Below are positions 1-64,000 of a stretch of 64,000 nt of DNA, one piece after another. The position numbers were made by a program, and so were the translations under genes. Position 1 is the stretch's first letter, and every line of letters starts with the position of its first letter. Under the pieces are notes generated by a model. That model did no database searches. It was given only the letters and a program-made list of their open reading frames with translations, and was not told the origin of the DNA. This DNA is from Rhodocyclaceae bacterium (GTDB lineage: Bacteria > Pseudomonadota > Gammaproteobacteria > Burkholderiales > Rhodocyclaceae), in contig JAVBYI010000004.1 in NCBI GenBank assembly GCA_030824115.1, positions 1 to 64,000 on the forward strand, given 5' to 3'.

Positions 1-27
1 GGAGGGAAAACGACGGAAACCGAACCG

Positions 28-36
28 TTATCCACA
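28..36 (+). other. Single perfect DnaA-box-like 9-mer
   Basis: The 9-mer TTATCCACA matches the classical strong DnaA box. It stands alone: there is no cluster of boxes, no AT-rich unwinding region and no dnaA or gidA gene nearby. It is recorded as a sequence match, not as an origin. Confidence 0.2.
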
Positions 37-37
37 G

Positions 38-58
38 GCGCGTAGCTATACTACGCGC
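38..58. repeat. Short perfect hairpin
   Basis: GCGCGTAG at 38-45 and CTACGCGC at 51-58 form an 8 bp perfect stem around a 5-base loop. No T-run follows on either strand, so a rho-independent terminator is not supported. It lies just downstream of the TniQ-like remnant and may belong to the same decayed mobile element. Confidence 0.4.
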
Positions 59-66
59 ATAAAACA

Positions 67-102
67 TGGGTCAGATTTGGATGGAAACCCTGGGTCAGAT
101 TT
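67..102. repeat. 12 bp direct repeat bordering the TniQ remnant
   Basis: TGGGTCAGATTT occurs at 67-78 and again at 91-102, spaced 24 bases start to start. The second copy overlaps the stop codon of the TniQ-like fragment. The repeat may mark an insertion or deletion junction that truncated that gene. This is inference from position only. Confidence 0.5.
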
Positions 103-373
103 AAACGGTTATCAACACATCAGAGGCATAACCGGTGCACCATGCCTGCTCGAAGGGAACCCCAATCCCTTCTGCGAGGACAGTAAAGAAAGAAGGCGAG
201 AAGATTTGGTCGATGTCTGCGCCGTTGCCCGGGATTTTGGGTAGGCAAAGCTTGCGGAACTGGGGCAGGGTCAGGGCATTCCCATGAGCAACTCGGGTTA
301 GCCAGGAGGAGAGGACTTCGCCCTCAAATGGCTTCGGATGGATTGCCCAAAGCGACCTCTGTACAGGAAACAT
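101..373 (-). pseudogene. Truncated TniQ-like protein (N-terminal fragment)
   Basis: This 90-residue reading frame matches the start of TniQ-family proteins, which act with Tn7/Tn5053-type transposases in target selection. Visible family features are the early PKPFEGEVLSSWLTRVA segment (Pro-rich lead, then Glu-x-Leu-x-Ser-Trp-Leu) and the following LTLPQFRKL. Intact TniQ proteins usually run to 300 residues or more, with zinc-binding cysteines that are absent here. The frame ends at a TAA inside a 12 bp direct repeat, so it looks like a remnant of a mobile element. No transposase or integrase gene is visible next to it, though the window edge hides what lies to the left. Confidence 0.5.
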
Positions 374-408
374 CGCCTGACGCTATTTCCGTTTTGGAGA
401 GGGAAATT

Positions 409-451
409 GCCTAAATTCCTTTACTGGAGAGGATCTCATGGAATTTTAGGC
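409..451. repeat. Imperfect inverted repeat downstream of lipA
   Basis: GCCTAAATTCC at 409-419 pairs with GGAATTTTAGGC at 440-451 (11 pairs with one bulged T) around a 20-base loop. It lies about 55 bases beyond the lipA stop codon in the direction of lipA transcription. It could end that transcript, but the following bases are not a clean T-run. It could equally be a terminal repeat of the element that carried the TniQ-like gene. The rest of 374-504 shows nothing I can name. Confidence 0.4.
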
Positions 452-504
452 AGGTCGGTGAGCCCCATTATTTCGGCTTACTTATAGATATTTCGTTTCA
501 CTTC

Positions 505-1446
505 TCATTTTTCACAGCCGCCCAGTACCAGTTCGGCCTGCTGATCGGCGTGATAGGAACTGCGTACCAGCGGCGCGCTGGCGCAGTGGGTAAAGCCCAT
601 CTTCTCTGCTTCGGCTGCAAACATCTTGAAGATGTCGGGATGCACATAGCGCGTGACCGGCAAGTGGTGGCCGGAAGGGGCGAGGTACTGGCCGATGGTG
701 AGCATTTCCGCCCCATGGGCGCGCAGGTCGCGCATGACGTCGAGAATCTCGTCATCGGTTTCGCCCAAGCCCACCATCAGGCCGGATTTGGTGGGGATGG
801 CCGGGAGGCGCTTCCTGAATTCTTGCAGCAGCTTGAGTGAATGCGCGTAGTCGGCACCGGGACGCGCCTGCTTGTAGAGGCGCGGCACGGTTTCGAGGTT
901 GTGGTTCATCACGTCGGGCGGGGTGGCCGCGAGGATGTCGAGGGCGATGTCGAGGCGCCCGCGGAAATCCGGCACCAGCACTTCGATGGTCGTGGTCGGC
1001 GAAGCGACGCGCACGGCGGCGATGCAGTCGGCGAAATGCTGTGCCCCGCCGTCGCGCAGGTCATCGCGGTCGACGCTGGTGATGACCACATACTTGAGTT
1101 TCATCGCCGCGATGGTGGCGGCGAGCTTTATCGGTTCTTCGGGATCGGGCGGCAGCGGCGTGCCGTGGCCGACATCGCAGAAGGGGCAGCGGCGCGTGCA
1201 CAGGTCGCCGAGAATCATGAAGGTGGCCGTGCCCTTGCCGAAGCATTCGCCGATGTTCGGGCAGGTGGCTTCCTCGCAGACCGTGTGCAGGCCATGCTCG
1301 CGGAGGATGCCCTTCACCTCGCCGAAGCGCGCAGCCGAATTGCCGGCCTTGACGCGAATCCAGTCGGGCTTTTTCAGGGGCGTGATGGGGACGACCTTGA
1401 TCGGGATGCGTGCGGTCTTGGCTTCACCCTTCTGTTTCTCGCTCAT
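505..1446 (-). CDS. lipA: Lipoyl synthase
   Basis: LipA is a radical S-adenosylmethionine enzyme that inserts two sulfurs into protein-bound octanoyl groups to make lipoate in the cytoplasm. The 313-residue protein shows both iron-sulfur cluster motifs: the auxiliary-cluster cysteines C57, C62 and C68 in [12 protein letters not shown], and the SAM-cluster motif CTRRCPFC (C83, C87, C90). A C-terminal RSSYHA serine segment ligating the auxiliary cluster is also present. Length is normal for the family. Its start overlaps the lipB stop by 4 bases and is preceded by AGGAAAAG, so lipB and lipA are translationally coupled. It is the last gene of the long minus-strand run. Confidence 0.97.
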
Positions 1447-2057
1447 AGCTTTTCCTGTAGTTGAGCGATGAGTTTAGCGCCAACGTTTTCCATGTCTATA
1501 TCAGGGACAAAGGCGGAGAGTTGCGTCACGGCCATGCCGGCATAGCCGCAGGGGTTGATGGCATTGAAGGGTGACAAGTCCATCGCCACGTTGAGCGCAA
1601 GGCCGTGGTAGCTGCAGCCGTTCTTGATCTTGAGGCCAAGCGCCGCAATCTTGGCGCCGCCGACATACACGCCGGGGGCACCTTCGAGGCGTTCGGCGGC
1701 TACGCCGTGGCTTGCCAGCAGGTCGATCAGCGCCTGCTCCATACGATTGACCAATCCTTTGATGGTGATGCCGCGCCGCTTCAGGTCGAGCAGCAGGTAG
1801 CAGACAATCTGGCCGGGGCCGTGATAGGTGATCTGGCCGCCGCGGTCGATCTTGACGACGGGGACACCAATGTTTTTCAGTAAGTGTTCCGGCTTGCCGG
1901 CGAGGCCGAGGGTGAACACCGGCGGATGCTCGCACAGCCAAAGTTCATCGGGTGTGTCTGCCCCGCGCCGGGCGGTGAAGTCCTGCATCGCGCGCCACGT
2001 CGACTCGTAGTCGACGCGCCCAAGCGACTTGACGATCAGAGAACGATCTTGACCCAC
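1443..2057 (-). CDS. lipB: Octanoyl-[acyl-carrier-protein]-protein N-octanoyltransferase
   Basis: LipB moves octanoate from acyl carrier protein to lipoyl domains, the step before LipA. The 204-residue protein carries the family segments [23 protein letters not shown] and the catalytic Cys/Lys region [11 protein letters not shown] with HGLALNV and the NPCGY cysteine. The chosen ATG overlaps the upstream ybeD gene by 22 bases. A slightly later start before [11 protein letters not shown] is possible because family members often begin close to that segment. Gene order ybeD-lipB-lipA is the classical arrangement in proteobacteria. Confidence 0.95.
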
Positions 2058-2302
2058 GGATGTGCGGTCAGTTCGCCATACAGCGCATCCAGTTGCGGCT
2101 TGGAGGTGGCGCGGATGGTGCAGGTGAGTGAGAGATAGTTGCCGGCCTTGGAGGGGCGCATTTCGACGCTGGCCGCATCGAAATCCGGCGCGTGTTTCAG
2201 CACGACGTCGACGATGGCCTGGGCAAAGCCCTCGCGCGTGGCACCCATGACCTTGAGCGGAAAGTCGCAGGGAAATTCGAGGAGGGTTTCTTGTTCAGCC
2301 AT
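2036..2302 (-). CDS. ybeD: DUF493/YbeD family protein
   Basis: This 88-residue protein belongs to the DUF493 family (E. coli YbeD), a small ACT-like ferredoxin fold of unresolved, possibly regulatory, function. Family hallmarks seen are [14 protein letters not shown] near the start, a middle [15 protein letters not shown] segment and the [14 protein letters not shown] end. It sits between dat and lipB with overlaps on both sides (8 bases with dat, 22 with lipB). That is the usual position upstream of lipB and supports co-transcription. Confidence 0.93.
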
Positions 2303-3164
2303 GGCGCATTACCGTACGCTTGAAGTCCTGATACCAGCCATACATTTGCCAGAAGACGGCCCCCGGTTGACCTGCCGTCTCGCCAGCGCCGACTTGTTGG
2401 CCATCGAGTGCGACGATGGGCAACACTTCCTTGGTGGACGAGGTCATCCACAACTCATCGGCGGCGCGCACTTCGGCATCGCTGATATCGCGCACCGCCG
2501 TTTTCAGGCCATGCGTGGCGGCGAGCTCCAGCACGACATCGTAGGTGATGCCGGTCAGCATCAGGTGGTTCTGCTGCGGTGCGAGCAACACGCCGTCCTT
2601 GACGACAAAGATGTTGGAGGCCGCCCCTTCGGTGAGGATGCCGTCGCGGAACAGGATCGTCTCGGCACAGTCGGCGTCGACGGCCATCTGGCGCAGCAGG
2701 CAGTTGGCGAGCAGCGAGGTGGCCTTGACGTGGCAGCGCAGCCAGCGGATGTCGGCGGTCGAGATGGCGCTGATGCCCTGTTCGCGCAACGCGGCAGGCG
2801 GCGTGTGCAGACTCTCGGCCAAGCAGAACACGGTCGGCGTGATCGTTGCCGGGAAAGCATGGTTGCGCACCGCCATCGGGCCGCGTGTCACTTGCAGCAG
2901 GAGCGAGCAGTCGTCGGCATCGAATTTGGCCACCAGCCGGCTGACCACCGCGTGCCATTGCGCGGACGAAAGCGGATTGGGGAGGCGAATCGCATCGAGG
3001 CTGCGTTGCAGGCGGCCGAGATGTTCGTCGAGGCGGAACGGGCGGCGCGAATAGACGGGGATGACTTCATACACGCCATCGCCGAACAGGAAGCCGCGAT
3101 CCATCGGCGAGATCGTTGCTGCGGCGAGTGGCTGAAACTCGCCATTGAGATAGCAGAGTGTCAT
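2295..3164 (-). CDS. dat: D-amino acid aminotransferase (class IV PLP aminotransferase)
   Basis: The 289-residue protein is a fold-type IV PLP aminotransferase of the D-alanine/D-glutamate type, which would supply D-amino acids for peptidoglycan. Typical segments are MDRGFLFGDGVYEVI at the start, the PLP-lysine region RCHVKATSLLAN, the cofactor-phosphate segment TEGAASNIFVV and TGIT. The gene lies directly before dacC, ybeD and lipB, an order common in betaproteobacteria, and its start overlaps the dacC stop by one base. Near the C-terminus the usual VGxGxPGPV stretch reads VGAGETAGQPGAV. That stretch is encoded by a copy of the dispersed 24 bp repeat (2374-2397). Branched-chain aminotransferase is the alternative call, but neighbours and motifs favour Dat. 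Confidence 0.88.
   Translation of the reverse strand: MTLCYLNGEFQPLAAATISPMDRGFLFGDGVYEVIPVYSRRPFRLDEHLGRLQRSLDAIRLPNPLSSAQWHAVVSRLVAKFDADDCSLLLQVTRGPMAVRNHAFPATITPTVFCLAESLHTPPAALREQGISAISTADIRWLRCHVKATSLLANCLLRQMAVDADCAETILFRDGILTEGAASNIFVVKDGVLLAPQQNHLMLTGITYDVVLELAATHGLKTAVRDISDAEVRAADELWMTSSTKEVLPIVALDGQQVGAGETAGQPGAVFWQMYGWYQDFKRTVMRHG
2374..2397 (-). repeat. Dispersed 24 bp repeat, copy inside dat
   Basis: On the plus strand this copy reads GCCGTCTCGCCAGC then GCCGACTTGT. In the dat frame it encodes V-G-A-G-E-T-A. The T-run is broken by one G, so it is a slightly degenerate member of the family described in the findings. Confidence 0.6.
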
Positions 3165-4297
3165 TATTGGAACCAGAGCTTGATGCTGTCCCAGGTGCGA
3201 CCGAGGAGGCCGGCCACGGGCACATCGGCAAGGGCAACCAGCGGCATCTCGGCAAACGGCTTGCCGTCGAGTGTGAGGATTAGCGTGGCCACCTTGTCGC
3301 CCTGGCGCACCGGGGCGATCAGCGGCTGCACGCTCTTCACTTCGGCCTTGAGGCGCTCACCAACGCTGGTCAGCCCTTTGGGCAGGGAGAAGATCAGATC
3401 CTGCGTGAAACCGGCGCCAACTGTCGATTGGGCGCCCTTGAAAATCTTCAGTTGCGACAAAGCCTGGCCCTTGTCGTAGAGCTTAACGGCATCGAAGGCG
3501 CGATAGCCGTAGTGGAGCAGGGCGAGGGTTTCCTGCACGCGCGCCTGGTCGGAGGCGGTGCCGAGGACGACGGCGGTGAGGCGGCGTGCGCCATCATGTT
3601 TCGAGGCGACGAGGCAGAAGCCGGCCGATTCGGTATGGCCGGTCTTGACGCCATCGATGGTCGGGTCGAGCCATAACAGGCGGTTGCGGTTGTACTGCTT
3701 GATCTTGTTGTAAACGAAATCCTTGACCGCGTAGTGCTTGTAATCCTCGGGGAAGTCACGGATCAGCGCGGAGGTCAGGCGTGCGAGGTCAGTCGGCGTG
3801 GTCAGGTGCGACGGGTCCGGCAGGCCGGTGGCATTGACGAAGTGCGTCTGCGTCAGGCCGAGGCGTTGCGCTTCGGCATTCATCATGCGCACAAAGGCTT
3901 CTTCATTGCCGGCAATCGCTTCAGCCATGGCGATGCTGGCATCGTTGCCGGACTGGATGATGATGCCCGAGAGGAGTTCGCTGACGGTGACCGGCTTCTT
4001 CGGTTCGATGAACATGCGTGAGCCGGGCGCCTTCCAGGCCTTCTCGGAAACCGGCACGACCTGATCGGGCTTGACCCGGCCATCGCGCAGCGCCGCGTAG
4101 GCGAGGTAGGAGGTCATGATCTTGGTCAGCGAAGCGGGCTCGACCTTCTGGTCAGCATTCTGTGCGGCGAGCACCTGGCCGCTGGCATGGTCGATCAACA
4201 GCCAGGCGCGGGCGGCGAGGACAGGTGGGGGTTCCTGGGCGATGGCAAGCGAACTGGCGGCGATCAGGAAAAGGAGCAGGGAACGAATGATTTTCAT
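3164..4297 (-). CDS. dacC: D-alanyl-D-alanine carboxypeptidase (low-molecular-weight PBP)
   Basis: This 377-residue serine DD-carboxypeptidase of the PBP5/PBP6 type trims the terminal D-alanine from peptidoglycan stem peptides in the periplasm. It has an N-terminal signal peptide (LLLFLIAASSLAIAQE). The three active-site motifs are SLTK (nucleophile about S57, K60), SGN in IIQSGNDAS (about residue 118) and KTG in DGVKTGHTESAG (about 222). The C-terminal part matches the PBP5 accessory domain and ends in WDSIKLWFQ, an amphipathic membrane anchor. It lies between rlpA and dat in the cell-wall run. The symbol could equally be dacA; the two are hard to separate by sequence alone. Confidence 0.95.
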   Translation of the reverse strand: MKIIRSLLLFLIAASSLAIAQEPPPVLAARAWLLIDHASGQVLAAQNADQKVEPASLTKIMTSYLAYAALRDGRVKPDQVVPVSEKAWKAPGSRMFIEPKKPVTVSELLSGIIIQSGNDASIAMAEAIAGNEEAFVRMMNAEAQRLGLTQTHFVNATGLPDPSHLTTPTDLARLTSALIRDFPEDYKHYAVKDFVYNKIKQYNRNRLLWLDPTIDGVKTGHTESAGFCLVASKHDGARRLTAVVLGTASDQARVQETLALLHYGYRAFDAVKLYDKGQALSQLKIFKGAQSTVGAGFTQDLIFSLPKGLTSVGERLKAEVKSVQPLIAPVRQGDKVATLILTLDGKPFAEMPLVALADVPVAGLLGRTWDSIKLWFQ

Positions 4298-4326
4298 TGG
4301 GCGGTCGGGGAGGATATTGTTATGGT

Positions 4327-5268
4327 TTATTTGACGAGGACAGAGGGTAAATCAAAAGCGGACTTGAGTTGCTCGGCCACGCGACGGGCTTCGGTGATAT
4401 CGGTCCAAGGGCCCAGTTGCAGGCGATGCAATGTGCCGCTGCTGCGGACCGCCAGCCGTTCACCCAGATCGCCCAGTTCGCGCGCCAGCTTGATTCTGAG
4501 CGACTCGGCATTGTCGCGGCTGCCGAAGGCGCCCAGTTGCAGATAGTGGCCGCCTTTTTCCTCGACATCGCGCAATACCGTCGGCGGCTCCTCGCGCGGT
4601 TTGTTTTCGGCAATCTGGGTGGGGGCGTGTTCGGGCAAGGGCGTGGCACCGGGCGCAACGCTTTCGACAACCACCCGGCCGCTGCCATTGTCGACCAGAC
4701 CGAGTTTCCACGCGGCGGTATAGGACAGGTCGATAACGCGATCGTGCAGGAAGGGGCCGCGATCATTGACGCGCACGGTGACGGTCTTGCCGGTGTCGGG
4801 ACCGCTGTTGATCCTGGTGACGCGCACGTAGGAGGGAATCGGCAGCGTCGGATGGGCGGCGGTCATGCCGAACATGTCGTAGGGTTCGCCGCTCGAGGTT
4901 TTCTGGCCGTGAAACTTGCGCCCGTACCAGCTGGCGATGCCTTCGCGCCGATACGGTGACCCCGGGGCCATCGGCACATAGTCGCGGCCAAGGACGGTGT
5001 AAGGTCGGTTGGCAAAGCGGTGTGGCGGCTCATGGCGCGGCTGTGCATCCGGCACACTGGCGAGGTCAACGGGAATGTGGTCGAGCGGACCATCGTCCTG
5101 ATAGAAGCCGCCGCCGCGCTTGAGGATGACGCCCGGCTTCTTTTCAGATGTCGGCGCTGGCGGGACGGCAGATGCCGGTGGAGAGCCGGCATCGACCACG
5201 GGTTTGGGTGCCTGCGTGCCGCAGGCGGCGAGCAGAAATGGAAGGAGCAGGACGGCAATCTTGTTCAT
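4327..5268 (-). CDS. rlpA: Septal ring lytic transglycosylase RlpA (lipoprotein)
   Basis: RlpA is an outer-membrane lipoprotein that cleaves peptide-free (denuded) glycan at division sites. The 313-residue product has a lipobox LLAACG at the signal peptide end. A double-psi beta-barrel domain starts near GIASWYGRKFHGQ and contains the catalytic-type TSSGEPYDMFGMTAAHP and VRVNDRGPF segments. A C-terminal SPOR domain (HYLQLGAFGSRDNAE onward) binds denuded glycan. Just after the lipid anchor, residues about 34-41 read AVPPAPTS and come from a copy of the dispersed 24 bp repeat. It overlaps the rodA stop by 4 bases, as in many proteobacterial mrdAB-rlpA-dacA operons. Confidence 0.95.
   Translation of the reverse strand: MNKIAVLLLPFLLAACGTQAPKPVVDAGSPPASAVPPAPTSEKKPGVILKRGGGFYQDDGPLDHIPVDLASVPDAQPRHEPPHRFANRPYTVLGRDYVPMAPGSPYRREGIASWYGRKFHGQKTSSGEPYDMFGMTAAHPTLPIPSYVRVTRINSGPDTGKTVTVRVNDRGPFLHDRVIDLSYTAAWKLGLVDNGSGRVVVESVAPGATPLPEHAPTQIAENKPREEPPTVLRDVEEKGGHYLQLGAFGSRDNAESLRIKLARELGDLGERLAVRSSGTLHRLQLGPWTDITEARRVAEQLKSAFDLPSVLVK
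5146..5169 (+). repeat. Dispersed 24 bp repeat, copy inside rlpA
   Basis: The plus strand reads AGATGTCGGCGCTGGC then GGGACGGC. The first four bases diverge from the AAAA of other copies. In the rlpA sense it encodes A-V-P-P-A-P-T-S in the Pro/Ala-rich linker after the lipid anchor. Confidence 0.75.
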
Positions 5269-6350
5269 TTCTGGACGAGCATGCGATTCTTGTGGATGGA
5301 CATCAGGATGCCGATGCCGAGACAGAGCGTGACCAGGGCGGTGCCGCCATAGCTGACGAACGGCAGCGGTACCCCAACGACAGGCAGGATGCCGGAGACC
5401 ATGCCCATATTGACGAAGGCATAGGTGAAAAAGATCAGCGTGATGGCACCGGCCAGCAGGCGGCTGAAAAGGGTGGCGGCGTTGGCGGCGATCAGCAGGC
5501 CGCGACCGATCAGCAGGGCGTAGAGCACGAGCAGCGCCAGATTGCCGATCAGGCCGAACTCCTCGGAATAGACGGCGAAGATGAAGTCGGTATGGCGTTC
5601 GGGGATGAATTCGAGCTGTGCCTGCGTACCTTGCCCCCAGCCTTTGCCGAGGATGCCGCCCGAGCCGATGGCAATCGTCGACTGGATGATGTGAAAGCCC
5701 TTGCCGAGGGGGTCTTTTTCCGGGTCGAGCAGGGTCAGGATGCGCTGGCGCTGGTAGTCGTGCAGCAGATGCCAGGCGAAGGGTGCTGCGGACGCTGCGG
5801 CGGCGCCGAGGCCCAAGATGATTTTCCAGGGCAGGCCGGCGAAGAAGATGACGAAGAAACCGGAAGACAGGACCAGGATCGACGTGCCCAGGTCGGGCTG
5901 GCGCACAATCAGCGCGACCGGCAGCAGCAACAGCAGTGTGGCAATGAAGTACTCCCGCAGCCGCAGCATCGATTCACGCTTCTGAAAATACCAGGCGAGC
6001 ATTAGCGGCATGGCGATCTTCATCAGTTCGGAGGGCTGGATGCGGATAAAGCCAAGGTCGAGCCAGCGCCGCGCGCCTTTCGAAATATCGCCAAACAGCG
6101 CGACCGCCACGAGTAATAGCACGCCCACCACATAAATCGGCAGCGCCAGATACATGAGGCGTTGCGGCGGAATCTGGGCGACGATGCGCATGATGGTCAG
6201 CGCAATGGCGAGGTGGGCCAGCAAGGTGGTCAGGCGGGCCGGCGAGGCACTGGCCATGGTAATCAGTGCGAGCAGGATCAATAGGCCGAGGAAGGCCATC
6301 AGCGGCCCATCGATCGGGGCGACGAATTTCGACCAGAGTTCGCGGATCAT
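5265..6350 (-). CDS. rodA: Rod shape-determining peptidoglycan glycosyltransferase RodA
   Basis: RodA is the SEDS-family peptidoglycan polymerase of the elongasome, working with PBP2 in the inner membrane. The 361-residue protein is almost entirely membrane segments. It carries the signature stretches GARRWLDLGFIRIQPSE, the catalytic-loop region GWGQGTQAQLEFIPERHTD, and a C-terminal PFVSYGGTALVTL. Its start overlaps the PBP2 stop by 4 bases and its end overlaps rlpA by 4 bases, so the three are one translational unit. Length is slightly under E. coli RodA (370). Confidence 0.96.
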   Translation of the reverse strand: MIRELWSKFVAPIDGPLMAFLGLLILLALITMASASPARLTTLLAHLAIALTIMRIVAQIPPQRLMYLALPIYVVGVLLLVAVALFGDISKGARRWLDLGFIRIQPSELMKIAMPLMLAWYFQKRESMLRLREYFIATLLLLLPVALIVRQPDLGTSILVLSSGFFVIFFAGLPWKIILGLGAAAASAAPFAWHLLHDYQRQRILTLLDPEKDPLGKGFHIIQSTIAIGSGGILGKGWGQGTQAQLEFIPERHTDFIFAVYSEEFGLIGNLALLVLYALLIGRGLLIAANAATLFSRLLAGAITLIFFTYAFVNMGMVSGILPVVGVPLPFVSYGGTALVTLCLGIGILMSIHKNRMLVQK

Positions 6351-8236
6351 TCGTCGGCCTCCTTGGCCGCTTCGTCGGCCGGCGCAGCACCGGGCGGTAG
6401 TTTGCCGAGCAAGTAGTAGTCAAAGACCTGTCGTGCAATCGGCGCGGCAGCTTGTGCGCCAAAGCCGCCGTTTTCGACCAGCACGGCAACGGCGATCTTC
6501 GGCTGTTCGGCCGGGGCATAGGCGATAAAGATGGAGTGATCGCGCAGTTCCTGCTTGAGCGCATCCTTGCGGTATTGCCCGCCCTTGAGCGAAAACACCT
6601 GCGCCGTCCCGGTCTTGCCGGCCGAAACGTATTCGGCGCCGGCAAAAGCGCGCGCACCGGTGCCCTCCTTGTTGACGCCAACCAGCGCATTCTTGATCAC
6701 GTCGATGTGCTCCTGCTTGAGGGGCAGGGTGCGCAAGGGTTGCGGTTCGATATAGGTTTTCTGTGCCGATTTCGTGTCGGTGATGTGATTGACGAGGTGG
6801 GGGCGATACATCACGCCGTCATTGGCCAGCGTGGCGATGGCCTGCGCCAGCTGGATCGGCGTATAGGCGTTGTAGCCCTGACCAATGCCGACGGAAATGG
6901 TTTCGCCGGCATACCATTTCTGCTGTTCGGCTTTCTTGAAGCGTTGTTTTTTCCAGGCAGGCGAGGGCAGCACACCTTCGGATTCGCCCTCGATATCGAC
7001 GCCGGTACGGCTGCCGAGACCAAAGTGAGCCATGAATTTTGCGATGTTGTCGATGCCCAGATCGTTGGCGAGGACATAGTAGTAGGTGTTGCAGGACTGG
7101 ACGATGGACTTGTACATATCCACCATGCCGTGGCCGCCTTTTTTGTCGTCCATGAACATGTGGCCGCCGAAATTGAAGAAGCCGGGGTCGGCCAGGAGTT
7201 GTTCGGGGCGACGCTTGCCGAGCGTCAGGGCGGCGAGGGCCATGTAGGGCTTGAAGGTCGAACCGGGCGGATAGGCGCCGTTGAGGGCACGGTTGACCAT
7301 CGGTTTTTCCGGCGAGTCATTCAGATCCCGCCAGTCTGTCGTGGTGATGCCATCGACAAACAGATTGGGATCGTAGTTCGGTACCGACACCATGGCGAGG
7401 ATGCCGCCGGTGGCCGGCTCAATGGCGACCAGCGCGCCCTTGCGCTCGCCGAAGGCCTTCTCGGCAACTTCCTGCAGCTTCACGTCGAGGGTCAGGGTCA
7501 GGTTGTTGCCGGGTACCGGTGCGGTGCGGGCCAACGTGCGGATGGCCCGTCCGCCGGCATCGACTTCAACCTGCTCGAATCCCGAGGTACCGTGCAGTTC
7601 CATCTCGTAATGGCGTTCCAGTCCGGTCTTGCCGAAATGATCGGTGCCGCGATAGTTGGTCTCGACGCCCTCTTCCTCGATCTGCCCAATGTCGCGCTCG
7701 GTGATGCGCCCGATGTAGCCCAGCACATGCGAGGCGAAGGCGCCGCGCGGATACTGGCGGAACAGCCGTGCCTTGATCTCGACGCCAGGGAAGCGGAAGC
7801 GGCGGGCGATGAATTTGGCGACTTCCTCATCGGTCAGACGGGTACGGATCGGCAGCGAGTCGAAACGCTTGCTCTCTTCGAGGAGCTTCTTGAAGCGTTT
7901 GCGATCTTTGGCCTCGATGGTGATGAACTCGGCCAGGCCGTCGATGGTGTCCTCAAGATTGACCACCTGGGTGGGGGTGATCTCCAGCGTGTAGGCCGAG
8001 TAGTTGCGTGCCATCACTTCGCCGTTGCGGTCGACGATCAGGCCGCGGTTCGGTGTGACGGGGATCAGCGAAATACGGTTTTCTTCCGCACGCGTCTGGT
8101 AGTAGTCGTGCTGGATCACCTGTAGCCAGACGAAGCGCGCGAATAGCAGGGTAAAGCAGATGAGCACGAAACCGCCGGCGATGGCGATGCGGCGGTTGAA
8201 CTGCTCCAGCCCTTCCTGCGCGTTGCTGAATTCCAT
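6347..8236 (-). CDS. mrdA: Penicillin-binding protein 2 (elongation transpeptidase)
   Basis: PBP2 is the elongasome transpeptidase partner of RodA. The 629-residue protein has a cytoplasmic tail, one membrane segment (about residues 17-37), a pedestal domain with FPGVEIKARLFRQYP and a transpeptidase domain. Active-site motifs are STFK in PPGSTFKPYMALAAL (about residue 326), a SxN-type SCNTYYY, and KTG in SAGKTGTAQVF (about residue 538). Length matches the family. An 8-base gap separates it from mreD and it overlaps rodA, consistent with the mreBCD-mrdAB operon. Confidence 0.97.
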   Translation of the reverse strand: MEFSNAQEGLEQFNRRIAIAGGFVLICFTLLFARFVWLQVIQHDYYQTRAEENRISLIPVTPNRGLIVDRNGEVMARNYSAYTLEITPTQVVNLEDTIDGLAEFITIEAKDRKRFKKLLEESKRFDSLPIRTRLTDEEVAKFIARRFRFPGVEIKARLFRQYPRGAFASHVLGYIGRITERDIGQIEEEGVETNYRGTDHFGKTGLERHYEMELHGTSGFEQVEVDAGGRAIRTLARTAPVPGNNLTLTLDVKLQEVAEKAFGERKGALVAIEPATGGILAMVSVPNYDPNLFVDGITTTDWRDLNDSPEKPMVNRALNGAYPPGSTFKPYMALAALTLGKRRPEQLLADPGFFNFGGHMFMDDKKGGHGMVDMYKSIVQSCNTYYYVLANDLGIDNIAKFMAHFGLGSRTGVDIEGESEGVLPSPAWKKQRFKKAEQQKWYAGETISVGIGQGYNAYTPIQLAQAIATLANDGVMYRPHLVNHITDTKSAQKTYIEPQPLRTLPLKQEHIDVIKNALVGVNKEGTGARAFAGAEYVSAGKTGTAQVFSLKGGQYRKDALKQELRDHSIFIAYAPAEQPKIAVAVLVENGGFGAQAAAPIARQVFDYYLLGKLPPGAAPADEAAKEADE

Positions 8237-8243
8237 GCGGCGA

Positions 8244-8768
8244 TCAGATGGGACGATTCTCGTCGCGTTCGACCGGGCGGTATTGCGGCAGCAGCAGTAC
8301 CAGGCTGACCGGATGCCAGATCAGGATTGCGACAAAGCTTGAGAGGAAATACAAGATGCCGGGGAACTCGGCGCCGGTTGCCATGCGGATCAACAGCATC
8401 ACCAGTTGCGTGCCGAGCAGCAGCGGCAGGACATGCAGGGCCTGCTGTACCAGCGGAAACCACAGCACACGGCGCGACAGGCCGCCGGCCGCAAAGGCGA
8501 GCAGCACATAGGCCAGGGCGTGCTGGCCCATGATGGCGGCATTGGCGACATCCATCACCAGACCAAAGAAGAAGGCCGTCCCCATGCCGACTTTGAGTGG
8601 CTGGTGGATGCACCAGAAGGCCAGCACCAGCGCCACCCAGTCGGGAATGCCGGGCAGGCGGCCGAAGGGAATCAGGTTGAGCACCAGCGCCGAGACCAGC
8701 GTGAAGTGGATGAACCAGCCGCTTACCGGCAGGAGGATGCGACGTGAGGAATGGGTGGGCTGAATCAT
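8244..8768 (-). CDS. mreD: Rod shape-determining protein MreD
   Basis: MreD is the small polytopic inner-membrane partner of MreC and RodA. The 174-residue protein has about five membrane segments and the family segments PDWVALVLAFWCIHQP and GMGTAFFFGLVMDV, the latter carrying the conserved glycine/aspartate loop. It sits 13 bases after mreC and 7 before mrdA. The family diverges strongly, so position between mreC and mrdA is an important part of the evidence. Confidence 0.94.
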   Translation of the reverse strand: MIQPTHSSRRILLPVSGWFIHFTLVSALVLNLIPFGRLPGIPDWVALVLAFWCIHQPLKVGMGTAFFFGLVMDVANAAIMGQHALAYVLLAFAAGGLSRRVLWFPLVQQALHVLPLLLGTQLVMLLIRMATGAEFPGILYFLSSFVAILIWHPVSLVLLLPQYRPVERDENRPI

Positions 8769-8781
8769 GTTTAGGAGGCCA

Positions 8782-9720
8782 TTAGTGTGGCTTTAAGGCG
8801 GCCGCACGTGCCTTGCGGCCCATGACCGGTTTCTTGACGGCTTCTTCGGCTTCCTCCGGCATTGGCAGGATCTTGCGCGTGCCGAGCACCAGCACCTGGC
8901 CATGACGCTCAACCCCGGCGAGCGGTACGCATTCGATGCGCGCGAAGGAAAAGGAATTGTCGCGGTCGATGCTGGTCACGCGTGCCACCGGTAGGCCCGG
9001 CAGATAGATGCCGTCAAGGCCCGAGGTGACGAGCGTATCGCCCGGCTGCACATCGGCGTTGGCCGGCAGAAATTTCAGTTCCATGGTGCCGCTGCCGGCC
9101 CCGGCGAGCACGGCGCGCAGACCGTTACGGCCGACCTGCACCGGAATCGCCTGGTTCTTGTCGGTGAGCAAGGTCACTTCGCTTGTGAGCGGGAAGACGC
9201 GCGTCACCTGACCGATGACACCGAGATCGTCGATGACCGCCTGGCCCACCTCGACTTCATGGCTACTGCCGCGATCGACGATGATGCGCCGGGAAAACGG
9301 ATCGCGCGCGGCATACAGGACATCGGCCGCGCGGGCGGGCACGTCGAGTTTTTCCTGCATCTCAAGCAGGGCGCGCAGGCGCAAATTCTCGTTGTCGAGG
9401 TGGGCCTGGCGCAGCAGCAGGTTGGCCTGCGCCAGTTGGCGTTTGCGCAGCTCGGCGTTTTCCTGTTGCAGGCTGGTCAGGTTGGCAAAGTAGCTGCCCG
9501 CATCGCTGGCCCCTTCAACCGGCAGCAACACGGCCTTCTGTACCGGCCACATCAGGGTGGCAATCATCAGGCGGGTGGACTCAAGGGTGCGGTAGCGCAA
9601 ATCGGCCACCAGCAGCAACAGGGCGAGCGAGACGAAGAGCATCAGTTGCGCAAGCGGTGCCGGGCCCCGTTTGAAAAACGGCGGCGGCGAATGGCCAATG
9701 TGACCACCGGCAGGCATCAA
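8782..9720 (-). CDS. mreC: Rod shape-determining protein MreC
   Basis: MreC is a bitopic periplasmic scaffold that activates PBP2. The 312-residue protein has one membrane helix (LAQLMLFVSLALLLLVADL), a coiled coil (about residues 75-130, rich in LxQxxAELRKRQL-type heptads), and the beta-domain signature VIDDLGVIGQVTRVFPLTSEV followed by TSGLDGIYLPGLPVARV. A basic C-terminal tail extends past the beta domain. It starts 97 bases after mreB; that gap contains a short hairpin. Confidence 0.95.
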   Translation of the reverse strand: MMPAGGHIGHSPPPFFKRGPAPLAQLMLFVSLALLLLVADLRYRTLESTRLMIATLMWPVQKAVLLPVEGASDAGSYFANLTSLQQENAELRKRQLAQANLLLRQAHLDNENLRLRALLEMQEKLDVPARAADVLYAARDPFSRRIIVDRGSSHEVEVGQAVIDDLGVIGQVTRVFPLTSEVTLLTDKNQAIPVQVGRNGLRAVLAGAGSGTMELKFLPANADVQPGDTLVTSGLDGIYLPGLPVARVTSIDRDNSFSFARIECVPLAGVERHGQVLVLGTRKILPMPEEAEEAVKKPVMGRKARAAALKPH

Positions 9721-9817
9721 GGCAGCGGACTCCCCGGTTGATTAGGCGAAAGAATGCAGGACGGGTACGCCCAGTCAGTCAACTGGCGCACCATCTGGAA
9801 GACTACCGGAGCCGCGC
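9721..9817. other. mreB-mreC spacer with small hairpin
   Basis: This 97-base gap is the only sizeable spacer inside the mreBCD-mrdAB run. It contains GCCCAGT (9769-9775) facing ACTGGC (9782-9787), a 6 bp stem with a bulged C. No T-run follows in the mreB direction. An RNA processing or attenuation role that sets MreB above MreC would fit, but nothing in the sequence proves it. Confidence 0.3.
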
Positions 9818-10993
<1,176 letters not shown>

Positions 10994-11009
10994 TTAATCC
11001 CGAAAAATC

Positions 11010-11297
11010 ATGTCCTTGAGTTTGGACGATGTCAGCCGCATCGCGCGCTTGGCACGCATCGAAATTTCCTCTGCCGAAGCCGAGCGTACGCGCGACCAGC
11101 TGAATGGCATCCTCGCCTTCGTCGCTCAGTTGCAGGCTGTCAATACGGATGGCATCGCGCCGATGGCCCATGCCGTCGATGTGGTGCAGCGCTTGCGCCC
11201 GGATACAGTCACCGAGCCGGATCGCCGCGATGCTTTCCAGGCGATTGCACCCGAGACCGAGGCTGGGCTGTATCTGGTGCCGAAGGTGATCGAATGA
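11010..11297 (+). CDS. gatC: Aspartyl/glutamyl-tRNA amidotransferase subunit C
   Basis: GatC stabilises GatA within the GatCAB complex, which converts Glu-tRNA(Gln) and Asp-tRNA(Asn) to their amide forms. The 95-residue protein has the family opening [18 protein letters not shown], followed by a helical segment and the C-terminal [27 protein letters not shown]. It overlaps gatA by 4 bases. Length is normal. Divergence from mreB is a common betaproteobacterial arrangement. Confidence 0.96.
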
Positions 11298-12748
11298 TCA
11301 ATGCTTCCCTGAAAGAACTCGCTGCTGCATTGGCAGAGAAAAAGATTTCCAGCGTCGAACTGACGACGCTGTTCCTTGACCGTATCGAACAGCACAACCC
11401 GAACCTCAATGCCTTCGTGACGGTTGATCGCGCGAGGGCGCTTGCTGCCGCGCACGCCGCAGATCAAAAAGTCGGCGCTGAGCGGACGGCACTGACAGGT
11501 ATTCCCCTTGCCCACAAGGACATCTTCTGCGCCGAAGGCTGGCGTACCACCTGCGGTTCGAAGATGCTCGGTAACTTTACGTCGCCCTACGATGCCCATG
11601 TTGTCGAGCAGATGAATGCGGCCGGCATGGTGACGCTGGGCAAGTGCAACATGGACGAGTTTGCGATGGGCTCGTCGAACGAAACCTCTTTCTTCGGCAC
11701 GGTGAGAAATCCGTGGGATACCGCTTGCGTGCCCGGCGGTTCCTCGGGTGGTTCGGCCGCCGCGATTGCTGCGCGTCTGGCACCGGCAGCGACCGGCACG
11801 GATACCGGCGGCTCGATCCGCCAGCCGGCCGCGCTGTGTGGTCTGACCGGCATCAAGCCGACCTATGGCGTGGTGTCGCGCTACGGCATGATCGCCTTTG
11901 CCTCCTCGCTCGATCAGGGCGGGCCGATGGCCAAGTCGGCCGAGGACTGCGCGTTGCTGCTGAATGCGATGGCTGGTTTCGATCCGCGCGATTCGACTTC
12001 GCTGGAACGTCCTGCTGAGGATTACTGCCGTGATCTGGACAAGCCGTTGGCTGGCTTGCGCATTGGGCTACCGAAGGAATTCTTTGGCGCCGGCATGGAC
12101 GATGGCGTGCGTGTGGTGGTCGAGGCCGCGCTGGCCGAATATCGCAAGCTGGGCGCCATTACCGTCGAGGTCTCGCTGCCCAATTCCGGCCTGTCGGTGC
12201 CCGCCTACTACGTGATCGCGCCGGCCGAAGCCAGCTCCAACCTGTCGCGTTTCGATGGCGTGCGTTATGGCCATCGTGCCGCTGACTACGGCGACCTCAA
12301 TGACATGTACGCGAAGAGCCGCGCCGAGGGGTTCGGCGATGAGGTCAAGCGCCGCATCCTGATCGGTGCCTACGTGCTTTCGCATGGCTATTACGACGCT
12401 TACTACCTCAAGGCGCAGAAGATTCGCCGTCTCATCGCCGCCGACTTTTCGACTGCCTTCAAGGATTGCGATGTGATCATGGGGCCGACGGCGCCCTCGG
12501 TGGCCTTCAAGTTTGGCGAAAAGAGCGCCGATCCGGTGCAGATGTATCTGTCCGACATCTACACGATTGCGGTCAACCTTGCCGGCCTGCCGGGCATGTC
12601 GATCCCTTGCGGTTTTGATCGCGATCTTCCCGTTGGCCTGCAACTGATCGGCCCCTGGTTCGGCGAGGCGCAGATGCTGAATGTGGCGCATCGCTACCAG
12701 CAGGCAACCGACTGGCATCGGCGCATGCCGGCTGCGTTTGCGGGATGA
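11294..12748 (+). CDS. gatA: Aspartyl/glutamyl-tRNA amidotransferase subunit A
   Basis: GatA is the glutaminase subunit that supplies ammonia to GatB. The 484-residue amidase shows the Ser-cisSer-Lys machinery: catalytic lysine in IPLAHKDIF, and serines in [11 protein letters not shown] and [12 protein letters not shown]. The MSIPCGF and GLQLIGPWF segments near the end are also typical. Residues 59-66 (KVGAERTA), just ahead of [10 protein letters not shown], are encoded by a copy of the dispersed 24 bp repeat. They sit in a surface region that varies between species. The gene overlaps gatC and the following lipoprotein gene by 4 bases each. Confidence 0.97.
11467..11490 (+). repeat. Dispersed 24 bp repeat, copy inside gatA
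   Basis: Reads AAAAGTCGGCGCTGAG then CGGACGGC. It differs from the consensus only in the variable core, and in gatA encodes K-V-G-A-E-R-T-A. Confidence 0.75.
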
Positions 12749-13269
12749 ACTGGTTACGGATACTGACGGTGCTGGGCGTGACGACGCTGGTCGGCTGCGC
12801 CACACCGGCACCTGTTTCGCCGCCTGCAGCAGCGGTTATTGCCGAACCGCCTCCTCCCGCCCAGCCGGCACTGCGCAGGGACACGCTTAAACATCTGGCC
12901 AATCGCAATCTCAAGCCGATCGAATCGCGCCCGCTGAACGCCAAGGCGAGTTGTGGATTCCGCGATCCGACCGGTTACCGCGGACGGCTGAAACTGGATG
13001 TCAAGGAAGCCAGTGTTAGCCGTTTCGAAGCAAATGTGGATGTGCCGAAGCATGGCAGTTGCAGTTTCAACCTGAAGGATTTCCAGCAGACCGATCGTTT
13101 GCCGAATGTGGTGTTGGCGGCGAAGAAGGGCGATTGCAAGGTATCGCTGTGGGAGCAGGAACATCAGGTGACGGTGGCATTCCGTGATTGCCGGGCCGAA
13201 TGCAGCGGCAATTCAGTCGAATATCTCTGGCCCATTCTGGTCGATAACCGGAAGGGCAGTTGTTCATGA
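12745..13269 (+). CDS. Cysteine-rich predicted lipoprotein between gatA and gatB
   Basis: I do not recognise a named family. The 174-residue product begins with a signal peptide ending in a lipobox (TTLVGCATP), so it is probably lipid-anchored. A Pro/Ala-rich linker follows, then a compact domain from about residue 65 with seven cysteines (in [26 protein letters not shown] and the terminal GSCS). Paired disulfides in the periplasm are likely. The start overlaps gatA by 4 bases and gatB follows 10 bases later, so it is co-transcribed with the amidotransferase genes without an obvious functional link. Confidence 0.75.
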
Positions 13270-13279
13270 AGGATGACGT

Positions 13280-14725
13280 ATGACGTGGGAAGTCGTGATT
13301 GGGCTGGAAACGCATGCCCAACTGCAAACAAAATCAAAAATCTTTTCCGGTGCCAGTACGGCCTTCGGCGCCGAACCGAATCGTCAGGCCTGCGCGGTTG
13401 ATATCGCGCTGCCCGGCGTGCTGCCGGTGCTCAACCGCGAAGCGGTGGTTTGCGCGATCAAGTTCGGCCTCGCCATTGGTGCAGAGATTGCGCCGCGCTC
13501 GATCTTCGCGCGCAAGAACTACTTCTACCCTGACCTGCCGAAGGGCTACCAGATCAGCCAGTTCGAGATTCCCGTCGTGTCGGGTGGCGGGCTGACCATC
13601 ACTGTCGGCGCTGGCGAGACGGCCTATGAGAAGTTCGTGCATCTGACGCGCGCCCATCTCGAAGAGGATGCCGGCAAGTCGCTGCATGAGGATTTCCACG
13701 GCAAGACCGGCATCGATCTGAACCGTGCTGGCACGCCGTTGCTGGAGATCGTCACCGAGCCTGATATGTGCTCCAGTACCGAAGCGGTCGCCTATGCCAA
13801 GGCGCTGCACTCGCTGGTGACATGGATCGGCATTTGCGACGGCAACATGCAGGAAGGCAGTTTCCGCTGCGACGCCAACGTGTCGGTACGTCGTCCCGGT
13901 GCTCCGCTTGGCACGCGCCGCGAGATCAAGAATCTCAACTCCTTCCGCTTCCTGCAGCAGGCCATCGACTACGAGATTCAATGGCAGATCAACGAGATCG
14001 AGGAGGGCCGCAAGATTCAGCAGGCCACCGTGCTGTTCGATCCCGACACGGGCGAGACGCGTTCGATGCGCAGCAAGGAAGATGCGCACGACTACCGCTA
14101 CTTCCCCGACCCTGATTTGCTGCCGCTCGAGATCAAGGCCGACTGGATTGCCGAAGTGAAAGCAGGCTTGCCCGAGTTGCCGCAAGCTATGCAGGCACGC
14201 TTTCAGTCGGATTACGGCCTGTCGGCCTACGATGCCGCAACACTGGCAGTCACGCGTTCTAGCGCACAGTTTTTCGAGGAAACCGTCAACGTTGCTGGCA
14301 AGGAGAATGCGAAGGCTTGTGCCAACTGGGTGATGGGCGAACTGGCGGCACGCCTGAACCGTGACGAGAAAGACATCTCGGCCAGCCCGATTGCTGCGGC
14401 GCAACTGGCTGGCATGGTCAAACGCATCGCCGACGGCACCCTGTCCTCCAAGCTCGCCAAGGAAGTGTTTGAAGCGCTATGGAGCGGTGAGGGCCAGGAC
14501 GCTGATGCGATCATCGAAGCGCGCGGTCTCAAGCAGGTTTCCGATGCGTCAGCAATCGAACCGATCATTGACGAGGTACTGGCCGCCAACCCGAAGTCGG
14601 TCGAGGAATTCCGTGCTGGCAAGGACAAGGCTTTTAATGCACTGGTCGGTCAGATCATGAAAGCGACCAAAGGCAAAGCCAACCCGCAGCAGGTGAATGA
14701 GCTGCTGAAGAGGAAGCTGAGTTAA
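13280..14725 (+). CDS. gatB: Aspartyl/glutamyl-tRNA amidotransferase subunit B
   Basis: GatB is the kinase and amidotransferase subunit that binds the mischarged tRNA. The 481-residue protein opens with the signature [20 protein letters not shown]. It carries [16 protein letters not shown], the conserved DFNRAG-type stretch ([19 protein letters not shown]) and [17 protein letters not shown]-terminal YqeY/GatB tail domain (from about residue 330) ends in [13 protein letters not shown]. Length is standard. A 24 bp repeat copy begins directly behind the TAA stop. Confidence 0.97.
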
Positions 14726-14748
14726 AAAGTCGGCGTTGGCAGGACGGC
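14725..14748 (+). repeat. Dispersed 24 bp repeat, intergenic copy after gatB
   Basis: Reads AAAAGTCGGCGTTGGC then AGGACGGC, starting on the last base of the gatB TAA. It fills the 22-base gap between two convergent genes, and its last C is the final base of the convergent gene's stop codon. This copy is in a non-coding position, so protein selection cannot explain it. Confidence 0.85.
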
Positions 14749-15365
14749 TACTTTGTCCCGGTTAACTCGCGGTAGCGCTTCTTGTCGGCTTCGAAGCGCA
14801 CCTTGACGGCTTCGATGTCGGCATCCTTCTGCTGCAAGGCTTTCTGCTGGGCCGCAATCTCGGCCTCGTTATCCCTGATCTGGCTTTGTAGATTGGCCGG
14901 TGCCGGCTTCTTCGTATAGAACTCTTTTTCCTGATCGAGCTTGAGCTTCTTTTTCTCGGCCGCGTCGAGGCGATTCTTGGCTTGCTCGGCATTCTTCTCG
15001 ATTTCGGCAATGGCGCGATCGCGTGCCTTATCGATGTCCTTTTCGGTGGTGTAGCTATCCTTGAGGGCACGATCGCGGCGTGCCATCTCCTCGGCCTTTT
15101 TCTTTTCTTCGACGGCGCGTACTTTTTCGGCTTCGCGGGCGGCAAGTTCCTCTTGTGTCAATGGACGTTCGACATCGCGGGCCACGCCGCCCTTGTCGAA
15201 AACCTTTCTGGCCTTGTCAAGGCATTGTGCAGGTGCGGGGTCGCCGCAGCTACGCTTGCCATTGACCTCGCAGCAGGTGATCTTGGCCGCAGCGGGGAGA
15301 GAAAATGCGATACCGAGCAGCAGGGCGAGTGTGGTCGTCGAAAAAGTGGACAATTTAGGCAACAC
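14748..15365 (-). CDS. Exported coiled-coil protein of unknown function
   Basis: The product has a signal peptide (TTTLALLLGIAFSLPAAA) followed by a small cysteine-containing segment KITCCEVNGKRSCGDPAPAQC that resembles a divergent DUF4124 motif. A long charged coiled coil of about 150 residues, rich in Glu, Lys and Ala, follows. I chose the GTG at 15365, which overlaps the end of pyrE by 11 bases; a TTG at 15362 is equally possible. The in-frame ATG at 15428 would add 21 residues that precede the signal peptide and is unlikely. The gene follows pyrE and is convergent with gatB. It is probably periplasmic; function unknown. Confidence 0.75.
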   Translation of the reverse strand: MLPKLSTFSTTTLALLLGIAFSLPAAAKITCCEVNGKRSCGDPAPAQCLDKARKVFDKGGVARDVERPLTQEELAAREAEKVRAVEEKKKAEEMARRDRALKDSYTTEKDIDKARDRAIAEIEKNAEQAKNRLDAAEKKKLKLDQEKEFYTKKPAPANLQSQIRDNEAEIAAQQKALQQKDADIEAVKVRFEADKKRYRELTGTK

Positions 15366-16002
15366 CGTAGGTCTCCCGATAGCGGCGCACGGCCGCGAGG
15401 TTTTGTTCCAGCGCCGGCTGACCGGCAAGATAGGTGATCACATCGGTCAAGCGGGCGACGGCAATCACCGGCATGCCGAGCGACTGTTCCACTTCCTGTA
15501 CGGCTGACAGCGTGCCTGTGCCGCGTTCCTGACGGTCGATGGCGATGGCGACCCCAGCGGGCGTGGCGCCGCCCGCACGGATGATGTCGACCGATTCGCG
15601 TACCGACGTACCGGCCGAGATGACATCGTCGACGATCAGGACGCGACCGGCGAGCGGTGCGCCGATCAGCGTGCCGCCCTCGCCGTGATCCTTGGCTTCC
15701 TTGCGGTTGAAGGCAAACGGGAAGTTGTGGCCGCGTGCCGCAAGCGCCATGACAATGGCAGCGACCAGCGGAATGCCCTTGTAGGCCGGGCCGAACAACA
15801 TGTCGATCCGAATCTTCGAGGCGAGGATGGCGTCGGCGTAAAAGTTGGCCAGCTTCGACAGGGAGTCGCCATCGTTGAACAGGCCGGCATTGAAGAAGTA
15901 GGGCGAGAGCCGCCCGGCCTTGGTCTTGAACTCGCCGAAGCGCAAAACACCTTTCGCAGAGGCGAAGGCAACAAAATCCTGACTAAAATCAGTGGCATTC
16001 AT
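15355..16002 (-). CDS. pyrE: Orotate phosphoribosyltransferase
   Basis: PyrE joins orotate to PRPP to form OMP, the fifth step of pyrimidine synthesis. The 215-residue protein has the PRPP-binding signature VLIVDDVISAGTSVRE, the catalytic-loop lysines in FAFNRKEAKDHGEGG, and the N-terminal GRLSPYFFNAGLF. The start is 16 bases from the divergent exonuclease gene, so promoters must overlap the coding ends. Other pyrimidine genes (pyrR, pyrB, pyrC') lie 43 kb away in this window. Confidence 0.97.
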   Translation of the reverse strand: MNATDFSQDFVAFASAKGVLRFGEFKTKAGRLSPYFFNAGLFNDGDSLSKLANFYADAILASKIRIDMLFGPAYKGIPLVAAIVMALAARGHNFPFAFNRKEAKDHGEGGTLIGAPLAGRVLIVDDVISAGTSVRESVDIIRAGGATPAGVAIAIDRQERGTGTLSAVQEVEQSLGMPVIAVARLTDVITYLAGQPALEQNLAAVRRYRETYGVA

Positions 16003-16018
16003 AGTGAAATCATTTTAC

Positions 16019-16813
16019 ATGCTGCGTATCGTTACATTGAACCTTAACGGCATCCGCTCGGCTACCCGCAAGGGTTGGCTCGACTGGTTGGCGATACAGG
16101 ATGCCGACATTGTCTGCGTGCAGGAATTGAAGGCGCAGGCGAGTGATCTGCCAGAAGAAACGCGCTTCCCCGGCGGCACGATGACGGGTTATTTCCATTA
16201 CGCCGAAAAAAAGGGCTATAGCGGTGTCGGGCTGTATGCGCGCCGTTCCCCCGACCGTGTCATCGAAGGCATTGGCAATCCCGAATTCGATGCCGAGGGC
16301 CGCTATCTGCGAGCTGACTGGCCGGGATTGTCGGTGATTTCCCTGTACGTGCCGTCGGGTTCCTCCTCGCCCGAGCGTCAGGAAGCCAAGTTTCGCTTCA
16401 TGGACATCTTTTATCCCTGCCTGTCCGCCCTAATGGATGAATCGCGTGCGACCGGACGTGAGTTCATCATCTGCGCCGACTGGAATATTGCTCCAACCCA
16501 GCAGGATTTGAAGAACTGGAAGTCGAACCAGAAGAATTCCGGCTTCCTGCCCGAGGAGCGCGACTGGATGACCCGGGTCAAGGCCGAACTTGGCTGGGTG
16601 GATGCCTATCGGACACTTTATCCGACCGAAGAGGGTGAGGCTTACACTTGGTGGTCGAATCGTGGCCAGGCTTGGGCGAAGAACGTGGGTTGGCGGATCG
16701 ATTACCAGTTGGCGACGCCCGGCATTGCCGCTACCGTTGCTGAAGCGCAGGTTTTTAAAGACGCACGCTTTTCAGACCATGCGCCCTTGATCATCGACTA
16801 CGCCTGGCCTTGA
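16019..16813 (+). CDS. xth: Exodeoxyribonuclease III / AP endonuclease
   Basis: This 264-residue protein belongs to the exonuclease III/APE1 family and cleaves DNA at abasic sites during base-excision repair. Motifs seen are LNLNGIRSA (metal site), DADIVCVQELKAQ (metal-binding Glu), CADWNIAPTQQD (Asp-Trp-Asn) and the terminal SDHAPLIIDY catalytic Asp-His. I chose ATG at 16019 (MLRIVTLNLNG) because the family starts at this beta strand. An ATG 27 bases upstream would add nine unrelated residues. Divergent from pyrE. Confidence 0.93.
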   Translation: MLRIVTLNLNGIRSATRKGWLDWLAIQDADIVCVQELKAQASDLPEETRFPGGTMTGYFHYAEKKGYSGVGLYARRSPDRVIEGIGNPEFDAEGRYLRADWPGLSVISLYVPSGSSSPERQEAKFRFMDIFYPCLSALMDESRATGREFIICADWNIAPTQQDLKNWKSNQKNSGFLPEERDWMTRVKAELGWVDAYRTLYPTEEGEAYTWWSNRGQAWAKNVGWRIDYQLATPGIAATVAEAQVFKDARFSDHAPLIIDYAWP

Positions 16814-16865
16814 TTGCCTGTGAGACAATGGCAGCATCATTCGATTCGTGTACCCGTGTTAATCC

Positions 16866-16871
16866 AAGGAG
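16866..16871 (+). promoter_or_regulatory. Strong ribosome-binding site of the DUF883 gene
   Basis: AAGGAG lies six bases before the ATG at 16878, giving near-ideal spacing. It fixes the start of the DUF883 gene and suggests high translation of the first gene in this stress-type cluster. Confidence 0.7.
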
Positions 16872-16877
16872 CAAAAA

Positions 16878-17189
16878 ATGACTGAAATGACCGATGTCAG
16901 CAAAGAGAAACTGATCAGCGATTTCAAGGTGGTGGTTGCCGATGCGGAAGAGTTGCTGCGCGCCACGGCTAATCAGGCTGGCGACAAGGCTTCCGAATTG
17001 CGCGGCAAGATCCAGGGCCGTCTGGCCGATGCCAAAGTGCGTTTGGCCGATGCCGAAGCCGCTGTGGTCGACAAGGCCAAGCTGGTGGGCCGCGCCGCTG
17101 ATGATTATGTCAATGACAACCCTTGGCGTTCCGTCGGTGTGGCTGCCGGGATCGGCTTCATCGTTGGCCTGCTGATCGGCCGTCGTTGA
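16878..17189 (+). CDS. yqjD: DUF883 (YqjD/ElaB-type) membrane-anchored protein
   Basis: This 103-residue protein resembles YqjD/ElaB, small tail-anchored inner-membrane proteins reported to bind ribosomes in stationary phase. It is a long amphipathic helix rich in Ala, Asp and Lys. The family RAADDYVNDNPWRSVGVAAG motif leads into a single C-terminal membrane helix that ends in GRR. It is the first gene of a plus-strand set with overlapping YqjE- and YqjK-like genes, matching the yqjCDEK arrangement of enterobacteria. Confidence 0.9.
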   Translation: MTEMTDVSKEKLISDFKVVVADAEELLRATANQAGDKASELRGKIQGRLADAKVRLADAEAAVVDKAKLVGRAADDYVNDNPWRSVGVAAGIGFIVGLLIGRR

Positions 17190-17578
17190 TTCAATCGCCC
17201 GGGCTTCTCGCTTCCCTGCGCGGCTTTGCGACCACCTCGGTCGCCTTGCTGCGCACGCGGCTTGCGCTGCTCAAGGTCGAAGCGCAGGAGGAGGCCGACC
17301 GCCTGATCGGCCTACTGTTGTGGGGGGTTGTCGCCACGCTGCTGGGGGTTGCCGGTCTGGTCTTCCTCGCCGTGTGGCTGACGGTGTTGTTTTGGGATGA
17401 CCATCGCTTGTTGGCGCTGGGCATCTTTACCGCAGTATTTCTCGGCGGCGCCGCCTTTGCCATATCGAGCGTGCTTCGATTGGCGCGTCAGGGTTCGCAA
17501 CTCTTTGCGGCGAGCCTGGCCGAATTGCGGCGCGATGAGGCCGCACTGTCTGACTCTCCCCACGAGCGGCGTCCATGA
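17186..17578 (+). CDS. yqjE: YqjE-like phage-holin-family membrane protein
   Basis: The product has two membrane helices (GLLLWGVVATLLGVAGLVFLAVW and LLALGIFTAVFLGGAAFAI) flanked by charged ends, as in YqjE-type proteins of the phage holin 3_6 superfamily. I chose the TTG at 17186, which overlaps the TGA of the preceding gene and gives about 130 residues starting just before SPGLLASLRG. The upstream ATG at 17123 would translate through the DUF883 gene in another frame and adds nonsense residues. Its function in the inner membrane is unknown. Confidence 0.8.
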   Translation: MIQSPGLLASLRGFATTSVALLRTRLALLKVEAQEEADRLIGLLLWGVVATLLGVAGLVFLAVWLTVLFWDDHRLLALGIFTAVFLGGAAFAISSVLRLARQGSQLFAASLAELRRDEAALSDSPHERRP

Positions 17579-17892
17579 GTCGTGCCGTTGCGCATGCGCT
17601 TGAAAAACAGCGTCTGCAGTTTGCGTCGGCCGAACAGCGTGACCGCCTGATCCAGCATGCGGCAGGCGTAGTACCACTTTTTGAAGTGGCCGATCGGGTG
17701 CAGGATGGCGCACGCTGGGTGCAGCGTTACCCCGAGGTCGTGGTGGGTGGGCTGGCAATGGTGGCGGCGGCACGACCACGTGCCCGCCAATTTCTGTGGC
17801 GCTGGGCAAGACGTAGCTTTGTTGCCTGGAAACTGTGGCGCAATGGATTGCGCTGGCTTGAGCAGAAGCCTTCACAATCTCACGCTGCATAA
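17575..17892 (+). CDS. YqjK-like protein
   Basis: This 105-residue basic protein overlaps the YqjE-like gene by 4 bases. It has an amphipathic N-terminal helix (EKQRLQFASAEQRDRL), a short hydrophobic stretch VVVGGLAMVAAA and an Arg/Trp-rich tail. That profile and position fit the YqjK-like family. No catalytic residues are visible. It is likely an inner-membrane-associated accessory of the YqjD/E pair. Confidence 0.7.
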   Translation: MSRAVAHALEKQRLQFASAEQRDRLIQHAAGVVPLFEVADRVQDGARWVQRYPEVVVGGLAMVAAARPRARQFLWRWARRSFVAWKLWRNGLRWLEQKPSQSHAA

Positions 17893-18203
17893 TGGGCCGC
17901 CGTTTTTCGCCGCCAATCGTGCGCAACATGCTCGATGCACAACAGCGCGAGCGCCAGCAGATCACGCGCGAACTGACCAAGATCAAAGGGCTGATGCCGC
18001 TGCTGATGAAGCGGCGCAATGGCGGCCGCTGGAGTATCGATGAGCGGCATGAGCTGATCGAGCAGTTGCACGCTTTCGCCCACCTTTCTCCCTACTTCGT
18101 GGTACTGGTGATGCCCGGTTCGTTCATGTTGCTACCGGCACTGGCTTGGTGGCTCGACCGCCGCCGCGGCCAACGCGCTACAGACCCAGGCAAACATATT
18201 TGA
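17892..18203 (+). CDS. Small membrane protein, LETM1-like segment
   Basis: A 103-residue protein starting on the last base of the previous gene. The N-terminal half is charged and helical. The C-terminal half has one strong hydrophobic segment, YFVVLVMPGSFMLLPALAWW, ending in basic LDRRRGQR. The Pro-Gly-Ser/Leu-Leu-Pro-Ala pattern is reminiscent of the membrane segment of LETM1-like proteins, but that is only a resemblance. The 3' end overlaps the convergent gabD gene by 26 bases. Function unknown. Confidence 0.7.
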   Translation: MGRRFSPPIVRNMLDAQQRERQQITRELTKIKGLMPLLMKRRNGGRWSIDERHELIEQLHAFAHLSPYFVVLVMPGSFMLLPALAWWLDRRRGQRATDPGKHI

Positions 18204-19635
18204 TCTCGAGGTATTCCTCAATGCCGTACTTTGAGCCTTCGCGGCCAATGCCCGAATGCTTGATGCCGCCAAAGGGTGCCACTTCGTTGGCGATCAGCCC
18301 GACATTCACGCCCACCATGCCGTATTCGAGCGCTTCGGCGACCCGCCAGACGCGCGACAGATCACGCGCATAGAAGTAGCTCGCCAAACCGTATTCGGTG
18401 GCGTTGGCCAGGGCAATTGCCTCGGCTTCATCGTGAAACTTGAACAGCGGCGCGACCGGCCCGAAGGTCTCCTCGCGGGCGCAGCGCATGGCGGGCGTCA
18501 CGTCTGCCAGCACGGTGGGTTCGAAGAAGGTGCCGCCCAGTGCGTGGCGTTTGCCACCCGTCAGGATGCGGGCGCCTTGCGCTACGGCATCGGCGACGTG
18601 GGCTTCAACCTTTGCCAGCGCCTGCACATCAATCAGCGGACCTTGGTTGACCCCTGCCGTCGTGCCAGCGCCGACATTTAGTTTTGCCACCTCGGCGGCC
18701 AGCTTCTGCGCGAATGTTTCATAGATGCCGGCCTGTATCAGCAACCGGTTGGCACACACGCAGGTTTGGCCGGCATTGCGGTATTTGGACGCCATCGCGC
18801 CGGCGACGGCGGCATCGACATCTGCATCGTCGAAGACGATAAAGGGGGCATTGCCGCCGAGCTCCAGTGAAATCTTTTTCAGCGTTGGCGCACATTGCGC
18901 CATCAGCAGCCGGCCGACCTCGGTCGAACCGGTGAAGGAGAGTTTGCGCACGACCGGGTTGCCGGTCAGCTCGCCGCCGATCAGTGGGGCATTTGCCGCC
19001 GAACTGGTGATGATATTGAAGACGCCAGGTGGGAAGCCGGCGCGCTCGGCAAGTGCAGCCAATGCCAACGCGGTGAGTGGTGTCTGTTCGGCGGGCTTGA
19101 CCACCACCGGACAGCCGGCTGCCAGCGCTGGCGCCACCTTGCGCGTGATCATCGCGGCGGGGAAGTTCCAGGGCGTAATCGCAGCACAGACGCCGATCGG
19201 TTGCTTGAGGACGAGCAGTCGCTGATTGGCGATGGTCTGTGGAATCACGTCACCGTAGGTGCGCTTGGCTTCCTCGGCAAACCATTCAATGAAACTGGCC
19301 GCATAGAGTGCCTCGCCGCGTGCTTCGGCGAGTGGTTTGCCCTGCTCGCTGGTCATCAGCAGGGCGAGGTCGTTGGCATGCGTGACGATCAGTTCGAACC
19401 ACTGGCGCAGGATGCCGCCGCGCTGCTTGGCCGTGAGGGCTCGCCAGGCCGGCCAGGCGGCATTGGCCGCGGCGATGGCGCGGCGTGTTTCCACTGCCGC
19501 CATGTCGGGCACCTCGGCCAGCGCTTCGCCCGTGGCGGGGTTGGTGATGGTCAGCGTGGCGCCGTTCTCGGCACTGCACCACTGGCCGTCGATAAAGGCG
19601 CGGTCGCGCAACAATTCGGGATGCTGCAATTGCAT
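18178..19635 (-). CDS. gabD: Succinate-semialdehyde dehydrogenase, NADP-type
   Basis: This 485-residue aldehyde dehydrogenase closely fits GabD, which oxidises succinate semialdehyde to succinate. Motifs are [23 protein letters not shown] (cofactor and substrate site), FTGSTEVGR, the catalytic glutamate in LELGGNAPF and catalytic cysteine in [21 protein letters not shown] and a C-terminal [25 protein letters not shown] complete the pattern. The usual LxVGDGLxEG turn reads [10 protein letters not shown] here, encoded by a copy of the dispersed repeat. No gabT lies nearby, so 4-aminobutyrate breakdown would depend on genes elsewhere. Confidence 0.92.
   Translation of the reverse strand: [485 protein letters not shown]
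18656..18679 (-). repeat. Dispersed 24 bp repeat, copy inside gabD
   Basis: The plus strand reads GCCGTCGTGCCAGC then GCCGACATTT. In the gabD sense it encodes N-V-G-A-G-T-T-A within a loop preceding the GPLI segment. Confidence 0.7.
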
Positions 19636-19693
19636 GGCGTTTATTCCGTTTTTTGGCTGGCTGGCGGCGAGTCTACCGAATTAGTATTGCTGC

Positions 19694-20173
19694 ATGCACT
19701 TCTTCATTCTCGCCACCGCACTGCTTCTTGCCGGCTGCGGTCATTTCAGCCCTTCACCCATGCCACCGGCAGAAACGTCGCGCGTGGCGGCCGATCCGCG
19801 TGCGCATGAAGTGGTGATCTACGCGCTCGGACTGATCGACACCGGTTATCGTTTCGGCGGCAAGAATCCCGAGGCCGGACTGGATTGCAGCGGCATGGTC
19901 AGCCATGTATTTGAACAGGCCGCCGGTCTGCGCCTGCAGGGTTCGGCCGCCGATATTGCGGCACGCGGGCGATCCATTGATCCGGCCAGTCTGCGACCGG
20001 GCGATCTGGTGTTCTTCAACACGCGTAATCGGTCGCGCTCGCACGTGGGTATCTACATTGGCGACGGCCGATTCGTTCATGCGCCGAATACCAACGGGAA
20101 GGTTCGTACCGAAAAGCTGACACAGGGCTGGTTTGCAACGCGTTTCGAGGAAGCTCGGACCTACTTTGACTGA
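19694..20173 (+). CDS. NlpC/P60 family cell-wall hydrolase (lipoprotein)
   Basis: This 159-residue protein is a predicted lipoprotein (lipobox LLLAGCGHF) with one NlpC/P60 domain, which cleaves gamma-D-Glu to diaminopimelate bonds in peptidoglycan stems. The catalytic cysteine sits in GLDCSGMVSHVF, the histidine in SRSHVGIYIGDG, followed by RFVHAPNTNG with the third polar residue. RPGDLVFFNT is the usual substrate-groove segment. No good ribosome-binding site precedes the ATG. It is divergent from gabD across 58 bases and its stop overlaps the next convergent gene by 13 bases. Confidence 0.88.
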   Translation: MHFFILATALLLAGCGHFSPSPMPPAETSRVAADPRAHEVVIYALGLIDTGYRFGGKNPEAGLDCSGMVSHVFEQAAGLRLQGSAADIAARGRSIDPASLRPGDLVFFNTRNRSRSHVGIYIGDGRFVHAPNTNGKVRTEKLTQGWFATRFEEARTYFD

Positions 20174-20589
20174 AGCTGGTTGCGGCGCAGCATGGTCTTG
20201 CGTGCCACCCGGTAGGCCACGCCGCAGGGCAGGCAGAATGATCTCGGGCAGGTCAGACCCTGATTGCGCCAGATGGCGATGAGCCAGAACAGCAGCCCCA
20301 ATGCAGCCCCCGCGATGATGAAGACCAGCAGCAAAAACTGGAAGCCGAACGAGCCATTGGCAAATGGCAGGGCACAGAGGATGCCGCCGATTATCCCCAG
20401 CAAAGTGGTTTGCCAGATTTTCCACCAGCCACGCTTGCAGCAGAGACAAAGCAGCGGATAACCGACGACGAAGACGCCGACGAAGACGGATAGTGCGGCG
20501 CGCTGATGATTACGCCCGAGTTCCAGTTCGAGCACCATGGCTGCAAACGCTGCGGCCACGATCAGCAGCGCAAGGCTGACACGTTGCAT
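20161..20589 (-). CDS. Small polytopic membrane protein of unknown function
   Basis: A 142-residue protein with four clear hydrophobic segments: about residues 5-22, 31-50, 62-80 and 83-107. A short cytoplasmic tail carries cysteines in TCPRSFCLPCG and is rich in basic residues. The CPxxxCxxC pattern could bind a metal, but I know of no family assignment. Overlaps the NlpC/P60 gene end by 13 bases in the opposite direction. About 110 bases without a gene separate it from the next feature. Confidence 0.65.
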   Translation of the reverse strand: MQRVSLALLIVAAAFAAMVLELELGRNHQRAALSVFVGVFVVGYPLLCLCCKRGWWKIWQTTLLGIIGGILCALPFANGSFGFQFLLLVFIIAGAALGLLFWLIAIWRNQGLTCPRSFCLPCGVAYRVARKTMLRRNQLQSK

Positions 20590-20699
20590 GGTGAAACCCT
20601 CCGTGCGGCCTGTTGTTGAACCTCATTGGGGTGGTGCCGCTACGGGGGATTGTGACAAGCTTCTGCGTTGGGGGCAATAGATGATATCAATGTGGGTCA

Positions 20700-21059
20700 T
20701 CAATGGACCGGCACGGCGCGCCAGCCGCCAGGACACTGTCCAACGTAGGGGTAATAGGCCCCATAGGCATCACAGTAGTACCACATCCTGCCCGGGGGAC
20801 GGGCGGGGGTGGGCGTAACAATTACCGGTGGGCTGGGCGCATCCATTGAAAACAGGATGGCGCCTGCGGTCAGGCCGGCTAGTCCCCAGCCGAGGGCGCT
20901 GGAATGCGAATAGTGGCGATGACGATCATGGCCACGATCGAATCCGCGCTGACCATATCCGTGATGATCACGCGGATAGTGGTCGCGTGCGACCGCCAGA
21001 GAGGGCAGCGCAGCCGCCAGCAACAGGCTGGCAAGCAAGGTAGCAAGGGTACGTTTCAT
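20700..21059 (-). CDS. Secreted His/Tyr-rich small protein with CPGGW motif
   Basis: The ATG at 21059 is preceded by a strong ribosome-binding site (GAGGAGAACC) and gives 119 residues. An upstream in-frame start at 21176 lacks that support. The product has a signal peptide (LLASLLLAAALPSLAVA), then a stretch rich in His, Arg, Gly and Tyr. A Gly/Ala-rich hydrophobic segment follows, then a Pro-rich linker and a C-terminal MWYYCDAYGAYYPYVGQCPGG module with two cysteines. I have seen this C-terminal module in many uncharacterised proteobacterial envelope proteins. Function unknown. Confidence 0.7.
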   Translation of the reverse strand: MKRTLATLLASLLLAAALPSLAVARDHYPRDHHGYGQRGFDRGHDRHRHYSHSSALGWGLAGLTAGAILFSMDAPSPPVIVTPTPARPPGRMWYYCDAYGAYYPYVGQCPGGWRAVPVH

Positions 21060-21133
21060 GAGGTTCTCCTCCAGCGATAGAAGAAGAAACGCGCAGAACG
21101 CCCCGTTGCTGACGTGATGTTTGTAAGGGTTTG

Positions 21134-21994
21134 TTACACCCCGTGTTGCTTGAACCAGGCCTGCAGACGCTGCCAACCGTCCTCGGCCGCATCCTTGCGA
21201 TAGGTGCCCCGATAGTCGGCATGGAAGGCATGCGGCGCATCAGGGTAAACGTGAATCTGTGACTTGCCCCCCGCCTTCTTTAGCGCATCGCCCATCGCGT
21301 CGACATCTTCAAGCGGGATACCCTGGTCCTTGCCGCCATAAAGCCCGAGCATGGCTCCTTTGACTTCACCCGCAATATCGAGCGGCCATTTCGCGGTGCG
21401 GTCATTGACCTCGCCGTCAATGCGGCCATACCAGGCCACACCGGCCTTGATGTTGGGATTGTGCGCGCTGTACAGCCAGGTCTGACGGCCCCCCCAGCAA
21501 AAACCGGTGATGCCCAAACGAGCCGGATCGCCACCATTATTTCCGGCCCAGGAAGCACACGCATCCAGGTCGGCCATGACTTCCTTGTCCGGTACTTTGG
21601 CGATGATGGCCGAGAGAATGTCTTGCACATTGGTCAGCTTGCGCGGGTCGCCATAACGGGCGAACAATTCTGGGGCGATAGCCAGATAGCCGAGCTTGGC
21701 GAGGCGCCGGCAGACATCGGCGATATATTCATGTACACCAAAAATTTCCGAGACGACAAGGATCGTAGGCAGACTCTTTCCGCCTTCCGGCATGGCGCGA
21801 TAAGCGGCCAGTTCGCCGATCTTGATTTCACCCGCGACCAGCCCGGTAGCATCGGTCTTGATGGCGGTTTGCGCCATGATCGGCTGGGCCGCGAGGGCAA
21901 AGCCGGCACCGAGTGCCGTGGCGACAAAGCTGCGGCGGGTAAAGCCGATAGAGGGGACGAGGCTGTCGAAATCGGGATTGGTTTTCTGGTTCAT
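21134..21994 (-). CDS. Dienelactone hydrolase family protein with Tat signal
   Basis: With the ATG at 21994, which follows GAGGAGAGAACC, the product is 286 residues. An N-terminal twin-arginine signal (TRRSFVATALGAGFALAAQ) sends it to the periplasm. The mature part is an alpha/beta hydrolase of the dienelactone hydrolase family: nucleophile cysteine in GITGFCWGGRQTW, an acid-loop LYGGKDQGIP and catalytic histidine in PDAPHAFHADYR. The natural substrate is unknown and no chlorocatechol genes are present. It follows the FecR-domain gene by 62 bases on the same strand, so it may share a transcript with the two-partner secretion locus, though a functional link is not evident. Confidence 0.85.
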   Translation of the reverse strand: MNQKTNPDFDSLVPSIGFTRRSFVATALGAGFALAAQPIMAQTAIKTDATGLVAGEIKIGELAAYRAMPEGGKSLPTILVVSEIFGVHEYIADVCRRLAKLGYLAIAPELFARYGDPRKLTNVQDILSAIIAKVPDKEVMADLDACASWAGNNGGDPARLGITGFCWGGRQTWLYSAHNPNIKAGVAWYGRIDGEVNDRTAKWPLDIAGEVKGAMLGLYGGKDQGIPLEDVDAMGDALKKAGGKSQIHVYPDAPHAFHADYRGTYRKDAAEDGWQRLQAWFKQHGV

Positions 21995-22056
21995 GGTTCT
22001 CTCCTCTTCGGGTTGGCAAGTGCCATCACGATAACCCGAAAAGGCGCGTTCTGGCA

Positions 22057-22776
22057 CTACTCAGCAGCGCAGTCGGCAGCACTGTTTTTGCCAATGCCTG
22101 CGCCATCTCCCCGGTTGGTGGCGATGGCGCCCGGCATGGAGACGCGCACCCCTTCGGGAATGACTTGGGGCAGGGCATTGGGGCCTGCCACGAAGCCGAA
22201 CTGTCCGGCATTGAACTGGACCGCGCCCGCGCCATTGGAGAGCACGATGGACCCAGTGGACACATCGACGTGCAGGCCGTTGGGGGGAGTGCCGCCACCC
22301 GGCATCGGTATCCGGGTGCAATCGCCCTGGCAGAACAAGGCGCCGAAATGGGTTCCCCGGATGCCGATAGTCGCGGTTGGGGTTTGGTAGGAAACCTTGT
22401 CCTTGTTGCGCTTGCCGATCAGACCAGTTACTGCGCGTAGACCACCTTTGAGCAGCCCCACAAACACATTGTCGCGATCCGGCTGGGCTTCGTTGTACTG
22501 ATAGTTCTCCACCTTGATCTGGCTGTTGGGCCGCAGGACGATTTCGCCGCCGTCAATGAACTTGATACGGGCATAGGTGTCATCCTCGGTGGAGAGTACA
22601 TCCCCCTCCTGTACTTCGGATTTGACTGAAAGCAGCTTCGTGCCGCCATCGGCTTTCTTGGTCGTCAGGATGCCCGAGAGATGGGTCACCTGGCCGGCTG
22701 GGGCGGCGAGAGCGGTTAGGTGCCAGCCGGTAATTAGCAGGGTGGCGAGAAGCAGTTTGATCGTCATGGCATTCAT
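22057..22776 (-). CDS. FecR-domain exported protein next to TpsA
   Basis: The product has a signal peptide (KLLLATLLITGWHLTALA) and a FecR domain. This periplasmic fold is best known from iron-transport signalling, but it also appears alone in envelope proteins. Typical segments are VTHLSGILTTKKADGG, EVQEGDVLSTEDDTYARIKFIDGGEIVLRP-like (LSTEDDTYARIKF then IVLRPNSQIKV) and TPTATIGIRGT. A CQGDC pair follows the domain. The start is uncertain: ATGs at 22788, 22776 and 22767 are in frame, and the ribosome-binding sequence best fits 22767 or 22776. It starts at the tpsA stop, so it is part of that operon. There is no sigma factor or TonB receptor, which argues against a signalling role. Confidence 0.8.
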   Translation of the reverse strand: MNAMTIKLLLATLLITGWHLTALAAPAGQVTHLSGILTTKKADGGTKLLSVKSEVQEGDVLSTEDDTYARIKFIDGGEIVLRPNSQIKVENYQYNEAQPDRDNVFVGLLKGGLRAVTGLIGKRNKDKVSYQTPTATIGIRGTHFGALFCQGDCTRIPMPGGGTPPNGLHVDVSTGSIVLSNGAGAVQFNAGQFGFVAGPNALPQVIPEGVRVSMPGAIATNRGDGAGIGKNSAADCAAE

Positions 22777-22778
22777 CC

Positions 22779-25700
22779 TCAACCGCACCTGGCCAGTTTC
22801 TTCTTGGCGGCTTTCTCTTTCTCCCGCTCCGTCTTGGTATCTTCTTCCTTGGCTTTGTCTTTCGGCTTGTCGTCCGAGTTATCACCGCCGTTGGATGACG
22901 TGGTGGAATCCGGGTTACTGGAGCTGGAACTGCCAAACTCGTTTTCGCCTCCCCCTGTCGTTTCGCCGGTGGGTGTCTGGAAGCCCGGGGTGGAAGAGGG
23001 CGGGGGCAGTAGTGTCGTCGTCTGGTTATCGTCGTCTTTCGTAGCCGGGGGCTCGGTGGAGTTGATCACTTCGTTGATGATTGTGGTAAGTGCCTCCGGC
23101 ACGACGCCATAGGCGATTTGCAGCCCGCTGCCTGCTGTAGCAGGTTGGCCGGCGTTGAAGAACACAGTGCCTAATTGAGCCGTGGTCGCTTGGACGCCAT
23201 CGATGTAAATGCCGCCGGAGGGCCGACCGAGGAAATCAAGGTAAATCGTTAGCGGAGAATCGGCTTCGATCGTGGATCCATTGTAGAACTGCAACTCGGA
23301 TGCACTGCCCAGCAAGGCCAATGAAACATCGTCGCCGGCCCGGATGGAGGCACCGTTGTCCAGCTTGATGTTATTGGTGACAATGCCTTCGATATTTGAG
23401 GTGATGCCAGACGCAAAGAGTTCTCCACCGTAGCTACTGTAGTCGTTGGCAATAAAGCCGATATTACCGGAGGTCTGAACTGAGCTGTCGTTGTAGATGG
23501 TGGAGGCGGCCAGCATGATATCGCCTCCCGCAGTTGACGTGACTTGCTGTGTGATATCAAGTACCCCGGAAGCGAAAAGCGACACACCCTCATAGGCACT
23601 GATCTGCGCATCGACATTGACGTTGAGGCCGGCTGCCTGAATAGCGCCACCGGTGGAAGTTAAGCCGCTATTGATATCGAGTAGCCCACCGGAAACAAAG
23701 GACAATGACTCCTGGCGGTTAATCGCGGTGCTCACAGTCAGGTCGCTGGCCGCAGCAAAGCCTATGCTGCCATTGGCATTGCCTGTTGAGAACGTGCCGC
23801 CCGCCAGCGTTAGCGCACCTCCGCTGCCAATTGCGATATTGCCTTCATTTGTGACCAGAAACTGATGTTGCGCGCCAGTTGTCCATGTGCCGGCATTGAA
23901 ATAGCTGACACTGGCATTGAAGGCAGCATCGTCCTGCATCCAGATCGTGCCTGGTGCGGTTGCAGAGGCGTTGTAGATGCGAATGCCACCATAATCAGAA
24001 CCGCCAGCGTTATACACGCGCGAACTGATGTTTCCTGTCGTGTTGACGTCTGCGCTGATTGCCAAGCCCGATGCCGTGCCACCAAAGTTACTGTAGAGCG
24101 CTACGCCACCTGCGCCTGCCGTGATATCGACGTTGCCAACCCCATTGTTTTCATAAATGGCATCGCGGGCGGTAATGGTGACGGCGTTGTTGGCTGATAT
24201 GGTGCCGAGATAAATGTTGCCGCCATAGGTTGCATTGTTCGTGTTGATGTCGACATCGCTGCCCGTCGAGGTGGCCGAGATCGTGACATTCGACTCGCTG
24301 TGGTAGGTGATGTTGCTTTCCGCTGTTAAATTAACCGAAGACACCCGGTTTAGACCAAGCAGACTGATTCCTCCTCCTATACCGTTTGCCGTGGCCGTCA
24401 ATGAGTTTGCAATGATGCCTCCCGTACCGGCGTTATTGCCATCAATCAAACCGCCATACCAGGAAGTTAGGTTGACGGAATTGACGTTACCAATCTTGCT
24501 GTAGGCATTCATGCCCATCGTGGCGCCGCTGGTGTTGTAGTTTGAACCACCATCAAACCCGCTGGTCAGGCTTACTGAACCTGTGCTGCCGCTTGTATAC
24601 CTGCCGATGTATGCACCCGAAGCATCGGACGAACCGCTCAGTGCGAAACCGCCGTAGGCATATATGTCAACTGTCGGCGTACCGTCAAAGGCACCAATCA
24701 TGGTGGGCGAACCTGCGGCACCGGACATCGTGAGTGTGCCGCCAATCTTGAGTTCGATACTGGTGGAAGTATCGTTGCCGATGATTGCTGGCGCGGCAGG
24801 AATCAGCAAGTCGCCGCTATTCGCAGCACCCCCGGTCAAGGTCAGATTGCCTGTCGTGGTGATGTCGATGGAAGATGAGGTGATCATTGCACCGCCGTAA
24901 CTTGCCCCCCCGCCCTGTACCGTGATGCTGCCTGCGGAAATGGTCTGGCTGCCTTCGGCATGGAGGCCGGCATCATTGCCTACCGTGCCGTGAATGCCTA
25001 GCGCGGCATTCGCCAATACACCGCCTGTAGCCCCTCCCGTAACGGTGATTGCACCGGAAATTTCAAGATGCTGGTTTGCATTAGATTCCACTTCCGCATA
25101 GTTGCCGCCAAAGCCTGCGCTGGTGCTGCCGCCCTGAACAGTCAGGCTGGTAGCGACAATGTGCTGGTTACCGACACTCTCGATATCCGCGCCGTTGTGA
25201 ACCGCGCAGGTGGAGCAGAGCAAAATGTTGTCGCTCGGCCCCCCATAAGAGTAGTTGCCAAAAGTAGATGTACCTGTACCACCCGTCACTGAGATCGCCA
25301 GACTACCTGCCTGCCTCAATATTTCCTGAGTGCCACCGGCTTTGATCCGTGCCGCATTGCCGCCATAGGTTGTGGCACTGTTGCTGCCTTGTAGCGACAA
25401 GGTATTGGCGGCACTGCCATAAAACGAAATGCTTTGCGAACCATAGGAGGTGATATGGGCATCACCGATGGTCGAAGTGATCTGCATGATGCCATTGGCG
25501 CCGCCATAGGCCATGGAAATGCTCTGATCACCTTTGGCAAGCAGGCCGGCGCTGCGGGTGGTGGCATTGATGGTCAGGCTGTCCGCCGCAACCTCCATGT
25601 CGCCGCCCGCACCAATCACTGCATCGGTAATTTGCAGAGCGCCTTTGGCGCGCAGGATGACGCTGCCGCCTGCGGAGAGGTTGGTTCCTGTGTCAGCATT

Positions 25701-27440
25701 GGCGGCAAAGGTCATGTTGCCGGTGTTGGATGCGTGCGTGGGTTGTGGATTGGTGTATTTGTCACCAGCAGAGGAATCCCAGCCGGAAACCATGGTCAAG
25801 TCACCGCTGCCGGAGTGGTATATCCCGTAGTTCACATCAATGTTGTTTTCGGCCAGCAAGGACAGGTTATAGCCACTACCGGCCAATGTTCCCGAAGCGT
25901 TGATCGTGATGCTGCCATTGTTGGTGGCTCCGCCAGACGAACTGGTCTGGATGATGACATCACTGGCTGACAGCGCACCATTGATCACATCCCAGCCAAT
26001 CGTGTCAGCGCCATAGACGGAAGATGGATCGACAAAGAATGGATTACCTCCATAGGCTCCCGTTGGTGTGGCTGAGGCCACGATCGTGATGTCGGTTGGA
26101 TCGAGCAGCAGGGTGCCCACCGAGCCATTTGGTGCGCGCGTATCGACCGACGAGAAAAATGTCAGGTGTTGCTTGCCGGAAACTTCGACAAAGCCGCCAT
26201 CACCACCGTTAGTTCCGCCCTTGGCCTCAATGCGACCAAAAGCGCGGGTGGTATCGTCTGCCCAGACGATTACCTTGCCACCATCGCCGTTGTCTGTGGC
26301 ATTGGCTTTCAGGGAGGCATTGGTGCCGAAATAAGTGATCTGGGCGTTCTGGATATCGGGATTCTTGCCCTGGAAGTCACCGCCGACGAGGATCGTACCG
26401 CCACCATTGGTGCCCGAAGCATCGATCTCGGCGTTGTCCATCACTGCAACGCGATTACCGAGCACCTCGACCTTGCCGCCCTTCGTACCGGTGGTGACAA
26501 TGCGGCCATTACCATCGACGTAAGTGTCCTGGCTGGCTTTCAGGAAAATGCGTCCCCCCTCACTGACGACACTTGAGGCATTGAGCGTGCCACTGTTTCT
26601 GACAATTGTCCCGGCGATGCCAATTCGTCCTGCTGCGGCGACAATACTGCCGAGGTTGGTGGCGTTGTTAGCTGCGCCGGTGATGTCTACTTTTACCCCC
26701 GGGGTTCCGGTGTCCATCAGGCTGACAGTTGTGCCGGCGGCGAGAATCGTCTCGCCGTTCGGTGTCGTAATAATCCCCTCGTTCGAGACATTTGTGCCGA
26801 CGAGGTAGGCGAAACCGCCGCTGGGTGTGCGGATCTCGCCTTTGTTGACCACATCGCCGGCGCCGGCGGTCGCCTGGAAGTTCAACTGGCCGGCGAGAAA
26901 GTCCTCGGGTTTGACCTTCAATGTCGAGGCGACGAAGCCGGCCGTATCGATGACGGCGCCCGGGCCGATCATGAAGCCGGCCTGGTTGATCAGCCAGACA
27001 ATGCCAGTGGAGTAAAGGGTGCCGTGGATGCGGCTTAATTCCGTAGAGGTACCCGTGGTGCCAATCACCTGAAAGAGGATGCGTGAATTGGCGGATTCCT
27101 GGAGGACGCGAACCGCCTCACCGGCATCGATATTGAAGGTGCGAAAATTGACAATGGCGTTGGGGGCGTTGATGATGGTCATCACGTTGCCATTGGTCGT
27201 GATGTCCTCAGGCCGCACTCCTTGCACGATTGTGGGGTCCGTCGGCAGGGCAAAAGTCGGCGCTGAGAAGACGGCACAGACACTTAGGGCGAGTACTTTT
27301 GCCAGAAAAGCAACCGATTTTTGTTGCTTGGATGAGGTACCGCGAGCTTGCTCTTTGTGATGATTTGTAGCCTGTTCGCTCACGGGAACAAGCATGCCAA
27401 GACGTTTGCTGAAAATAAGCCGATAGGAGTTAACGTTCAT
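22779..27440 (-). CDS. Large exoprotein TpsA, filamentous-haemagglutinin type
   Basis: This 1553-residue protein is the secreted partner of a type Vb two-partner secretion system. It begins with an extended signal peptide region (MNVNSYRLIFSKRLGMLVPV, ESPR type) and a hydrophobic stretch ending at APTFA-LPTDP. The TPS domain follows, with typical NFRTFNIDAGEAVRVLQ and the WLINQAGFMIGPGAVIDTAG segment used for secretion. The long body is a Gly/Ser/Thr/Asn-rich beta-helix. The last 100 residues are a low-complexity acidic/basic tail ending KKLARCG. One CSTC pair lies mid-protein. The export-signal end is encoded by a copy of the dispersed 24 bp repeat. Base composition is more AT-rich than the flanks. 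It follows tpsB by 20 bases with AGGGGAAT before the ATG. Confidence 0.93.
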   Translation of the reverse strand: MNVNSYRLIFSKRLGMLVPVSEQATNHHKEQARGTSSKQQKSVAFLAKVLALSVCAVFSAPTFALPTDPTIVQGVRPEDITTNGNVMTIINAPNAIVNFRTFNIDAGEAVRVLQESANSRILFQVIGTTGTSTELSRIHGTLYSTGIVWLINQAGFMIGPGAVIDTAGFVASTLKVKPEDFLAGQLNFQATAGAGDVVNKGEIRTPSGGFAYLVGTNVSNEGIITTPNGETILAAGTTVSLMDTGTPGVKVDITGAANNATNLGSIVAAAGRIGIAGTIVRNSGTLNASSVVSEGGRIFLKASQDTYVDGNGRIVTTGTKGGKVEVLGNRVAVMDNAEIDASGTNGGGTILVGGDFQGKNPDIQNAQITYFGTNASLKANATDNGDGGKVIVWADDTTRAFGRIEAKGGTNGGDGGFVEVSGKQHLTFFSSVDTRAPNGSVGTLLLDPTDITIVASATPTGAYGGNPFFVDPSSVYGADTIGWDVINGALSASDVIIQTSSSGGATNNGSITINASGTLAGSGYNLSLLAENNIDVNYGIYHSGSGDLTMVSGWDSSAGDKYTNPQPTHASNTGNMTFAANADTGTNLSAGGSVILRAKGALQITDAVIGAGGDMEVAADSLTINATTRSAGLLAKGDQSISMAYGGANGIMQITSTIGDAHITSYGSQSISFYGSAANTLSLQGSNSATTYGGNAARIKAGGTQEILRQAGSLAISVTGGTGTSTFGNYSYGGPSDNILLCSTCAVHNGADIESVGNQHIVATSLTVQGGSTSAGFGGNYAEVESNANQHLEISGAITVTGGATGGVLANAALGIHGTVGNDAGLHAEGSQTISAGSITVQGGGASYGGAMITSSSIDITTTGNLTLTGGAANSGDLLIPAAPAIIGNDTSTSIELKIGGTLTMSGAAGSPTMIGAFDGTPTVDIYAYGGFALSGSSDASGAYIGRYTSGSTGSVSLTSGFDGGSNYNTSGATMGMNAYSKIGNVNSVNLTSWYGGLIDGNNAGTGGIIANSLTATANGIGGGISLLGLNRVSSVNLTAESNITYHSESNVTISATSTGSDVDINTNNATYGGNIYLGTISANNAVTITARDAIYENNGVGNVDITAGAGGVALYSNFGGTASGLAISADVNTTGNISSRVYNAGGSDYGGIRIYNASATAPGTIWMQDDAAFNASVSYFNAGTWTTGAQHQFLVTNEGNIAIGSGGALTLAGGTFSTGNANGSIGFAAASDLTVSTAINRQESLSFVSGGLLDINSGLTSTGGAIQAAGLNVNVDAQISAYEGVSLFASGVLDITQQVTSTAGGDIMLAASTIYNDSSVQTSGNIGFIANDYSSYGGELFASGITSNIEGIVTNNIKLDNGASIRAGDDVSLALLGSASELQFYNGSTIEADSPLTIYLDFLGRPSGGIYIDGVQATTAQLGTVFFNAGQPATAGSGLQIAYGVVPEALTTIINEVINSTEPPATKDDDNQTTTLLPPPSSTPGFQTPTGETTGGGENEFGSSSSSNPDSTTSSNGGDNSDDKPKDKAKEEDTKTEREKEKAAKKKLARCG
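27252..27275 (+). repeat. Dispersed 24 bp repeat, copy inside tpsA signal peptide
   Basis: Reads AAAAGTCGGCGCTGAG then AAGACGGC. In the tpsA sense it encodes A-V-F-S-A-P-T-F at residues 56-63, right at the predicted signal peptidase site. Confidence 0.75.
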
Positions 27441-27460
27441 GATATTCCCCTGTCGTTTGA

Positions 27461-29134
27461 TCAGAAGGCAATCATCATTTTGAAGTGCCCGCCCCAGCCA
27501 TTCCGCCGATCCAGCGGCATGCCGTTGGTTTGGGTGGGCCCGTATTCCAGAATGTCCGCAGCATCGATGCTGAGGTTGAAATTCTTGTCCGGTGCATAAC
27601 GCAAACCGATACCAAACGAAGCAACGCCATGATCAAACGGCGTGTCATTCCGGCCCACGTTGCGGCCTCGGCCGAAGTCATGGAAAAACACGCCGTGCAG
27701 GTTGCCAGATAGTTTCACCAAGCTGGCGAGATTGGGCGTGTAGGCTTCGAGGTTAACGACATGGCCGGTATCGGCGGCAACTGAACGCTCATCAAAGCCG
27801 CGTACTGCACTGCTGCCGGTCAGACCGAAGTGTTCAGCGGCTGGCAGACCGCCGCCGGTGTGCTGGCCTGACAAGGCGGCGCGAAATTGCCAACCATCCT
27901 GCAGGTGAGTGTAACTGCCGCCATAGCGCACGATCATGAATTCGTCAGAGACGGGACGGCCCGCGATGAAACTGTAGTAATCGGTTTTTCCTGCAGCCGC
28001 TGTACCTGCATTACCTGTATAGCGGCTGCCATGGGGAAACAGGTTGTAGGTCACCCCGATATTGAAGCCGGCCTGATAAGCAACACCCTGCCAGTTGCCG
28101 GTGTAGGTGGCGGATACCGGCCGCAGGGTGTATGGAACACAACTGCTGTTGGCAGGAGTTGGAGGGGCAGTAGAGAAATCACCATTAGTGGCTGGATTTC
28201 GGCACTTGGTGTTCATGTGCTTGTAATCGAGGCCAAATACCAGCCGGGAGGTGTATTCGCCCTGGCGTGGGAACAAGTGGTTCCAGCGCACGGCAAACAC
28301 TTCCCCCTTGCCGTTGATACCGAACCCAGTGGCTTGTTGCGATGGGGTATTTAAATTCGAATTACCGTAGATGATGTCGAGGCTGTCACCGATGCCGTAG
28401 AAAGGCTTGCGGAAGGCGACACTATAGACATCCATCTTGACGTGGGGCGGGTAGTCGAACCACACGTCTGGAGTGGTGGTATAGGCCAGCGTGAGCATTT
28501 CGTCACGACCGAGCAGATTGGCGTCTTGGTAGGCGATGCCAAGCCGGTGGCGTCCCGTGGCAATGGTGCCGCTGTTGTCCAGCGTGACATAGACGCGCTT
28601 GGGATCCTGCTCTGTCAGCGCAACCTTCGCATCGACTTTTCCTTCTTCCTCGCTGGTGCCCAGGCTTACTTCTACTTGTTTGGCGGGGTTTTCATTGATA
28701 AGTTGGACGTTTTCGGAAATCTGCCGCAGATTGGGGGCAGTCTCCTCCCTCAGATTGGGCAGCGACGCGCGGATATTAACCTCGTCAAACTGCTGGTTTC
28801 CAGTGATGACAACCTTGCCGATAACCGCCTCAGAGACGTCGAGACGAATAATGCCACTTGTGATCTCCTGCTCCGGTACATGGACATTAACAGCCCCATA
28901 GCCCTTTGCACGGTAGGCATTCTCCAATGCTTCAAGCGCCTTCTGAATGTCGCCATACACCCGCGCCCTGCCGATAAAGGGTGCCACCAGTGCCGTGACT
29001 TGGCTAGCTGGCAACAGCGTATTACCCGTAACTTCGAAGCGAACGATGTCGAATTTCTCACTCTGCGCTTTGGCCATTGGCAAAGCGAAGGCAAGCATGA
29101 GGACTAGGCCAGAGGTAATGAGATGCTGCTTCAT
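27461..29134 (-). CDS. TpsB outer-membrane transporter (ShlB/FhaC/HecB family)
   Basis: This 557-residue protein is the outer-membrane pore that exports its TpsA partner. It has a signal peptide (LVLMLAFALPMAKAQ). Two POTRA domains follow: the first from FDIVRFEVTGNTLLP to VPEQEI, the second around IGKVVITGNQQFDEVNIRASLP. The remainder is a 16-strand barrel with the conserved SSAVRGFDERS segment (family VRGY/F motif in loop 6) and GVASFGIGLRYAPDKNFNLSIDAA. It ends in a terminal Phe, as outer-membrane barrels do. It lies upstream of tpsA in the same direction, the usual order. Confidence 0.93.
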   Translation of the reverse strand: MKQHLITSGLVLMLAFALPMAKAQSEKFDIVRFEVTGNTLLPASQVTALVAPFIGRARVYGDIQKALEALENAYRAKGYGAVNVHVPEQEITSGIIRLDVSEAVIGKVVITGNQQFDEVNIRASLPNLREETAPNLRQISENVQLINENPAKQVEVSLGTSEEEGKVDAKVALTEQDPKRVYVTLDNSGTIATGRHRLGIAYQDANLLGRDEMLTLAYTTTPDVWFDYPPHVKMDVYSVAFRKPFYGIGDSLDIIYGNSNLNTPSQQATGFGINGKGEVFAVRWNHLFPRQGEYTSRLVFGLDYKHMNTKCRNPATNGDFSTAPPTPANSSCVPYTLRPVSATYTGNWQGVAYQAGFNIGVTYNLFPHGSRYTGNAGTAAAGKTDYYSFIAGRPVSDEFMIVRYGGSYTHLQDGWQFRAALSGQHTGGGLPAAEHFGLTGSSAVRGFDERSVAADTGHVVNLEAYTPNLASLVKLSGNLHGVFFHDFGRGRNVGRNDTPFDHGVASFGIGLRYAPDKNFNLSIDAADILEYGPTQTNGMPLDRRNGWGGHFKMMIAF

Positions 29135-29248
29135 GAGTTCCCTAAATATTGTGCGGGCCTTTTAACCCACCTATAGCCTATCAAACAACGGCATTACTAA
29201 GGGAATATTTAGATATCAATAATTCTATTTAATTCAGCAGATTATTTT
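29135..29248. other. AT-rich spacer upstream of tpsB
   Basis: This 114-base gap lies between the tpsB start and the end of rng and is markedly AT-rich compared with its surroundings. It must hold the tpsB promoter on the minus strand; a TTGATA with a 17-base spacer is present, but its -10 partner is poor. AGGGAAC ahead of the ATG serves as ribosome-binding site. The 9-mers CTAAATATT (29142-29150) and AATATTTAG (29204-29212) are inverted copies and might be an operator. No rho-independent terminator for rng is evident. Confidence 0.35.
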
Positions 29249-30724
29249 TTACATCAACACAATATCAAACTGTTCCTGACTATAGCTTGGTTCGGCCTGC
29301 ATGGAGATTGGCCGGCCGATGAAATCGGAGAGCATCGCCAGCGCCTGAGACTCCTCGTCGTGGAATAGGTCAGTGACGGCGGGGGCGGCGAGGACGCGCA
29401 GTTCGCGCGCTTCGAACTGGCGGGCTTCGCGCAGCAATTCGCGGAGGATTTCGTAGGCGACGGTCTGGGCGGTCTTGATGATGCCGCGTCCGCCGCAGGT
29501 CGGGCAGGGTTCGCAGAGGATGTGGGCGAGGGACTCGCGGGTGCGTTTCCGGGTCAGTTCGACGAGGCCCAACTGCGTAAAACCATTCACGGTGATACGC
29601 GTGTGGTCGCGTACCAGTGCCTTGTTGAGTTCGGCCAGCACGGCGGATTGGTGCTCGGCCGAGTCCATGTCGATGAAATCGACAATGATGATGCCGCCGA
29701 GGTTGCGCAGGCGCAGCTGGCGGGCGATGGTCTGCGCCGCCTCGAGATTGGTCTTGAAAATGGTGTCGCTGAAGTTGGCTTGGCTGCCTGGTGCGCGCGT
29801 GCCGACGAAGGCGCCGGTATTGACGTCGATGGTCGTCATCGCCTCGGTCTGCTCGATGATCAGGTAGCCGCCGGACTTGAGGTCGACGCGCCGCGCCAGC
29901 GCACGCTGCAGTTCATCCTCGACGGCATACAGATCGAACAACGGCCGCTCACCGGTGTAGTGGCTGAGCAGCGGGGCAATCTGTGGCATGAATTCCTGGG
30001 CGAAAGCCCGCAGCTTCTGGAAGTTCTCGCGCGAGTCAATGATGATGCGCGTGGTTTCCGGGCCGACCAGATCGCGCAGGACGCGCTGGGCCAGGGTCAG
30101 ATCGTGATGGAGCATGGTGGGCGGTGTCACGCCATTGGCCCCATTGGCACGGTGGCGAATTTCCTGCCAGAGACGCCGCAGATAGGCGATGTCGGCTGCG
30201 AGCGCCTCATCGGTGGCATTTTCCGCCATGGTGCGCACGATAAAGCCGCCGTTCTCATCGCTCGGGACGAGTTGCTGGATGCGTTCGCGCAAGGCTTCGC
30301 GCCCGTTCTCATCGCCGATCTTCTGCGAGATGCCAATGTGCTTTTCCTGCGGCAGGTAGACCAGCAGACGACCGGCCAGCGAGATCTGCGTGGTCAGACG
30401 TGCGCCCTTGGTGCTGATCGGGTCCTTGAGGACCTGCACCATCAGGGTTTCGCCCTCGGCGAGCAGACGCTCAATCGGCCGTGGGCTGCCGCTCTTTTCA
30501 CCCCAGATGTCGGCGACATGCAGGAAAGCGGTGCGCTCCAGCCCAACTTCGATAAAGGCCGATTGCATGCCGGGCAGCACGCGCACGACCTTGCCAAGAT
30601 AAATGTTGCCGACAATGCCGCGTCCGCCGGCGCGTTCAACATGCAGTTCCTGCACCGCGCCCTGCTGCAGGAGCGCGACACGCGTCTCCTGCGGCGTGAC
30701 GTTGATCAGGAACTCTTCATTCAT
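29249..30724 (-). CDS. rng: Ribonuclease G
   Basis: RNase G is an endoribonuclease of the RNase E/G family that trims the 16S rRNA 5' end and degrades some mRNAs. I chose ATG 30724 (MNEEFLINVTPQETRVALL), overlapping the maf stop by 4 bases, giving 491 residues. Seen are the S1-like N-terminal domain (GIVGNIYLGKVVRVLPGMQSAF onward), the catalytic-domain aspartates in TTIDVNTGAFVG and IIIVDFIDMD, and the zinc-link cysteines in CEPCPTCGGRG. The absence of a long C-terminal scaffold separates it from RNase E. Order rng-maf-rlmH-rsfS-nadD is typical of betaproteobacteria. Confidence 0.96.
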   Translation of the reverse strand: MNEEFLINVTPQETRVALLQQGAVQELHVERAGGRGIVGNIYLGKVVRVLPGMQSAFIEVGLERTAFLHVADIWGEKSGSPRPIERLLAEGETLMVQVLKDPISTKGARLTTQISLAGRLLVYLPQEKHIGISQKIGDENGREALRERIQQLVPSDENGGFIVRTMAENATDEALAADIAYLRRLWQEIRHRANGANGVTPPTMLHHDLTLAQRVLRDLVGPETTRIIIDSRENFQKLRAFAQEFMPQIAPLLSHYTGERPLFDLYAVEDELQRALARRVDLKSGGYLIIEQTEAMTTIDVNTGAFVGTRAPGSQANFSDTIFKTNLEAAQTIARQLRLRNLGGIIIVDFIDMDSAEHQSAVLAELNKALVRDHTRITVNGFTQLGLVELTRKRTRESLAHILCEPCPTCGGRGIIKTAQTVAYEILRELLREARQFEARELRVLAAPAVTDLFHDEESQALAMLSDFIGRPISMQAEPSYSQEQFDIVLM

Positions 30725-31338
30725 GCCGGGTATCCGAACTCGCGCAGCAGCAGTGCGGTTTCGCACAGCGGCAGACCGACGATGCCGGAATGGCTGCCAC
30801 GGATTTCCTCGACGAACAATGCGGCACGCCCCTGAATACCGTAGGCACCAGCCTTGTCGTGCGACTCGCCGCTGGCGACATAGCGCAGGATTTCATCTGC
30901 AGAGAGTGTGCGGAAACGTACCTCACTGACCGACAGGCGGGTTTCCAGGCGTTCCTTCTGGGCAACGGCGATGGCGGTCAGCACGCGATGGGTGCGGCCG
31001 GACAGGCGCGTGAGGATGGCGATTGCGTCTTCATCATTGGTTGGCTTGCCGATGATCTGCCCCTCGAAATCGAGGGTGGTGTCGGCCGAGAGCACGGGCC
31101 GTTCGGGCAGGCGGCGCAGGGCCAGCAGGCGGGTGCCATGTTGCGCCTTGGCTGCCGCGACGCGCAGGGCGTAGGCATCGGGGGCCTCGTTGGGCAACGG
31201 ATCTTCGTTGGTATCAGGATCGGCGCGGCCGGCGCTACGAAACAGCAGCAGGTCGAAGCGGATGCCGACCTGCGCGAGCAGTTCGCGGCGGCGTGGGCTT
31301 TGCGAGGCGAGGTAGATGCGCGGTTCGAGAAGTGCCAT
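30721..31338 (-). CDS. maf: Maf-family nucleoside triphosphate pyrophosphatase
   Basis: This 205-residue protein is a Maf/YhdE-type pyrophosphatase that hydrolyses dTTP, UTP or modified nucleotides and is linked to cell-division control. The start IYLASQSPRRRELLAQVG is the family signature. ADTTLDFEGQIIGKP supplies the catalytic Asp and RFRTLSADEILRYVASGES the substrate loop. The ending GIVGLPLCETALLLREFG is also standard. It sits 5 bases after rlmH and overlaps rng by 4 bases. Confidence 0.95.
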   Translation of the reverse strand: MALLEPRIYLASQSPRRRELLAQVGIRFDLLLFRSAGRADPDTNEDPLPNEAPDAYALRVAAAKAQHGTRLLALRRLPERPVLSADTTLDFEGQIIGKPTNDEDAIAILTRLSGRTHRVLTAIAVAQKERLETRLSVSEVRFRTLSADEILRYVASGESHDKAGAYGIQGRAALFVEEIRGSHSGIVGLPLCETALLLREFGYPA

Positions 31339-31343
31339 ATGGT

Positions 31344-31814
31344 TTAGTCGCGATGATAGGGGTGGCCGATACGCAGGCTGTGGGCGCGATAAAGCGCTTC
31401 GGCGAGCACGACGCGCGCCAAGCCATGCGGCAGGGTGAGGGAAGAGAGGCGCAGGCTGGCTTGTGCCGTCTGCTTCAGGGCAGGATCGAGGCCATCCGGT
31501 CCACCGATCAGGAAGGCGACATCATCACCTTCCGCCTGCCATTGCCCCAGTCGTTGCGACAGGGTTTTCGTATCCAGTGCTTCGCCACGCTCGTCGAGGG
31601 CAATGCGGTGGCAACGGGGTGGCAGGGCGGCTTCGATGCGTTTGGCTTCGGCGGCCATCATCGCCTCGACGGTTTTGCCGGTGGTGCGTGGCTCGGGCTT
31701 GATTTCGGTGAGTTCGATCGGCAGGTCGCGCGGCATGCGCTTCGCGTATTCGGCGAAGCCGGCAGCCATCCAGTCCGGCAGACGGGTGCCCACGGCGACC
31801 ACCAATAGCCTCAT
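31344..31814 (-). CDS. rlmH: 23S rRNA (pseudouridine1915-N3)-methyltransferase
   Basis: RlmH methylates pseudouridine 1915 in helix 69 of 23S rRNA. It is a small SPOUT enzyme and the 156-residue length is exact for the family. It shows the trefoil-knot SAM-binding stretch [10 protein letters not shown] and the C-terminal [24 protein letters not shown]-type ending, here in pieces [12 protein letters not shown] and [15 protein letters not shown]. The start overlaps rsfS by 4 bases, as in most bacteria. Confidence 0.97.
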
Positions 31815-32182
31815 TCTTCCGTCGCGTCGCCTGCCGCAGTCTTGCTGGCCCCGCGCTTTGGCTTGGTCTGCCAGAGCGTTTCGAGATCGTAGTGCTTGCG
31901 TACGGCGGGCAGCATGACATGGACGACGATGTCGCCCAGGTCGACCAGCACCCAGTCGCCAGTGTCTTCGCCTTCCATGCCGAGAACTTCGCCACCGGCT
32001 TCCTTGACCTTGTCGTGGACGTTGCGTGCCAAGGCCCTGGTCTGGCGATTGGAATCGCCGGTGGCAATGACGATGCGCGCAAACATGTCAGAGAGCTTGA
32101 GCGTGTTGATGACTTCGATGTCCTTGCCCTTGATGTCTTCGAGGGCGTTGACGGTGATGCGTTGTAGTTTGCGGATGTCCAT
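31811..32182 (-). CDS. rsfS: Ribosomal silencing factor RsfS
   Basis: RsfS binds ribosomal protein L14 and blocks subunit joining during starvation. The 123-residue protein shows [20 protein letters not shown], a family-typical [31 protein letters not shown] and an acidic/basic tail. It lies between nadD (1-base gap) and rlmH (overlap), the standard cluster. Confidence 0.96.
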
Positions 32183-32183
32183 G

Positions 32184-32855
32184 TCAGGAAAGGTAAAGTT
32201 GATGGTCTTGAATATAGTCGAGAACCGGCGCGGGTAGCAATGTCAGAAGCTGCGCCGGGGGATGGTGGGCAGCAATGCGCTGCCGTACTTCGGTGGCCGA
32301 GACGGTGCCGGCGATCAGTTCAAAAGGAAAAATGTGGCCGAATGGTCTCGAAAAGTCGGCGCTGGCGAGACGGCGCTTGGCGAATTCTCCGGCCAGTGGT
32401 TCTTCGAAACCCTCAAGCGGAAAGCCTGGGCGGGTCGCCACGGCAAGATGCGCAAGGCTGAAGATGTCCTGCCAGCGGTGCCAGCGGGCAAAGCCGTGAA
32501 AGGCATCGGCGCCCATCAGCAGCACCAGCGGACGTTGCGGGCCGAGTTCGCGCCGCAGCCGTTCGAGCGTATGCACGGTGTAGCTGGGCGCTTCGCTATT
32601 GACCTCGCTGGCGTCAAGCACAAAGCCAGGTTCACCGTCGATGGTCGCCTGCACCATCGCCAGCCGGTCAGTCGGTGTGCTGCGGGGGGCGGTTTGGGCG
32701 TCGGTGCGATGCGGTGGCTGGCCGGCGGGAATCCAGCGTATTTCGGGAATCTTCAGATGGTCGCGGGCGGCGCGGGCCAGGGCGAGGTGGGCGAGATGAA
32801 CCGGGTCGAAGGTGCCGCCGAGGATGCCGACCGGGCTAAACGCTTTCATCAACAC
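32184..32855 (-). CDS. nadD: Nicotinate-mononucleotide adenylyltransferase
   Basis: NadD makes nicotinate adenine dinucleotide from NaMN and ATP in NAD synthesis. The 223-residue protein has the nucleotidyltransferase motif GILGGTFDPVHLAHL, the substrate loop IRWIPAGQPPHR, and the second ATP motif (S)ATEVRQRIA near the end. ATGs at 32855 and 32849 are both possible starts. It overlaps the upstream membrane-protein gene by 20 bases. Residues about 161-168 (RLASADFS) come from a dispersed 24 bp repeat in a frame different from the other coding copies. Confidence 0.95.
   Translation of the reverse strand: MLMKAFSPVGILGGTFDPVHLAHLALARAARDHLKIPEIRWIPAGQPPHRTDAQTAPRSTPTDRLAMVQATIDGEPGFVLDASEVNSEAPSYTVHTLERLRRELGPQRPLVLLMGADAFHGFARWHRWQDIFSLAHLAVATRPGFPLEGFEEPLAGEFAKRRLASADFSRPFGHIFPFELIAGTVSATEVRQRIAAHHPPAQLLTLLPAPVLDYIQDHQLYLS
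32351..32374 (+). repeat. Dispersed 24 bp repeat, copy inside nadD
   Basis: Reads AAAAGTCGGCGCTGGC then GAGACGGC. With flanks it matches the copy upstream of hemL at 29 of 30 positions (32346-32375 against 45431-45460). In nadD it is read as R-L-A-S-A-D-F-S. Confidence 0.9.
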
Positions 32856-33654
32856 CTGGATGGAAAATGTCGCGATAGCTGACGTAGATGCTGGCGGTCA
32901 GTACCGGGGCGACCAGAAAGATCAGCACCATGCGCAGGGCGACGAAGGCGACATTCAGCGCCAGACCCGCCACCTGGCTGACGGCAATCAGGATGAAGCC
33001 GGGCAGCACGCCGGCCAGCACCAGTGCGGCAAGGCTGAACATGCCCATGGCGGCGAGATTGCGCCAGCTTGCGATCCAGCTGAAGAACAGCGACTTGAAC
33101 GGGCTGACGCGATCCCAGCCGACCAGAAAGGGCGCGAACCAGAAGGCGACGATCATCGGTGCCGCCAGCAGCAGAAGCTGGAACAGGGCGCCGAGCATTT
33201 GAGCTTCTGCTTCGGGAGTGGCCGGTGTGCCGGCCTCGCCCATGTTGGGCGTGGTCATGGTGCTGTCGAGATTGGCGAGCGGATCGTTGCCGTCATTGAG
33301 CACAAGATTGAGCAGGACAAGCAGCAGGGCGCCGATCAGTTGCAAACCACCCAGCCGTAGCAGGGCGCGTCCGTTGCCGGTGATGCCGCGTAGCAGCAGG
33401 GCCTTGCTGGGCACCTGTTGTTCATCGACCAGCCGGCAGCCGTTGGCGACGATCAAGGTCAGGACCGGCAGCACCAGCGGCAATACGATCGGACCGATAC
33501 CGGGCAGCAGAATCACCAGGATCTGCACGACCAGCAGGTAGGCGAGGGTGAGGGCGGTGATCAGCGAGGGATTGCGGCGAAACAGCCGGAAACCCTCAAA
33601 CAGCCAGAACGTCCCGCGCGCGGCGGGCAAGCGGCGCGCCTGCATGGGTGACAA
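32836..33654 (-). CDS. BPSS1780-family inner-membrane protein
   Basis: This 272-residue polytopic protein matches the BPSS1780 family of betaproteobacterial membrane proteins of unknown function. The conserved N-terminal ARGTFWLFEGFRLFRRNPS leads into about six membrane segments. The segment around WFAPFLVGWDRVSPFKSLFFS is the family's best-conserved part. A Met at residue 4 is an alternative start. It lies upstream of nadD with a 20-base overlap and follows the DUF2782 gene by 11 bases. Confidence 0.85.
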   Translation of the reverse strand: MSPMQARRLPAARGTFWLFEGFRLFRRNPSLITALTLAYLLVVQILVILLPGIGPIVLPLVLPVLTLIVANGCRLVDEQQVPSKALLLRGITGNGRALLRLGGLQLIGALLLVLLNLVLNDGNDPLANLDSTMTTPNMGEAGTPATPEAEAQMLGALFQLLLLAAPMIVAFWFAPFLVGWDRVSPFKSLFFSWIASWRNLAAMGMFSLAALVLAGVLPGFILIAVSQVAGLALNVAFVALRMVLIFLVAPVLTASIYVSYRDIFHPGVDESV

Positions 33655-33665
33655 TCAACAGATGA

Positions 33666-34004
33666 TCAGAAGGTTTTGATGATCCACATCGGGACGGAGA
33701 TACTGCGGTCGCCGACGCCCAGATCCTCGCGCACGAAACCGCCATCGCCTTTCGGATCGACCAGATAGTAAGGCGTGCCGTGCGACGGGGTGACCTTGAT
33801 CATGTAGAGCTTGCCGTTCATGCGGTATTCCTCGACCTTGTCCTCGCCGCGCTTCTTGATGGTGACTTGCGGCTCAAGGGCGCTGTCGTCGATCATGCCG
33901 GGCGGTGGGGGCGGCGGCTCGGGCAGGGGCTCAAGATTGGCCGGGCGCGTTTGGGCACAGACCGGCAGGGTAATCGCCAAGAGCAGGGCAGGGAAAAAGC
34001 GCAT
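33666..34004 (-). CDS. DUF2782 periplasmic protein
   Basis: The product is about 112 residues from the ATG at 34004; an ATG at 34022 would add six residues ahead of the signal peptide. After the signal peptide (ALLLAITLPVCAQ) and a run of prolines comes the DUF2782 core: PQVTIKKRGEDKVEEYRMNG, then MIKVTPSHGTPYYLVD. It ends SVPMWIIKTF. The family sits next to polA in many betaproteobacteria, and polA is indeed the next gene but one. Function is unknown. Confidence 0.85.
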   Translation of the reverse strand: MRFFPALLLAITLPVCAQTRPANLEPLPEPPPPPPGMIDDSALEPQVTIKKRGEDKVEEYRMNGKLYMIKVTPSHGTPYYLVDPKGDGGFVREDLGVGDRSISVPMWIIKTF

Positions 34005-34043
34005 GATGGGTGTCTGAAACAAGAGGGAATGCCCTGATTCTAA

Positions 34044-34772
34044 CTACAAATTCAGCAGCAGATCGTGTTCCGCCGGCAGGTGGTCGAAGCCGCGCGTTTC
34101 ATAGTGTTTGAAAATCGCCGCAACGATGGCTTCCGGCTCATCGATGATCTGGATCAGGTCCATGTCCTCCGGGTTGATCATGCCCTCGGCCACCAGTCGC
34201 GCCCGGAACCAATCGATCAGCCCGTCCCAGAAACCATCGCCGACCAGAATCAGCGGCATGCGCGGGGTCTTGCCGGTCTGGATCAGCGTCAGCGCTTCGA
34301 GCAACTCGTCGAGCGTGCCGAAACCGCCGGGCATCACCACGTAGGCCGCCGCAAAGCGCACAAACATGTATTTGCGCGCAAAAAAGTGGCGGAAACTTTG
34401 CGAGATGTCTTGATAGGGGTTGGCCGCCTGCTCCATCGGCAACTGGATGTTGAGACCGATGCTTGGGCTCTTGCCGTGGAAGGCGCCCTTGTTGGCCGCC
34501 TCCATCACGCCGGGGCCGCCGCCGGAGATGACCGAAAAGCCGGCGTCGGAGAGCAGACGCGCGATGCGTTCGGTGTGCTCGTAATAGGGCGAGTCGGGCT
34601 TTACCCGCGCGCTGCCAAAGATCGACACCGCCGGCCGCACGCCTGCCAGCCGCTCAGTCGCCTCGACGAACTCTGACATAATCCCGAACACCCGCCAGGC
34701 CTCACGGGCCGTCGATGCCGGCGCCGCCAGCCGGGGGTCGGCAATCTTCGGCAACTTGTCCTTCGCGCTCAT
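34044..34772 (-). CDS. TIGR00730/LOG-family nucleotide 5'-monophosphate phosphoribohydrolase
   Basis: This 242-residue Rossmann-fold protein belongs to the LOG (lonely guy)/PpnN-type family, which releases bases from nucleotide monophosphates and makes cytokinins in some organisms. It shows SIFGSARVKPD, the conserved SGGGPGVMEAANKGA, and the active-site motif MPGGFGTLDELLEALT. It is divergent from polA with 15 bases between starts. The name 'lysine decarboxylase' seen in older annotation is not supported. Confidence 0.92.
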   Translation of the reverse strand: MSAKDKLPKIADPRLAAPASTAREAWRVFGIMSEFVEATERLAGVRPAVSIFGSARVKPDSPYYEHTERIARLLSDAGFSVISGGGPGVMEAANKGAFHGKSPSIGLNIQLPMEQAANPYQDISQSFRHFFARKYMFVRFAAAYVVMPGGFGTLDELLEALTLIQTGKTPRMPLILVGDGFWDGLIDWFRARLVAEGMINPEDMDLIQIIDEPEAIVAAIFKHYETRGFDHLPAEHDLLLNL

Positions 34773-34787
34773 TCCTGCTTACTCCTC

Positions 34788-37487
34788 ATGCTTCTTCTTG
34801 TTGACGGGTCTTCGTATTTATACCGCGCTTTTCACGCCCTGCCCGATCTGCGCAATGCGGCGAACCAGCCGACCGGCGCCATCAAGGGCGTGTTGTCGAT
34901 GCTGCGCCGCCTCGTCGCTGACTACCCGGCCGCCAACCAGCGCGCCGTCATCTTCGATGCCAAGGGCAAGACCTTCCGCGACGACTGGTATCCCGACTAC
35001 AAGGCGCACCGGCCGCCAATGCCCGACGATCTGGTTGCGCAAATCCAGCCGCTGCATGACGCCATCCGTGCGCTCGGCTGGCCTCTGTTGTGCGTCGAAG
35101 GCGTCGAAGCAGACGACGTGATCGGCACCCTCGCCACGCAGGCCGCTGCGCGCGGCGAGGACTGCGTGATTTCCACCGGCGACAAGGATCTCGCCCAGCT
35201 CGTCAACGCCCACGTCACGCTGGTTAACACCATGAACGAGGAACGACTGGACAGCGCCGGCGTGACCGAAAAGTTCGGCGTGCCGCCCGTGCGCATCGTC
35301 GATTACCTCACGTTGGTTGGCGATACGGTCGATAACGTGCCGGGTGTCGCCAAGGTCGGCCCCAAGACCGCTGTGAAATGGCTGGCACAATATGGCACGC
35401 TAGACAACATCGTGGCTCATGCTGCCGAGATCGGTGGCGTGGTCGGCGAGAACCTGCGCAAGCATCTGGATTTCCTGCCGCTCGGTCGCAGGCTCGTGAC
35501 CGTTGCCTGTGACCTCGATCTGCCGGCAATTGAACTGACGCCCGCCGCGCCCGACAAGGAAAAGCTCGCCGCGCTCTATGCCGAGCTCGACTTCAAAGCG
35601 TGGCAGCGCGAGTTGCAAGGGGACAAAGCCGATACACCTGCCGTCGTCCCAGCGCCGACATTTGAAAACACCGAGCCGGATCGCGCCGGCTACACCTGCA
35701 TCATCAGCGAAGCGCAACTGGACGACTGGCTGCAGCGTCTGAACAGCGCGACGCTGGTTGCGCTCGACACCGAAACCACGGCGCTTGACCAGATGCAGGC
35801 GCAACTGGTGGGCCTCTCCTTCTGCATCGAACCCGGCCAGGCGGCCTACCTGCCGCTGGCGCACAACTACGCCGGCGCGCCCGAACAACTGCCGCTGGCG
35901 GCCACACTTGAAAAACTCCGGCCGTGGCTCGAATCGACAACCCACGGCAAAGTCGGCCAGCACCTCAAATACGACCGCCACGTCTTCGCCAATCATGGCA
36001 TCCGCCTCGCCGGCATTGTCGATGACACGTTGCTCGAATCCTATGTGCTGGAGTCTGACCAGTTGCATGAACTTGGCTCCCTCGCCGCGCGCCACTGCGG
36101 CCTCAAAACCATCAGCTACGATGACGTGACCGGCAAGGGCGTCAATCGCATTTCCTTCGCGCAGGTCGACCTTGAGCGCGCCGCCAGCTATGCGGCCGAA
36201 GATGCCGATGTCACCCTGCAGGTGCATCACGTTCTCGCGCCGCGCCTCAAGGCCGAAGCACGACTCGAAGCGCTCTACCGCGACATCGAGCTGCCGGTGG
36301 CCGAGATTCTGTTTCGCATGGAGCGCAATGGGGTGCTGATCGACAGCCAAGTCCTCGCCCAGCAAAGCGACGCCCTCGGCCGCCGCCTGATGGAGATCGA
36401 GGCGACAGCACACCAGCTCGCCGGCCAGCCCTTCAATCTCAACTCGCCCAAGCAGCTTGGCGAAATCCTGTTCACCAACCTCGGCCTGCCGGTGGTGAAA
36501 AAGACGCCCTCGGGCACGCCCTCGACCGACGAGGAAGTGCTGCAGAAGCTCGCCGAGGATTACCCGCTGCCCAAGTGCCTGCTCGAACATCGCACGCTCG
36601 CCAAGCTCAAGGGCACCTACACCGACAAACTGCCGAAGATGGTGAACCCCGCCACCGGCCGCGTGCATACGAGTTTTTCGCAGGCCGTCGCCGTCACCGG
36701 CCGGCTCGCCTCCTCCGATCCCAACCTGCAGAACATTCCGATCCGCACCGTGGAGGGCCGCCGAATTCGCGCCGCTTTCGTCGCCGCGCCCGGTTGCCGT
36801 CTTGTCAGCGCCGACTATTCGCAAATTGAGCTGCGCATCATGGCGCACCTCTCCAACGATGCTGGCCTGCTTGATGCCTTCGCGCGCGGCGAAGACGTGC
36901 ATCGCGCCACGGCGGCCGAGGTGTTTGGCATCACGCCCATCGAAGTCAGCAACGAGCAGCGCCGCGCCGCCAAGGCCATCAACTTCGGGTTGATCTACGG
37001 CATGAGCGCGTTTGGTTTGGCCAAGCAGATCGACGTGGATCGGACGTCGGCGCAGACCTACATGGACCGCTACTTCGCGCGCTATCCCGGCGTCGCGCGC
37101 TATATGGAAGAAACGCGCAGCGCGGCGAAAGAGCGCGGCTACGTCGAAACCGTTTTTGGCCGCCGCCTCTGGCTACCCGAGATTCGCTCCAGCAATGCCG
37201 GCCGGCGACAAGGCGCCGAGCGTGCCGCGATCAATGCGCCGATGCAAGGCACCGCCGCCGACCTCGTCAAGCTCGCGATGATTGCCGTACAGGGCTGGCT
37301 CGATAAGGAAAAGCTGCAGTCCAAGCTGATCCTGCAAGTGCATGACGAACTGGTACTCGAAGTACCGGAAGCCGAATTGGCCGCCGTGAAAGCTGCATTG
37401 CCGCCGTTGATGGCGGGGGTGGCCAAGCTTTCAGTCCCGCTACTGGCAGAAGTGGGCGTCGGCGCGAACTGGGACGAGGCGCACTGA
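34788..37487 (+). CDS. polA: DNA polymerase I
   Basis: Pol I fills gaps and removes RNA primers. All three domains are present in 899 residues. The 5'-3' nuclease (residues 1 to about 280) has MLLLVDGSSYLYRAFHALP and the DDVIGTLA and VGDTVDNVPGV metal sites. The 3'-5' exonuclease domain (from about 305) has LVALDTETTALDQMQ with its DxE motif and a terminal YAAEDADVTLQ, so proofreading looks intact. The polymerase carries motif A RLVSADYSQIELR, motif B RRAAKAINFGLIYGMSAFG and motif C LQVHDELVLEVP. Residues about 285-292 (AVVPAPTF), in the linker between the first two domains, are encoded by a dispersed 24 bp repeat. Confidence 0.98.
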   Translation: MLLLVDGSSYLYRAFHALPDLRNAANQPTGAIKGVLSMLRRLVADYPAANQRAVIFDAKGKTFRDDWYPDYKAHRPPMPDDLVAQIQPLHDAIRALGWPLLCVEGVEADDVIGTLATQAAARGEDCVISTGDKDLAQLVNAHVTLVNTMNEERLDSAGVTEKFGVPPVRIVDYLTLVGDTVDNVPGVAKVGPKTAVKWLAQYGTLDNIVAHAAEIGGVVGENLRKHLDFLPLGRRLVTVACDLDLPAIELTPAAPDKEKLAALYAELDFKAWQRELQGDKADTPAVVPAPTFENTEPDRAGYTCIISEAQLDDWLQRLNSATLVALDTETTALDQMQAQLVGLSFCIEPGQAAYLPLAHNYAGAPEQLPLAATLEKLRPWLESTTHGKVGQHLKYDRHVFANHGIRLAGIVDDTLLESYVLESDQLHELGSLAARHCGLKTISYDDVTGKGVNRISFAQVDLERAASYAAEDADVTLQVHHVLAPRLKAEARLEALYRDIELPVAEILFRMERNGVLIDSQVLAQQSDALGRRLMEIEATAHQLAGQPFNLNSPKQLGEILFTNLGLPVVKKTPSGTPSTDEEVLQKLAEDYPLPKCLLEHRTLAKLKGTYTDKLPKMVNPATGRVHTSFSQAVAVTGRLASSDPNLQNIPIRTVEGRRIRAAFVAAPGCRLVSADYSQIELRIMAHLSNDAGLLDAFARGEDVHRATAAEVFGITPIEVSNEQRRAAKAINFGLIYGMSAFGLAKQIDVDRTSAQTYMDRYFARYPGVARYMEETRSAAKERGYVETVFGRRLWLPEIRSSNAGRRQGAERAAINAPMQGTAADLVKLAMIAVQGWLDKEKLQSKLILQVHDELVLEVPEAELAAVKAALPPLMAGVAKLSVPLLAEVGVGANWDEAH
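35640..35663 (-). repeat. Dispersed 24 bp repeat, copy inside polA
   Basis: The plus strand reads GCCGTCGTCCCAGC then GCCGACATTT. It encodes A-V-V-P-A-P-T-F in the linker between the two nuclease domains. Confidence 0.75.
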
Positions 37488-37495
37488 CGATTTGA

Positions 37496-38695
37496 CTACT
37501 CGGCCCTGAGCGCCTCGACCGGGTCGAGTCTTGCCGCGCGCCGCGCCGGCAGCACGCCGGCGGCGAGGCCGATGACGATGGCGACGACTTCGGCGAGGAT
37601 GACGAAGCTCAGCGGTGTCTGTACCGGCAAGGCGGGGATGACGAGGTGCAGCAACTGGGCGGTGCCGATGCCGAGGATGAGGCCGAGCAGGCCGCCGATG
37701 GCCGATAAGGCGACCGCTTCGCCGAGGAAGATGCCGAGGATGGTGCGTTCGCGGGCGCCGAGTGCCTTGAGCAGGCCGATTTCGTTGGTGCGCTCGGTTA
37801 CGGCGATGGTCATGATGGTGATGATGCCGACGCCGCCGACCAGAAGGGATATGCCGCCAAGCGCCCCCACGGCGGCGGTGAGGACATTGAGGATCTTCGA
37901 CAACGTGCGCAGCATGTCCTCCTGCGTGGTGAGCGTAAAGTCCTCGCGCCCGTGCCGTATCACCAGCGCCGACTTTACGGCTTCGGCCACGGTCTTGGCA
38001 TCCAGACCCTCGCGGTAGGTGAGGTTGATGCGCAGCAGGCCCTCGCGGTTATACAGTTCGAGCGCCCGTGCCGTCGGAATGAAGACCGTGTCGTCGAGAT
38101 CCATGCCGAGGAACTGTCCCTTGGGGGCCATCACACCAACGATGCGGAACTGCATGCCGCCGATGCGCAGGCGCTGGCCGAGTGCCGGTGCGCTGCCGAA
38201 CAGTTCCTGCTTGAGCTTGGGGCCGAGCACGGCGAGCGGCCGCGCATGCTCGAAAGCTTCATTGGGCAGGAAGCTGCCGCTTTGCACCTGCATCTTGTAC
38301 ATCGCCGGCACGTGCGGGCCGACACCCTGCACCGTGGTACGCCGCAAACGGCCGTTGGCGCCAACCTCGGAGTTGCCCCAGACGCCGGGCGTGACGGCGG
38401 TGACGCCTGGTATGCGTTCGAGCGCGCGCGCATCGTCAAGCGTTAGGAGGCGCACGGTCGTTTGCAGGCCGCCCGGCCCGCCGCTGGCCTTGGTCTTGCC
38501 CGGCGCAATCTCGATGACATTGGTGCCGAACTGGGTGAATTCGTTGAGCACGAAACGATGCACGCCCTCGCCGATGCTGGTGAGCAGGATCACGGCGGCA
38601 ATGCCGACGGCGATGCCGAGCAGCGTGAGGAAGCTGCGCAGGCGGTGCGCGGTAAGGGCGCGCATCGACAATGTGAGCAGGTCGGTAAAGGTCAT
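37496..38695 (-). CDS. ABC transporter permease, MacB/FtsX type
   Basis: A 399-residue inner-membrane permease with one N-terminal helix (residues about 20-40), a large periplasmic MacB_PCD-like domain and three C-terminal helices, ending in the FtsX motif PARRAARLDPVEALRAE. The first helix segment HRLRSFLTLLGIAVGIAAVI is typical. It has no fused ATPase. It overlaps the upstream permease gene by 4 bases and is the last gene of the exporter operon. The tandem-permease arrangement suggests a heterodimeric mechanotransmission-type exporter working with the neighbouring ATPase and adaptor. Substrate unknown. Confidence 0.9.
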   Translation of the reverse strand: MTFTDLLTLSMRALTAHRLRSFLTLLGIAVGIAAVILLTSIGEGVHRFVLNEFTQFGTNVIEIAPGKTKASGGPGGLQTTVRLLTLDDARALERIPGVTAVTPGVWGNSEVGANGRLRRTTVQGVGPHVPAMYKMQVQSGSFLPNEAFEHARPLAVLGPKLKQELFGSAPALGQRLRIGGMQFRIVGVMAPKGQFLGMDLDDTVFIPTARALELYNREGLLRINLTYREGLDAKTVAEAVKSALVIRHGREDFTLTTQEDMLRTLSKILNVLTAAVGALGGISLLVGGVGIITIMTIAVTERTNEIGLLKALGARERTILGIFLGEAVALSAIGGLLGLILGIGTAQLLHLVIPALPVQTPLSFVILAEVVAIVIGLAAGVLPARRAARLDPVEALRAE

Positions 38696-39894
38696 CTCTT
38701 GGCGAGCGCCTGCACCGCATCAAGCTGCGCGGCGCGGCGTGCCGGCATGACGCCGAACAGCAGGCCGGTGGAGAGGGCGGTCAGCAGGGCGGCGATGACG
38801 GCCCAGTCGGGCGGGTAGGCCGGCAGCGTCGGCACGGCGGTGCGCAGGGCGAAGGCACCGAGCTGGCCGAGCAGATAGCCGACCAGTGCACCGCTGGCCG
38901 AGAGCAGCGTGGCTTCGGCAAGGAAGGCGTTGCGAATTGCACCCGCTTCGGCGCCGAGCGCCTTGAGCAGGCCGATCTCGTTGGTGCGCAGGGCCACGGC
39001 GACAAGCATCACGTTCATGACGAGAATGCCGGCGACGGCGAGGCTGATGGCGGCGATGCCGGCAACGCCATAGGTGAGTGTGCCGAGGATGCGGTCGAAA
39101 GTTTCCAGGACGGCATCCTGCGTGATGACCGTGACATCCTCCTCGCCGTCGTGGCGCGCCTTGACGATTTCCAGCGCCTGCGCTCGTGCCTGTTCGATCA
39201 GCGGCCGGCCGCGTGCCTCGACGAGGATGCGGAACAGCGTGTTGGTATCGAACATCGCCTGCGCGACCGTTACCGGCAGGATCACCACTTCGTCGGCATT
39301 CATGCCCAGCCCCTGCCCCGACTGGCCGAGCACGCCGATGATGCGCAGGCGCCGGTCGCCGATGCGCAGCACCTGGCCGAGCGCCGGCTGGTTGCCAAAC
39401 AGTTCGCTCTGAATCTTGGCGCCGATTACGGCCACCGCCGCATTGGCATCTTCGGCGGGCAGAAAGCGGCCTTGCGCCAGTTCCATGCGGCGCAGCTTGA
39501 GATAGTCGGCGGTGGTGCCGACGATGGTGACATCGCGCAGCTTGCCGTTGAAGACGGCTTCGGAAGTGCCGACCGTGATCGGTGCCGTGCGCAATACCGC
39601 CGGGGCGCGGGTAATCGCCTGGGCATCGCCTACCGTCAGATCGCGCGGCGTGCTGGTCACGGCATTGACGGGATTGAAGCCGCCGGTTTCCGAGCGGCCG
39701 GGCAGGACGATGACGAGGTTGCTGCCGAGCGAAGCGAATTCATTGACGACATAGCGGCGTGCCCCATCGCCGAGCGCCGTGAGCACCACCACGGCGGCCA
39801 CGCCGATGCTCATCGCCAGCACCATCAGAAATGTGCGCAGCGGATAACCGGTGGCGGCGCGCGTGGCGAAGCGCAGGGTGTCAGGTAGCTTCAT
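38692..39894 (-). CDS. ABC transporter permease, MacB/FtsX type (second)
   Basis: A 400-residue permease with the same topology as its neighbour. N-terminal helix: GYPLRTFLMVLAMSIGVAAVVVL, in pieces GYPLRTFLMVLAMSIG then VAAVVVL. Then come a periplasmic domain, three C-terminal helices and the ending PARRAAQLDAVQALAKR. It overlaps the ATPase gene by 14 bases. Sequence identity with the other permease is clearly partial, so the two are old paralogues and not a recent duplication. They likely form a heterodimer. Confidence 0.9.
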   Translation of the reverse strand: MKLPDTLRFATRAATGYPLRTFLMVLAMSIGVAAVVVLTALGDGARRYVVNEFASLGSNLVIVLPGRSETGGFNPVNAVTSTPRDLTVGDAQAITRAPAVLRTAPITVGTSEAVFNGKLRDVTIVGTTADYLKLRRMELAQGRFLPAEDANAAVAVIGAKIQSELFGNQPALGQVLRIGDRRLRIIGVLGQSGQGLGMNADEVVILPVTVAQAMFDTNTLFRILVEARGRPLIEQARAQALEIVKARHDGEEDVTVITQDAVLETFDRILGTLTYGVAGIAAISLAVAGILVMNVMLVAVALRTNEIGLLKALGAEAGAIRNAFLAEATLLSASGALVGYLLGQLGAFALRTAVPTLPAYPPDWAVIAALLTALSTGLLFGVMPARRAAQLDAVQALAKR

Positions 39895-40561
39895 CCGTCA
39901 TCTTCCGGCCATCCTGCATGACGACGCGGCGCCGCGCACGCGCGCCGAGGGCGGCATCGTGGGTCACCATGATTAGTGTTACGCCGCCGGCATTGAGCAT
40001 TTCGAGCAGGTGAATGACATCCTCGCCGGTGGCGCGGTCGAGGTTGCCGGTTGGTTCGTCGGCGAGGATTACCGCCGGCTGCATGATGGTGGCGCGGGCG
40101 ATGGCGACGCGCTGGCGCTGGCCGCCGGAGAGTTGGTCGGGGCGATGGTCAGCGCGGTTGGCGAGGCCGAAATCCTGCAGGGCCTTGTCGACGCGGCGGC
40201 TGCGTTCGGCCGGCTCGATGCCGGCCAGCATCAGCGGCAGGGCGATGTTCTCGGCGGCGGTGAGGCGCGGCACCAGATGAAAGCTCTGAAAGACAAAACC
40301 GATGCGCTCGCGCCGCACGCGTGCCTGTTCGTCGGCGGTGAGCGTGGTGACATCGCGGCCTTCGAGCCGGTAGGCGCCGGTGTTGGGATGGTCGAGCAGG
40401 CCAAGCAGGTTGAGCAGGGTGGATTTTCCGGAACCGGACTGGCCCATCACGGCGACGTACTCGCCAGCGTTGATGGCGAGATCGAGACCGGCCAGCGCAT
40501 GTACCTCGCTGTCACCGAGCGTGAAGCTGCGCTCGATGCCGGTCAATTCAATGAGCGCCAT
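39881..40561 (-). CDS. ABC transporter ATP-binding protein, MacB/LolD type
   Basis: A 226-residue ATPase with Walker [11 protein letters not shown]-loop [12 protein letters not shown], signature [14 protein letters not shown], Walker [14 protein letters not shown] and the H-loop [10 protein letters not shown]. Length and sequence fit the MacB/LolD/FtsE group. Its stop overlaps the first permease gene and its start shares one base with the adaptor gene's stop. It energises the two FtsX-type permeases. Confidence 0.94.
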
Positions 40562-41703
40562 TACTTGGCCTCTTCGACGACACGCACGCCGGGTTTCACG
40601 CCCTCTTTTTCCAGCGAGAGAACGATGCGGTCGCCGGCCGTCAGGCCTTCCAGCACCTCGGTGAATTCCCAGTTGGCCAGACCGGGCTTGATGGTGCGCG
40701 CAGCCAGTTTGCCGTCGGCATCCAGCACCAGTACGCGACTGCCTTCCTGCAACGTGGCCGTCGGGATGCGCACGACGTTTTCGCGGGCCTCCAGCAGAAT
40801 TTCGACGTCGGCGCTGTAGCCGACCAGCAGGCCCTGAATATCGCCGGGTGTGGCGAAATCGACTTCGACATCGACGGTGCGCGCCTGTTTCTCGACGGCG
40901 GTGACATACGGTGCCACGCGCCGCACCTTGCCCTCGAAGACGCGATTGGCGTAGGCATCGAGGCGGATGCGCACGCGCTGGCCGGGATGCACCTTGGGCG
41001 CATCGAGTTCGTCCATCGGCGCCTTGACGTAGAGACAGGAGGCATCGATCAGGTCGATGGCGGGCGGGGTGGGCACGCCTGGTGGCGAAGGCGTCGAATA
41101 CTCGCCGACCTCACCGACGATCTTGGCGACGGTGCCGTCGAAGGGGGCGATCAGCCGGGTGCGGCCCTGTTCCACTTCGGTGACGCGGATGCGCGCATTG
41201 GCTTGGCCGACATCGGCCTTGGCGGTGGCGCAGGCCGCCTGTTTGGCTTCGGTTTCGGCGCGTGCAGCTTCCTCGCGCGATTGCGAAATGAAGCCATCCT
41301 TGCGCATTTTGATGGTGCGCTCCAGTTCGCGCGCGGCATTGGCGGCAAGCGTGCAGGATTCGGCGATGCGCTGTTGCGAGAGATTGCGCTGGGCCACGGC
41401 GAGGGATTTTTGCGCCTGTTGATCGTCGTTCCACAGCTTCATCAGAAGCTGCCCCTTCTTCACCTGATCGCCTTCCTTGACGCCGAGATATTCGATGCGG
41501 CCGCCCATGATGGTGGAAAGTTTGGTGCGCTGGCAGGCTTCGACCGTGCCGGCGCGGGTGTTGGCCAGGGTGGATTCGACGAGACCGGCGCTGACCGTAT
41601 GCAGGCGCACCGGGATTGGTTTCGGCCGTGTCAGCCAGAAGCCGGCAGCGGCCAGCAGGACGAGGGCAAGGACGATCAACAGCAGGCGGGGAGCGGTTTT
41701 CAT
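40561..41703 (-). CDS. MacA-like periplasmic adaptor (membrane fusion protein)
   Basis: The 380-residue protein has an N-terminal membrane anchor ([18 protein letters not shown]), a lipoyl/biotinyl-like region ([34 protein letters not shown]), a helical hairpin of about 85 residues and a returning half with [14 protein letters not shown] beta-barrel with [19 protein letters not shown] and a membrane-proximal domain complete it. That is the layout of MacA-type adaptors for MacB-like exporters. It is encoded directly ahead of the ATPase and overlaps gdx by 4 bases. No TolC-type gene is present here, so an outer-membrane channel would come from elsewhere. Substrate unknown. Confidence 0.92.
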
Positions 41704-42038
41704 TTGGTCACCATTTTCAGGCCGAGGATGCCGGTGACGATCAGGCCGATACAGACCAGTCGGGCAACCTCGCGCGATTCGCCAAACAGGAGCATGCCGA
41801 GGGTGGCCGTGCCAACGGCACCGATACCGGTCCAGATGGCATAGGCGGTGCCGACCGGCAGGGTTTTCAGCGACCAGCCGAGCAGCACCACCGAGGCGGT
41901 CATGGCGGTGAGCGTCAGCACGCTGGGGACGAGCCGCGAAAACCCTTCGGTGTATTTGAGACCAATCGCCCAGGCAATTTCACACAGACCGGCGATCAGC
42001 AGAATGCCCCAGGCAGCGGCGGGTGAGAGCGTTGGCAT
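41700..42038 (-). CDS. gdx: SMR-family transporter, Gdx/SugE-type guanidinium exporter
   Basis: This 112-residue, four-helix protein is a small multidrug resistance transporter. The key glutamate sits in [19 protein letters not shown], which fits the Gdx (formerly SugE) subgroup that exports guanidinium in exchange for protons. EmrE-type drug exporters differ at LKYTEGF. The conserved [15 protein letters not shown] is also present. Many gdx genes carry a guanidine riboswitch upstream. Here the start overlaps the previous gene by one base, so no such leader is possible at this position. It is co-translated with the ABC exporter. Confidence 0.88.
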
Positions 42039-44116
42039 CAGTGCACCCGTGCCAGTGGCGGGGCTGCCCAGTGGGCCGCGAATGCCGCTGCCGGCAGCGG
42101 CTTGCCGAATAGGAAACCCTGAATCTGGTCGCAGCCGTGCGCACGCAGAAACGCCAGTTGGTGATCGCTATCCACGCCCTCGGCCACGGTGTCGAGCTGC
42201 AGGCTTCTGGCCAGCGCGATGATGGCGCGGATGATCGCTTCGTCGCCGGTGTTCTGGCCGATGCCGATGATGAAGGCGCGGTCGATCTTGAGCGTGTCAA
42301 TCGGCAGCATCTTGAGATAGGCGAGCGAGGAATAGCCGGTGCCGAAATCGTCGATAGCCAGCTGTACGCCCAGATCATTCAGCCCTTCGAGAATGCTCAG
42401 GGCATCCTCCATGTTCATGATCACCGACTCGGTGATCTCGAGCTCCAGCGAGGTGGCTTCAAGTCCGGTTTCGGCAAGTACACGACGCACCATGTCGACG
42501 ACATCGCTGCGCTCGATCTGCTTGACCGAGAGGTTGACCGAGACCTTGGGCACCACCATGCCGATGGCGCGCCAAGCCATCATCTGCGCACAGGCCTGAC
42601 GCAGTACCCATTCGCCCAGCGGCACGATGAAGCCGGTTTCTTCGGCCAGCGGGATGAAGCGCACCGGCGAGACATTGCCCAGTTCCGGGTTAACCCAGCG
42701 CAGCAGCGCTTCGGCACCGACCGGCTGGCCGCCGATATCGACCTTGATCTGGTAATGCATGGACAATTCGTCAGCCTCGATGGCGCGGCGCAGCAGGTTT
42801 TCCAGGTGGCTACGCTCCTGCGCATGACGCGTCATTTCCGGCGTGTAGAAATGGCTGCGGCTGCGGCCATGCGCCTTGGCCTGATACATGGCGGTGTCGG
42901 CATTGCGCACCAGCGTATCGACATCCTCGCCGTCGTCCGGGTAGAGGCAGATGCCGATGCTGGCGGCGACGAACAATTCATGCGCCTGAATCGTGAACGG
43001 TTGCGACAGCAGTTCGATCAGCTTTTCGGCCACGCGCTGGGCTTCGTGGCTGTCCTTGAGGTCTTCGATGACGCAGATGAATTCGTCGCCACCCAGCCGC
43101 GCCAGCGTGTCGGCGGTGCGCAGGTGCGCCACCAGCCGTTGCGTGACGGCCACCAGCAATTCGTCGCCGATGGCATGGCCGAGCGTGTCATTCACTTCCT
43201 TGAAGCGATCAAGGTCGACAAACAGAACGGCCAGTTGCCGCTGATTGCGTGCCGCCAGACTGAGGCTGTGGCGCAGTTGTTCGGCAAACATCAGGCGGTT
43301 GGGCAGGCCGGTGAGCGGGTCGTGGTGGGCCAGGTGATCAAGGCGAATCTCGGCATTGCGGCGTTCGGCCACTTCGGCCTGCAATTCGGCCGTGCGGGCT
43401 TGCACGCGCTGGTCCAGCTCGCGGTTGCTGGTCTCCAGTTCATCGGCCTGCTGCCGCAGGATGCCCTGCGCGCGCCGGACCACCAGCAGTTGCAGCAGGA
43501 ACAATGCGGCCAGGACGGTAAATACGATCAGCGAGATGCGCCAGAGGGTCTGGTTGATCTGCTTCAGGGTGGCGGTGACGTCCTGATAAAGCTCGATCAC
43601 ACCTTCGACATGTCCCGCGTCGTTGGTCAGCGGGACGTAGCTGGAGACGACATCGATTTCGGCCAGCGTTCCGTCGAAGCTGTCGAAGCTGTTGCGGTGG
43701 GTCAGTTCACTGATGGCCTGACCACTCAGGGCGGCGATGAAACCGGCATTGGTTTTCCTGCTTTCGCCGATCTGTGCGGGATCGGTGGACAGGATGGTCA
43801 GGCCGTCGCGGTTGTAGATCTTGGCCTTGACGATGGTGGTATCGGCCATCATGCGGACGACGGCCTGGCGTAGGGTCAGGCTCTCGTCGGCATGACGCAG
43901 GGAGTCAAGGTCGCGCAGGTAGGAGAGCTCAAGAAACTGCGTGAAACGCGACCACAGCGAATTGCGAAACACGGTGGTCATCGCCGCGTTGTGTGCTTCG
44001 GTTGCGGCGATCAGTTGATGTACGGCGTTGTTGCGGTAGTAATTACCCAATATCCCGCCCGCCATGACGATCAGGACGAAGGACAGCGTCGAGAAATAGC
44101 GGGTGAGGTTGAACAT
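42038..44116 (-). CDS. Membrane-bound GGDEF-EAL dual-domain protein
   Basis: A cyclic-di-GMP turnover protein of 692 residues. A first helix (about 10-27), a periplasmic sensor of about 160 residues and a second helix (about 191-213) precede a short coiled coil. The GGDEF domain has an intact motif [13 protein letters not shown] (about residue 341). The EAL domain has EALLRW (about 468) with further conserved [25 protein letters not shown] and KIDRAFI segments. Both activities look possible. The start at 44116 follows a GGCAGGACGG stretch supplied by the dispersed repeat; an upstream frame through hemL is rejected. The signal sensed is unknown. Confidence 0.93.
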
Positions 44117-44122
44117 GGTTGC

Positions 44123-44146
44123 GCCGTCCTGCCAGCGCCGACTTTT
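44123..44146 (-). repeat. Dispersed 24 bp repeat, intergenic copy after hemL
   Basis: The plus strand reads GCCGTCCTGCCAGC then GCCGACTTTT. It almost fills the 28-base gap between the hemL stop (44145-44147, inside the T-run) and the GGDEF-EAL start at 44116. Read on the minus strand, the AGGACGG part could act as ribosome-binding site for the downstream gene. Confidence 0.9.
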
Positions 44147-45422
44147 ACTTGCCGGCGAAAATGGCATCGGCAGCCGCGATGGTCGCCGCAATGTCGGCAT
44201 CGCTATGCACCGCCGAGACGAAGCCGGCTTCGAAGGCCGAGGGCGCGAGATAAATACCTTTTTCGAGCATGGCGTGGAAGAAGCGGTTGAAGGCGTCCTT
44301 GTCCGCCGCCATGATTTCGGCATAGGAGGTGGGAGGCGTGGCGGCAAAGTAGAGGCCGAACATGCCGCCCACCGACTGGGCACTGAAGGTGACGCCATGC
44401 TTTTTCGCCGCCGCCGTCAGGCCATCGACCAGCGCTTTGGTGCGTGCCGTGAGCGCTTCGTAGAAACCGGGGGCGGCAATCTTCTTGAGCGTGACGAGAC
44501 CGGCGGCGACGGAAAGCGGATTGCCCGAGAGCGTGCCGGCCTGATAAACCGGGCCGAGTGGCGCGATCTTTTCCATGATGTCGCGACGACCGCCGAAGGC
44601 GCCGAGCGGCATGCCGCCGCCAACGACCTTGCCGAAGGTGGACAGATCGGGCTTGATGCCGAACAGACCCTGCGCCGAGCCGGGGCCGACGCGGAAGCCG
44701 GTCATCACCTCGTCGAAAATCAGCACCGCGCCGTGTTTCGTGCAGAGATCGCGCATCGCCTTGAGAAATTCCGGCTTGGGCGCGATCAGGTTCATGTTGC
44801 CGGCCACCGGTTCGACGATGATGCAGGCGATTTTGTCGCCGTGCTGGGTAAAGGCATCGGCGAGTTGTTGCGCGTCGTTGTAGTCGAGCACCAGCGTGTG
44901 CTTGGCCAGATCGGCCGGCACGCCGCTGGAAGACGGGTTGCCGAAGGTGAGCATGCCCGAGCCGGCCTTGACCAGCAGACTGTCGGCATGGCCGTGATAG
45001 CAGCCTTCGAACTTCACCAGCATGTCGCGGCCGGTGAAGCCGCGCGCCAGGCGGATCGCGCTCATCGTCGCCTCGGTGCCGGAAGAAACCAGGCGCACCA
45101 TCTCCATGCTCGGCACGCGTTGCGTCAGCAGTTCGGCCAGTTCGATTTCAGCCTCGGTCGGCGCGCCGAAGGACAGGCCGCTCGCCGCTGCCACTTGCAC
45201 CGCCTTGACGGTCTCCGGGTCGGCGTGGCCGAGGATCAGCGGGCCCCAGGAACCGACATAGTCGATGTAGCGCTTGCCATCGGCATCCCAGACATAGGCG
45301 CCCGCGCCGCGCGTGAAGAAGCGCGGCACGCCGCCGACGGAGCGGAAGGCACGCACAGGGGAATTGACGCCGCCCGGGATGGATTTCTGGGCGCGGGAAA
45401 ACAGGTCTTCGTTGTGGGTCAT
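44145..45422 (-). CDS. hemL: Glutamate-1-semialdehyde 2,1-aminomutase
   Basis: HemL makes 5-aminolevulinate from glutamate 1-semialdehyde in the C5 haem pathway. The 425-residue PLP enzyme opens with [23 protein letters not shown] (seen as [13 protein letters not shown]), has [28 protein letters not shown], the cofactor Asp in [13 protein letters not shown] and PLP lysine in [15 protein letters not shown]. Length is normal. Inverted copies of the dispersed repeat flank it on both sides. It sits between thiE and the GGDEF-EAL gene. Confidence 0.97.
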
Positions 45423-45435
45423 GGTTTGCTTCTCG

Positions 45436-45459
45436 AAAAGTCGGCGCTGGCAAGACGGC
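45436..45459 (+). repeat. Dispersed 24 bp repeat, intergenic copy before hemL
   Basis: Reads AAAAGTCGGCGCTGGC then AAGACGGC in the 49-base gap between thiE and hemL. It is opposite in orientation to the copy after hemL. The 30 bases 45431-45460 match the nadD copy at 29 positions. Confidence 0.92.
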
Positions 45460-45471
45460 GCCAGTGAAATA

Positions 45472-46134
45472 TCAGGCGCACTTGAACAGGTGGCGGAACT
45501 TCTCGGCCTGCTTCTGGATATCCATCGCGTCGAACAGATCGGAAAGTACGGCGATCATGTCGGCCCCGCTCTGGATCACCTCGGGTGCATTCTTGACGGT
45601 GATGCCGCCGATGGCGCAGACGGGCACCTTGAAGCGTTTTTTGGCTTCCGCCACCAGATCAAGTGAAGCACGGGATGCTTCCGGTTTGCTGACCGAGGCA
45701 AACACGCTGCCGATGGCGATGTAGTCGGCGCCGGCATCGACGGCCACTTCGGCGCGGGCCAGATCGTCATAACAGGAGACGCCGAGAATCCGTTTCGAAC
45801 CGAGGGCATCGCGTGCCGTCCTCAGACTGCCGCCGGGCATGTCGTCACGGCCGATATGGGCGCCATCGGCACCGATCTCGACCGCCAGCCAGATATCGTC
45901 ATTCACGATCAGCTTGGCGCCATGGGCGCGGCAGATGCGCAGCAACTCGGCCGCCTGGGCGCGCCGTAGCGGTGCCGGGGCAATCTTGTTGCGATATTGC
46001 ACCCACTGCACGCCGCCCTTGAGGGCACTTTCGACCAGTGCCGACAGACGCGGCAGCAGGTTGTCGTCGGGGGTGAGCGCGTACAGCCCGGCCAAGGGCA
46101 GCGCGGGCAGGACGCCTTCAGACGGCGATGACAT
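45472..46134 (-). CDS. thiE: Thiamine-phosphate synthase
   Basis: ThiE couples HMP-pyrophosphate with the thiazole phosphate to form thiamine phosphate. From ATG 46134 the TIM-barrel protein has 220 residues. It shows LYALTPD at the start, VQWVQYRNK, the pyrophosphate-binding [49 protein letters not shown] (pieces GVSCYDD and [10 protein letters not shown]) and [21 protein letters not shown] longer frame upstream translates thiD in another frame and is rejected. Overlaps thiD by 17 bases. Confidence 0.95.
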
Positions 46135-46975
46135 GGGCAACCTCCGCAGACGCAAGAGAATGGGATGACGGGCTTTGCCACTGGCGGTTGGGGATGTGCT
46201 GTCCCATGCCGGGACGGAAGCCTGCCGCCAGACTGTGCCAGGTGTAGTGCTGGGCCGCGCGCACCGCCTCGGGCAGCGGCTGCCCCCAGGCGAGGTTGGC
46301 CGCGATGGCCGAGGCCAGCGTGCAGCCCGAGCCGTGGTAGCTGCCGGGCAGGCGCTCCCACTCGTCGTGGCGCACGGGGCCATGCGATCCATAGAGGGTA
46401 TTGACGACGCGCGCCGAATGTTCGTGCGTGCCGGTGACCAGTACATGCGCACAGCCGGCACCGACCAGCAGGCGGGCACATTCGGGCAGCGTGACCGTCT
46501 CGCCAGCACCGACCTCTTGTGCCAAGCGTCGTGCTTCCATGCTGTTCGGTGTCAGGACATCGGTAAGCGGCATGATCAGTTCGAGCATGGCGGCAATGAT
46601 GTCTTCATCGGCAAAGGCATCGCCGCGACCGGAAGCCAGCACCGGGTCGAACACCACCGGCGTGTCGGGATAGTCGGAGAGCACTTCAGCGACGGCGGCA
46701 ATCGCCTCGACGCTGCCGAGCAGGCCGAGCTTGAAGGCGGCCACCGGCATGTCTTCCAGCAACGCCCGCGCCTGGTCGGCGACCCAGCCCCCTTCCATCG
46801 GCAGGAGGTCCTCGACACCGACGGTGTCCTGCACCGTCAGGGCGGTCACCACCGTCAGCGGGTGGCAGCCGTGGGCGGCAATGGTCAGCAGGTCGGCCTG
46901 CAGGCCGGCCCCGCAGGTAGGGTCGGACGCGGCAAACGAGAGGACGGCAGGCGGATTAAAACGTGAAGATGGCAT
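46118..46975 (-). CDS. thiD: Hydroxymethylpyrimidine/phosphomethylpyrimidine kinase
   Basis: ThiD phosphorylates HMP and HMP-phosphate, feeding ThiE. From ATG 46975 the ribokinase-fold protein has 285 residues with FAASDPTCGAGLQADLLT, VVTALTVQDT, VVFDPVLASGRG, LTPNSMEARRL and the anion-hole/catalytic GSGCTLASAIAANLA. The sequence VGAGETVTLP (about residues 154-163) is a weak, possibly chance, match to the dispersed repeat. No thiamine riboswitch was recognised in the 111 bases before it, which are shared with divergent pilG. Confidence 0.94.
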   Translation of the reverse strand: MPSSRFNPPAVLSFAASDPTCGAGLQADLLTIAAHGCHPLTVVTALTVQDTVGVEDLLPMEGGWVADQARALLEDMPVAAFKLGLLGSVEAIAAVAEVLSDYPDTPVVFDPVLASGRGDAFADEDIIAAMLELIMPLTDVLTPNSMEARRLAQEVGAGETVTLPECARLLVGAGCAHVLVTGTHEHSARVVNTLYGSHGPVRHDEWERLPGSYHGSGCTLASAIAANLAWGQPLPEAVRAAQHYTWHSLAAGFRPGMGQHIPNRQWQSPSSHSLASAEVAHVIAV

Positions 46976-47012
46976 CGCGAAATGGGAGGAACGCCGGAGA
47001 AAAGCCTTGCGG

Positions 47013-47018
47013 TATGAT
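47013..47018 (+). promoter_or_regulatory. Possible -10 box for the pilG operon
   Basis: TATGAT matches the sigma70 -10 consensus at five of six positions and lies 69 bases before the pilG ATG, in the only gap ahead of the cluster. No good -35 is seen at standard spacing. Weak prediction. Confidence 0.25.
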
Positions 47019-47086
47019 GCGTTCGATTCTAACCGAAAGCCTTCACGTCTTTTTGGGTCGCCAACTGCCCGCTTTATCCCGTTCAA

Positions 47087-47485
47087 ATGGATGAAAACCT
47101 GCAAAAACTGAAGGTCATGGTGATCGATGACTCGAACACCATCCGCAAGAGCGCGGAGATTTTTCTGAGTGGCGCCGGTTGCCAGGTGATCGTCGCCGAG
47201 GACGGTTTTGCCGCCCTTGCCAAGATCGCCGACCACGCGCCCGATGTGATCTTCTGCGACATTCTGATGCCGCGCCTCGACGGTTACCAGACCTGTGCGC
47301 TGATCAAGCGCAATGCGCGCTTTGCGCAAACGCCGGTGATCATGCTGTCCTCGAAAGACGGCTTGTTCGACCGCGCGCGCGGCCGCCTTGCCGGTTCCGA
47401 TGAACATCTGACCAAACCCTTCACTCAGGAAAGCCTGTTGGCCGCTCTTAACAAATATGCCCATCCAGCGCATTCTCATCGTTGA
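47087..47485 (+). CDS. pilG: Twitching-motility response regulator PilG
   Basis: PilG is a stand-alone CheY-like receiver that promotes type IV pilus extension downstream of the Chp kinase. The 132-residue protein has the acidic pair in VMVIDDSNTIRKSAEIFL, the phosphorylated Asp in IFCDILMPRLDGYQTC, the Ser/Thr in IMLSSKDGLFDRARGRLAGS and Lys in EHLTKPFTQ. That RGRLAGS(D/E)xxLTKPF pattern is typical of PilG. It starts the plus-strand cluster and overlaps pilH by 29 bases. Confidence 0.95.
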   Translation: MDENLQKLKVMVIDDSNTIRKSAEIFLSGAGCQVIVAEDGFAALAKIADHAPDVIFCDILMPRLDGYQTCALIKRNARFAQTPVIMLSSKDGLFDRARGRLAGSDEHLTKPFTQESLLAALNKYAHPAHSHR

Positions 47486-47822
47486 CGATTCCCCGGTGGA
47501 GCGTCATATCCTCACCGAACTGCTGACCGGCAAGGGCTACGCCATTTCGATTGCCACCGACGGCGCCCAGGGCGTCGAAGCGGCCAAGCGCGAATTGCCC
47601 GACCTGATCATCATGGATGTGGTGATGCCGAACATGAACGGCTTTCAGGCGACGCGCAGCCTCAATCGCGATGAGGCGACGCGCCACATCCCGGTCATCC
47701 TGTGCACCACCAAGAACGAGGAAACCGACAAGATATGGGGCATGCGCCAGGGCGCGCAGGATTACGTGACCAAGCCGATCGACGGGGCCACCCTGCTGGC
47801 CAAGATCGCGGCGCTCGCCTAG
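47457..47822 (+). CDS. pilH: Twitching-motility response regulator PilH
   Basis: PilH is the second CheY-like receiver of the Chp system, generally acting opposite to PilG or as a phosphate sink. The 121-residue protein shows ILIVDDSPVERHILTELL, the phospho-Asp in LIIMDVVMPNMNGFQATR, VILCTTKNEETDKIWGMRQGA and DYVTKPIDGATL. The Lys in the last segment and the IWGMRQGA helix are PilH-typical. It overlaps pilG by 29 bases and precedes pilI by 13 bases. Confidence 0.95.
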   Translation: MPIQRILIVDDSPVERHILTELLTGKGYAISIATDGAQGVEAAKRELPDLIIMDVVMPNMNGFQATRSLNRDEATRHIPVILCTTKNEETDKIWGMRQGAQDYVTKPIDGATLLAKIAALA

Positions 47823-47835
47823 AGTGACATAGGAC

Positions 47836-48369
47836 ATGGCCAAGCGCATCGATCTGCGCGCCTATCAGGAAGCCATTGCCACCCGGCTGGCAGCGGCACA
47901 GGCGGGCGCCGGCGTGCCGGCCCTGCTGGGTTTCGAATCCGGCGGCCGGCGCTGGCTGATCGACCTGCCGGCGGCCGGCGAGGTTCTGCCCCCGCCGCCG
48001 CTGGCCCCGGTGCCCCTGACCCAGCCCTGGTTTGCCGGCATGACCAACGTGCATGGCGAGTTGCAGGCCGTCGTCGATTTTGCGGTGTTCTGTGGCGGTG
48101 CGCCGACGCCACGCGAGAGTGGCGCGCGCCTGTTGCGCATCGGCACGCGCCACGGCAGCAACAGCGCCCTGCTGGTCGCCCGCGTGCATGGCCTGAAACG
48201 GACTGACAGCCTGTTTGCCGCCGATCCAGAGGGTGGGGAGGATGGCGCCCCGCCCTGGCAGGGCGACGCTTTTACCGACAGCCAGGGCACGCGCTGGCTG
48301 CGCCTCGAACCCGACCGTTTGCTGGCCGATCCCGCTTTCCTCGATGCCTCACTGCCGCTTGCTGACTGA
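47836..48369 (+). CDS. pilI: CheW-like scaffold PilI
   Basis: PilI is the CheW-type coupling protein joining receptor PilJ to kinase PilL. The 177-residue protein has a single divergent CheW domain with LLGFESGGRRWLIDLPAAGEVLPPP (seen as LGFESGGRRWLIDLP), QPWFAGMTNVHGELQAVVDF and a C-terminal RWLRLEPDRLLADPAFLD. These are usual for PilI. Position between pilH and pilJ confirms the call. Confidence 0.93.
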   Translation: MAKRIDLRAYQEAIATRLAAAQAGAGVPALLGFESGGRRWLIDLPAAGEVLPPPPLAPVPLTQPWFAGMTNVHGELQAVVDFAVFCGGAPTPRESGARLLRIGTRHGSNSALLVARVHGLKRTDSLFAADPEGGEDGAPPWQGDAFTDSQGTRWLRLEPDRLLADPAFLDASLPLAD

Positions 48370-48387
48370 GCGCGCCCGGAGATATTC

Positions 48388-50127
48388 ATGGCTTTCAGCT
48401 TCAAACTCCCCCAGATAGGCAAACCGCCCGCGACTTCCACGACGGCGGCGGCCAACTCAAAAGGTGGCCGCTCACTGGGCATCGAACTGCAGATTCTCGG
48501 CACGGTCTTTCTGCTGTTCCTGACCATTGCCACCTACATTGTGTTCGTCGACAACCGCACGGCCAACCATACGGCGGCCTATCTGTCGGTCACTGGCCAG
48601 ATGCGCACGACCAGCCAGCAGATCGGCAAGGCTACGCTGATGGCGATGACGTCCGGGGATGCGGCCGGTTTGAAGGAGCTGGCTCAGGCGCGTGATCGCT
48701 TCAATCTTGCGCTGGGCCTTTTGACCACGGGCGGACAGACGGAAGGGGCGCCGGTGCCGCCCTCCGGTGACGCGGTACGTGCCACGCTGGAAAGTCTGCG
48801 CACGCAATGGAATACCCATGAGCGCCATATCGCCATCGTGCTGGCCCACGAGGACCAGATGCACGCCATCGCCAACGGCCAGGTGCCGCCGCCCTTGGTG
48901 ATCGAGGCCGCGACCGCCTTGCTCAAGACGACCAACGCGCTCGATGCTGCCGTGGCCGCGCTGTCCAGCGACTATGCGCGCTCGCTCGATGGTCGCGAGT
49001 TGCGTACCGGTATCGCCACCGTGCTGGGCTCGCTGGCCCTGGGTCTGCTGGTGCTGATTTTTAAGGTATTCAGTGACGATGCCCAGACGCGCCAGGCCGA
49101 AACCGAGCGCCAGCGCCGCGCCGCCGAAGCGGCGAAGGATGCAACGCAAGAGGCCATCCTGCGCCTGATGAACGAAATGGGCGACCTCGCCGGCGGCGAC
49201 CTGACGGCGCGCGCGACGGTCACCGAGGACATCACCGGCGCCATCGCCGATTCGGTGAACTACGCGATCGAGGAACTGGCGGTGCTGGTCAAGCGCATCA
49301 ACGATGCGGCGCGGCGCGTCGATCGCGCCACGCAGGATGCGCAGTCGATTTCCACCACCCTGCTGGAAGCGTCGGAACGGCAATCGGGCGAAATTCGCGA
49401 TGCCGGCGGTCAGGTGCTGACGCTGGCCGATTCGATGCACGGCGTTTCCAATCGCGCCGGCGAAACGGCGGAGGTGGCGCGTTCCTCGCTGACGGCGGCG
49501 GACAAGGGCGATGCGGCGGTGGTCGCGGCCATCGCCGGCATGAACGACCTGCGCGGCCAGATCCAGGAAACCTCGAAGCGGATCAAACGCCTCGGCGAAT
49601 CCTCGCAGGAGATCGGCGAAATCGTCGAGCTGATTTCGGACATTACCGAGCAGACCAACGTGCTCGCCTTGAACGCCGCGATTCAGGCCGCCAGTGCCGG
49701 TACTGCCGGCCGGGGCTTTGCCGTGGTGGCCGAGGAAGTGCAACGGCTGGCGGAGCGTTCCGGCGAGGCGACGCGCGAGATCGCGGCGATTGTCAAAACC
49801 ATTCAGGCCGATACGCACGATGCGGTGGCGGCGATGGAGCATGCCACGCTCGGCGTGGTCGAGGGCGCGCGCCGTTCCGATGCGGCCGGCCAGTCGCTCA
49901 CCGAGATTCGCGACGTGACCAACCGGCTGTCGACGCTGATCGGCACGATTGCCAGCGATACCCGTGAGCAGGTCAAGGTGGCGCGCACGGTAGCCGGGGC
50001 AATGGAAGGCATTCTCAAGATTACCGAGGAAACCTCCGAAGGCACGCGGCGCTCGGCTGCGTCGGTCGGCGAGCTTGGCGCACTGGCCGAAGAACTCAAA
50101 GGCTCGGTGTCGGGCTTCAAGGTCTAA
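48388..50127 (+). CDS. pilJ: Methyl-accepting chemotaxis protein PilJ
   Basis: PilJ is the receptor of the Chp system, sensing surface contact or pilus state. The 579-residue protein has a membrane helix at about 33-52, a periplasmic PilJ-type domain ([21 protein letters not shown] in pieces, such as [13 protein letters not shown]) and a second helix at about 208-226. A HAMP-like linker and a signalling domain follow, with the hairpin tip [16 protein letters not shown] (about residue 417-432). It is about 100 residues shorter than P. aeruginosa PilJ, because one of the two periplasmic modules appears reduced. A 9-base gap precedes pilL. Confidence 0.94.
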
Positions 50128-50135
50128 GCATCCGC

Positions 50136-53100
50136 ATGACTGCCCCCGCTTTCGATACCGGTACGCTGTCCTGGGTCAAGGACGAGATCGACCTCGCCCT
50201 TGAGCGGGCGGGTGCGGCGCTATCGCGCCATGCCGCAGCGCCCGACAATCCGGCGACGCTCAACGAGGCGCGCAGCCATTTGCATCAGGCCTGCGGCGCC
50301 CTGACGCTGGTCGGTCTGGCGGGTGTCACACACTGTGCCGAGACGGTCGAAACGCATCTGGCTACGCTGGCCGAACTTGTCGTGGAGACGAATGTGGTGG
50401 CGGTCACTGCGGCGGCTGGTGCCGCCTTGTCCGCCCTGCGCCGTTACCTCGACGACCTGATGGCCGGCCATCCCGACCAGCCGTTGCGCTTGTATCCGGC
50501 CTATCGCGGGCTGGCACTGGCGGCGGGTCAGGCCGCACCCTCACCGCTGGTGCTGTTCCAACCCGATCTCGGCCTGCGTCCGCCGCGTCGCGAGGCGACC
50601 AGCGAACTGCCACCGGTCCGTCTGAAGGCCTTGCGCCTCGGCTTTGCGCGCGGCTTTGCCAAGTGGCGTGCGGGTGAAGCACGCGGCCTGACGGAAATGA
50701 AGAATGCCCTGGTCATCCTCGAACAGAGTCTTGCCGATCCGGGCGAGCGCGTGCCATGGTGGGTGGCGCTGGCATGGTTCGAGGCGCTGGAGGGCGGTGC
50801 CGAACCTCAGGATGAACTGTTGGCAGGCCTGGACCAGTTGTTTGCCGAGCTTGCCGACGGCAAGACCGGTACACCGCCTGAATTGTTGATGAAGGGCCTG
50901 CTGTACGCCATTGCCACTGCCCCGCCGGGCGGTGAGCAACTGGAGAGCGTACGCGCCGCCTATCGCCTGGCCGATCTGCTGCCGGCGGAGGATGCCGGGG
51001 GCGAAACCCGTCGTGAGGCCTGTCGTGCGCCGCTGACCACGGCGATGGAGGAATGGGAACGCTTCAGTCAGGGCCAGGCGATTGCGCTGATGCGCTTTCA
51101 CGATGTCGTGCAACTGCTGGCGGCCACCGCCAATGAAAGCAACGACCCGACCCTGGCGCAACTGGTCGGCACGATTGCCGCCTTTGCGGTTTGGTTGCGC
51201 CAGCAGCCGGAACGCGCCGACGCCCGGCTGGCGCTCGATGTCGCCGGTGCGCTGGTGCTGGTCGAGGAAGTCATCGAGAGTGAAGGCCTGCGCAGTCCCG
51301 CAGATGAGGCCATGTTTGCGGCGGCCGTCCAGCAGCAGAGCGATCATCTCGACGCACTCAAGCCACAGGACGTCACGCCGCCACCGTTAGAGCGACTGCT
51401 CTGGCGCGAGCGCCAGTTGCAGGCGCAGGTGGCTGCGGAAATCCGCCGCAACCTCGATGCGCTGGAAGCCTTACTGGAGCCCTGCTTTCAGCCGCCGGGT
51501 CAGGCCATCCCGGCCAAGGCGCAGGAGCTGTTGCATCAGGTGGCCGGTGCTTTCGAACTGCTCGATGCGCGCGAGGCGGCAAGTGTCGCCACGGCAACGA
51601 CGCACCTGCTGAGCAAAGCAGGCGGTGCGGATAGCGCTGCGCTTGCGGCCCACCATCTGACGGCACTGGCCCAATACACCGATGCCTTGCAACATGGCCC
51701 GGCGGCAGTCGATGTGCTGTTGCCGCTGCTGGAAGCGGCAGAGACGGTCGCTCCCGCCGCAGCCATGCCGGCACCGCTGCCAGCGCCGGTTGTTGCGATG
51801 CAGGCGGGTGACGATGAAATGCTCGACATTTTCATCGAGGAAGCGCAGGAAGTGCTGCAAACCCTCGCCGCCGCCGTGCCCGCCCTCAAGGCCAATCCGG
51901 CCGACCGCGAGGCACTGACGACAGTGCGTCGCGCCTATCACACGCTCAAGGGCAGCGGCCGCATGGTCGGGTTGATGGAACTGGGCGAGGCTGCCTTCGC
52001 CGTTGAAAAGCAGCTCAACCAGCGCCTCGACGAACGCCTGCCGGTTGACGCCGGCTTGATGGCGACCATCGATGCGGCGGGCGAACGCTTTGCCGCCTGG
52101 ATTGCCGAACTTGAATCAAAGCGTGCGGATGCCGTCCTGCCAGCGCCGACATTTGCCGCAGCGCCTGCAACACCCGAACCCCCCGTCACGATTGGCGAAC
52201 TCACGCTGTCGCCGATGCTCTACCAGCTCTATGTCGAGGAAGCCGGCACGCATGTGGTCACCTTGCGCCAGGAGTTGTCCGGCCCGGCCGGCATTCCCTC
52301 GCGTGAACTGATTCGTGCGGCGCACACCCTGGCCGGCATTTCTGCCGGCACCGGCTTCCCCTCCGTGCAGGCGCTGGCCCATGCGCTGGAGAATGTGCTG
52401 GTACGGCACTCCCTCGCACACGTGGTGCCGGATGACGATGCACGCATGCTGGTCGCCCGTGCTGCCGGTGCGCTGCAGGGCATGGTCGGCGCGATTACGG
52501 AGCGGCGTGCGCCGGCCGCTGAACCGGAACTGGCCGCCACGCTGGAAGCCCATCAGCCCGCTACGCCAGTAGTGGCGGAATCGCTACCGGTTTCGCCGTT
52601 GGCTGAGCGTCGCACGTCGCGCCCGGCCGATGAGGTCGATCCCCAACTGGCGCCTCTGTTCCTCGAAGAGGCCGACGAGCAGCTGCACCAGCTCGATGCC
52701 GATTTGCGCGCCTGGCGCGAAGCGCCTCAGGACAAAGAAATCGGCCGACGCATGGCGCGCCTGCTGCACACCTTCAAGGGCGGCGCGCGCATGTGTGGCG
52801 CGATGGGGATTGGTGAACTGGCGCACAGCATGGAAACGCGCATCGAGCAGGCGCTGTCCGTCGGTGGCGTGGCGCCGGATGTGCTGGATGGCCTCGATAC
52901 CTCGCTTGGCCGCGCCCTCAGTCTGGTGGCTGCCTTGCGTCCCGGCGCCAAGCATGAAGAAACGGTCGGCGGGGTACCTGTGCCAGCCGTTGCTGAAACA
53001 GCACCCAGCCAACCACCAACCGAAAGCAGTGCTGCTGGCGCGCAAGTCCTGTTGCGCGTGCGCGCCGACCTGATCGACCGCCTCGTCAGCGAAGCGGGCG

Positions 53101-54851
53101 AAATGGCGATTACGCGCGGCCGTGTCGAAGGCAGCCTCAAGGACATCAAGGGTGGCCTGCTCGATCTGGCCGACAACATCGTGCGCCTGCGTTCGCAACT
53201 GCGCGAGTTCGAGATCCACGCCGAGACCAGCATGCAGTCGCGCCTTGGCGGCAGCGTGATGGGCGCCGATGGTCATCAGCGCGATTTCGATCCGCTGGAG
53301 CTTGATCGTTTTACGCGTCTGCAAGAGCTGACGCGCATGCTGGCGGAAAGCGTTAATGACGTCTCCACCCTGCAACATGGCCTGTTGCGGCAGGCCGACG
53401 GCGCTGGCGAGGCACTGGTGATCCAGTCGCGCCAGCAGCGCGAACTGGCGCATGCGTTGCTGCGCGCGCGCATGGTGCCGTTTACCACGGTGGCCGAACG
53501 GCTGCATCGCGTGGTGCGCCAGACCGCCAAGGAACTCGCTCGTCAGGCCAACCTCGATATTCGCGGTGGCGATACCCCCGTCGATCGCAACGTCCTCGAA
53601 CGCATGCTCGGCCCGCTCGAACATCTGCTGCGCAATGCGGTGGCCCACGGTATCGAAGCACCAGAGCAGCGCCAGGCCGCCGGCAAGGCGGAACTTGGCC
53701 AGATCGTTCTGACCATCCTTTCCACCGACAACGACATCACACTGCGCCTGCAGGACGACGGCAAGGGCCTCGACTACACGGCGATTCGCCAGCGTGCCAG
53801 CGAACGCGGCCTGCTGACAGCAGACGGACCGATGGAGAATGCGCAACTGGCCGAGCTGATCTTTCGCCCCGGTTTTTCCACGGCCGCCAGCGTCAGCGAA
53901 ATCGCCGGGCGCGGTGTCGGCCTCGATGTCGTGCGCGACGAAGTCACACAACTCGGCGGGCAGGTTGCCGTGGGGGGCGCGGCCGGCCACGGCACCTATT
54001 TCGAAATCGTTTTGCCGCTGACGCTGGCGGTGATTCCCGTCATGCTCGTCGAAGCCGCCGGACAGCGCTGGGCGATCCCCGCCACCATGGTCGAGGAAGC
54101 GCGTGAACTGGATGCCGCAGAAGCGGCGGCCCGCGAGGCGGCCGGTGCGGTCACGCGCAACGGCCTGCGCTATCCGTGGCACACACTGCCGCAACTGTTC
54201 CGCATGGCCGACACGGGCGCGGCGCCTGCCTGGCAGTTGTTGCTCAAGCATGGCGGCATGCAGGTGGCGCTGGCGGTCGAGGCGCTGACGCAGAATCAGG
54301 AAGTCGTCGTCAAGCCGCTCGGCGAACAGTTGCAGCACGTGCCCGGACTGGCCGGCGCGACCGTGCTGCCGGATGGCCGCGTGGCATTGATCATCAACCC
54401 GGTGACACTGGCACAGCGCCTGGGCAATGCCGTCTTACCAGCGCCGACATTTGCAAGTGCCACCACGCTCAGGGCCGCTCCGGCCACCACTGTCATGGTC
54501 GTCGACGATTCCCTCACCGTGCGCAAGATCACCAGCCGTCTGCTGGAACGCGCCGGCTATCGCGTCGCCACGGCCAAGGATGGCGAGGATGCCCTCGCGC
54601 AGATCATGCAGCAGCGCCCCGACGTGATCCTCGCCGACATCGAAATGCCGCGCATGGATGGCTTTGAACTCGTTCGCCACCTGCGTGCCGCCCCGCAATT
54701 CGCTAGCCTGCCGGTGATCATGATCACCTCGCGCATCGCCGACAAGCACCGTCAGGTGGCGCTGGAACTGGGCGTACAACATTACCTCGGCAAGCCCTAC
54801 GACGAGGATCAGTTGCTGGCGTTGATCGCTACCCTCACGAGGGCCGCATGA
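50136..54851 (+). CDS. pilL: Hybrid chemosensory histidine kinase PilL/ChpA
   Basis: This 1571-residue CheA-type kinase drives PilG/PilH. From the start there are two degenerate Hpt-like modules (HQACGAL near residue 50, HQVAGAF near 467). Three better Hpt modules follow, with histidines at 602 (HTLKGSGRMVGL), 730 (HTLAGISAGTGF) and 878 (HTFKGGARMCG). Then come a dimerisation segment (RADLIDRLVSEAGEM), the ATP-binding domain (LLRNAVAHGIEAPEQR near 1163, DDGKGLD, GRGVGLDVVRDEV), a CheW domain and a C-terminal receiver with phospho-Asp in ADIEMPRMDG near 1501. Copies of the dispersed repeat encode AVLPAPTFA linkers at about 666 and 1432, both at domain boundaries. Neighbouring pilK and chpB are absent. 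Confidence 0.96.
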   Translation: MTAPAFDTGTLSWVKDEIDLALERAGAALSRHAAAPDNPATLNEARSHLHQACGALTLVGLAGVTHCAETVETHLATLAELVVETNVVAVTAAAGAALSALRRYLDDLMAGHPDQPLRLYPAYRGLALAAGQAAPSPLVLFQPDLGLRPPRREATSELPPVRLKALRLGFARGFAKWRAGEARGLTEMKNALVILEQSLADPGERVPWWVALAWFEALEGGAEPQDELLAGLDQLFAELADGKTGTPPELLMKGLLYAIATAPPGGEQLESVRAAYRLADLLPAEDAGGETRREACRAPLTTAMEEWERFSQGQAIALMRFHDVVQLLAATANESNDPTLAQLVGTIAAFAVWLRQQPERADARLALDVAGALVLVEEVIESEGLRSPADEAMFAAAVQQQSDHLDALKPQDVTPPPLERLLWRERQLQAQVAAEIRRNLDALEALLEPCFQPPGQAIPAKAQELLHQVAGAFELLDAREAASVATATTHLLSKAGGADSAALAAHHLTALAQYTDALQHGPAAVDVLLPLLEAAETVAPAAAMPAPLPAPVVAMQAGDDEMLDIFIEEAQEVLQTLAAAVPALKANPADREALTTVRRAYHTLKGSGRMVGLMELGEAAFAVEKQLNQRLDERLPVDAGLMATIDAAGERFAAWIAELESKRADAVLPAPTFAAAPATPEPPVTIGELTLSPMLYQLYVEEAGTHVVTLRQELSGPAGIPSRELIRAAHTLAGISAGTGFPSVQALAHALENVLVRHSLAHVVPDDDARMLVARAAGALQGMVGAITERRAPAAEPELAATLEAHQPATPVVAESLPVSPLAERRTSRPADEVDPQLAPLFLEEADEQLHQLDADLRAWREAPQDKEIGRRMARLLHTFKGGARMCGAMGIGELAHSMETRIEQALSVGGVAPDVLDGLDTSLGRALSLVAALRPGAKHEETVGGVPVPAVAETAPSQPPTESSAAGAQVLLRVRADLIDRLVSEAGEMAITRGRVEGSLKDIKGGLLDLADNIVRLRSQLREFEIHAETSMQSRLGGSVMGADGHQRDFDPLELDRFTRLQELTRMLAESVNDVSTLQHGLLRQADGAGEALVIQSRQQRELAHALLRARMVPFTTVAERLHRVVRQTAKELARQANLDIRGGDTPVDRNVLERMLGPLEHLLRNAVAHGIEAPEQRQAAGKAELGQIVLTILSTDNDITLRLQDDGKGLDYTAIRQRASERGLLTADGPMENAQLAELIFRPGFSTAASVSEIAGRGVGLDVVRDEVTQLGGQVAVGGAAGHGTYFEIVLPLTLAVIPVMLVEAAGQRWAIPATMVEEARELDAAEAAAREAAGAVTRNGLRYPWHTLPQLFRMADTGAAPAWQLLLKHGGMQVALAVEALTQNQEVVVKPLGEQLQHVPGLAGATVLPDGRVALIINPVTLAQRLGNAVLPAPTFASATTLRAAPATTVMVVDDSLTVRKITSRLLERAGYRVATAKDGEDALAQIMQQRPDVILADIEMPRMDGFELVRHLRAAPQFASLPVIMITSRIADKHRQVALELGVQHYLGKPYDEDQLLALIATLTRAA
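52131..52154 (-). repeat. Dispersed 24 bp repeat, first copy inside pilL
   Basis: The plus strand reads GCCGTCCTGCCAGC then GCCGACATTT. It encodes A-V-L-P-A-P-T-F between the Hpt modules at H602 and H730. Confidence 0.88.
54429..54452 (-). repeat. Dispersed 24 bp repeat, second copy inside pilL
   Basis: The plus strand reads GCCGTCTTACCAGC then GCCGACATTT. It encodes A-V-L-P-A-P-T-F between the CheW and receiver domains. The peptide is identical to that of the first pilL copy although the codons differ at the Leu and Pro. Confidence 0.88.
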
Positions 54852-55330
54852 GATATGGGGTGCTGCTCTGCCTGATGGCGCTGGCCCTGCCGGCCGCTGC
54901 CGATGTGGCCAAGTGGGTGGATGCGCAAGGTCGCGTTCATTACGGCGACCGTCCGCCCAACAGTGCGGGCACCAAGACCGCTCCGCTGCGCGGCACCGTG
55001 TCGGTCGGCGAAGGCGTCACCCTCGTGCCGGGCAAGGACACATCCGATGCGGCCTCGCAGGCATTCTCCACTGCGGTGATGGCGCCCCGTGCGGGTGAAG
55101 TGTGGATTTACACGACGCCCAGCTGCGGCTACTGCAAGCGGGCGATGAAGCACATGCGCCAGAACAACGTGGCCTTTACCGAGAAGGACATCAGCGCCAG
55201 CGCGAGCCACAAGGCCGAATTTCGCGCCATCGGCGGACGCGGCGTGCCGGTCACGCTCTCGGGCAACAAGCGCGTCAATGGCTACAGCACGGAGTCCTTC
55301 GACGCCTTCCTCAAGTCGGCCGGTCTTTGA
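54848..55330 (+). CDS. Exported DUF4124-glutaredoxin protein
   Basis: The 160-residue product has a signal peptide (LLCLMALALPAAA), a DUF4124 module (VAKWVDAQGRVHYGDRPPNS, about residues 20-45), a linker, and a C-terminal glutaredoxin/thioredoxin-like domain. That domain has the redox motif CGYC in YTTPSCGYCKRAMKHM and the cis-proline region GRGVPVTLSGN. A periplasmic glutaredoxin-type disulfide exchange role is inferred; the partner is unknown. Its start overlaps pilL by 4 bases, so it is translated with the Chp cluster. Its end overlaps the convergent photolyase gene by 20 bases. Confidence 0.88.
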   Translation: MRYGVLLCLMALALPAAADVAKWVDAQGRVHYGDRPPNSAGTKTAPLRGTVSVGEGVTLVPGKDTSDAASQAFSTAVMAPRAGEVWIYTTPSCGYCKRAMKHMRQNNVAFTEKDISASASHKAEFRAIGGRGVPVTLSGNKRVNGYSTESFDAFLKSAGL

Positions 55331-56717
55331 GCCGACCGTAGCGCGCCAGCGTCTTTTCCCGCGCCACCGCATGATCGACAACGGGTGCGGGATAGTCGGC
55401 CGGCGGTTTTGGCATCTTCCACGGCGCATGAATGAACTTGTCCGGCACGCCCGCCAGTTCCGGCACATAGCGCCGGATGAACTGGCCCTGCGGATCGAAA
55501 CGCGCCGACTGCGTCACCGGATTGAAGATGCGGAAGTACGGTTGCGCATCGCAGCCGGTCGAGGCGGCCCACTGCCAGCCACCGTTATTCGCAGCCAGAT
55601 CGTAATCGAGTAGCCATGTAGCGAAATGCGCTTCGCCGCGCCGCCAGTCGATCCCCAGATCCTTGGTGAGAAACGAAGCCGACACCATGCGCAGGCGATT
55701 GTGCATCCAGCCGCTTTGCAGCAACTGGCGCTGCGCGGCATCGACCAGCGGATAGCCGGTGCGGCCCTGCTGCCACGCGGCGAATAACTCGGGCGCATCA
55801 TCCCAGACGAGCGCATCGTACTCGGGCTTGAAACTGTGATGCACCACATCCGGGCGATGCCAGAGAACCTGTTGGTAAAACTCGCGCCAGATCAACTCAT
55901 TGAGCCAGACCTCCGCGCCGCGCCCCCCTTGTGATGGAGGCTGCAGGCTTTCGGCATGCGCGGCGGCGACCAGCTGGCGGATCGACACCGTGCCGAAACG
56001 CAGATGCGGCGAGAGGTACGAACATCCTTTGACGGCCGGAAAGTCGCGCGCCTCGTGATAGCGCTCGATGCGCGTGAGGAAATCCTCGAACAGTTGCGCG
56101 CCGCCGTGCATGCCGCTCGGCACCTTGAGATCGGTCCCCTCAAAGCCGAGATCGGCCAGTGCTGGAAAAGTCGGCGCTGGCGGGACGGCAAGCTGCCCCG
56201 GCTGCGCCGTACAGTTGTACGCCGCAAGGTCAGCAGGAGACAACTTGGTTCGCCAGGCGCGGCTGTAAGGCGTGAAGACTGAAAACGGCGTACCGGTTTT
56301 CGTCAGCACCTCATCACGCTCGAAAATCACCTGATCCTTGCAGTCGATAAAGCCACGCCCGTCCGCCGTCAGTTGTGCCGCGACAAGCGCATCACGCTCG
56401 CGTGCCGCCGGCTCATAGTCGCGGTTGGCATAAACCGCCATCACATCAAGCTGAGCCGCCAGTTGCGGAATTTCCTCAACCGCGCGGCCATGACGAACAA
56501 TCAACCCGCCACCCTTGGCCCGCAACGCCGCATCAAGCTCGACCAGCGAACGATGAATGAAATTGACGCGCCGATCCTCGCGTGGCAACGGCATCAGGAT
56601 GTCGGTATCGAAGACAAACGCGCAATACACCCGCGCGTGTTCGCGCAAGGCAGCAGCCAGCGCAGTATGGTCAAAATCTCGCAGGTCGCGGCGGAACCAG
56701 ACGAGGGCGGATGTCAT
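55311..56717 (-). CDS. phrB: Deoxyribodipyrimidine photolyase (class I)
   Basis: Photolyase splits cyclobutane pyrimidine dimers using light, FAD and an antenna cofactor. The 468-residue protein opens with ALVWFRRDLRDFDHTALAAA. The FAD domain carries LSPHLRFGTVSIRQL, WLNELIWREFYQQVLWH, YPLVDAAQRQLLQSGWMHNRLRM and the C-terminal WQWAASTGCDAQPYFRIFNP, all quoted in part. Residues about 177-184 (AVPPAPTF) are encoded by a dispersed repeat, in the inter-domain linker region. It overlaps the upstream DUF3616-like gene by 4 bases. Confidence 0.96.
   Translation of the reverse strand: MTSALVWFRRDLRDFDHTALAAALREHARVYCAFVFDTDILMPLPREDRRVNFIHRSLVELDAALRAKGGGLIVRHGRAVEEIPQLAAQLDVMAVYANRDYEPAARERDALVAAQLTADGRGFIDCKDQVIFERDEVLTKTGTPFSVFTPYSRAWRTKLSPADLAAYNCTAQPGQLAVPPAPTFPALADLGFEGTDLKVPSGMHGGAQLFEDFLTRIERYHEARDFPAVKGCSYLSPHLRFGTVSIRQLVAAAHAESLQPPSQGGRGAEVWLNELIWREFYQQVLWHRPDVVHHSFKPEYDALVWDDAPELFAAWQQGRTGYPLVDAAQRQLLQSGWMHNRLRMVSASFLTKDLGIDWRRGEAHFATWLLDYDLAANNGGWQWAASTGCDAQPYFRIFNPVTQSARFDPQGQFIRRYVPELAGVPDKFIHAPWKMPKPPADYPAPVVDHAVAREKTLARYGRLKDRPT
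56166..56189 (+). repeat. Dispersed 24 bp repeat, copy inside phrB
   Basis: Reads AAAAGTCGGCGCTGGC then GGGACGGC. In the photolyase sense it encodes A-V-P-P-A-P-T-F. Confidence 0.9.
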
Positions 56718-57613
56718 GGTTGTGCAATCTGAAGTTGCGCCGGATCGAGCATTAGAAAACGCGCCGCTTGCCCCGCTTCACGATCACCATCATCGCTGAC
56801 GATGATGATGCGTGGCTGACCGTTGATGGTGGCAGGGGCGATGCCTTCGGCGTGTTCGAAGCCGGGTAGGCCGGGGACGCTGGCGTGGCGTGGGGCGTCT
56901 GCTTCCCGGCCGCTCCAGAACCAGAGGCGGAACTGCGTTTGTTCCTTGGCGACGGGGCCGCTGATGAGCAGGTAGCCGTCCAGCGCCGGGATATGGGACA
57001 GGCCGCGCAGGCCGTGGCCGGCGAGGTCGAGGGTGGTCAGTTGCGCGGCGATGCGCGGTGCGGCACCGTTATCGAATAGGGCGGCCGGGTTCTCGACACG
57101 TGCGATCAGTGCGCGGCCGGCTTGTAGCGGGCTGCGGAAGCCGACCAGCAAGTGCTGCTGGTCCGGCGTGATTTCCAGTGCCTCGATGTTGAGGCCGCCT
57201 TCCGCCTTGACGTCGCGGCGCGCGGCGGCTTCGGCCAGCACGGGGTGCGCGGCGATCAGCGCGGCTTTCAATCCTTCGATGACGACGGGCGCGATGAGGC
57301 GATCATCTTCGACGTGGAAGCGGACCAGTCGTTCGCGCGCGGTTTTCTCCTCGCCCTTGCCGCTGCGCGAATGCGAGGTGATGGCATAAATGTGGCCGGC
57401 TGCATCGGCGGCGAGACCTTCCAGATCGTCGAGCTTGGCGAAATCACCCCCCGGCGTTTCCGTGACGAGCGGGACGCTGTGCGTGGTGCCATCCGGGCGG
57501 ATGGTGACGAGGCTGAACGGACGTGCCTTCTCGTCCTCCGCGACAAGAAAGCGGCCATCCGGCAGGGGCAGGATGGCGGAGGGTTCGTAGAGGTCGTGCA
57601 GGGGAAGGAACAT
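56714..57613 (-). CDS. DUF3616-like beta-propeller protein
   Basis: The 299-residue protein resembles DUF3616/esterase-like-phytase proteins, a group of predicted beta-propellers. It begins [22 protein letters not shown]. Characteristic stretches are [44 protein letters not shown] (seen as [19 protein letters not shown]), [20 protein letters not shown] and [10 protein letters not shown]. No signal peptide is evident. It is upstream of the photolyase with a 4-base overlap. Substrate and role are unknown. Confidence 0.8.
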
Positions 57614-57662
57614 GGCTGGCCGTTTCGCAATGCGTGGGTTGAAAGATTACAATGTACGCCAG

Positions 57663-58253
57663 ATGATGACTGCCAAAACCATCGAGACCGCCAGCCTCGC
57701 CAATCACTTTCTGATTGCCATGCCGGCCATGACCGATCCGAACTTTTCGCGGACGCTGACCTATGTGTGCGAGCACAATGCCGAGGGTGCGCTGGGCATC
57801 ATCATCAACCGGCCGATGGACATCAGTTTGGGCACGCTGTTCGAGCGTGTCAGCATGCCACTCACACCCGGCCCGAACCAGGCCCGCTATCACGAACTGC
57901 CGGTGTTTTTCGGCGGTCCGGTGCAGACCGATCGCGGTTTTGTTCTGCATCGCCCGGCCGGCGAATGGCAATCGACCCTGAATGTCAGTCCCGAGATCGG
58001 CCTGACCAGTTCGCGCGACATCCTGCAGTCGATGAGCGAGGAGGGAACGCCCGCCGAAGTACTCGTCTCGCTTGGTTATGCTGGCTGGGCGGCCGGCCAG
58101 CTCGAATGGGAACTGTCGCAAAACGGCTGGCTGACGGTGGCGGCTGACCCGGACATTATTTTCAACCTGCCGCCCGAAGAACGGCTGCCGGCAGCCATGC
58201 AGTTGCTGGGCGTCGACTTCGCCAATCTCTCCGAGGTGGCCGGGCATGCCTGA
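57663..58253 (+). CDS. algH: UPF0301/AlgH (YqgE) family protein
   Basis: This 196-residue protein matches the YqgE/AlgH family of unknown biochemical role. Segments are [29 protein letters not shown], seen as [12 protein letters not shown] and [18 protein letters not shown], then [16 protein letters not shown] and [14 protein letters not shown] chose ATG 57663 (a second ATG follows immediately) because the family starts here; an earlier in-frame ATG at 57612 has no such support. It overlaps ruvX by 8 bases, the standard yqgE-yqgF pair. Confidence 0.93.
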
Positions 58254-58695
58254 GTCGGAAACCGTGATGGCGTTCGACTTCGGTGAGAAACGGATAGGCG
58301 TGGCAATTGGCGAAACCCTGCTGGGCGAGGCGCGGGCGCTGGCGACGGTGGCCGAATCCGCCAATGACCGCCGCTTTACCGCGATTGCCAAACTGATCGC
58401 CGAGTGGCACCCCGCCCGTCTTGTCGTTGGCCTGCCGCGTCATCTCGATGATGCCGAACACGAATTCGCCGCCCGCTGCGAACGCTTCGCGCGCCAGCTC
58501 GAAGGCCGCTACCACCTGCCGGTGGAACTGGTGGATGAACGCTATTCGTCCGCGATGGCCGAGTCGCAATTGACCGGCGATAAACGCGAACGCAAGGCGC
58601 ACCTCGATGCCGAGGCCGCCGCCGTTATTTTGCAAGCCTGGTTGGATCAACGTCATGCCCTCACCACAATCTCTCACGCTGCCCTCTGCCACTGA
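58246..58695 (+). CDS. ruvX: Putative pre-16S rRNA nuclease (YqgF/RuvX)
   Basis: YqgF is an RNase H-fold nuclease implicated in 16S rRNA 5'-end maturation. The 149-residue protein has [17 protein letters not shown] (first catalytic Asp), [26 protein letters not shown] (catalytic Glu region) and [16 protein letters not shown] (last Asp). It overlaps algH by 8 bases and pyrR by 41 bases, the latter an unusually long overlap in a different frame. Confidence 0.95.
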
Positions 58696-59170
58696 GTTGC
58701 TGCAGCAACTGGCCGCCTTGATGCGGCCGCGCATCACCCCGGCGACCGTGCTGGTCGGCATTCACAGCGGCGGCGTCTGGGTGGCCGAAGCCCTGCATGC
58801 CACGCTGGGTTTGGCGACGCCGCTGGCGACCCTCGATGTCTCGTTCCATCGCGATGATCATCACATCGGCAACGGCCTGAAATCGGGTGGCCGCGTGTCC
58901 CGCTTGCCCGAGGATGTTCAGGGGGCACATCTGGTGCTGGTGGATGATGTCCTCTATACGGGACGCACCATCCGCGCCGCGCTGAATGAGATTTTCGACT
59001 ACGGCCGCCCCGCCCAGGTGGAGTTGGCTGTGCTGGCGGATCGCGGTGGCCGCGAACTGCCGATTGCGGCCACCTATTGTCCCCACGTGCTGTCTTTGCC
59101 GGCGAGTCAGAGCCTCGATCTGATGCGCGCTGACGATGGCACATTGCATTTCAAGTTGAGCGAGAAATGA
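58655..59170 (+). CDS. pyrR: PyrR-type phosphoribosyltransferase
   Basis: PyrR is a uracil phosphoribosyltransferase-fold protein which, in some bacteria, also regulates pyr mRNA. I chose ATG 58655 ([16 protein letters not shown]), giving 171 residues. The PRPP motif is [20 protein letters not shown], preceded by [14 protein letters not shown] and followed by [16 protein letters not shown]. It overlaps ruvX by 41 bases and pyrB by 4 bases. I saw no attenuator or PyrR-binding leader ahead of pyrB because the genes overlap. In this lineage it may act mainly as an enzyme or elsewhere. Confidence 0.93.
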
Positions 59171-60150
59171 CGACTTCCAATCCCCAACTGAACAGCCACG
59201 GCGAACTGATTCATCTGCTGTCGATCGAAGGGCTGTCGCGCGATATTCTGCACAACATCCTCGACCGCGCCGAGCCCTTTACGGCGGTGGCCGAGCGCGA
59301 GGTCAAGAAGGTGCCGCTGATGCGCGGCAAGAGCGTGTTCAACCTGTTCTTCGAGAACTCGACACGCACGCGCACCACCTTCGAGATCGCCGCCAAGCGT
59401 CTGTCGGCCGACGTCATCAACCTCAACATCAATACCTCATCGGCGGCGAAAGGCGAGAGCCTGCTCGACACGGTGGATAACCTCGCGGCGATGCAGGCCG
59501 ACATGTTCGTTGTGCGCCATGCGTCGAGCGGCGCGCCTTACCTGATCGCGCAGCACCTCGCGGCCACCGGGCGCGATCACATCCATGTCGTGAATGCCGG
59601 CGACGGGCGCCACTCGCACCCGACGCAGGGCCTGCTCGACATGTACACGATCCGTCATTACAAAAAGGATTTCACGCAGCTGACTGTGGCGGTGGTCGGC
59701 GATGTCCTCCATTCGCGTGTCGCGCGCAGCCAGCTGCATGCGCTGACCACGCTCGGGGTGCCGGAGATTCGCCTGGTCGGCCCGCGCACCCTGCTGCCGG
59801 CGGCGGCGGCGCAGATGATTCCCGGCGCGCCGCTCAGGGTCTGCAACGATCTGGCCGATGGCCTGCGCGGCGCGGATGTGGTGATGATGCTGCGCCTGCA
59901 GAACGAGCGCATGAATGGGGCGCTGCTGCCGAGTACGCAGGAATACTTCAAGTCCTGGGGGCTGACGCCGGAAAAACTCGCGCTCGCCAAACCCGACGCC
60001 ATCGTCATGCACCCCGGCCCGATGAATCGTGGCGTCGAGATTGATTCGTCGGTGGCGGATGGCCGGCAGGCGGTGATCCTGCCGCAGGTCACGTTTGGGA
60101 TTGCCGTGCGCATGGCCGTGATGAGCATGCTGGCGGGGGGAGCACAATGA
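59167..60150 (+). CDS. pyrB: Aspartate carbamoyltransferase catalytic subunit
   Basis: PyrB makes carbamoyl aspartate, the committed pyrimidine step. The 327-residue protein has the carbamoyl-phosphate motif [19 protein letters not shown] (seen as [12 protein letters not shown]), [31 protein letters not shown] and [13 protein letters not shown]. Length fits the Pseudomonas-type ATCase, which forms a dodecamer with a dihydroorotase-like partner. The next gene encodes just such a PyrC'. No pyrI is present. Confidence 0.96.
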
Positions 60151-61436
60151 AGATCGCGATTCAACACGGCCGCGTCATCGATCCGGCCAGCGGGCTCGAC
60201 CAGCCGACCAATGTGTATGTTGCTGACGGCAAAATTGTCGGCGTTGGCGAGACGGCCCCTGGCGGCTTCCGCGCCGAAGGTGTACTGGATGCCAGCGGCT
60301 GCATCGTCTGCCCCGGCCTGATCGACCTCTCGGCGCGCCTGCGCGAACCGGGCTTCGAATACCGTGCCACGCTCGAATCCGAAATGGCCGCTGCCGCTGC
60401 CGGTGGCGTGACGCGCCTGGTCTGCCCACCGGATACCGATCCGCCGCTGGATGAGCCGGGTCTGGTCGAGATGCTCAAGCATCGCGCCCGCCAGCCGGGG
60501 TTTGCCCATGTGCATCCGATGGGGGCCTTGACCATTGGCCTCGCCGGGCAGCGACTGACCGAGATGGCGGAACTGGCCGAGGCCGGTTGCATTGCCTTCG
60601 GCCAGGCCAATCACAGCATCATCGATACCCAGGTGCTGATGCGCGCCATGCAGTACGCGGCGACGTTTGGCTTCAGCGTCTGGCTGCAACCGCAGGATGC
60701 GCACCTCGCCAAGGGTGGTGTCGCCCATGAGGGGGCGGTGTCGGCGCGCCTCGGCTTGGCCGGCATCCCGGTAATCGCCGAAACGGTGGCGTTGTCGACT
60801 TACTTGCAACTGGCGCGCGAAACCGGCGTGCGCCTGCACATCCGCCGTCTCTCCTCGGCGGCTGGGCTGGCGCTGATTCGTGCAGCGCGCGCCGACGGGC
60901 TGGCGGTGACCTGCGATGTGACGATCAATCACATTCATTTGTGCGACGACCACATCGGCTTCTTCAACCCGCACACCCGCCTCGATCCGCCCTTGCGCAG
61001 TGCAATGGACCGCGATGCGCTGGCGGCCGGGCTGGCCGATGGCAGTATCGATGTGCTCTGTTCCGATCACACCCCCGTGGATGACGATGCGAAACAGGTG
61101 CCGTTTGCCGAAGCCGAGACCGGCGCCACCGGGCTGGAACTGCTGCTGCCGCTAACCCTGCAATGGGCGGCCGATCATGGCGTGCCGCTGCCCAGGGCGT
61201 TGGCCCGCATCACCGCCGATCCCGCCCGCATCCTTGGCCTTGATCGTGGCTGCATCAAGCCGGGCGTGCCGGCCGACTTGTGCGTTTTCGATCCGCAGGG
61301 CAGTCATACCGTCAGCCGCGAACGACTCAAGAGCCAGGGCAAGAACACGCCCTTCCTTGGCCGCCAACTGGCCGGCGAGGTGCGTTACACGCTGATCGAC
61401 GGCCACATGGCCTACTCGGCGGATCGCCTGCTGTGA
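60147..61436 (+). CDS. pyrX: Non-catalytic dihydroorotase-like protein PyrC' (PyrX)
   Basis: The 429-residue protein has the amidohydrolase fold of class I dihydroorotases but lacks its metal site. At the place of the HxH metal pair it reads [13 protein letters not shown] (S62 and R64), and HIRRLSS replaces the second histidine pattern (H231 kept, R234 in place of His). SDHTP (D307, H308) remains. This matches the inactive PyrC' of Pseudomonas, which is needed structurally for PyrB. It overlaps pyrB by 4 bases. A functional pyrC must be elsewhere. The segment IVGVGETAP early in the protein weakly matches the dispersed repeat. Confidence 0.93.
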
Positions 61437-61771
61437 GCGGCATCGTGATCTTCAAGTCGGCTGCCTGCGCCGATGTCATCTACTTCAGCGATGTGGCGAA
61501 GCGCATGATGGAATTGATGGGCAAGGACGTGACCGATCAGGGCATCGTCACTGTCGAGCAACTGCCCGACGCCATCGCGCAACTCAAAGCCGCTATCGAG
61601 GCCGACAAGGCGGCGCATCGCCAGCAGGTGCTGGAAGAGGAACTGGGTACCGAAGCGGATGGCAAGGGCGGCACACGGCCGCACGTCACGTTGACGCAGC
61701 GGGCGCTGCCTTTGCTATCGATGCTTGAAGAATCGTTACGGGAGAAAAAACCCGTCGTCTGGGGCGTCTGA
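61433..61771 (+). CDS. DUF1840 family protein
   Basis: Starting at GTG 61433, which overlaps the pyrX stop as GTGA, the product has 112 residues and begins (V)[19 protein letters not shown], the DUF1840 signature. The middle QGIVTVEQLPDAIAQLKAAI and the C-terminal LTQRALPLLSMLEESL are also family-typical. A longer frame starting at 61280 would run through pyrX in another frame and is rejected. Small cytoplasmic protein, function unknown. The link to pyrimidine genes is positional only. Confidence 0.85.
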   Translation: MSGIVIFKSAACADVIYFSDVAKRMMELMGKDVTDQGIVTVEQLPDAIAQLKAAIEADKAAHRQQVLEEELGTEADGKGGTRPHVTLTQRALPLLSMLEESLREKKPVVWGV

Positions 61772-61779
61772 TCGCCCGT

Positions 61780-62355
61780 TCAGAACAGCTCGATCTCGCC
61801 GCCGCTGCTCTCGATTTCCTTCATGCGCACGGCCATATAGGTATCGAGCGCCTCTTTGACGGTCGCGCCCTTCAGCACCGAATCGAACATCGCGCGTTCT
61901 TCGACCATGGTGTACTTGGCGAGGATTTCGTCCTGTAGCTGCTTCCATTCCTGAGGGCTGTAGAGCCGTTTCTGATCGATCACCAGACTGGAGAGGCCGG
62001 ACAGGCCATGGCAGACATGGTCAAGCCGCTGTGCCAGCTTGTCGTAGAACTGGAAGGCGACGATGGCGTGATGCACCTTGCTGGTGACAAGGCGGGTGTT
62101 GTCCTGAATTTCGGCCTTGACCAGACCATTGCCAATCGTGTCGGGCAGAGTATCAATCGCGGCCTCGATGATTTGCAGCGTGTCCGCCAGGGAGGTAAAG
62201 GTCTCCGTCAATACATCGACCGAACTGTTGGAATCCTTCATCGCGGCTTCGACCTGGCCAGCGGCCAGTTCGAGCATCAGGACGGTTTCACGAACCTGGC
62301 TCCAATCCAGATCCGGTGCGTGCGTACGCGTACCGCGTGCGACTTCAATGTTCAT
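61780..62355 (-). CDS. Helical protein with CheZ-like features
   Basis: A 191-residue, mostly helical, acidic protein. Residues about 60-125 (TETFTSLADTLQIIEAA to AIVAFQFYDKLAQRLDHV) could form a long antiparallel hairpin. The Gln-Phe-x-Asp-Lys-x-x-Gln-Arg stretch, and a detached short acidic C-terminal motif (SSGGEIELF) after a linker, recall CheZ-type phosphatases, which bind CheY through their last residues. The resemblance is visual and weak, and no chemotaxis gene adjoins it; the nearest, pilL, is 7 kb away. Otherwise unrecognised. Confidence 0.6.
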   Translation of the reverse strand: MNIEVARGTRTHAPDLDWSQVRETVLMLELAAGQVEAAMKDSNSSVDVLTETFTSLADTLQIIEAAIDTLPDTIGNGLVKAEIQDNTRLVTSKVHHAIVAFQFYDKLAQRLDHVCHGLSGLSSLVIDQKRLYSPQEWKQLQDEILAKYTMVEERAMFDSVLKGATVKEALDTYMAVRMKEIESSGGEIELF

Positions 62356-62416
62356 GCTGTTTGACTCCCCGAAACACAGGGCGTCATGATAAACCCTTCG
62401 TGTTTAGTGTGGGGCC

Positions 62417-62884
62417 TCAGTGTGGCGCTTGATCGCGGCCGATGAAGGAGATCGGGAACACCGTTTCACTGTCGGCGCTGCGGGCCGGCATGCTGGCATA
62501 GTCGGGCATCTGCGCGGTGGCGATACCGGCCCCCTTGACCAGATACTGAATCAGGATCTGGATCTGCTCCTCATACCATTTGGTATCGACATGGGTCGGC
62601 ATGAAGCGTAATTCGCGCAGGCTATCGGGCACGTCGGCCGGTTCGATGCGCTCGTTGGCGGCGTAGGCATTCGAGAAGAACGGGCCGGCGATGAAGCGCA
62701 GTTGCCAGTTGCCGGTTCCATTCGGTTCAATGATGAAGATGCGCGCGCCTTCCGCCGTCTGGGCCTCGTCTTCAATCGCTTCGGAGAAGACCGGCATGGC
62801 GCAGAAGGCGGTTTGCTGCTTTTGGGTGGCAAAGGCTACGGCTTCGTCGAAAGACATGCGGCCGTCGTTTTCTGCGTCATTCAT
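62417..62884 (-). CDS. Conserved hypothetical protein upstream of the CheZ-like gene
   Basis: From ATG 62884 the product is 155 residues with no signal peptide. It reads as a compact alpha/beta protein with FDEAVAFATQKQQTAFCAMPV, RIFIIEPNGTGNWQLRFIAGP and WYEEQIQILIQYLVKGAGIA. I do not recognise the family. A longer frame to 63001 runs into the metH tail and is rejected. It begins 16 bases after the metH stop on the same strand and may share its transcript. Confidence 0.65.
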   Translation of the reverse strand: MNDAENDGRMSFDEAVAFATQKQQTAFCAMPVFSEAIEDEAQTAEGARIFIIEPNGTGNWQLRFIAGPFFSNAYAANERIEPADVPDSLRELRFMPTHVDTKWYEEQIQILIQYLVKGAGIATAQMPDYASMPARSADSETVFPISFIGRDQAPH

Positions 62885-62900
62885 CTTGGTCTCCTGGGGG

Positions 62901-64000
62901 TCAGAGTAGGGGCGCGAGCCATTTTTCGGCTTCTGGAAGCGGGTAATTGGTGCGCTTCGCCCAATCTTCAAGCTGGTCACGGCCAATTTTTGTGACGGCA
63001 AAGTATTTCGCCTGCGGATGGGCGAAATAGAAGCCGGAGACCGCGGCGGCGGGGGTCATCGCGAAGTTTTCGGTCAGGTCGATGCCGGCGTTGGCCGTGG
63101 CATCGAGCAAATCGAACAAGCCCTTTTTGACGGTGTGGTCGGGACAGGCCGGATAGCCTGGCGCAGGGCGGATGCCCTGATACTTTTCGGCAATCAGGTC
63201 ATCCAGTTTGAGTCCCTCATCACGGCCATAACCCCAGTCGTCGATGCGCACGCGTTCGTGCAGCCATTCGGCCGCCGCTTCGGCGAGGCGGTCGGCGAGC
63301 GACTTGAGCATGATGGCGCGGTAGTCGTCATGCTGCGCGGCGAATTCCGCGAGCTTGGCCTCGATGCCAATGCCGGCAGTAACGGCGAAGGCGCCGATGT
63401 AATCCGCTGTTCCTTTCGGCGCGATGAAATCGGCGAGGCACAGGTTGGCCTGATCGCTCGGCCGTTCGTGCTGCTGACGCAGGCCATGCCAGGTCATCAA
63501 GGGTTTGCTGCGCGACTCGTCGGCATAAATTTCAATGTCGTCGCCGACGCGGTTGGCCGGGAACAACCCGAACACCGCATTGCTGACGAGCCATTTTTCT
63601 TCGATGATCTGCTTCAGCATCGCCTGCGCGTCGGCAAACACCGAGCGCGCCTGTTCGCCGACCTTGGCATCATCGAGCAGCTGTGGATAGCGGCCGGGCA
63701 GATCCCAGGTCTGGAAGAAGGGCGCCCAGTCGATGTAGTTGGCGAGGGTGGCCAGATCGATCTTGCACAGCGGGTGCAGGCCGGGGCGGCGGGGCGCAAA
63801 TGGAACGTAGTCCAGTTTGGCTTTGTTGGCTTGCGCGGCGGCCAGTGTCAGCAGTTTCACGCCCTGCTTGCCGGCATGTTGTTCACGCAGCTTGGCGTAG
63901 TCGGCAGCAATCTCTTTTTCGTAATCCGCTGCATGGTCGATCGACAACAGCTTGGTGACGACGCCGACCGCGCGCGACGCATCCGGCACATAGACGACGG
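62901..64000 (-). CDS. metH: Cobalamin-dependent methionine synthase, C-terminal part (partial)
   Basis: The frame is open to the right edge of the window, so only the last 366 or so residues are seen. They comprise the SAM-binding reactivation domain of MetH: VYVPDASRAVGVV at the edge (end of the cobalamin domain linker), the family hallmarks NYIDWAPFFQTWDLPGRYP and LVSNAVFGLFPANRVGDDI. The SAM-binding GIRPAPGYPACPDHT and FAMTPAAAVSGFYFAHPQAKYF complete it. The C-terminus EKWLAPLL is complete. The homocysteine, folate and most of the cobalamin domains must lie beyond 64000. Confidence 0.96.
   Translation of the reverse strand, partial: VVYVPDASRAVGVVTKLLSIDHAADYEKEIAADYAKLREQHAGKQGVKLLTLAAAQANKAKLDYVPFAPRRPGLHPLCKIDLATLANYIDWAPFFQTWDLPGRYPQLLDDAKVGEQARSVFADAQAMLKQIIEEKWLVSNAVFGLFPANRVGDDIEIYADESRSKPLMTWHGLRQQHERPSDQANLCLADFIAPKGTADYIGAFAVTAGIGIEAKLAEFAAQHDDYRAIMLKSLADRLAEAAAEWLHERVRIDDWGYGRDEGLKLDDLIAEKYQGIRPAPGYPACPDHTVKKGLFDLLDATANAGIDLTENFAMTPAAAVSGFYFAHPQAKYFAVTKIGRDQLEDWAKRTNYPLPEAEKWLAPLL

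Follow-up and report, generated by a model that had tools for sequence, protein, structure and literature searches.

A genome-wide 25-bp repeat with lineage dialects in Rhodocyclaceae, a putative DNA uptake sequence

Introduction

According to the available portion of one source, the DUS of Neisseriaceae and the USS of Pasteurellaceae are the only two known uptake-sequence families (PMC12616744). In the excerpts available, the DUS is characterized by many genomic copies conserved above their surroundings, location in permissive regions, scarcity in acquired islands and genus dialects (PMC2397512, PMC3630211, PMC7371117). Excerpts of this literature also describe the neisserial DUS as mostly intergenic, and the copies of DUS and USS as numbering in the thousands. 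REP/BIME elements are imperfect palindromes, and Chi-type sites are short and orientation-biased. The orientation of Chi and KOPS is biased about the origin and terminus, and KOPS, Chi, MatS and parS show strand bias or clustering along the chromosome.

Here, we analysed a repeat found in a 64,000-nucleotide stretch of DNA from a Rhodocyclaceae bacterium, which is called the window as a whole. The repeat has in common with the Neisseriaceae DUS, of which ComP is the receptor, its abundance, conservation, permissive sites, scarcity in islands and genus dialects. It differs in being a two-block word of 25 bp, whereas the DUS has 10–12 bp; in lying mostly in genes, whereas neisserial DUS are described as mostly intergenic; in that no two copies, among 89 and 104, form an inverted pair within 120 bases; and in that a canonical ComEA was not found and the receptor is only putative. 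The exact copies number 384, against thousands for DUS and USS. None of eight DUS dialect 12-mers was enriched, with 0 to 1 copies each per 400–424 kb. A kinship to the Neisseria DUS through TGCCGTC, present in one orientation of the repeat, was set aside, since most other dialects of the repeat read CGCCGT at this place and the DUS 12-mers are absent. With the Pasteurellaceae USS, as described in the available part of the source, the repeat shares genome-wide occurrence, several positions fixed across dialects and an extended consensus exceeding the core (PMC12616744), whereas it belongs to another class of Proteobacteria and its motif is G+C-rich. The Hin-USS and Apl-USS 9-mers were not enriched (0 to 1 copies against about 3 expected). 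REP/BIME and other short dispersed repeats are likewise short, dispersed and multicopy, whereas the present repeat is without a stable fold, mostly in genes, conserved above its flanks and divided into dialects. Among the papers listed in searches of the open-licence literature, no title or abstract opening mentions the repeat.

Results

From the logo of 94 copies in 424 kb, the consensus of the unit was AAA(A/T)GTCGGCGCTGGC-RR-GACGGC(A), with sharp edges. An A is preferred after GACGGC (59%), and there is no signal further out. A preliminary description of the window had given the unit as 24 bases with fixed ends and four variable bases between them. In the logo, only positions 13–14, mostly A/G, are really free, the two bases preceding them are 84–86% fixed, and the unit starts with AAA(A/T) at its 5' end and closes with the A after GACGGC. 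The absence of inverted-repeat structure, also claimed there, was supported by a folding z-score of 0.29 for the consensus. A rarer long form of the repeat, with a 27-base insert, was observed as well.

The window contains 18 copies at up to 3 mismatches, against 0.34 expected, and this number was attained in none of 100 dinucleotide shuffles of the window. The 13 copies reported previously are all present with correct coordinates and strands, and the total of about 13 was incomplete, five starts (13604 and 60237 on the plus strand; 36796, 37954 and 46494 on the minus strand) having been missed. The copies are listed below, where G011 is another genome used for comparison.

2374..2397, minus strand: exact core; class IV aminotransferase gene, sense; same site in G011
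5146..5169, plus strand: exact core; in a gene encoding DPBB and SPOR domains, antisense
11467..11490, plus strand: 2 mismatches; length-variable stretch of the amidase-family gene adjoining gatB, presumably GatA; versions near the same place in other genera
13600..13623, plus strand: exact core, newly found; in gatB; G011 lacks the copy and is 12 bases shorter there
14725..14748, plus strand: 1 mismatch; straddles a gene edge, its A-run overlapping the last part of the gatB stop codon
18656..18679, minus strand: exact core; aldehyde dehydrogenase gene, sense; kept in G011
27252..27275, plus strand: 2 mismatches; close to the start of a gene for 1553 aa with a TPS domain, antisense
32351..32374, plus strand: exact core; in a cytidylyltransferase-like gene, antisense; G011 counterpart with 1 mismatch
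35640..35663, minus strand: 1 mismatch; in a gene for a family A DNA polymerase, antisense
36796..36819, minus strand: 1 mismatch, newly found; antisense in the same polymerase gene
37954..37977, minus strand: 2 mismatches, newly found; MacB/FtsX-domain gene, sense
44123..44146, minus strand: exact core; straddles a gene edge
45436..45459, plus strand: exact core; intergenic; none at the aligned place in G011
46494..46517, minus strand: degenerate, 2 mismatches, newly found; phosphomethylpyrimidine kinase gene, sense
52131..52154, minus strand: exact core; antisense in a gene for 1571 aa that encodes Hpt, HATPase, CheW and receiver domains; G011 carries the motif here as well, in the opposite orientation
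54429..54452, minus strand: 1 mismatch; antisense in the same gene for 1571 aa
56166..56189, plus strand: exact core; in a DNA photolyase gene, antisense
60233..60256, plus strand: 1 mismatch, start newly found; amidohydrolase gene, sense; kept in G011

Over the genome (2,999,174 bases), exact copies were counted with a 20-base core as the unit and the reversed pattern as the control. The core occurred 384 times, 185 on the forward and 199 on the reverse strand, and the control 0 times. Because of these 384 copies against none of the control, the counts are not at background level and the copies are not restricted to the window, the two outcomes which the preliminary description had named as speaking against a repeat family. 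It was thus confirmed that the repeat is real and genome-wide. In 424 kb, 94 copies were found at up to 3 mismatches (43, 34, 12 and 5 with 0, 1, 2 and 3 mismatches, respectively), whereas shuffled patterns gave 1.45 matches at 3 mismatches and none at fewer. An iterated profile on the same 424 kb gave 217 sites per Mb.

The placement of the copies was analysed with our own crude gene calls, made by codon scores. In the 424 kb, 73 of the 94 copies were within genes, and 21 were outside genes or crossed gene edges, as compared with 10.5% non-coding DNA (P = 0.001). The earlier statement that three of 13 window copies fall in gaps holds with these calls, in that the copies at 14725 and 44123 straddle a gene edge and that at 45436 is intergenic. 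Among the copies outside genes or at edges, 13 of 21 in the G000 genome (18.7% at random, P = 1.5e-5) and 17 of 31 in G011 (26.5% at random, P = 8e-4) were within 12 bases of, or overlapped, the 3' end of a gene. Two reading frames dominate within genes, KVGAG.T in sense and AV.PAPTF in antisense. The flanks of exact copies were 80–84% identical, as compared with a mean of 86% for random aligned 20-mers. The copies occupy permissive sites and gene 3' ends.

Strictly inside two gap regions, of which the ends were defined by the copies themselves, only 1 of 89 copies at up to 2 mismatches and 3 of 94 at up to 3 mismatches were located, against 23 expected by length. By GC bins, 2 copies were found in 100 kb at less than 56% GC, and 62 in 194 kb at 60–64%. 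One of the gap regions encodes TniB, a Mu-type transposase and Wadjet JetA, and the other contains sugar-transfer genes. The motif is therefore scarce in two lower-GC, island-like stretches of one genome, which their GC and gene content suggest to have been acquired. The spacing of the copies was more even than random in G011 (CV 0.79, P = 0.005), did not depart from random in the G001 genome (P = 0.29) and was clumped in G000 (CV 1.42), which was ascribed to the islands. On the 2.56-Mb contig of G001, 63 copies were spread uniformly (KS P = 0.95) with no clustering. No switch point of strand bias was detected in the stretches of G001, G000 and G011 (P = 0.33, 0.75 and 0.54, respectively), two of which are of about 0.4 Mb and in which the origins were not located.

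Orthologous alignments were obtained for 25 of 43 exact copies in G000 and for 19 of 40 in G011. All 18 fixed positions were identical in 12 of the 25 and 14 of the 19, whereas windows shifted within these loci reached full identity in 9.0% and 5.7% of cases, respectively. The motif is conserved above its flanks at orthologous sites. Within 3 mismatches, it was present in the aligned stretch for 46 of 54 alignable copies, some of the alignments being only 71–78% identical and possibly paralogous, and at two places it was kept in the opposite orientation. The eight sites without it comprised three ungapped sites and five with gaps of varying length, including gaps of 12, 19 or 39 bases in the relative, and one of the five was the longer repeat form in G011. 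Since ungapped sites and gaps of several lengths occur side by side, an origin by point mutation alone is not demonstrated. The comparison of orthologues for an insert, proposed in the preliminary description, thus had a mixed outcome: the motif is mostly common to both sequences, and where it is missing the gap has no single fixed length.

Dialects were counted among relatives with a pattern built on three dialects, which imposes the end blocks and would miss other dialects; by this pattern, at least 20 matches were found in 68 of 395 genomes of the family, in 8 of 68 genera (hand count), and none of 386 sampled genomes of the order outside the family had more than 8. The cultured Sulfurisoma sediminicola BSN1 has 57 matches to the wider pattern. 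The distribution of the motif is confined to one family among those sampled. The dialects of the relatives have the same length and similar density, and 8 of 10 genomes modelled, starting from the three-dialect pattern, had 186–282 sites per Mb with differing centres. In genomes G016 and G028, the dialects were found by k-mer counts without a seed. A tree was built on 50 of 80 gatB loci and the window. Genome G005 belongs to the same genus and encodes both ComEC and DprA, but contains 0 exact copies and 1 dialect match. G016 has 2 exact copies and a shortened comEC reading frame, yet carries another dialect at full density, and loss of ComEC as the cause of motif loss was therefore rejected. 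Among viral contigs, 93 stretches had the motif, and 78 of 80 among the matches listed were of one or two copies. Weak matches were found in 28 plasmid records, with E of 0.07 or worse in the best 15 of the 28.

Regarding the competence machinery, ComEC and DprA were each found in 18 of 19 genomes of the genus. G000 has pilin-like genes, one of which matches ComP_DUS. This family exceeded its cut-off in 53 of 61 genomes, counting the own genome, whether or not they carry the motif, and was therefore rejected as a marker of motif carriers. Because ComP_DUS, ComEC and DprA are also present in motif-free relatives, no gene tracking the motif was found. For ComEA, the TIGR00426 cut-off was reached in 0 of the 19 genus genomes. 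PF12836 was above the cut-off in 15 of the 19, always in ORFs of 620–1723 aa, a size well beyond that of a ComEA, and below the cut-off in one 234-aa and one 382-aa ORF of two genomes. A short canonical ComEA above the cut-offs was thus not found in the 19 genus genomes.

Discussion

The main rival to an uptake sequence is a site bound by a chromosome-organising or nucleoid-associated protein, lying evenly over the chromosome in either orientation, which we regard as unlikely. The even spacing in G011, the uniform spread on the G001 contig, the lack of orientation preference and the conservation of the sites all agree with such a site, and fresh islands would initially be without it too. However, the absence of strand bias about a switch point, with the origins not located, and of clustering on the G001 contig is a poor fit to Chi, KOPS, ter-type, MatS and parS sites, other organising proteins being possible, and the patchy loss and dialect change among relatives are odd for an essential organiser. 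Less probable again is a selfish family of short repeats, mobilised in trans by a transposase or reverse transcriptase and tolerated in genes. It would suit the sharp edges, the existence of the form with the 27-base insert and the gaps at some sites missing in the relative, but no fixed insert length was seen, the consensus has no hairpin and the copies are conserved above their flanks. In addition, hundreds of copies have changed in concert from one lineage to another, an indication that their sequence is specifically recognised.

A Chi-like self mark, recognised by a nuclease of recombination or defence instead of an uptake machine, seems very improbable: the motif is self-enriched and rare in the island-like stretches, as such a mark would be, but its 25 bp and lack of orientation bias contrast with the short, orientation-biased Chi-type sites. 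A by-product of codon usage or base composition, to which the dominance of two reading frames in genes might point, is hardly credible, since the reversed control gave 0 genome-wide, none of 100 dinucleotide shuffles attained the count, and copies occur on both strands, in several frames and between genes. A composition artefact was rejected by the same controls, and a protein-level repeat by the several frames and both strands. An RNA element was also rejected, since there was no Rfam match in the window at gathering scores and no stable fold.

The preliminary description, which had left the choice between an uptake sequence and an organising site, is partly supported. The uptake sequence is favoured by the counts, conservation, scarcity in islands, dialects and even spacing in one of three genomes, while the failure to find a canonical ComEA speaks against it; organising sites of the Chi, KOPS or ter type fit poorly. 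The repeat is probably a DNA uptake sequence, read by a putative outer-membrane or type IV pilus receptor for own-lineage DNA. The word would consist of 25 bp in two blocks, its ends being AAA.TC and (A/G)CGGC and its centre differing by lineage. Through the receptor that reads this word, free DNA of the own lineage would be taken up preferentially. Transformed fragments bearing the word would be taken up and recombined more often, and copies would accumulate and persist through biased uptake with selection or drive; they would consequently be found at tolerated places, namely variable stretches and the bases directly after stop codons, in both orientations, and would remain scarce in DNA of recent acquisition. 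We infer that a receptor recognises the motif, that this receptor acts in DNA uptake and that the uptake bias created the copies.

We lean, by a narrow preference, to a third uptake-sequence system, of independent origin, which would lie outside Neisseriaceae and Pasteurellaceae in the clade around Sulfuritalea, Sulfurisoma and Rugosibacter, with several dialects of a 25-bp two-block word, a putative receptor and possibly an uptake route without canonical ComEA. Selfish drive versus 'safe sex' is presented in the available part of one paper as an open question for uptake sequences (PMC2397512). If the present reading is true, a third system in which losses and changes of dialect have occurred within one family, and even one genus, would mean that the trait arises repeatedly, and it would provide replicate evolution for testing these two views. 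The motif would also allow these genomes to be filtered for acquired islands. Furthermore, a group known largely from metagenomes would be predicted to be naturally transformable, and would thereby be opened to genetics.

Abundance and anatomy of the repeat

All 13 copies of the repeat that the preliminary description had placed in the window were confirmed in position. When up to three mismatches were allowed, the window held 18 copies against 0.34 expected, and none of 100 shuffles reached 18. The abundance was not confined to the window. The exact 20-base core, GTCGGCGCTGGCNNGACGGC, occurred 384 times (185 forward, 199 reverse) in the assembly of its genome, G000 (2,999,174 bases, 24 contigs, 92% complete), while the reversed control pattern occurred 0 times. 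The anatomy was examined using 424 kb of contig C1 from G000 (the window plus 360 kb), in which 94 copies were found, with 0, 1, 2 and 3 mismatches in 43, 34, 12 and 5 cases, respectively. Shuffled patterns gave 1.45 matches at three mismatches and zero at fewer, and the reversed pattern gave 3 at three mismatches and 1 at two. The logo of these copies reads AAA(A/T)GTCGGCGCTGGC, followed by two purines and GACGGC, with A as the next base in 59%, and the information drops to background beyond the ends of the unit. Folding of the consensus was no better than that of shuffled sequences.

Placement relative to genes

By our own crude gene calls, 73 of the 94 copies on C1 were within genes (40 sense, 33 antisense), 15 were intergenic and 6 lay across a gene edge. 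Since non-coding DNA makes up 10.5%, copies outside genes or at their edges were in excess (P = 0.001). The related genome G011 (400 kb, n = 118, non-coding 7.4%) gave 86 genic, 24 intergenic and 8 edge-straddling copies (P = 9e-11). Genic copies used two dominant reading frames, in which sense copies encode KVGAG.T and antisense copies AV.PAPTF. The non-genic and edge copies were often at most 12 bases from a gene 3' end or overlapping it, in 13/21 cases for G000 (random non-coding positions 18.7%, P 1.5e-5) and 17/31 for G011 (26.5%, P 8e-4), as in the following copy.

Window 14725, plus strand: copy whose A-run overlaps a stop codon

Positions 22779-27440 of the window also encode a protein of the two-partner secretion exoprotein type, which is 1553 aa long and has a TPS secretion domain.

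Conservation at orthologous sites

For 54 of the 94 G000 copies an alignment to the G011 contig C52 was obtained, and 40 had none. The motif (up to three mismatches) was present in the G011 stretch at 46 of the 54 sites (33 ungapped, 13 with gaps nearby) and absent at 8 (5 gapped, of which 1 was a longer repeat form, and 3 ungapped); some of these alignments are just 71-78% identical and may join paralogues. In the reverse direction, 56 of the 118 G011 copies were aligned; the motif was present at 47 of these sites and missing at 9. For the orthologue comparison suggested in the preliminary description the answer was therefore mixed, since most aligned sites share the motif, and the sites lacking it show no precise gap of constant length (12, 19 or 39 bases, or none). 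When exact copies were picked in one genome only, 12/25 and 14/19 copies (two directions) were identical at all 18 fixed positions. For shifted windows at these loci the corresponding shares were 9.0% (n = 300) and 5.7% (n = 228). The flanks of the copies were 80-84% identical, against a mean of 86% for random aligned 20-mers (n = 198). At two places, window 52131 (a CheA-like gene) and G000:C1 188119, both genomes carried the motif in opposite orientation. Several other genera had versions of the motif at shifted offsets within a variable part of the amidase (GatA-type) gene. So copies are kept or regained at permissive places whichever way they point, in keeping with a signal at the level of DNA.

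The repeat also exists in a less common form of 47 bases, in which a 27-base insert (TGACCGAAGGGAATCCC...CGGGA, resembling a hairpin by eye) interrupts the core. The short form in one genome was aligned with a long form in the other at two sites.

G000:C1 ~125710, minus strand, and G011:C52 ~183868, plus strand: 47-base form
G011:C52 168935 and G000:C1 313874: positions for comparison

Spacing and motif-poor stretches

Copies with up to two mismatches left three gaps of more than 18 kb on C1, which lie in two motif-poor stretches.

G000:C1 73351-115285: GC 0.57; Mu-type transposase, TniB, Wadjet JetA and AcrB-type efflux gene
G000:C1 240278-309664 (two gaps): GC 0.52 and 0.50; glycosyltransferases, UDP-GlcNAc 2-epimerase family gene, aminotransferase and LdpA-domain ferredoxin-type protein

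The Pfam scan of these stretches covered 18 proteins, 3 of which had no Pfam match. Strictly inside the motif-poor regions, whose ends are defined by the copies themselves, were 1 of 89 copies (up to two mismatches) and 3 of 94 (up to three). By GC content of 2-kb bins in G000, 2 copies fell in 100 kb below 56% GC, 12 in 78 kb at 56-60%, 62 in 194 kb at 60-64%, and 12 in 50 kb above 64%. The spacing was clumped in G000 (CV 1.42), and in the 400 kb of G011 it was evener than random (CV 0.79, P 0.005), with a largest gap of 18 kb. On a 2.56-Mb contig of the relative G001, 63 exact copies were spread uniformly (KS P 0.95). They showed no strand switch, and their spacing was indistinguishable from random (P 0.29).

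Distribution and dialects

The exact core was counted in 60 relatives. It occurred in 17 of the 18 that belong to the genus of G000, at 2 to 392 copies each, and at 101 and 120 copies in two further genera of the family; the controls gave 0 in all 60. From two relatives poor in the exact core, same-length variants were recovered by unseeded k-mer counts, namely AAACTCGGCGCtGGCGGGGCGGCG in G016 and aAAAGTCAGTCcC.gCgacACGGCG in G028. Iterating a profile from a pattern spanning the three dialects gave models for eight genomes, with densities between 186 and 282 sites per Mb, and none for G005 or G033 (100 kb each). G005, of the same genus as G000, had 0 exact copies; the system was possibly lost there. 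A viral contig (L254) has five exact copies at 883-2238, the first four at 316-base spacing.

Of 395 family genomes, 68, belonging to 8 of 68 genera by hand count, matched the three-dialect pattern at least 20 times and the others 15 times or fewer, with the reversed control at 5 or fewer everywhere. Among 399 genomes of the order (G000 included), 4 had at least 20, all Rhodocyclaceae, and the 386 outside the family all had 8 or fewer. A tree of 51 rows was built from gatB, and all 16 with at least 20 copies fell in one 25-row set (support 99/97), which includes Sulfuritalea, Sulfurisoma and Rugosibacter rows. The carrier state needs 7 changes, against 13.8 in shuffles (0/500 as low). This pattern would fit a single origin with later losses and dialect shifts. 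The row L074, whose contig equals contig C34 of G005 in length (108,856), has a very long branch in this tree.

Competence machinery

ComEC and DprA were each found in 18 of the 19 genus genomes, and the G000 ComEC spans 772 aa with the domains Competence, DUF4131 and Lactamase_B. A 142-aa pilin of G000, adjoining another pilin-like ORF, matched ComP_DUS (E 1.3e-11), a family above cut-off in 53 of 61 genomes, motif carriers or not. No short ComEA scored above cut-offs in the 19 genus genomes, and TIGR00426 (ComEA) reached its cut-off in 0/19. PF12836 was above cut-off in 15/19, every time within long ORFs (620 to 1723 aa) that are presumably Tex-like. Weak sub-cut-off matches were seen in a 234-aa ORF (G001) and a 382-aa ORF (G009). 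The lack of a short ComEA above the cut-offs speaks against an uptake route of the textbook kind, or suggests a different partner in the periplasm. In G016, the comEC match (G016:C4 ~107479-109047; L342 7479-9047) is in a shortened frame (522 aa in one analysis, 537 aa in another) with the domain start absent, despite the dense motif dialect of this genome.

Comparison with known uptake sequences and interpretation

The repeat is abundant, conserved, permissively placed, indifferent to orientation, scarce in island-like stretches and divided into dialects. It shows most sequence-level features of the neisserial DUS, as far as the cited passages describe them. According to those of PMC2397512, DUS are conserved at 97% versus an aligned average of ~85%, are located in slightly more divergent permissive regions, are missing from gained and lost regions, and are often born by recombination rather than point mutation. 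DUS dialects are described within the Neisseriaceae (PMC3630211), and absence of the resident DUS is a marker of acquired islands (PMC7371117). In these accounts DUS are mostly intergenic (PMC2397512), whereas the Rhodocyclaceae repeat is mostly within genes. By sequence, it is neither DUS nor the USS of Pasteurellaceae, the only two families known, in the passage cited, to discriminate DNA this way (PMC12616744). Titles and abstracts of the open-licence literature yielded no description of such a repeat in Rhodocyclaceae.

The preliminary description had proposed either an uptake sequence or a chromosome-organising site. The latter is the main rival reading, which we consider rather improbable. 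The likeliest reading of the repeat is a third uptake-sequence system, independent of the other two, and we favor it with moderate confidence; the mostly genic placement and the mixed spacing changed these odds very little. For this system we infer a receptor, uptake and a drive. The 25-bp word would be bound by a receptor on the cell surface, probably one of the minor pilins of type IV, and word-bearing DNA would enter the cell and then recombine. Copies arising by mutation or recombination would persist at harmless sites, and the word may drift together with its receptor, giving rise to the dialects of the family.
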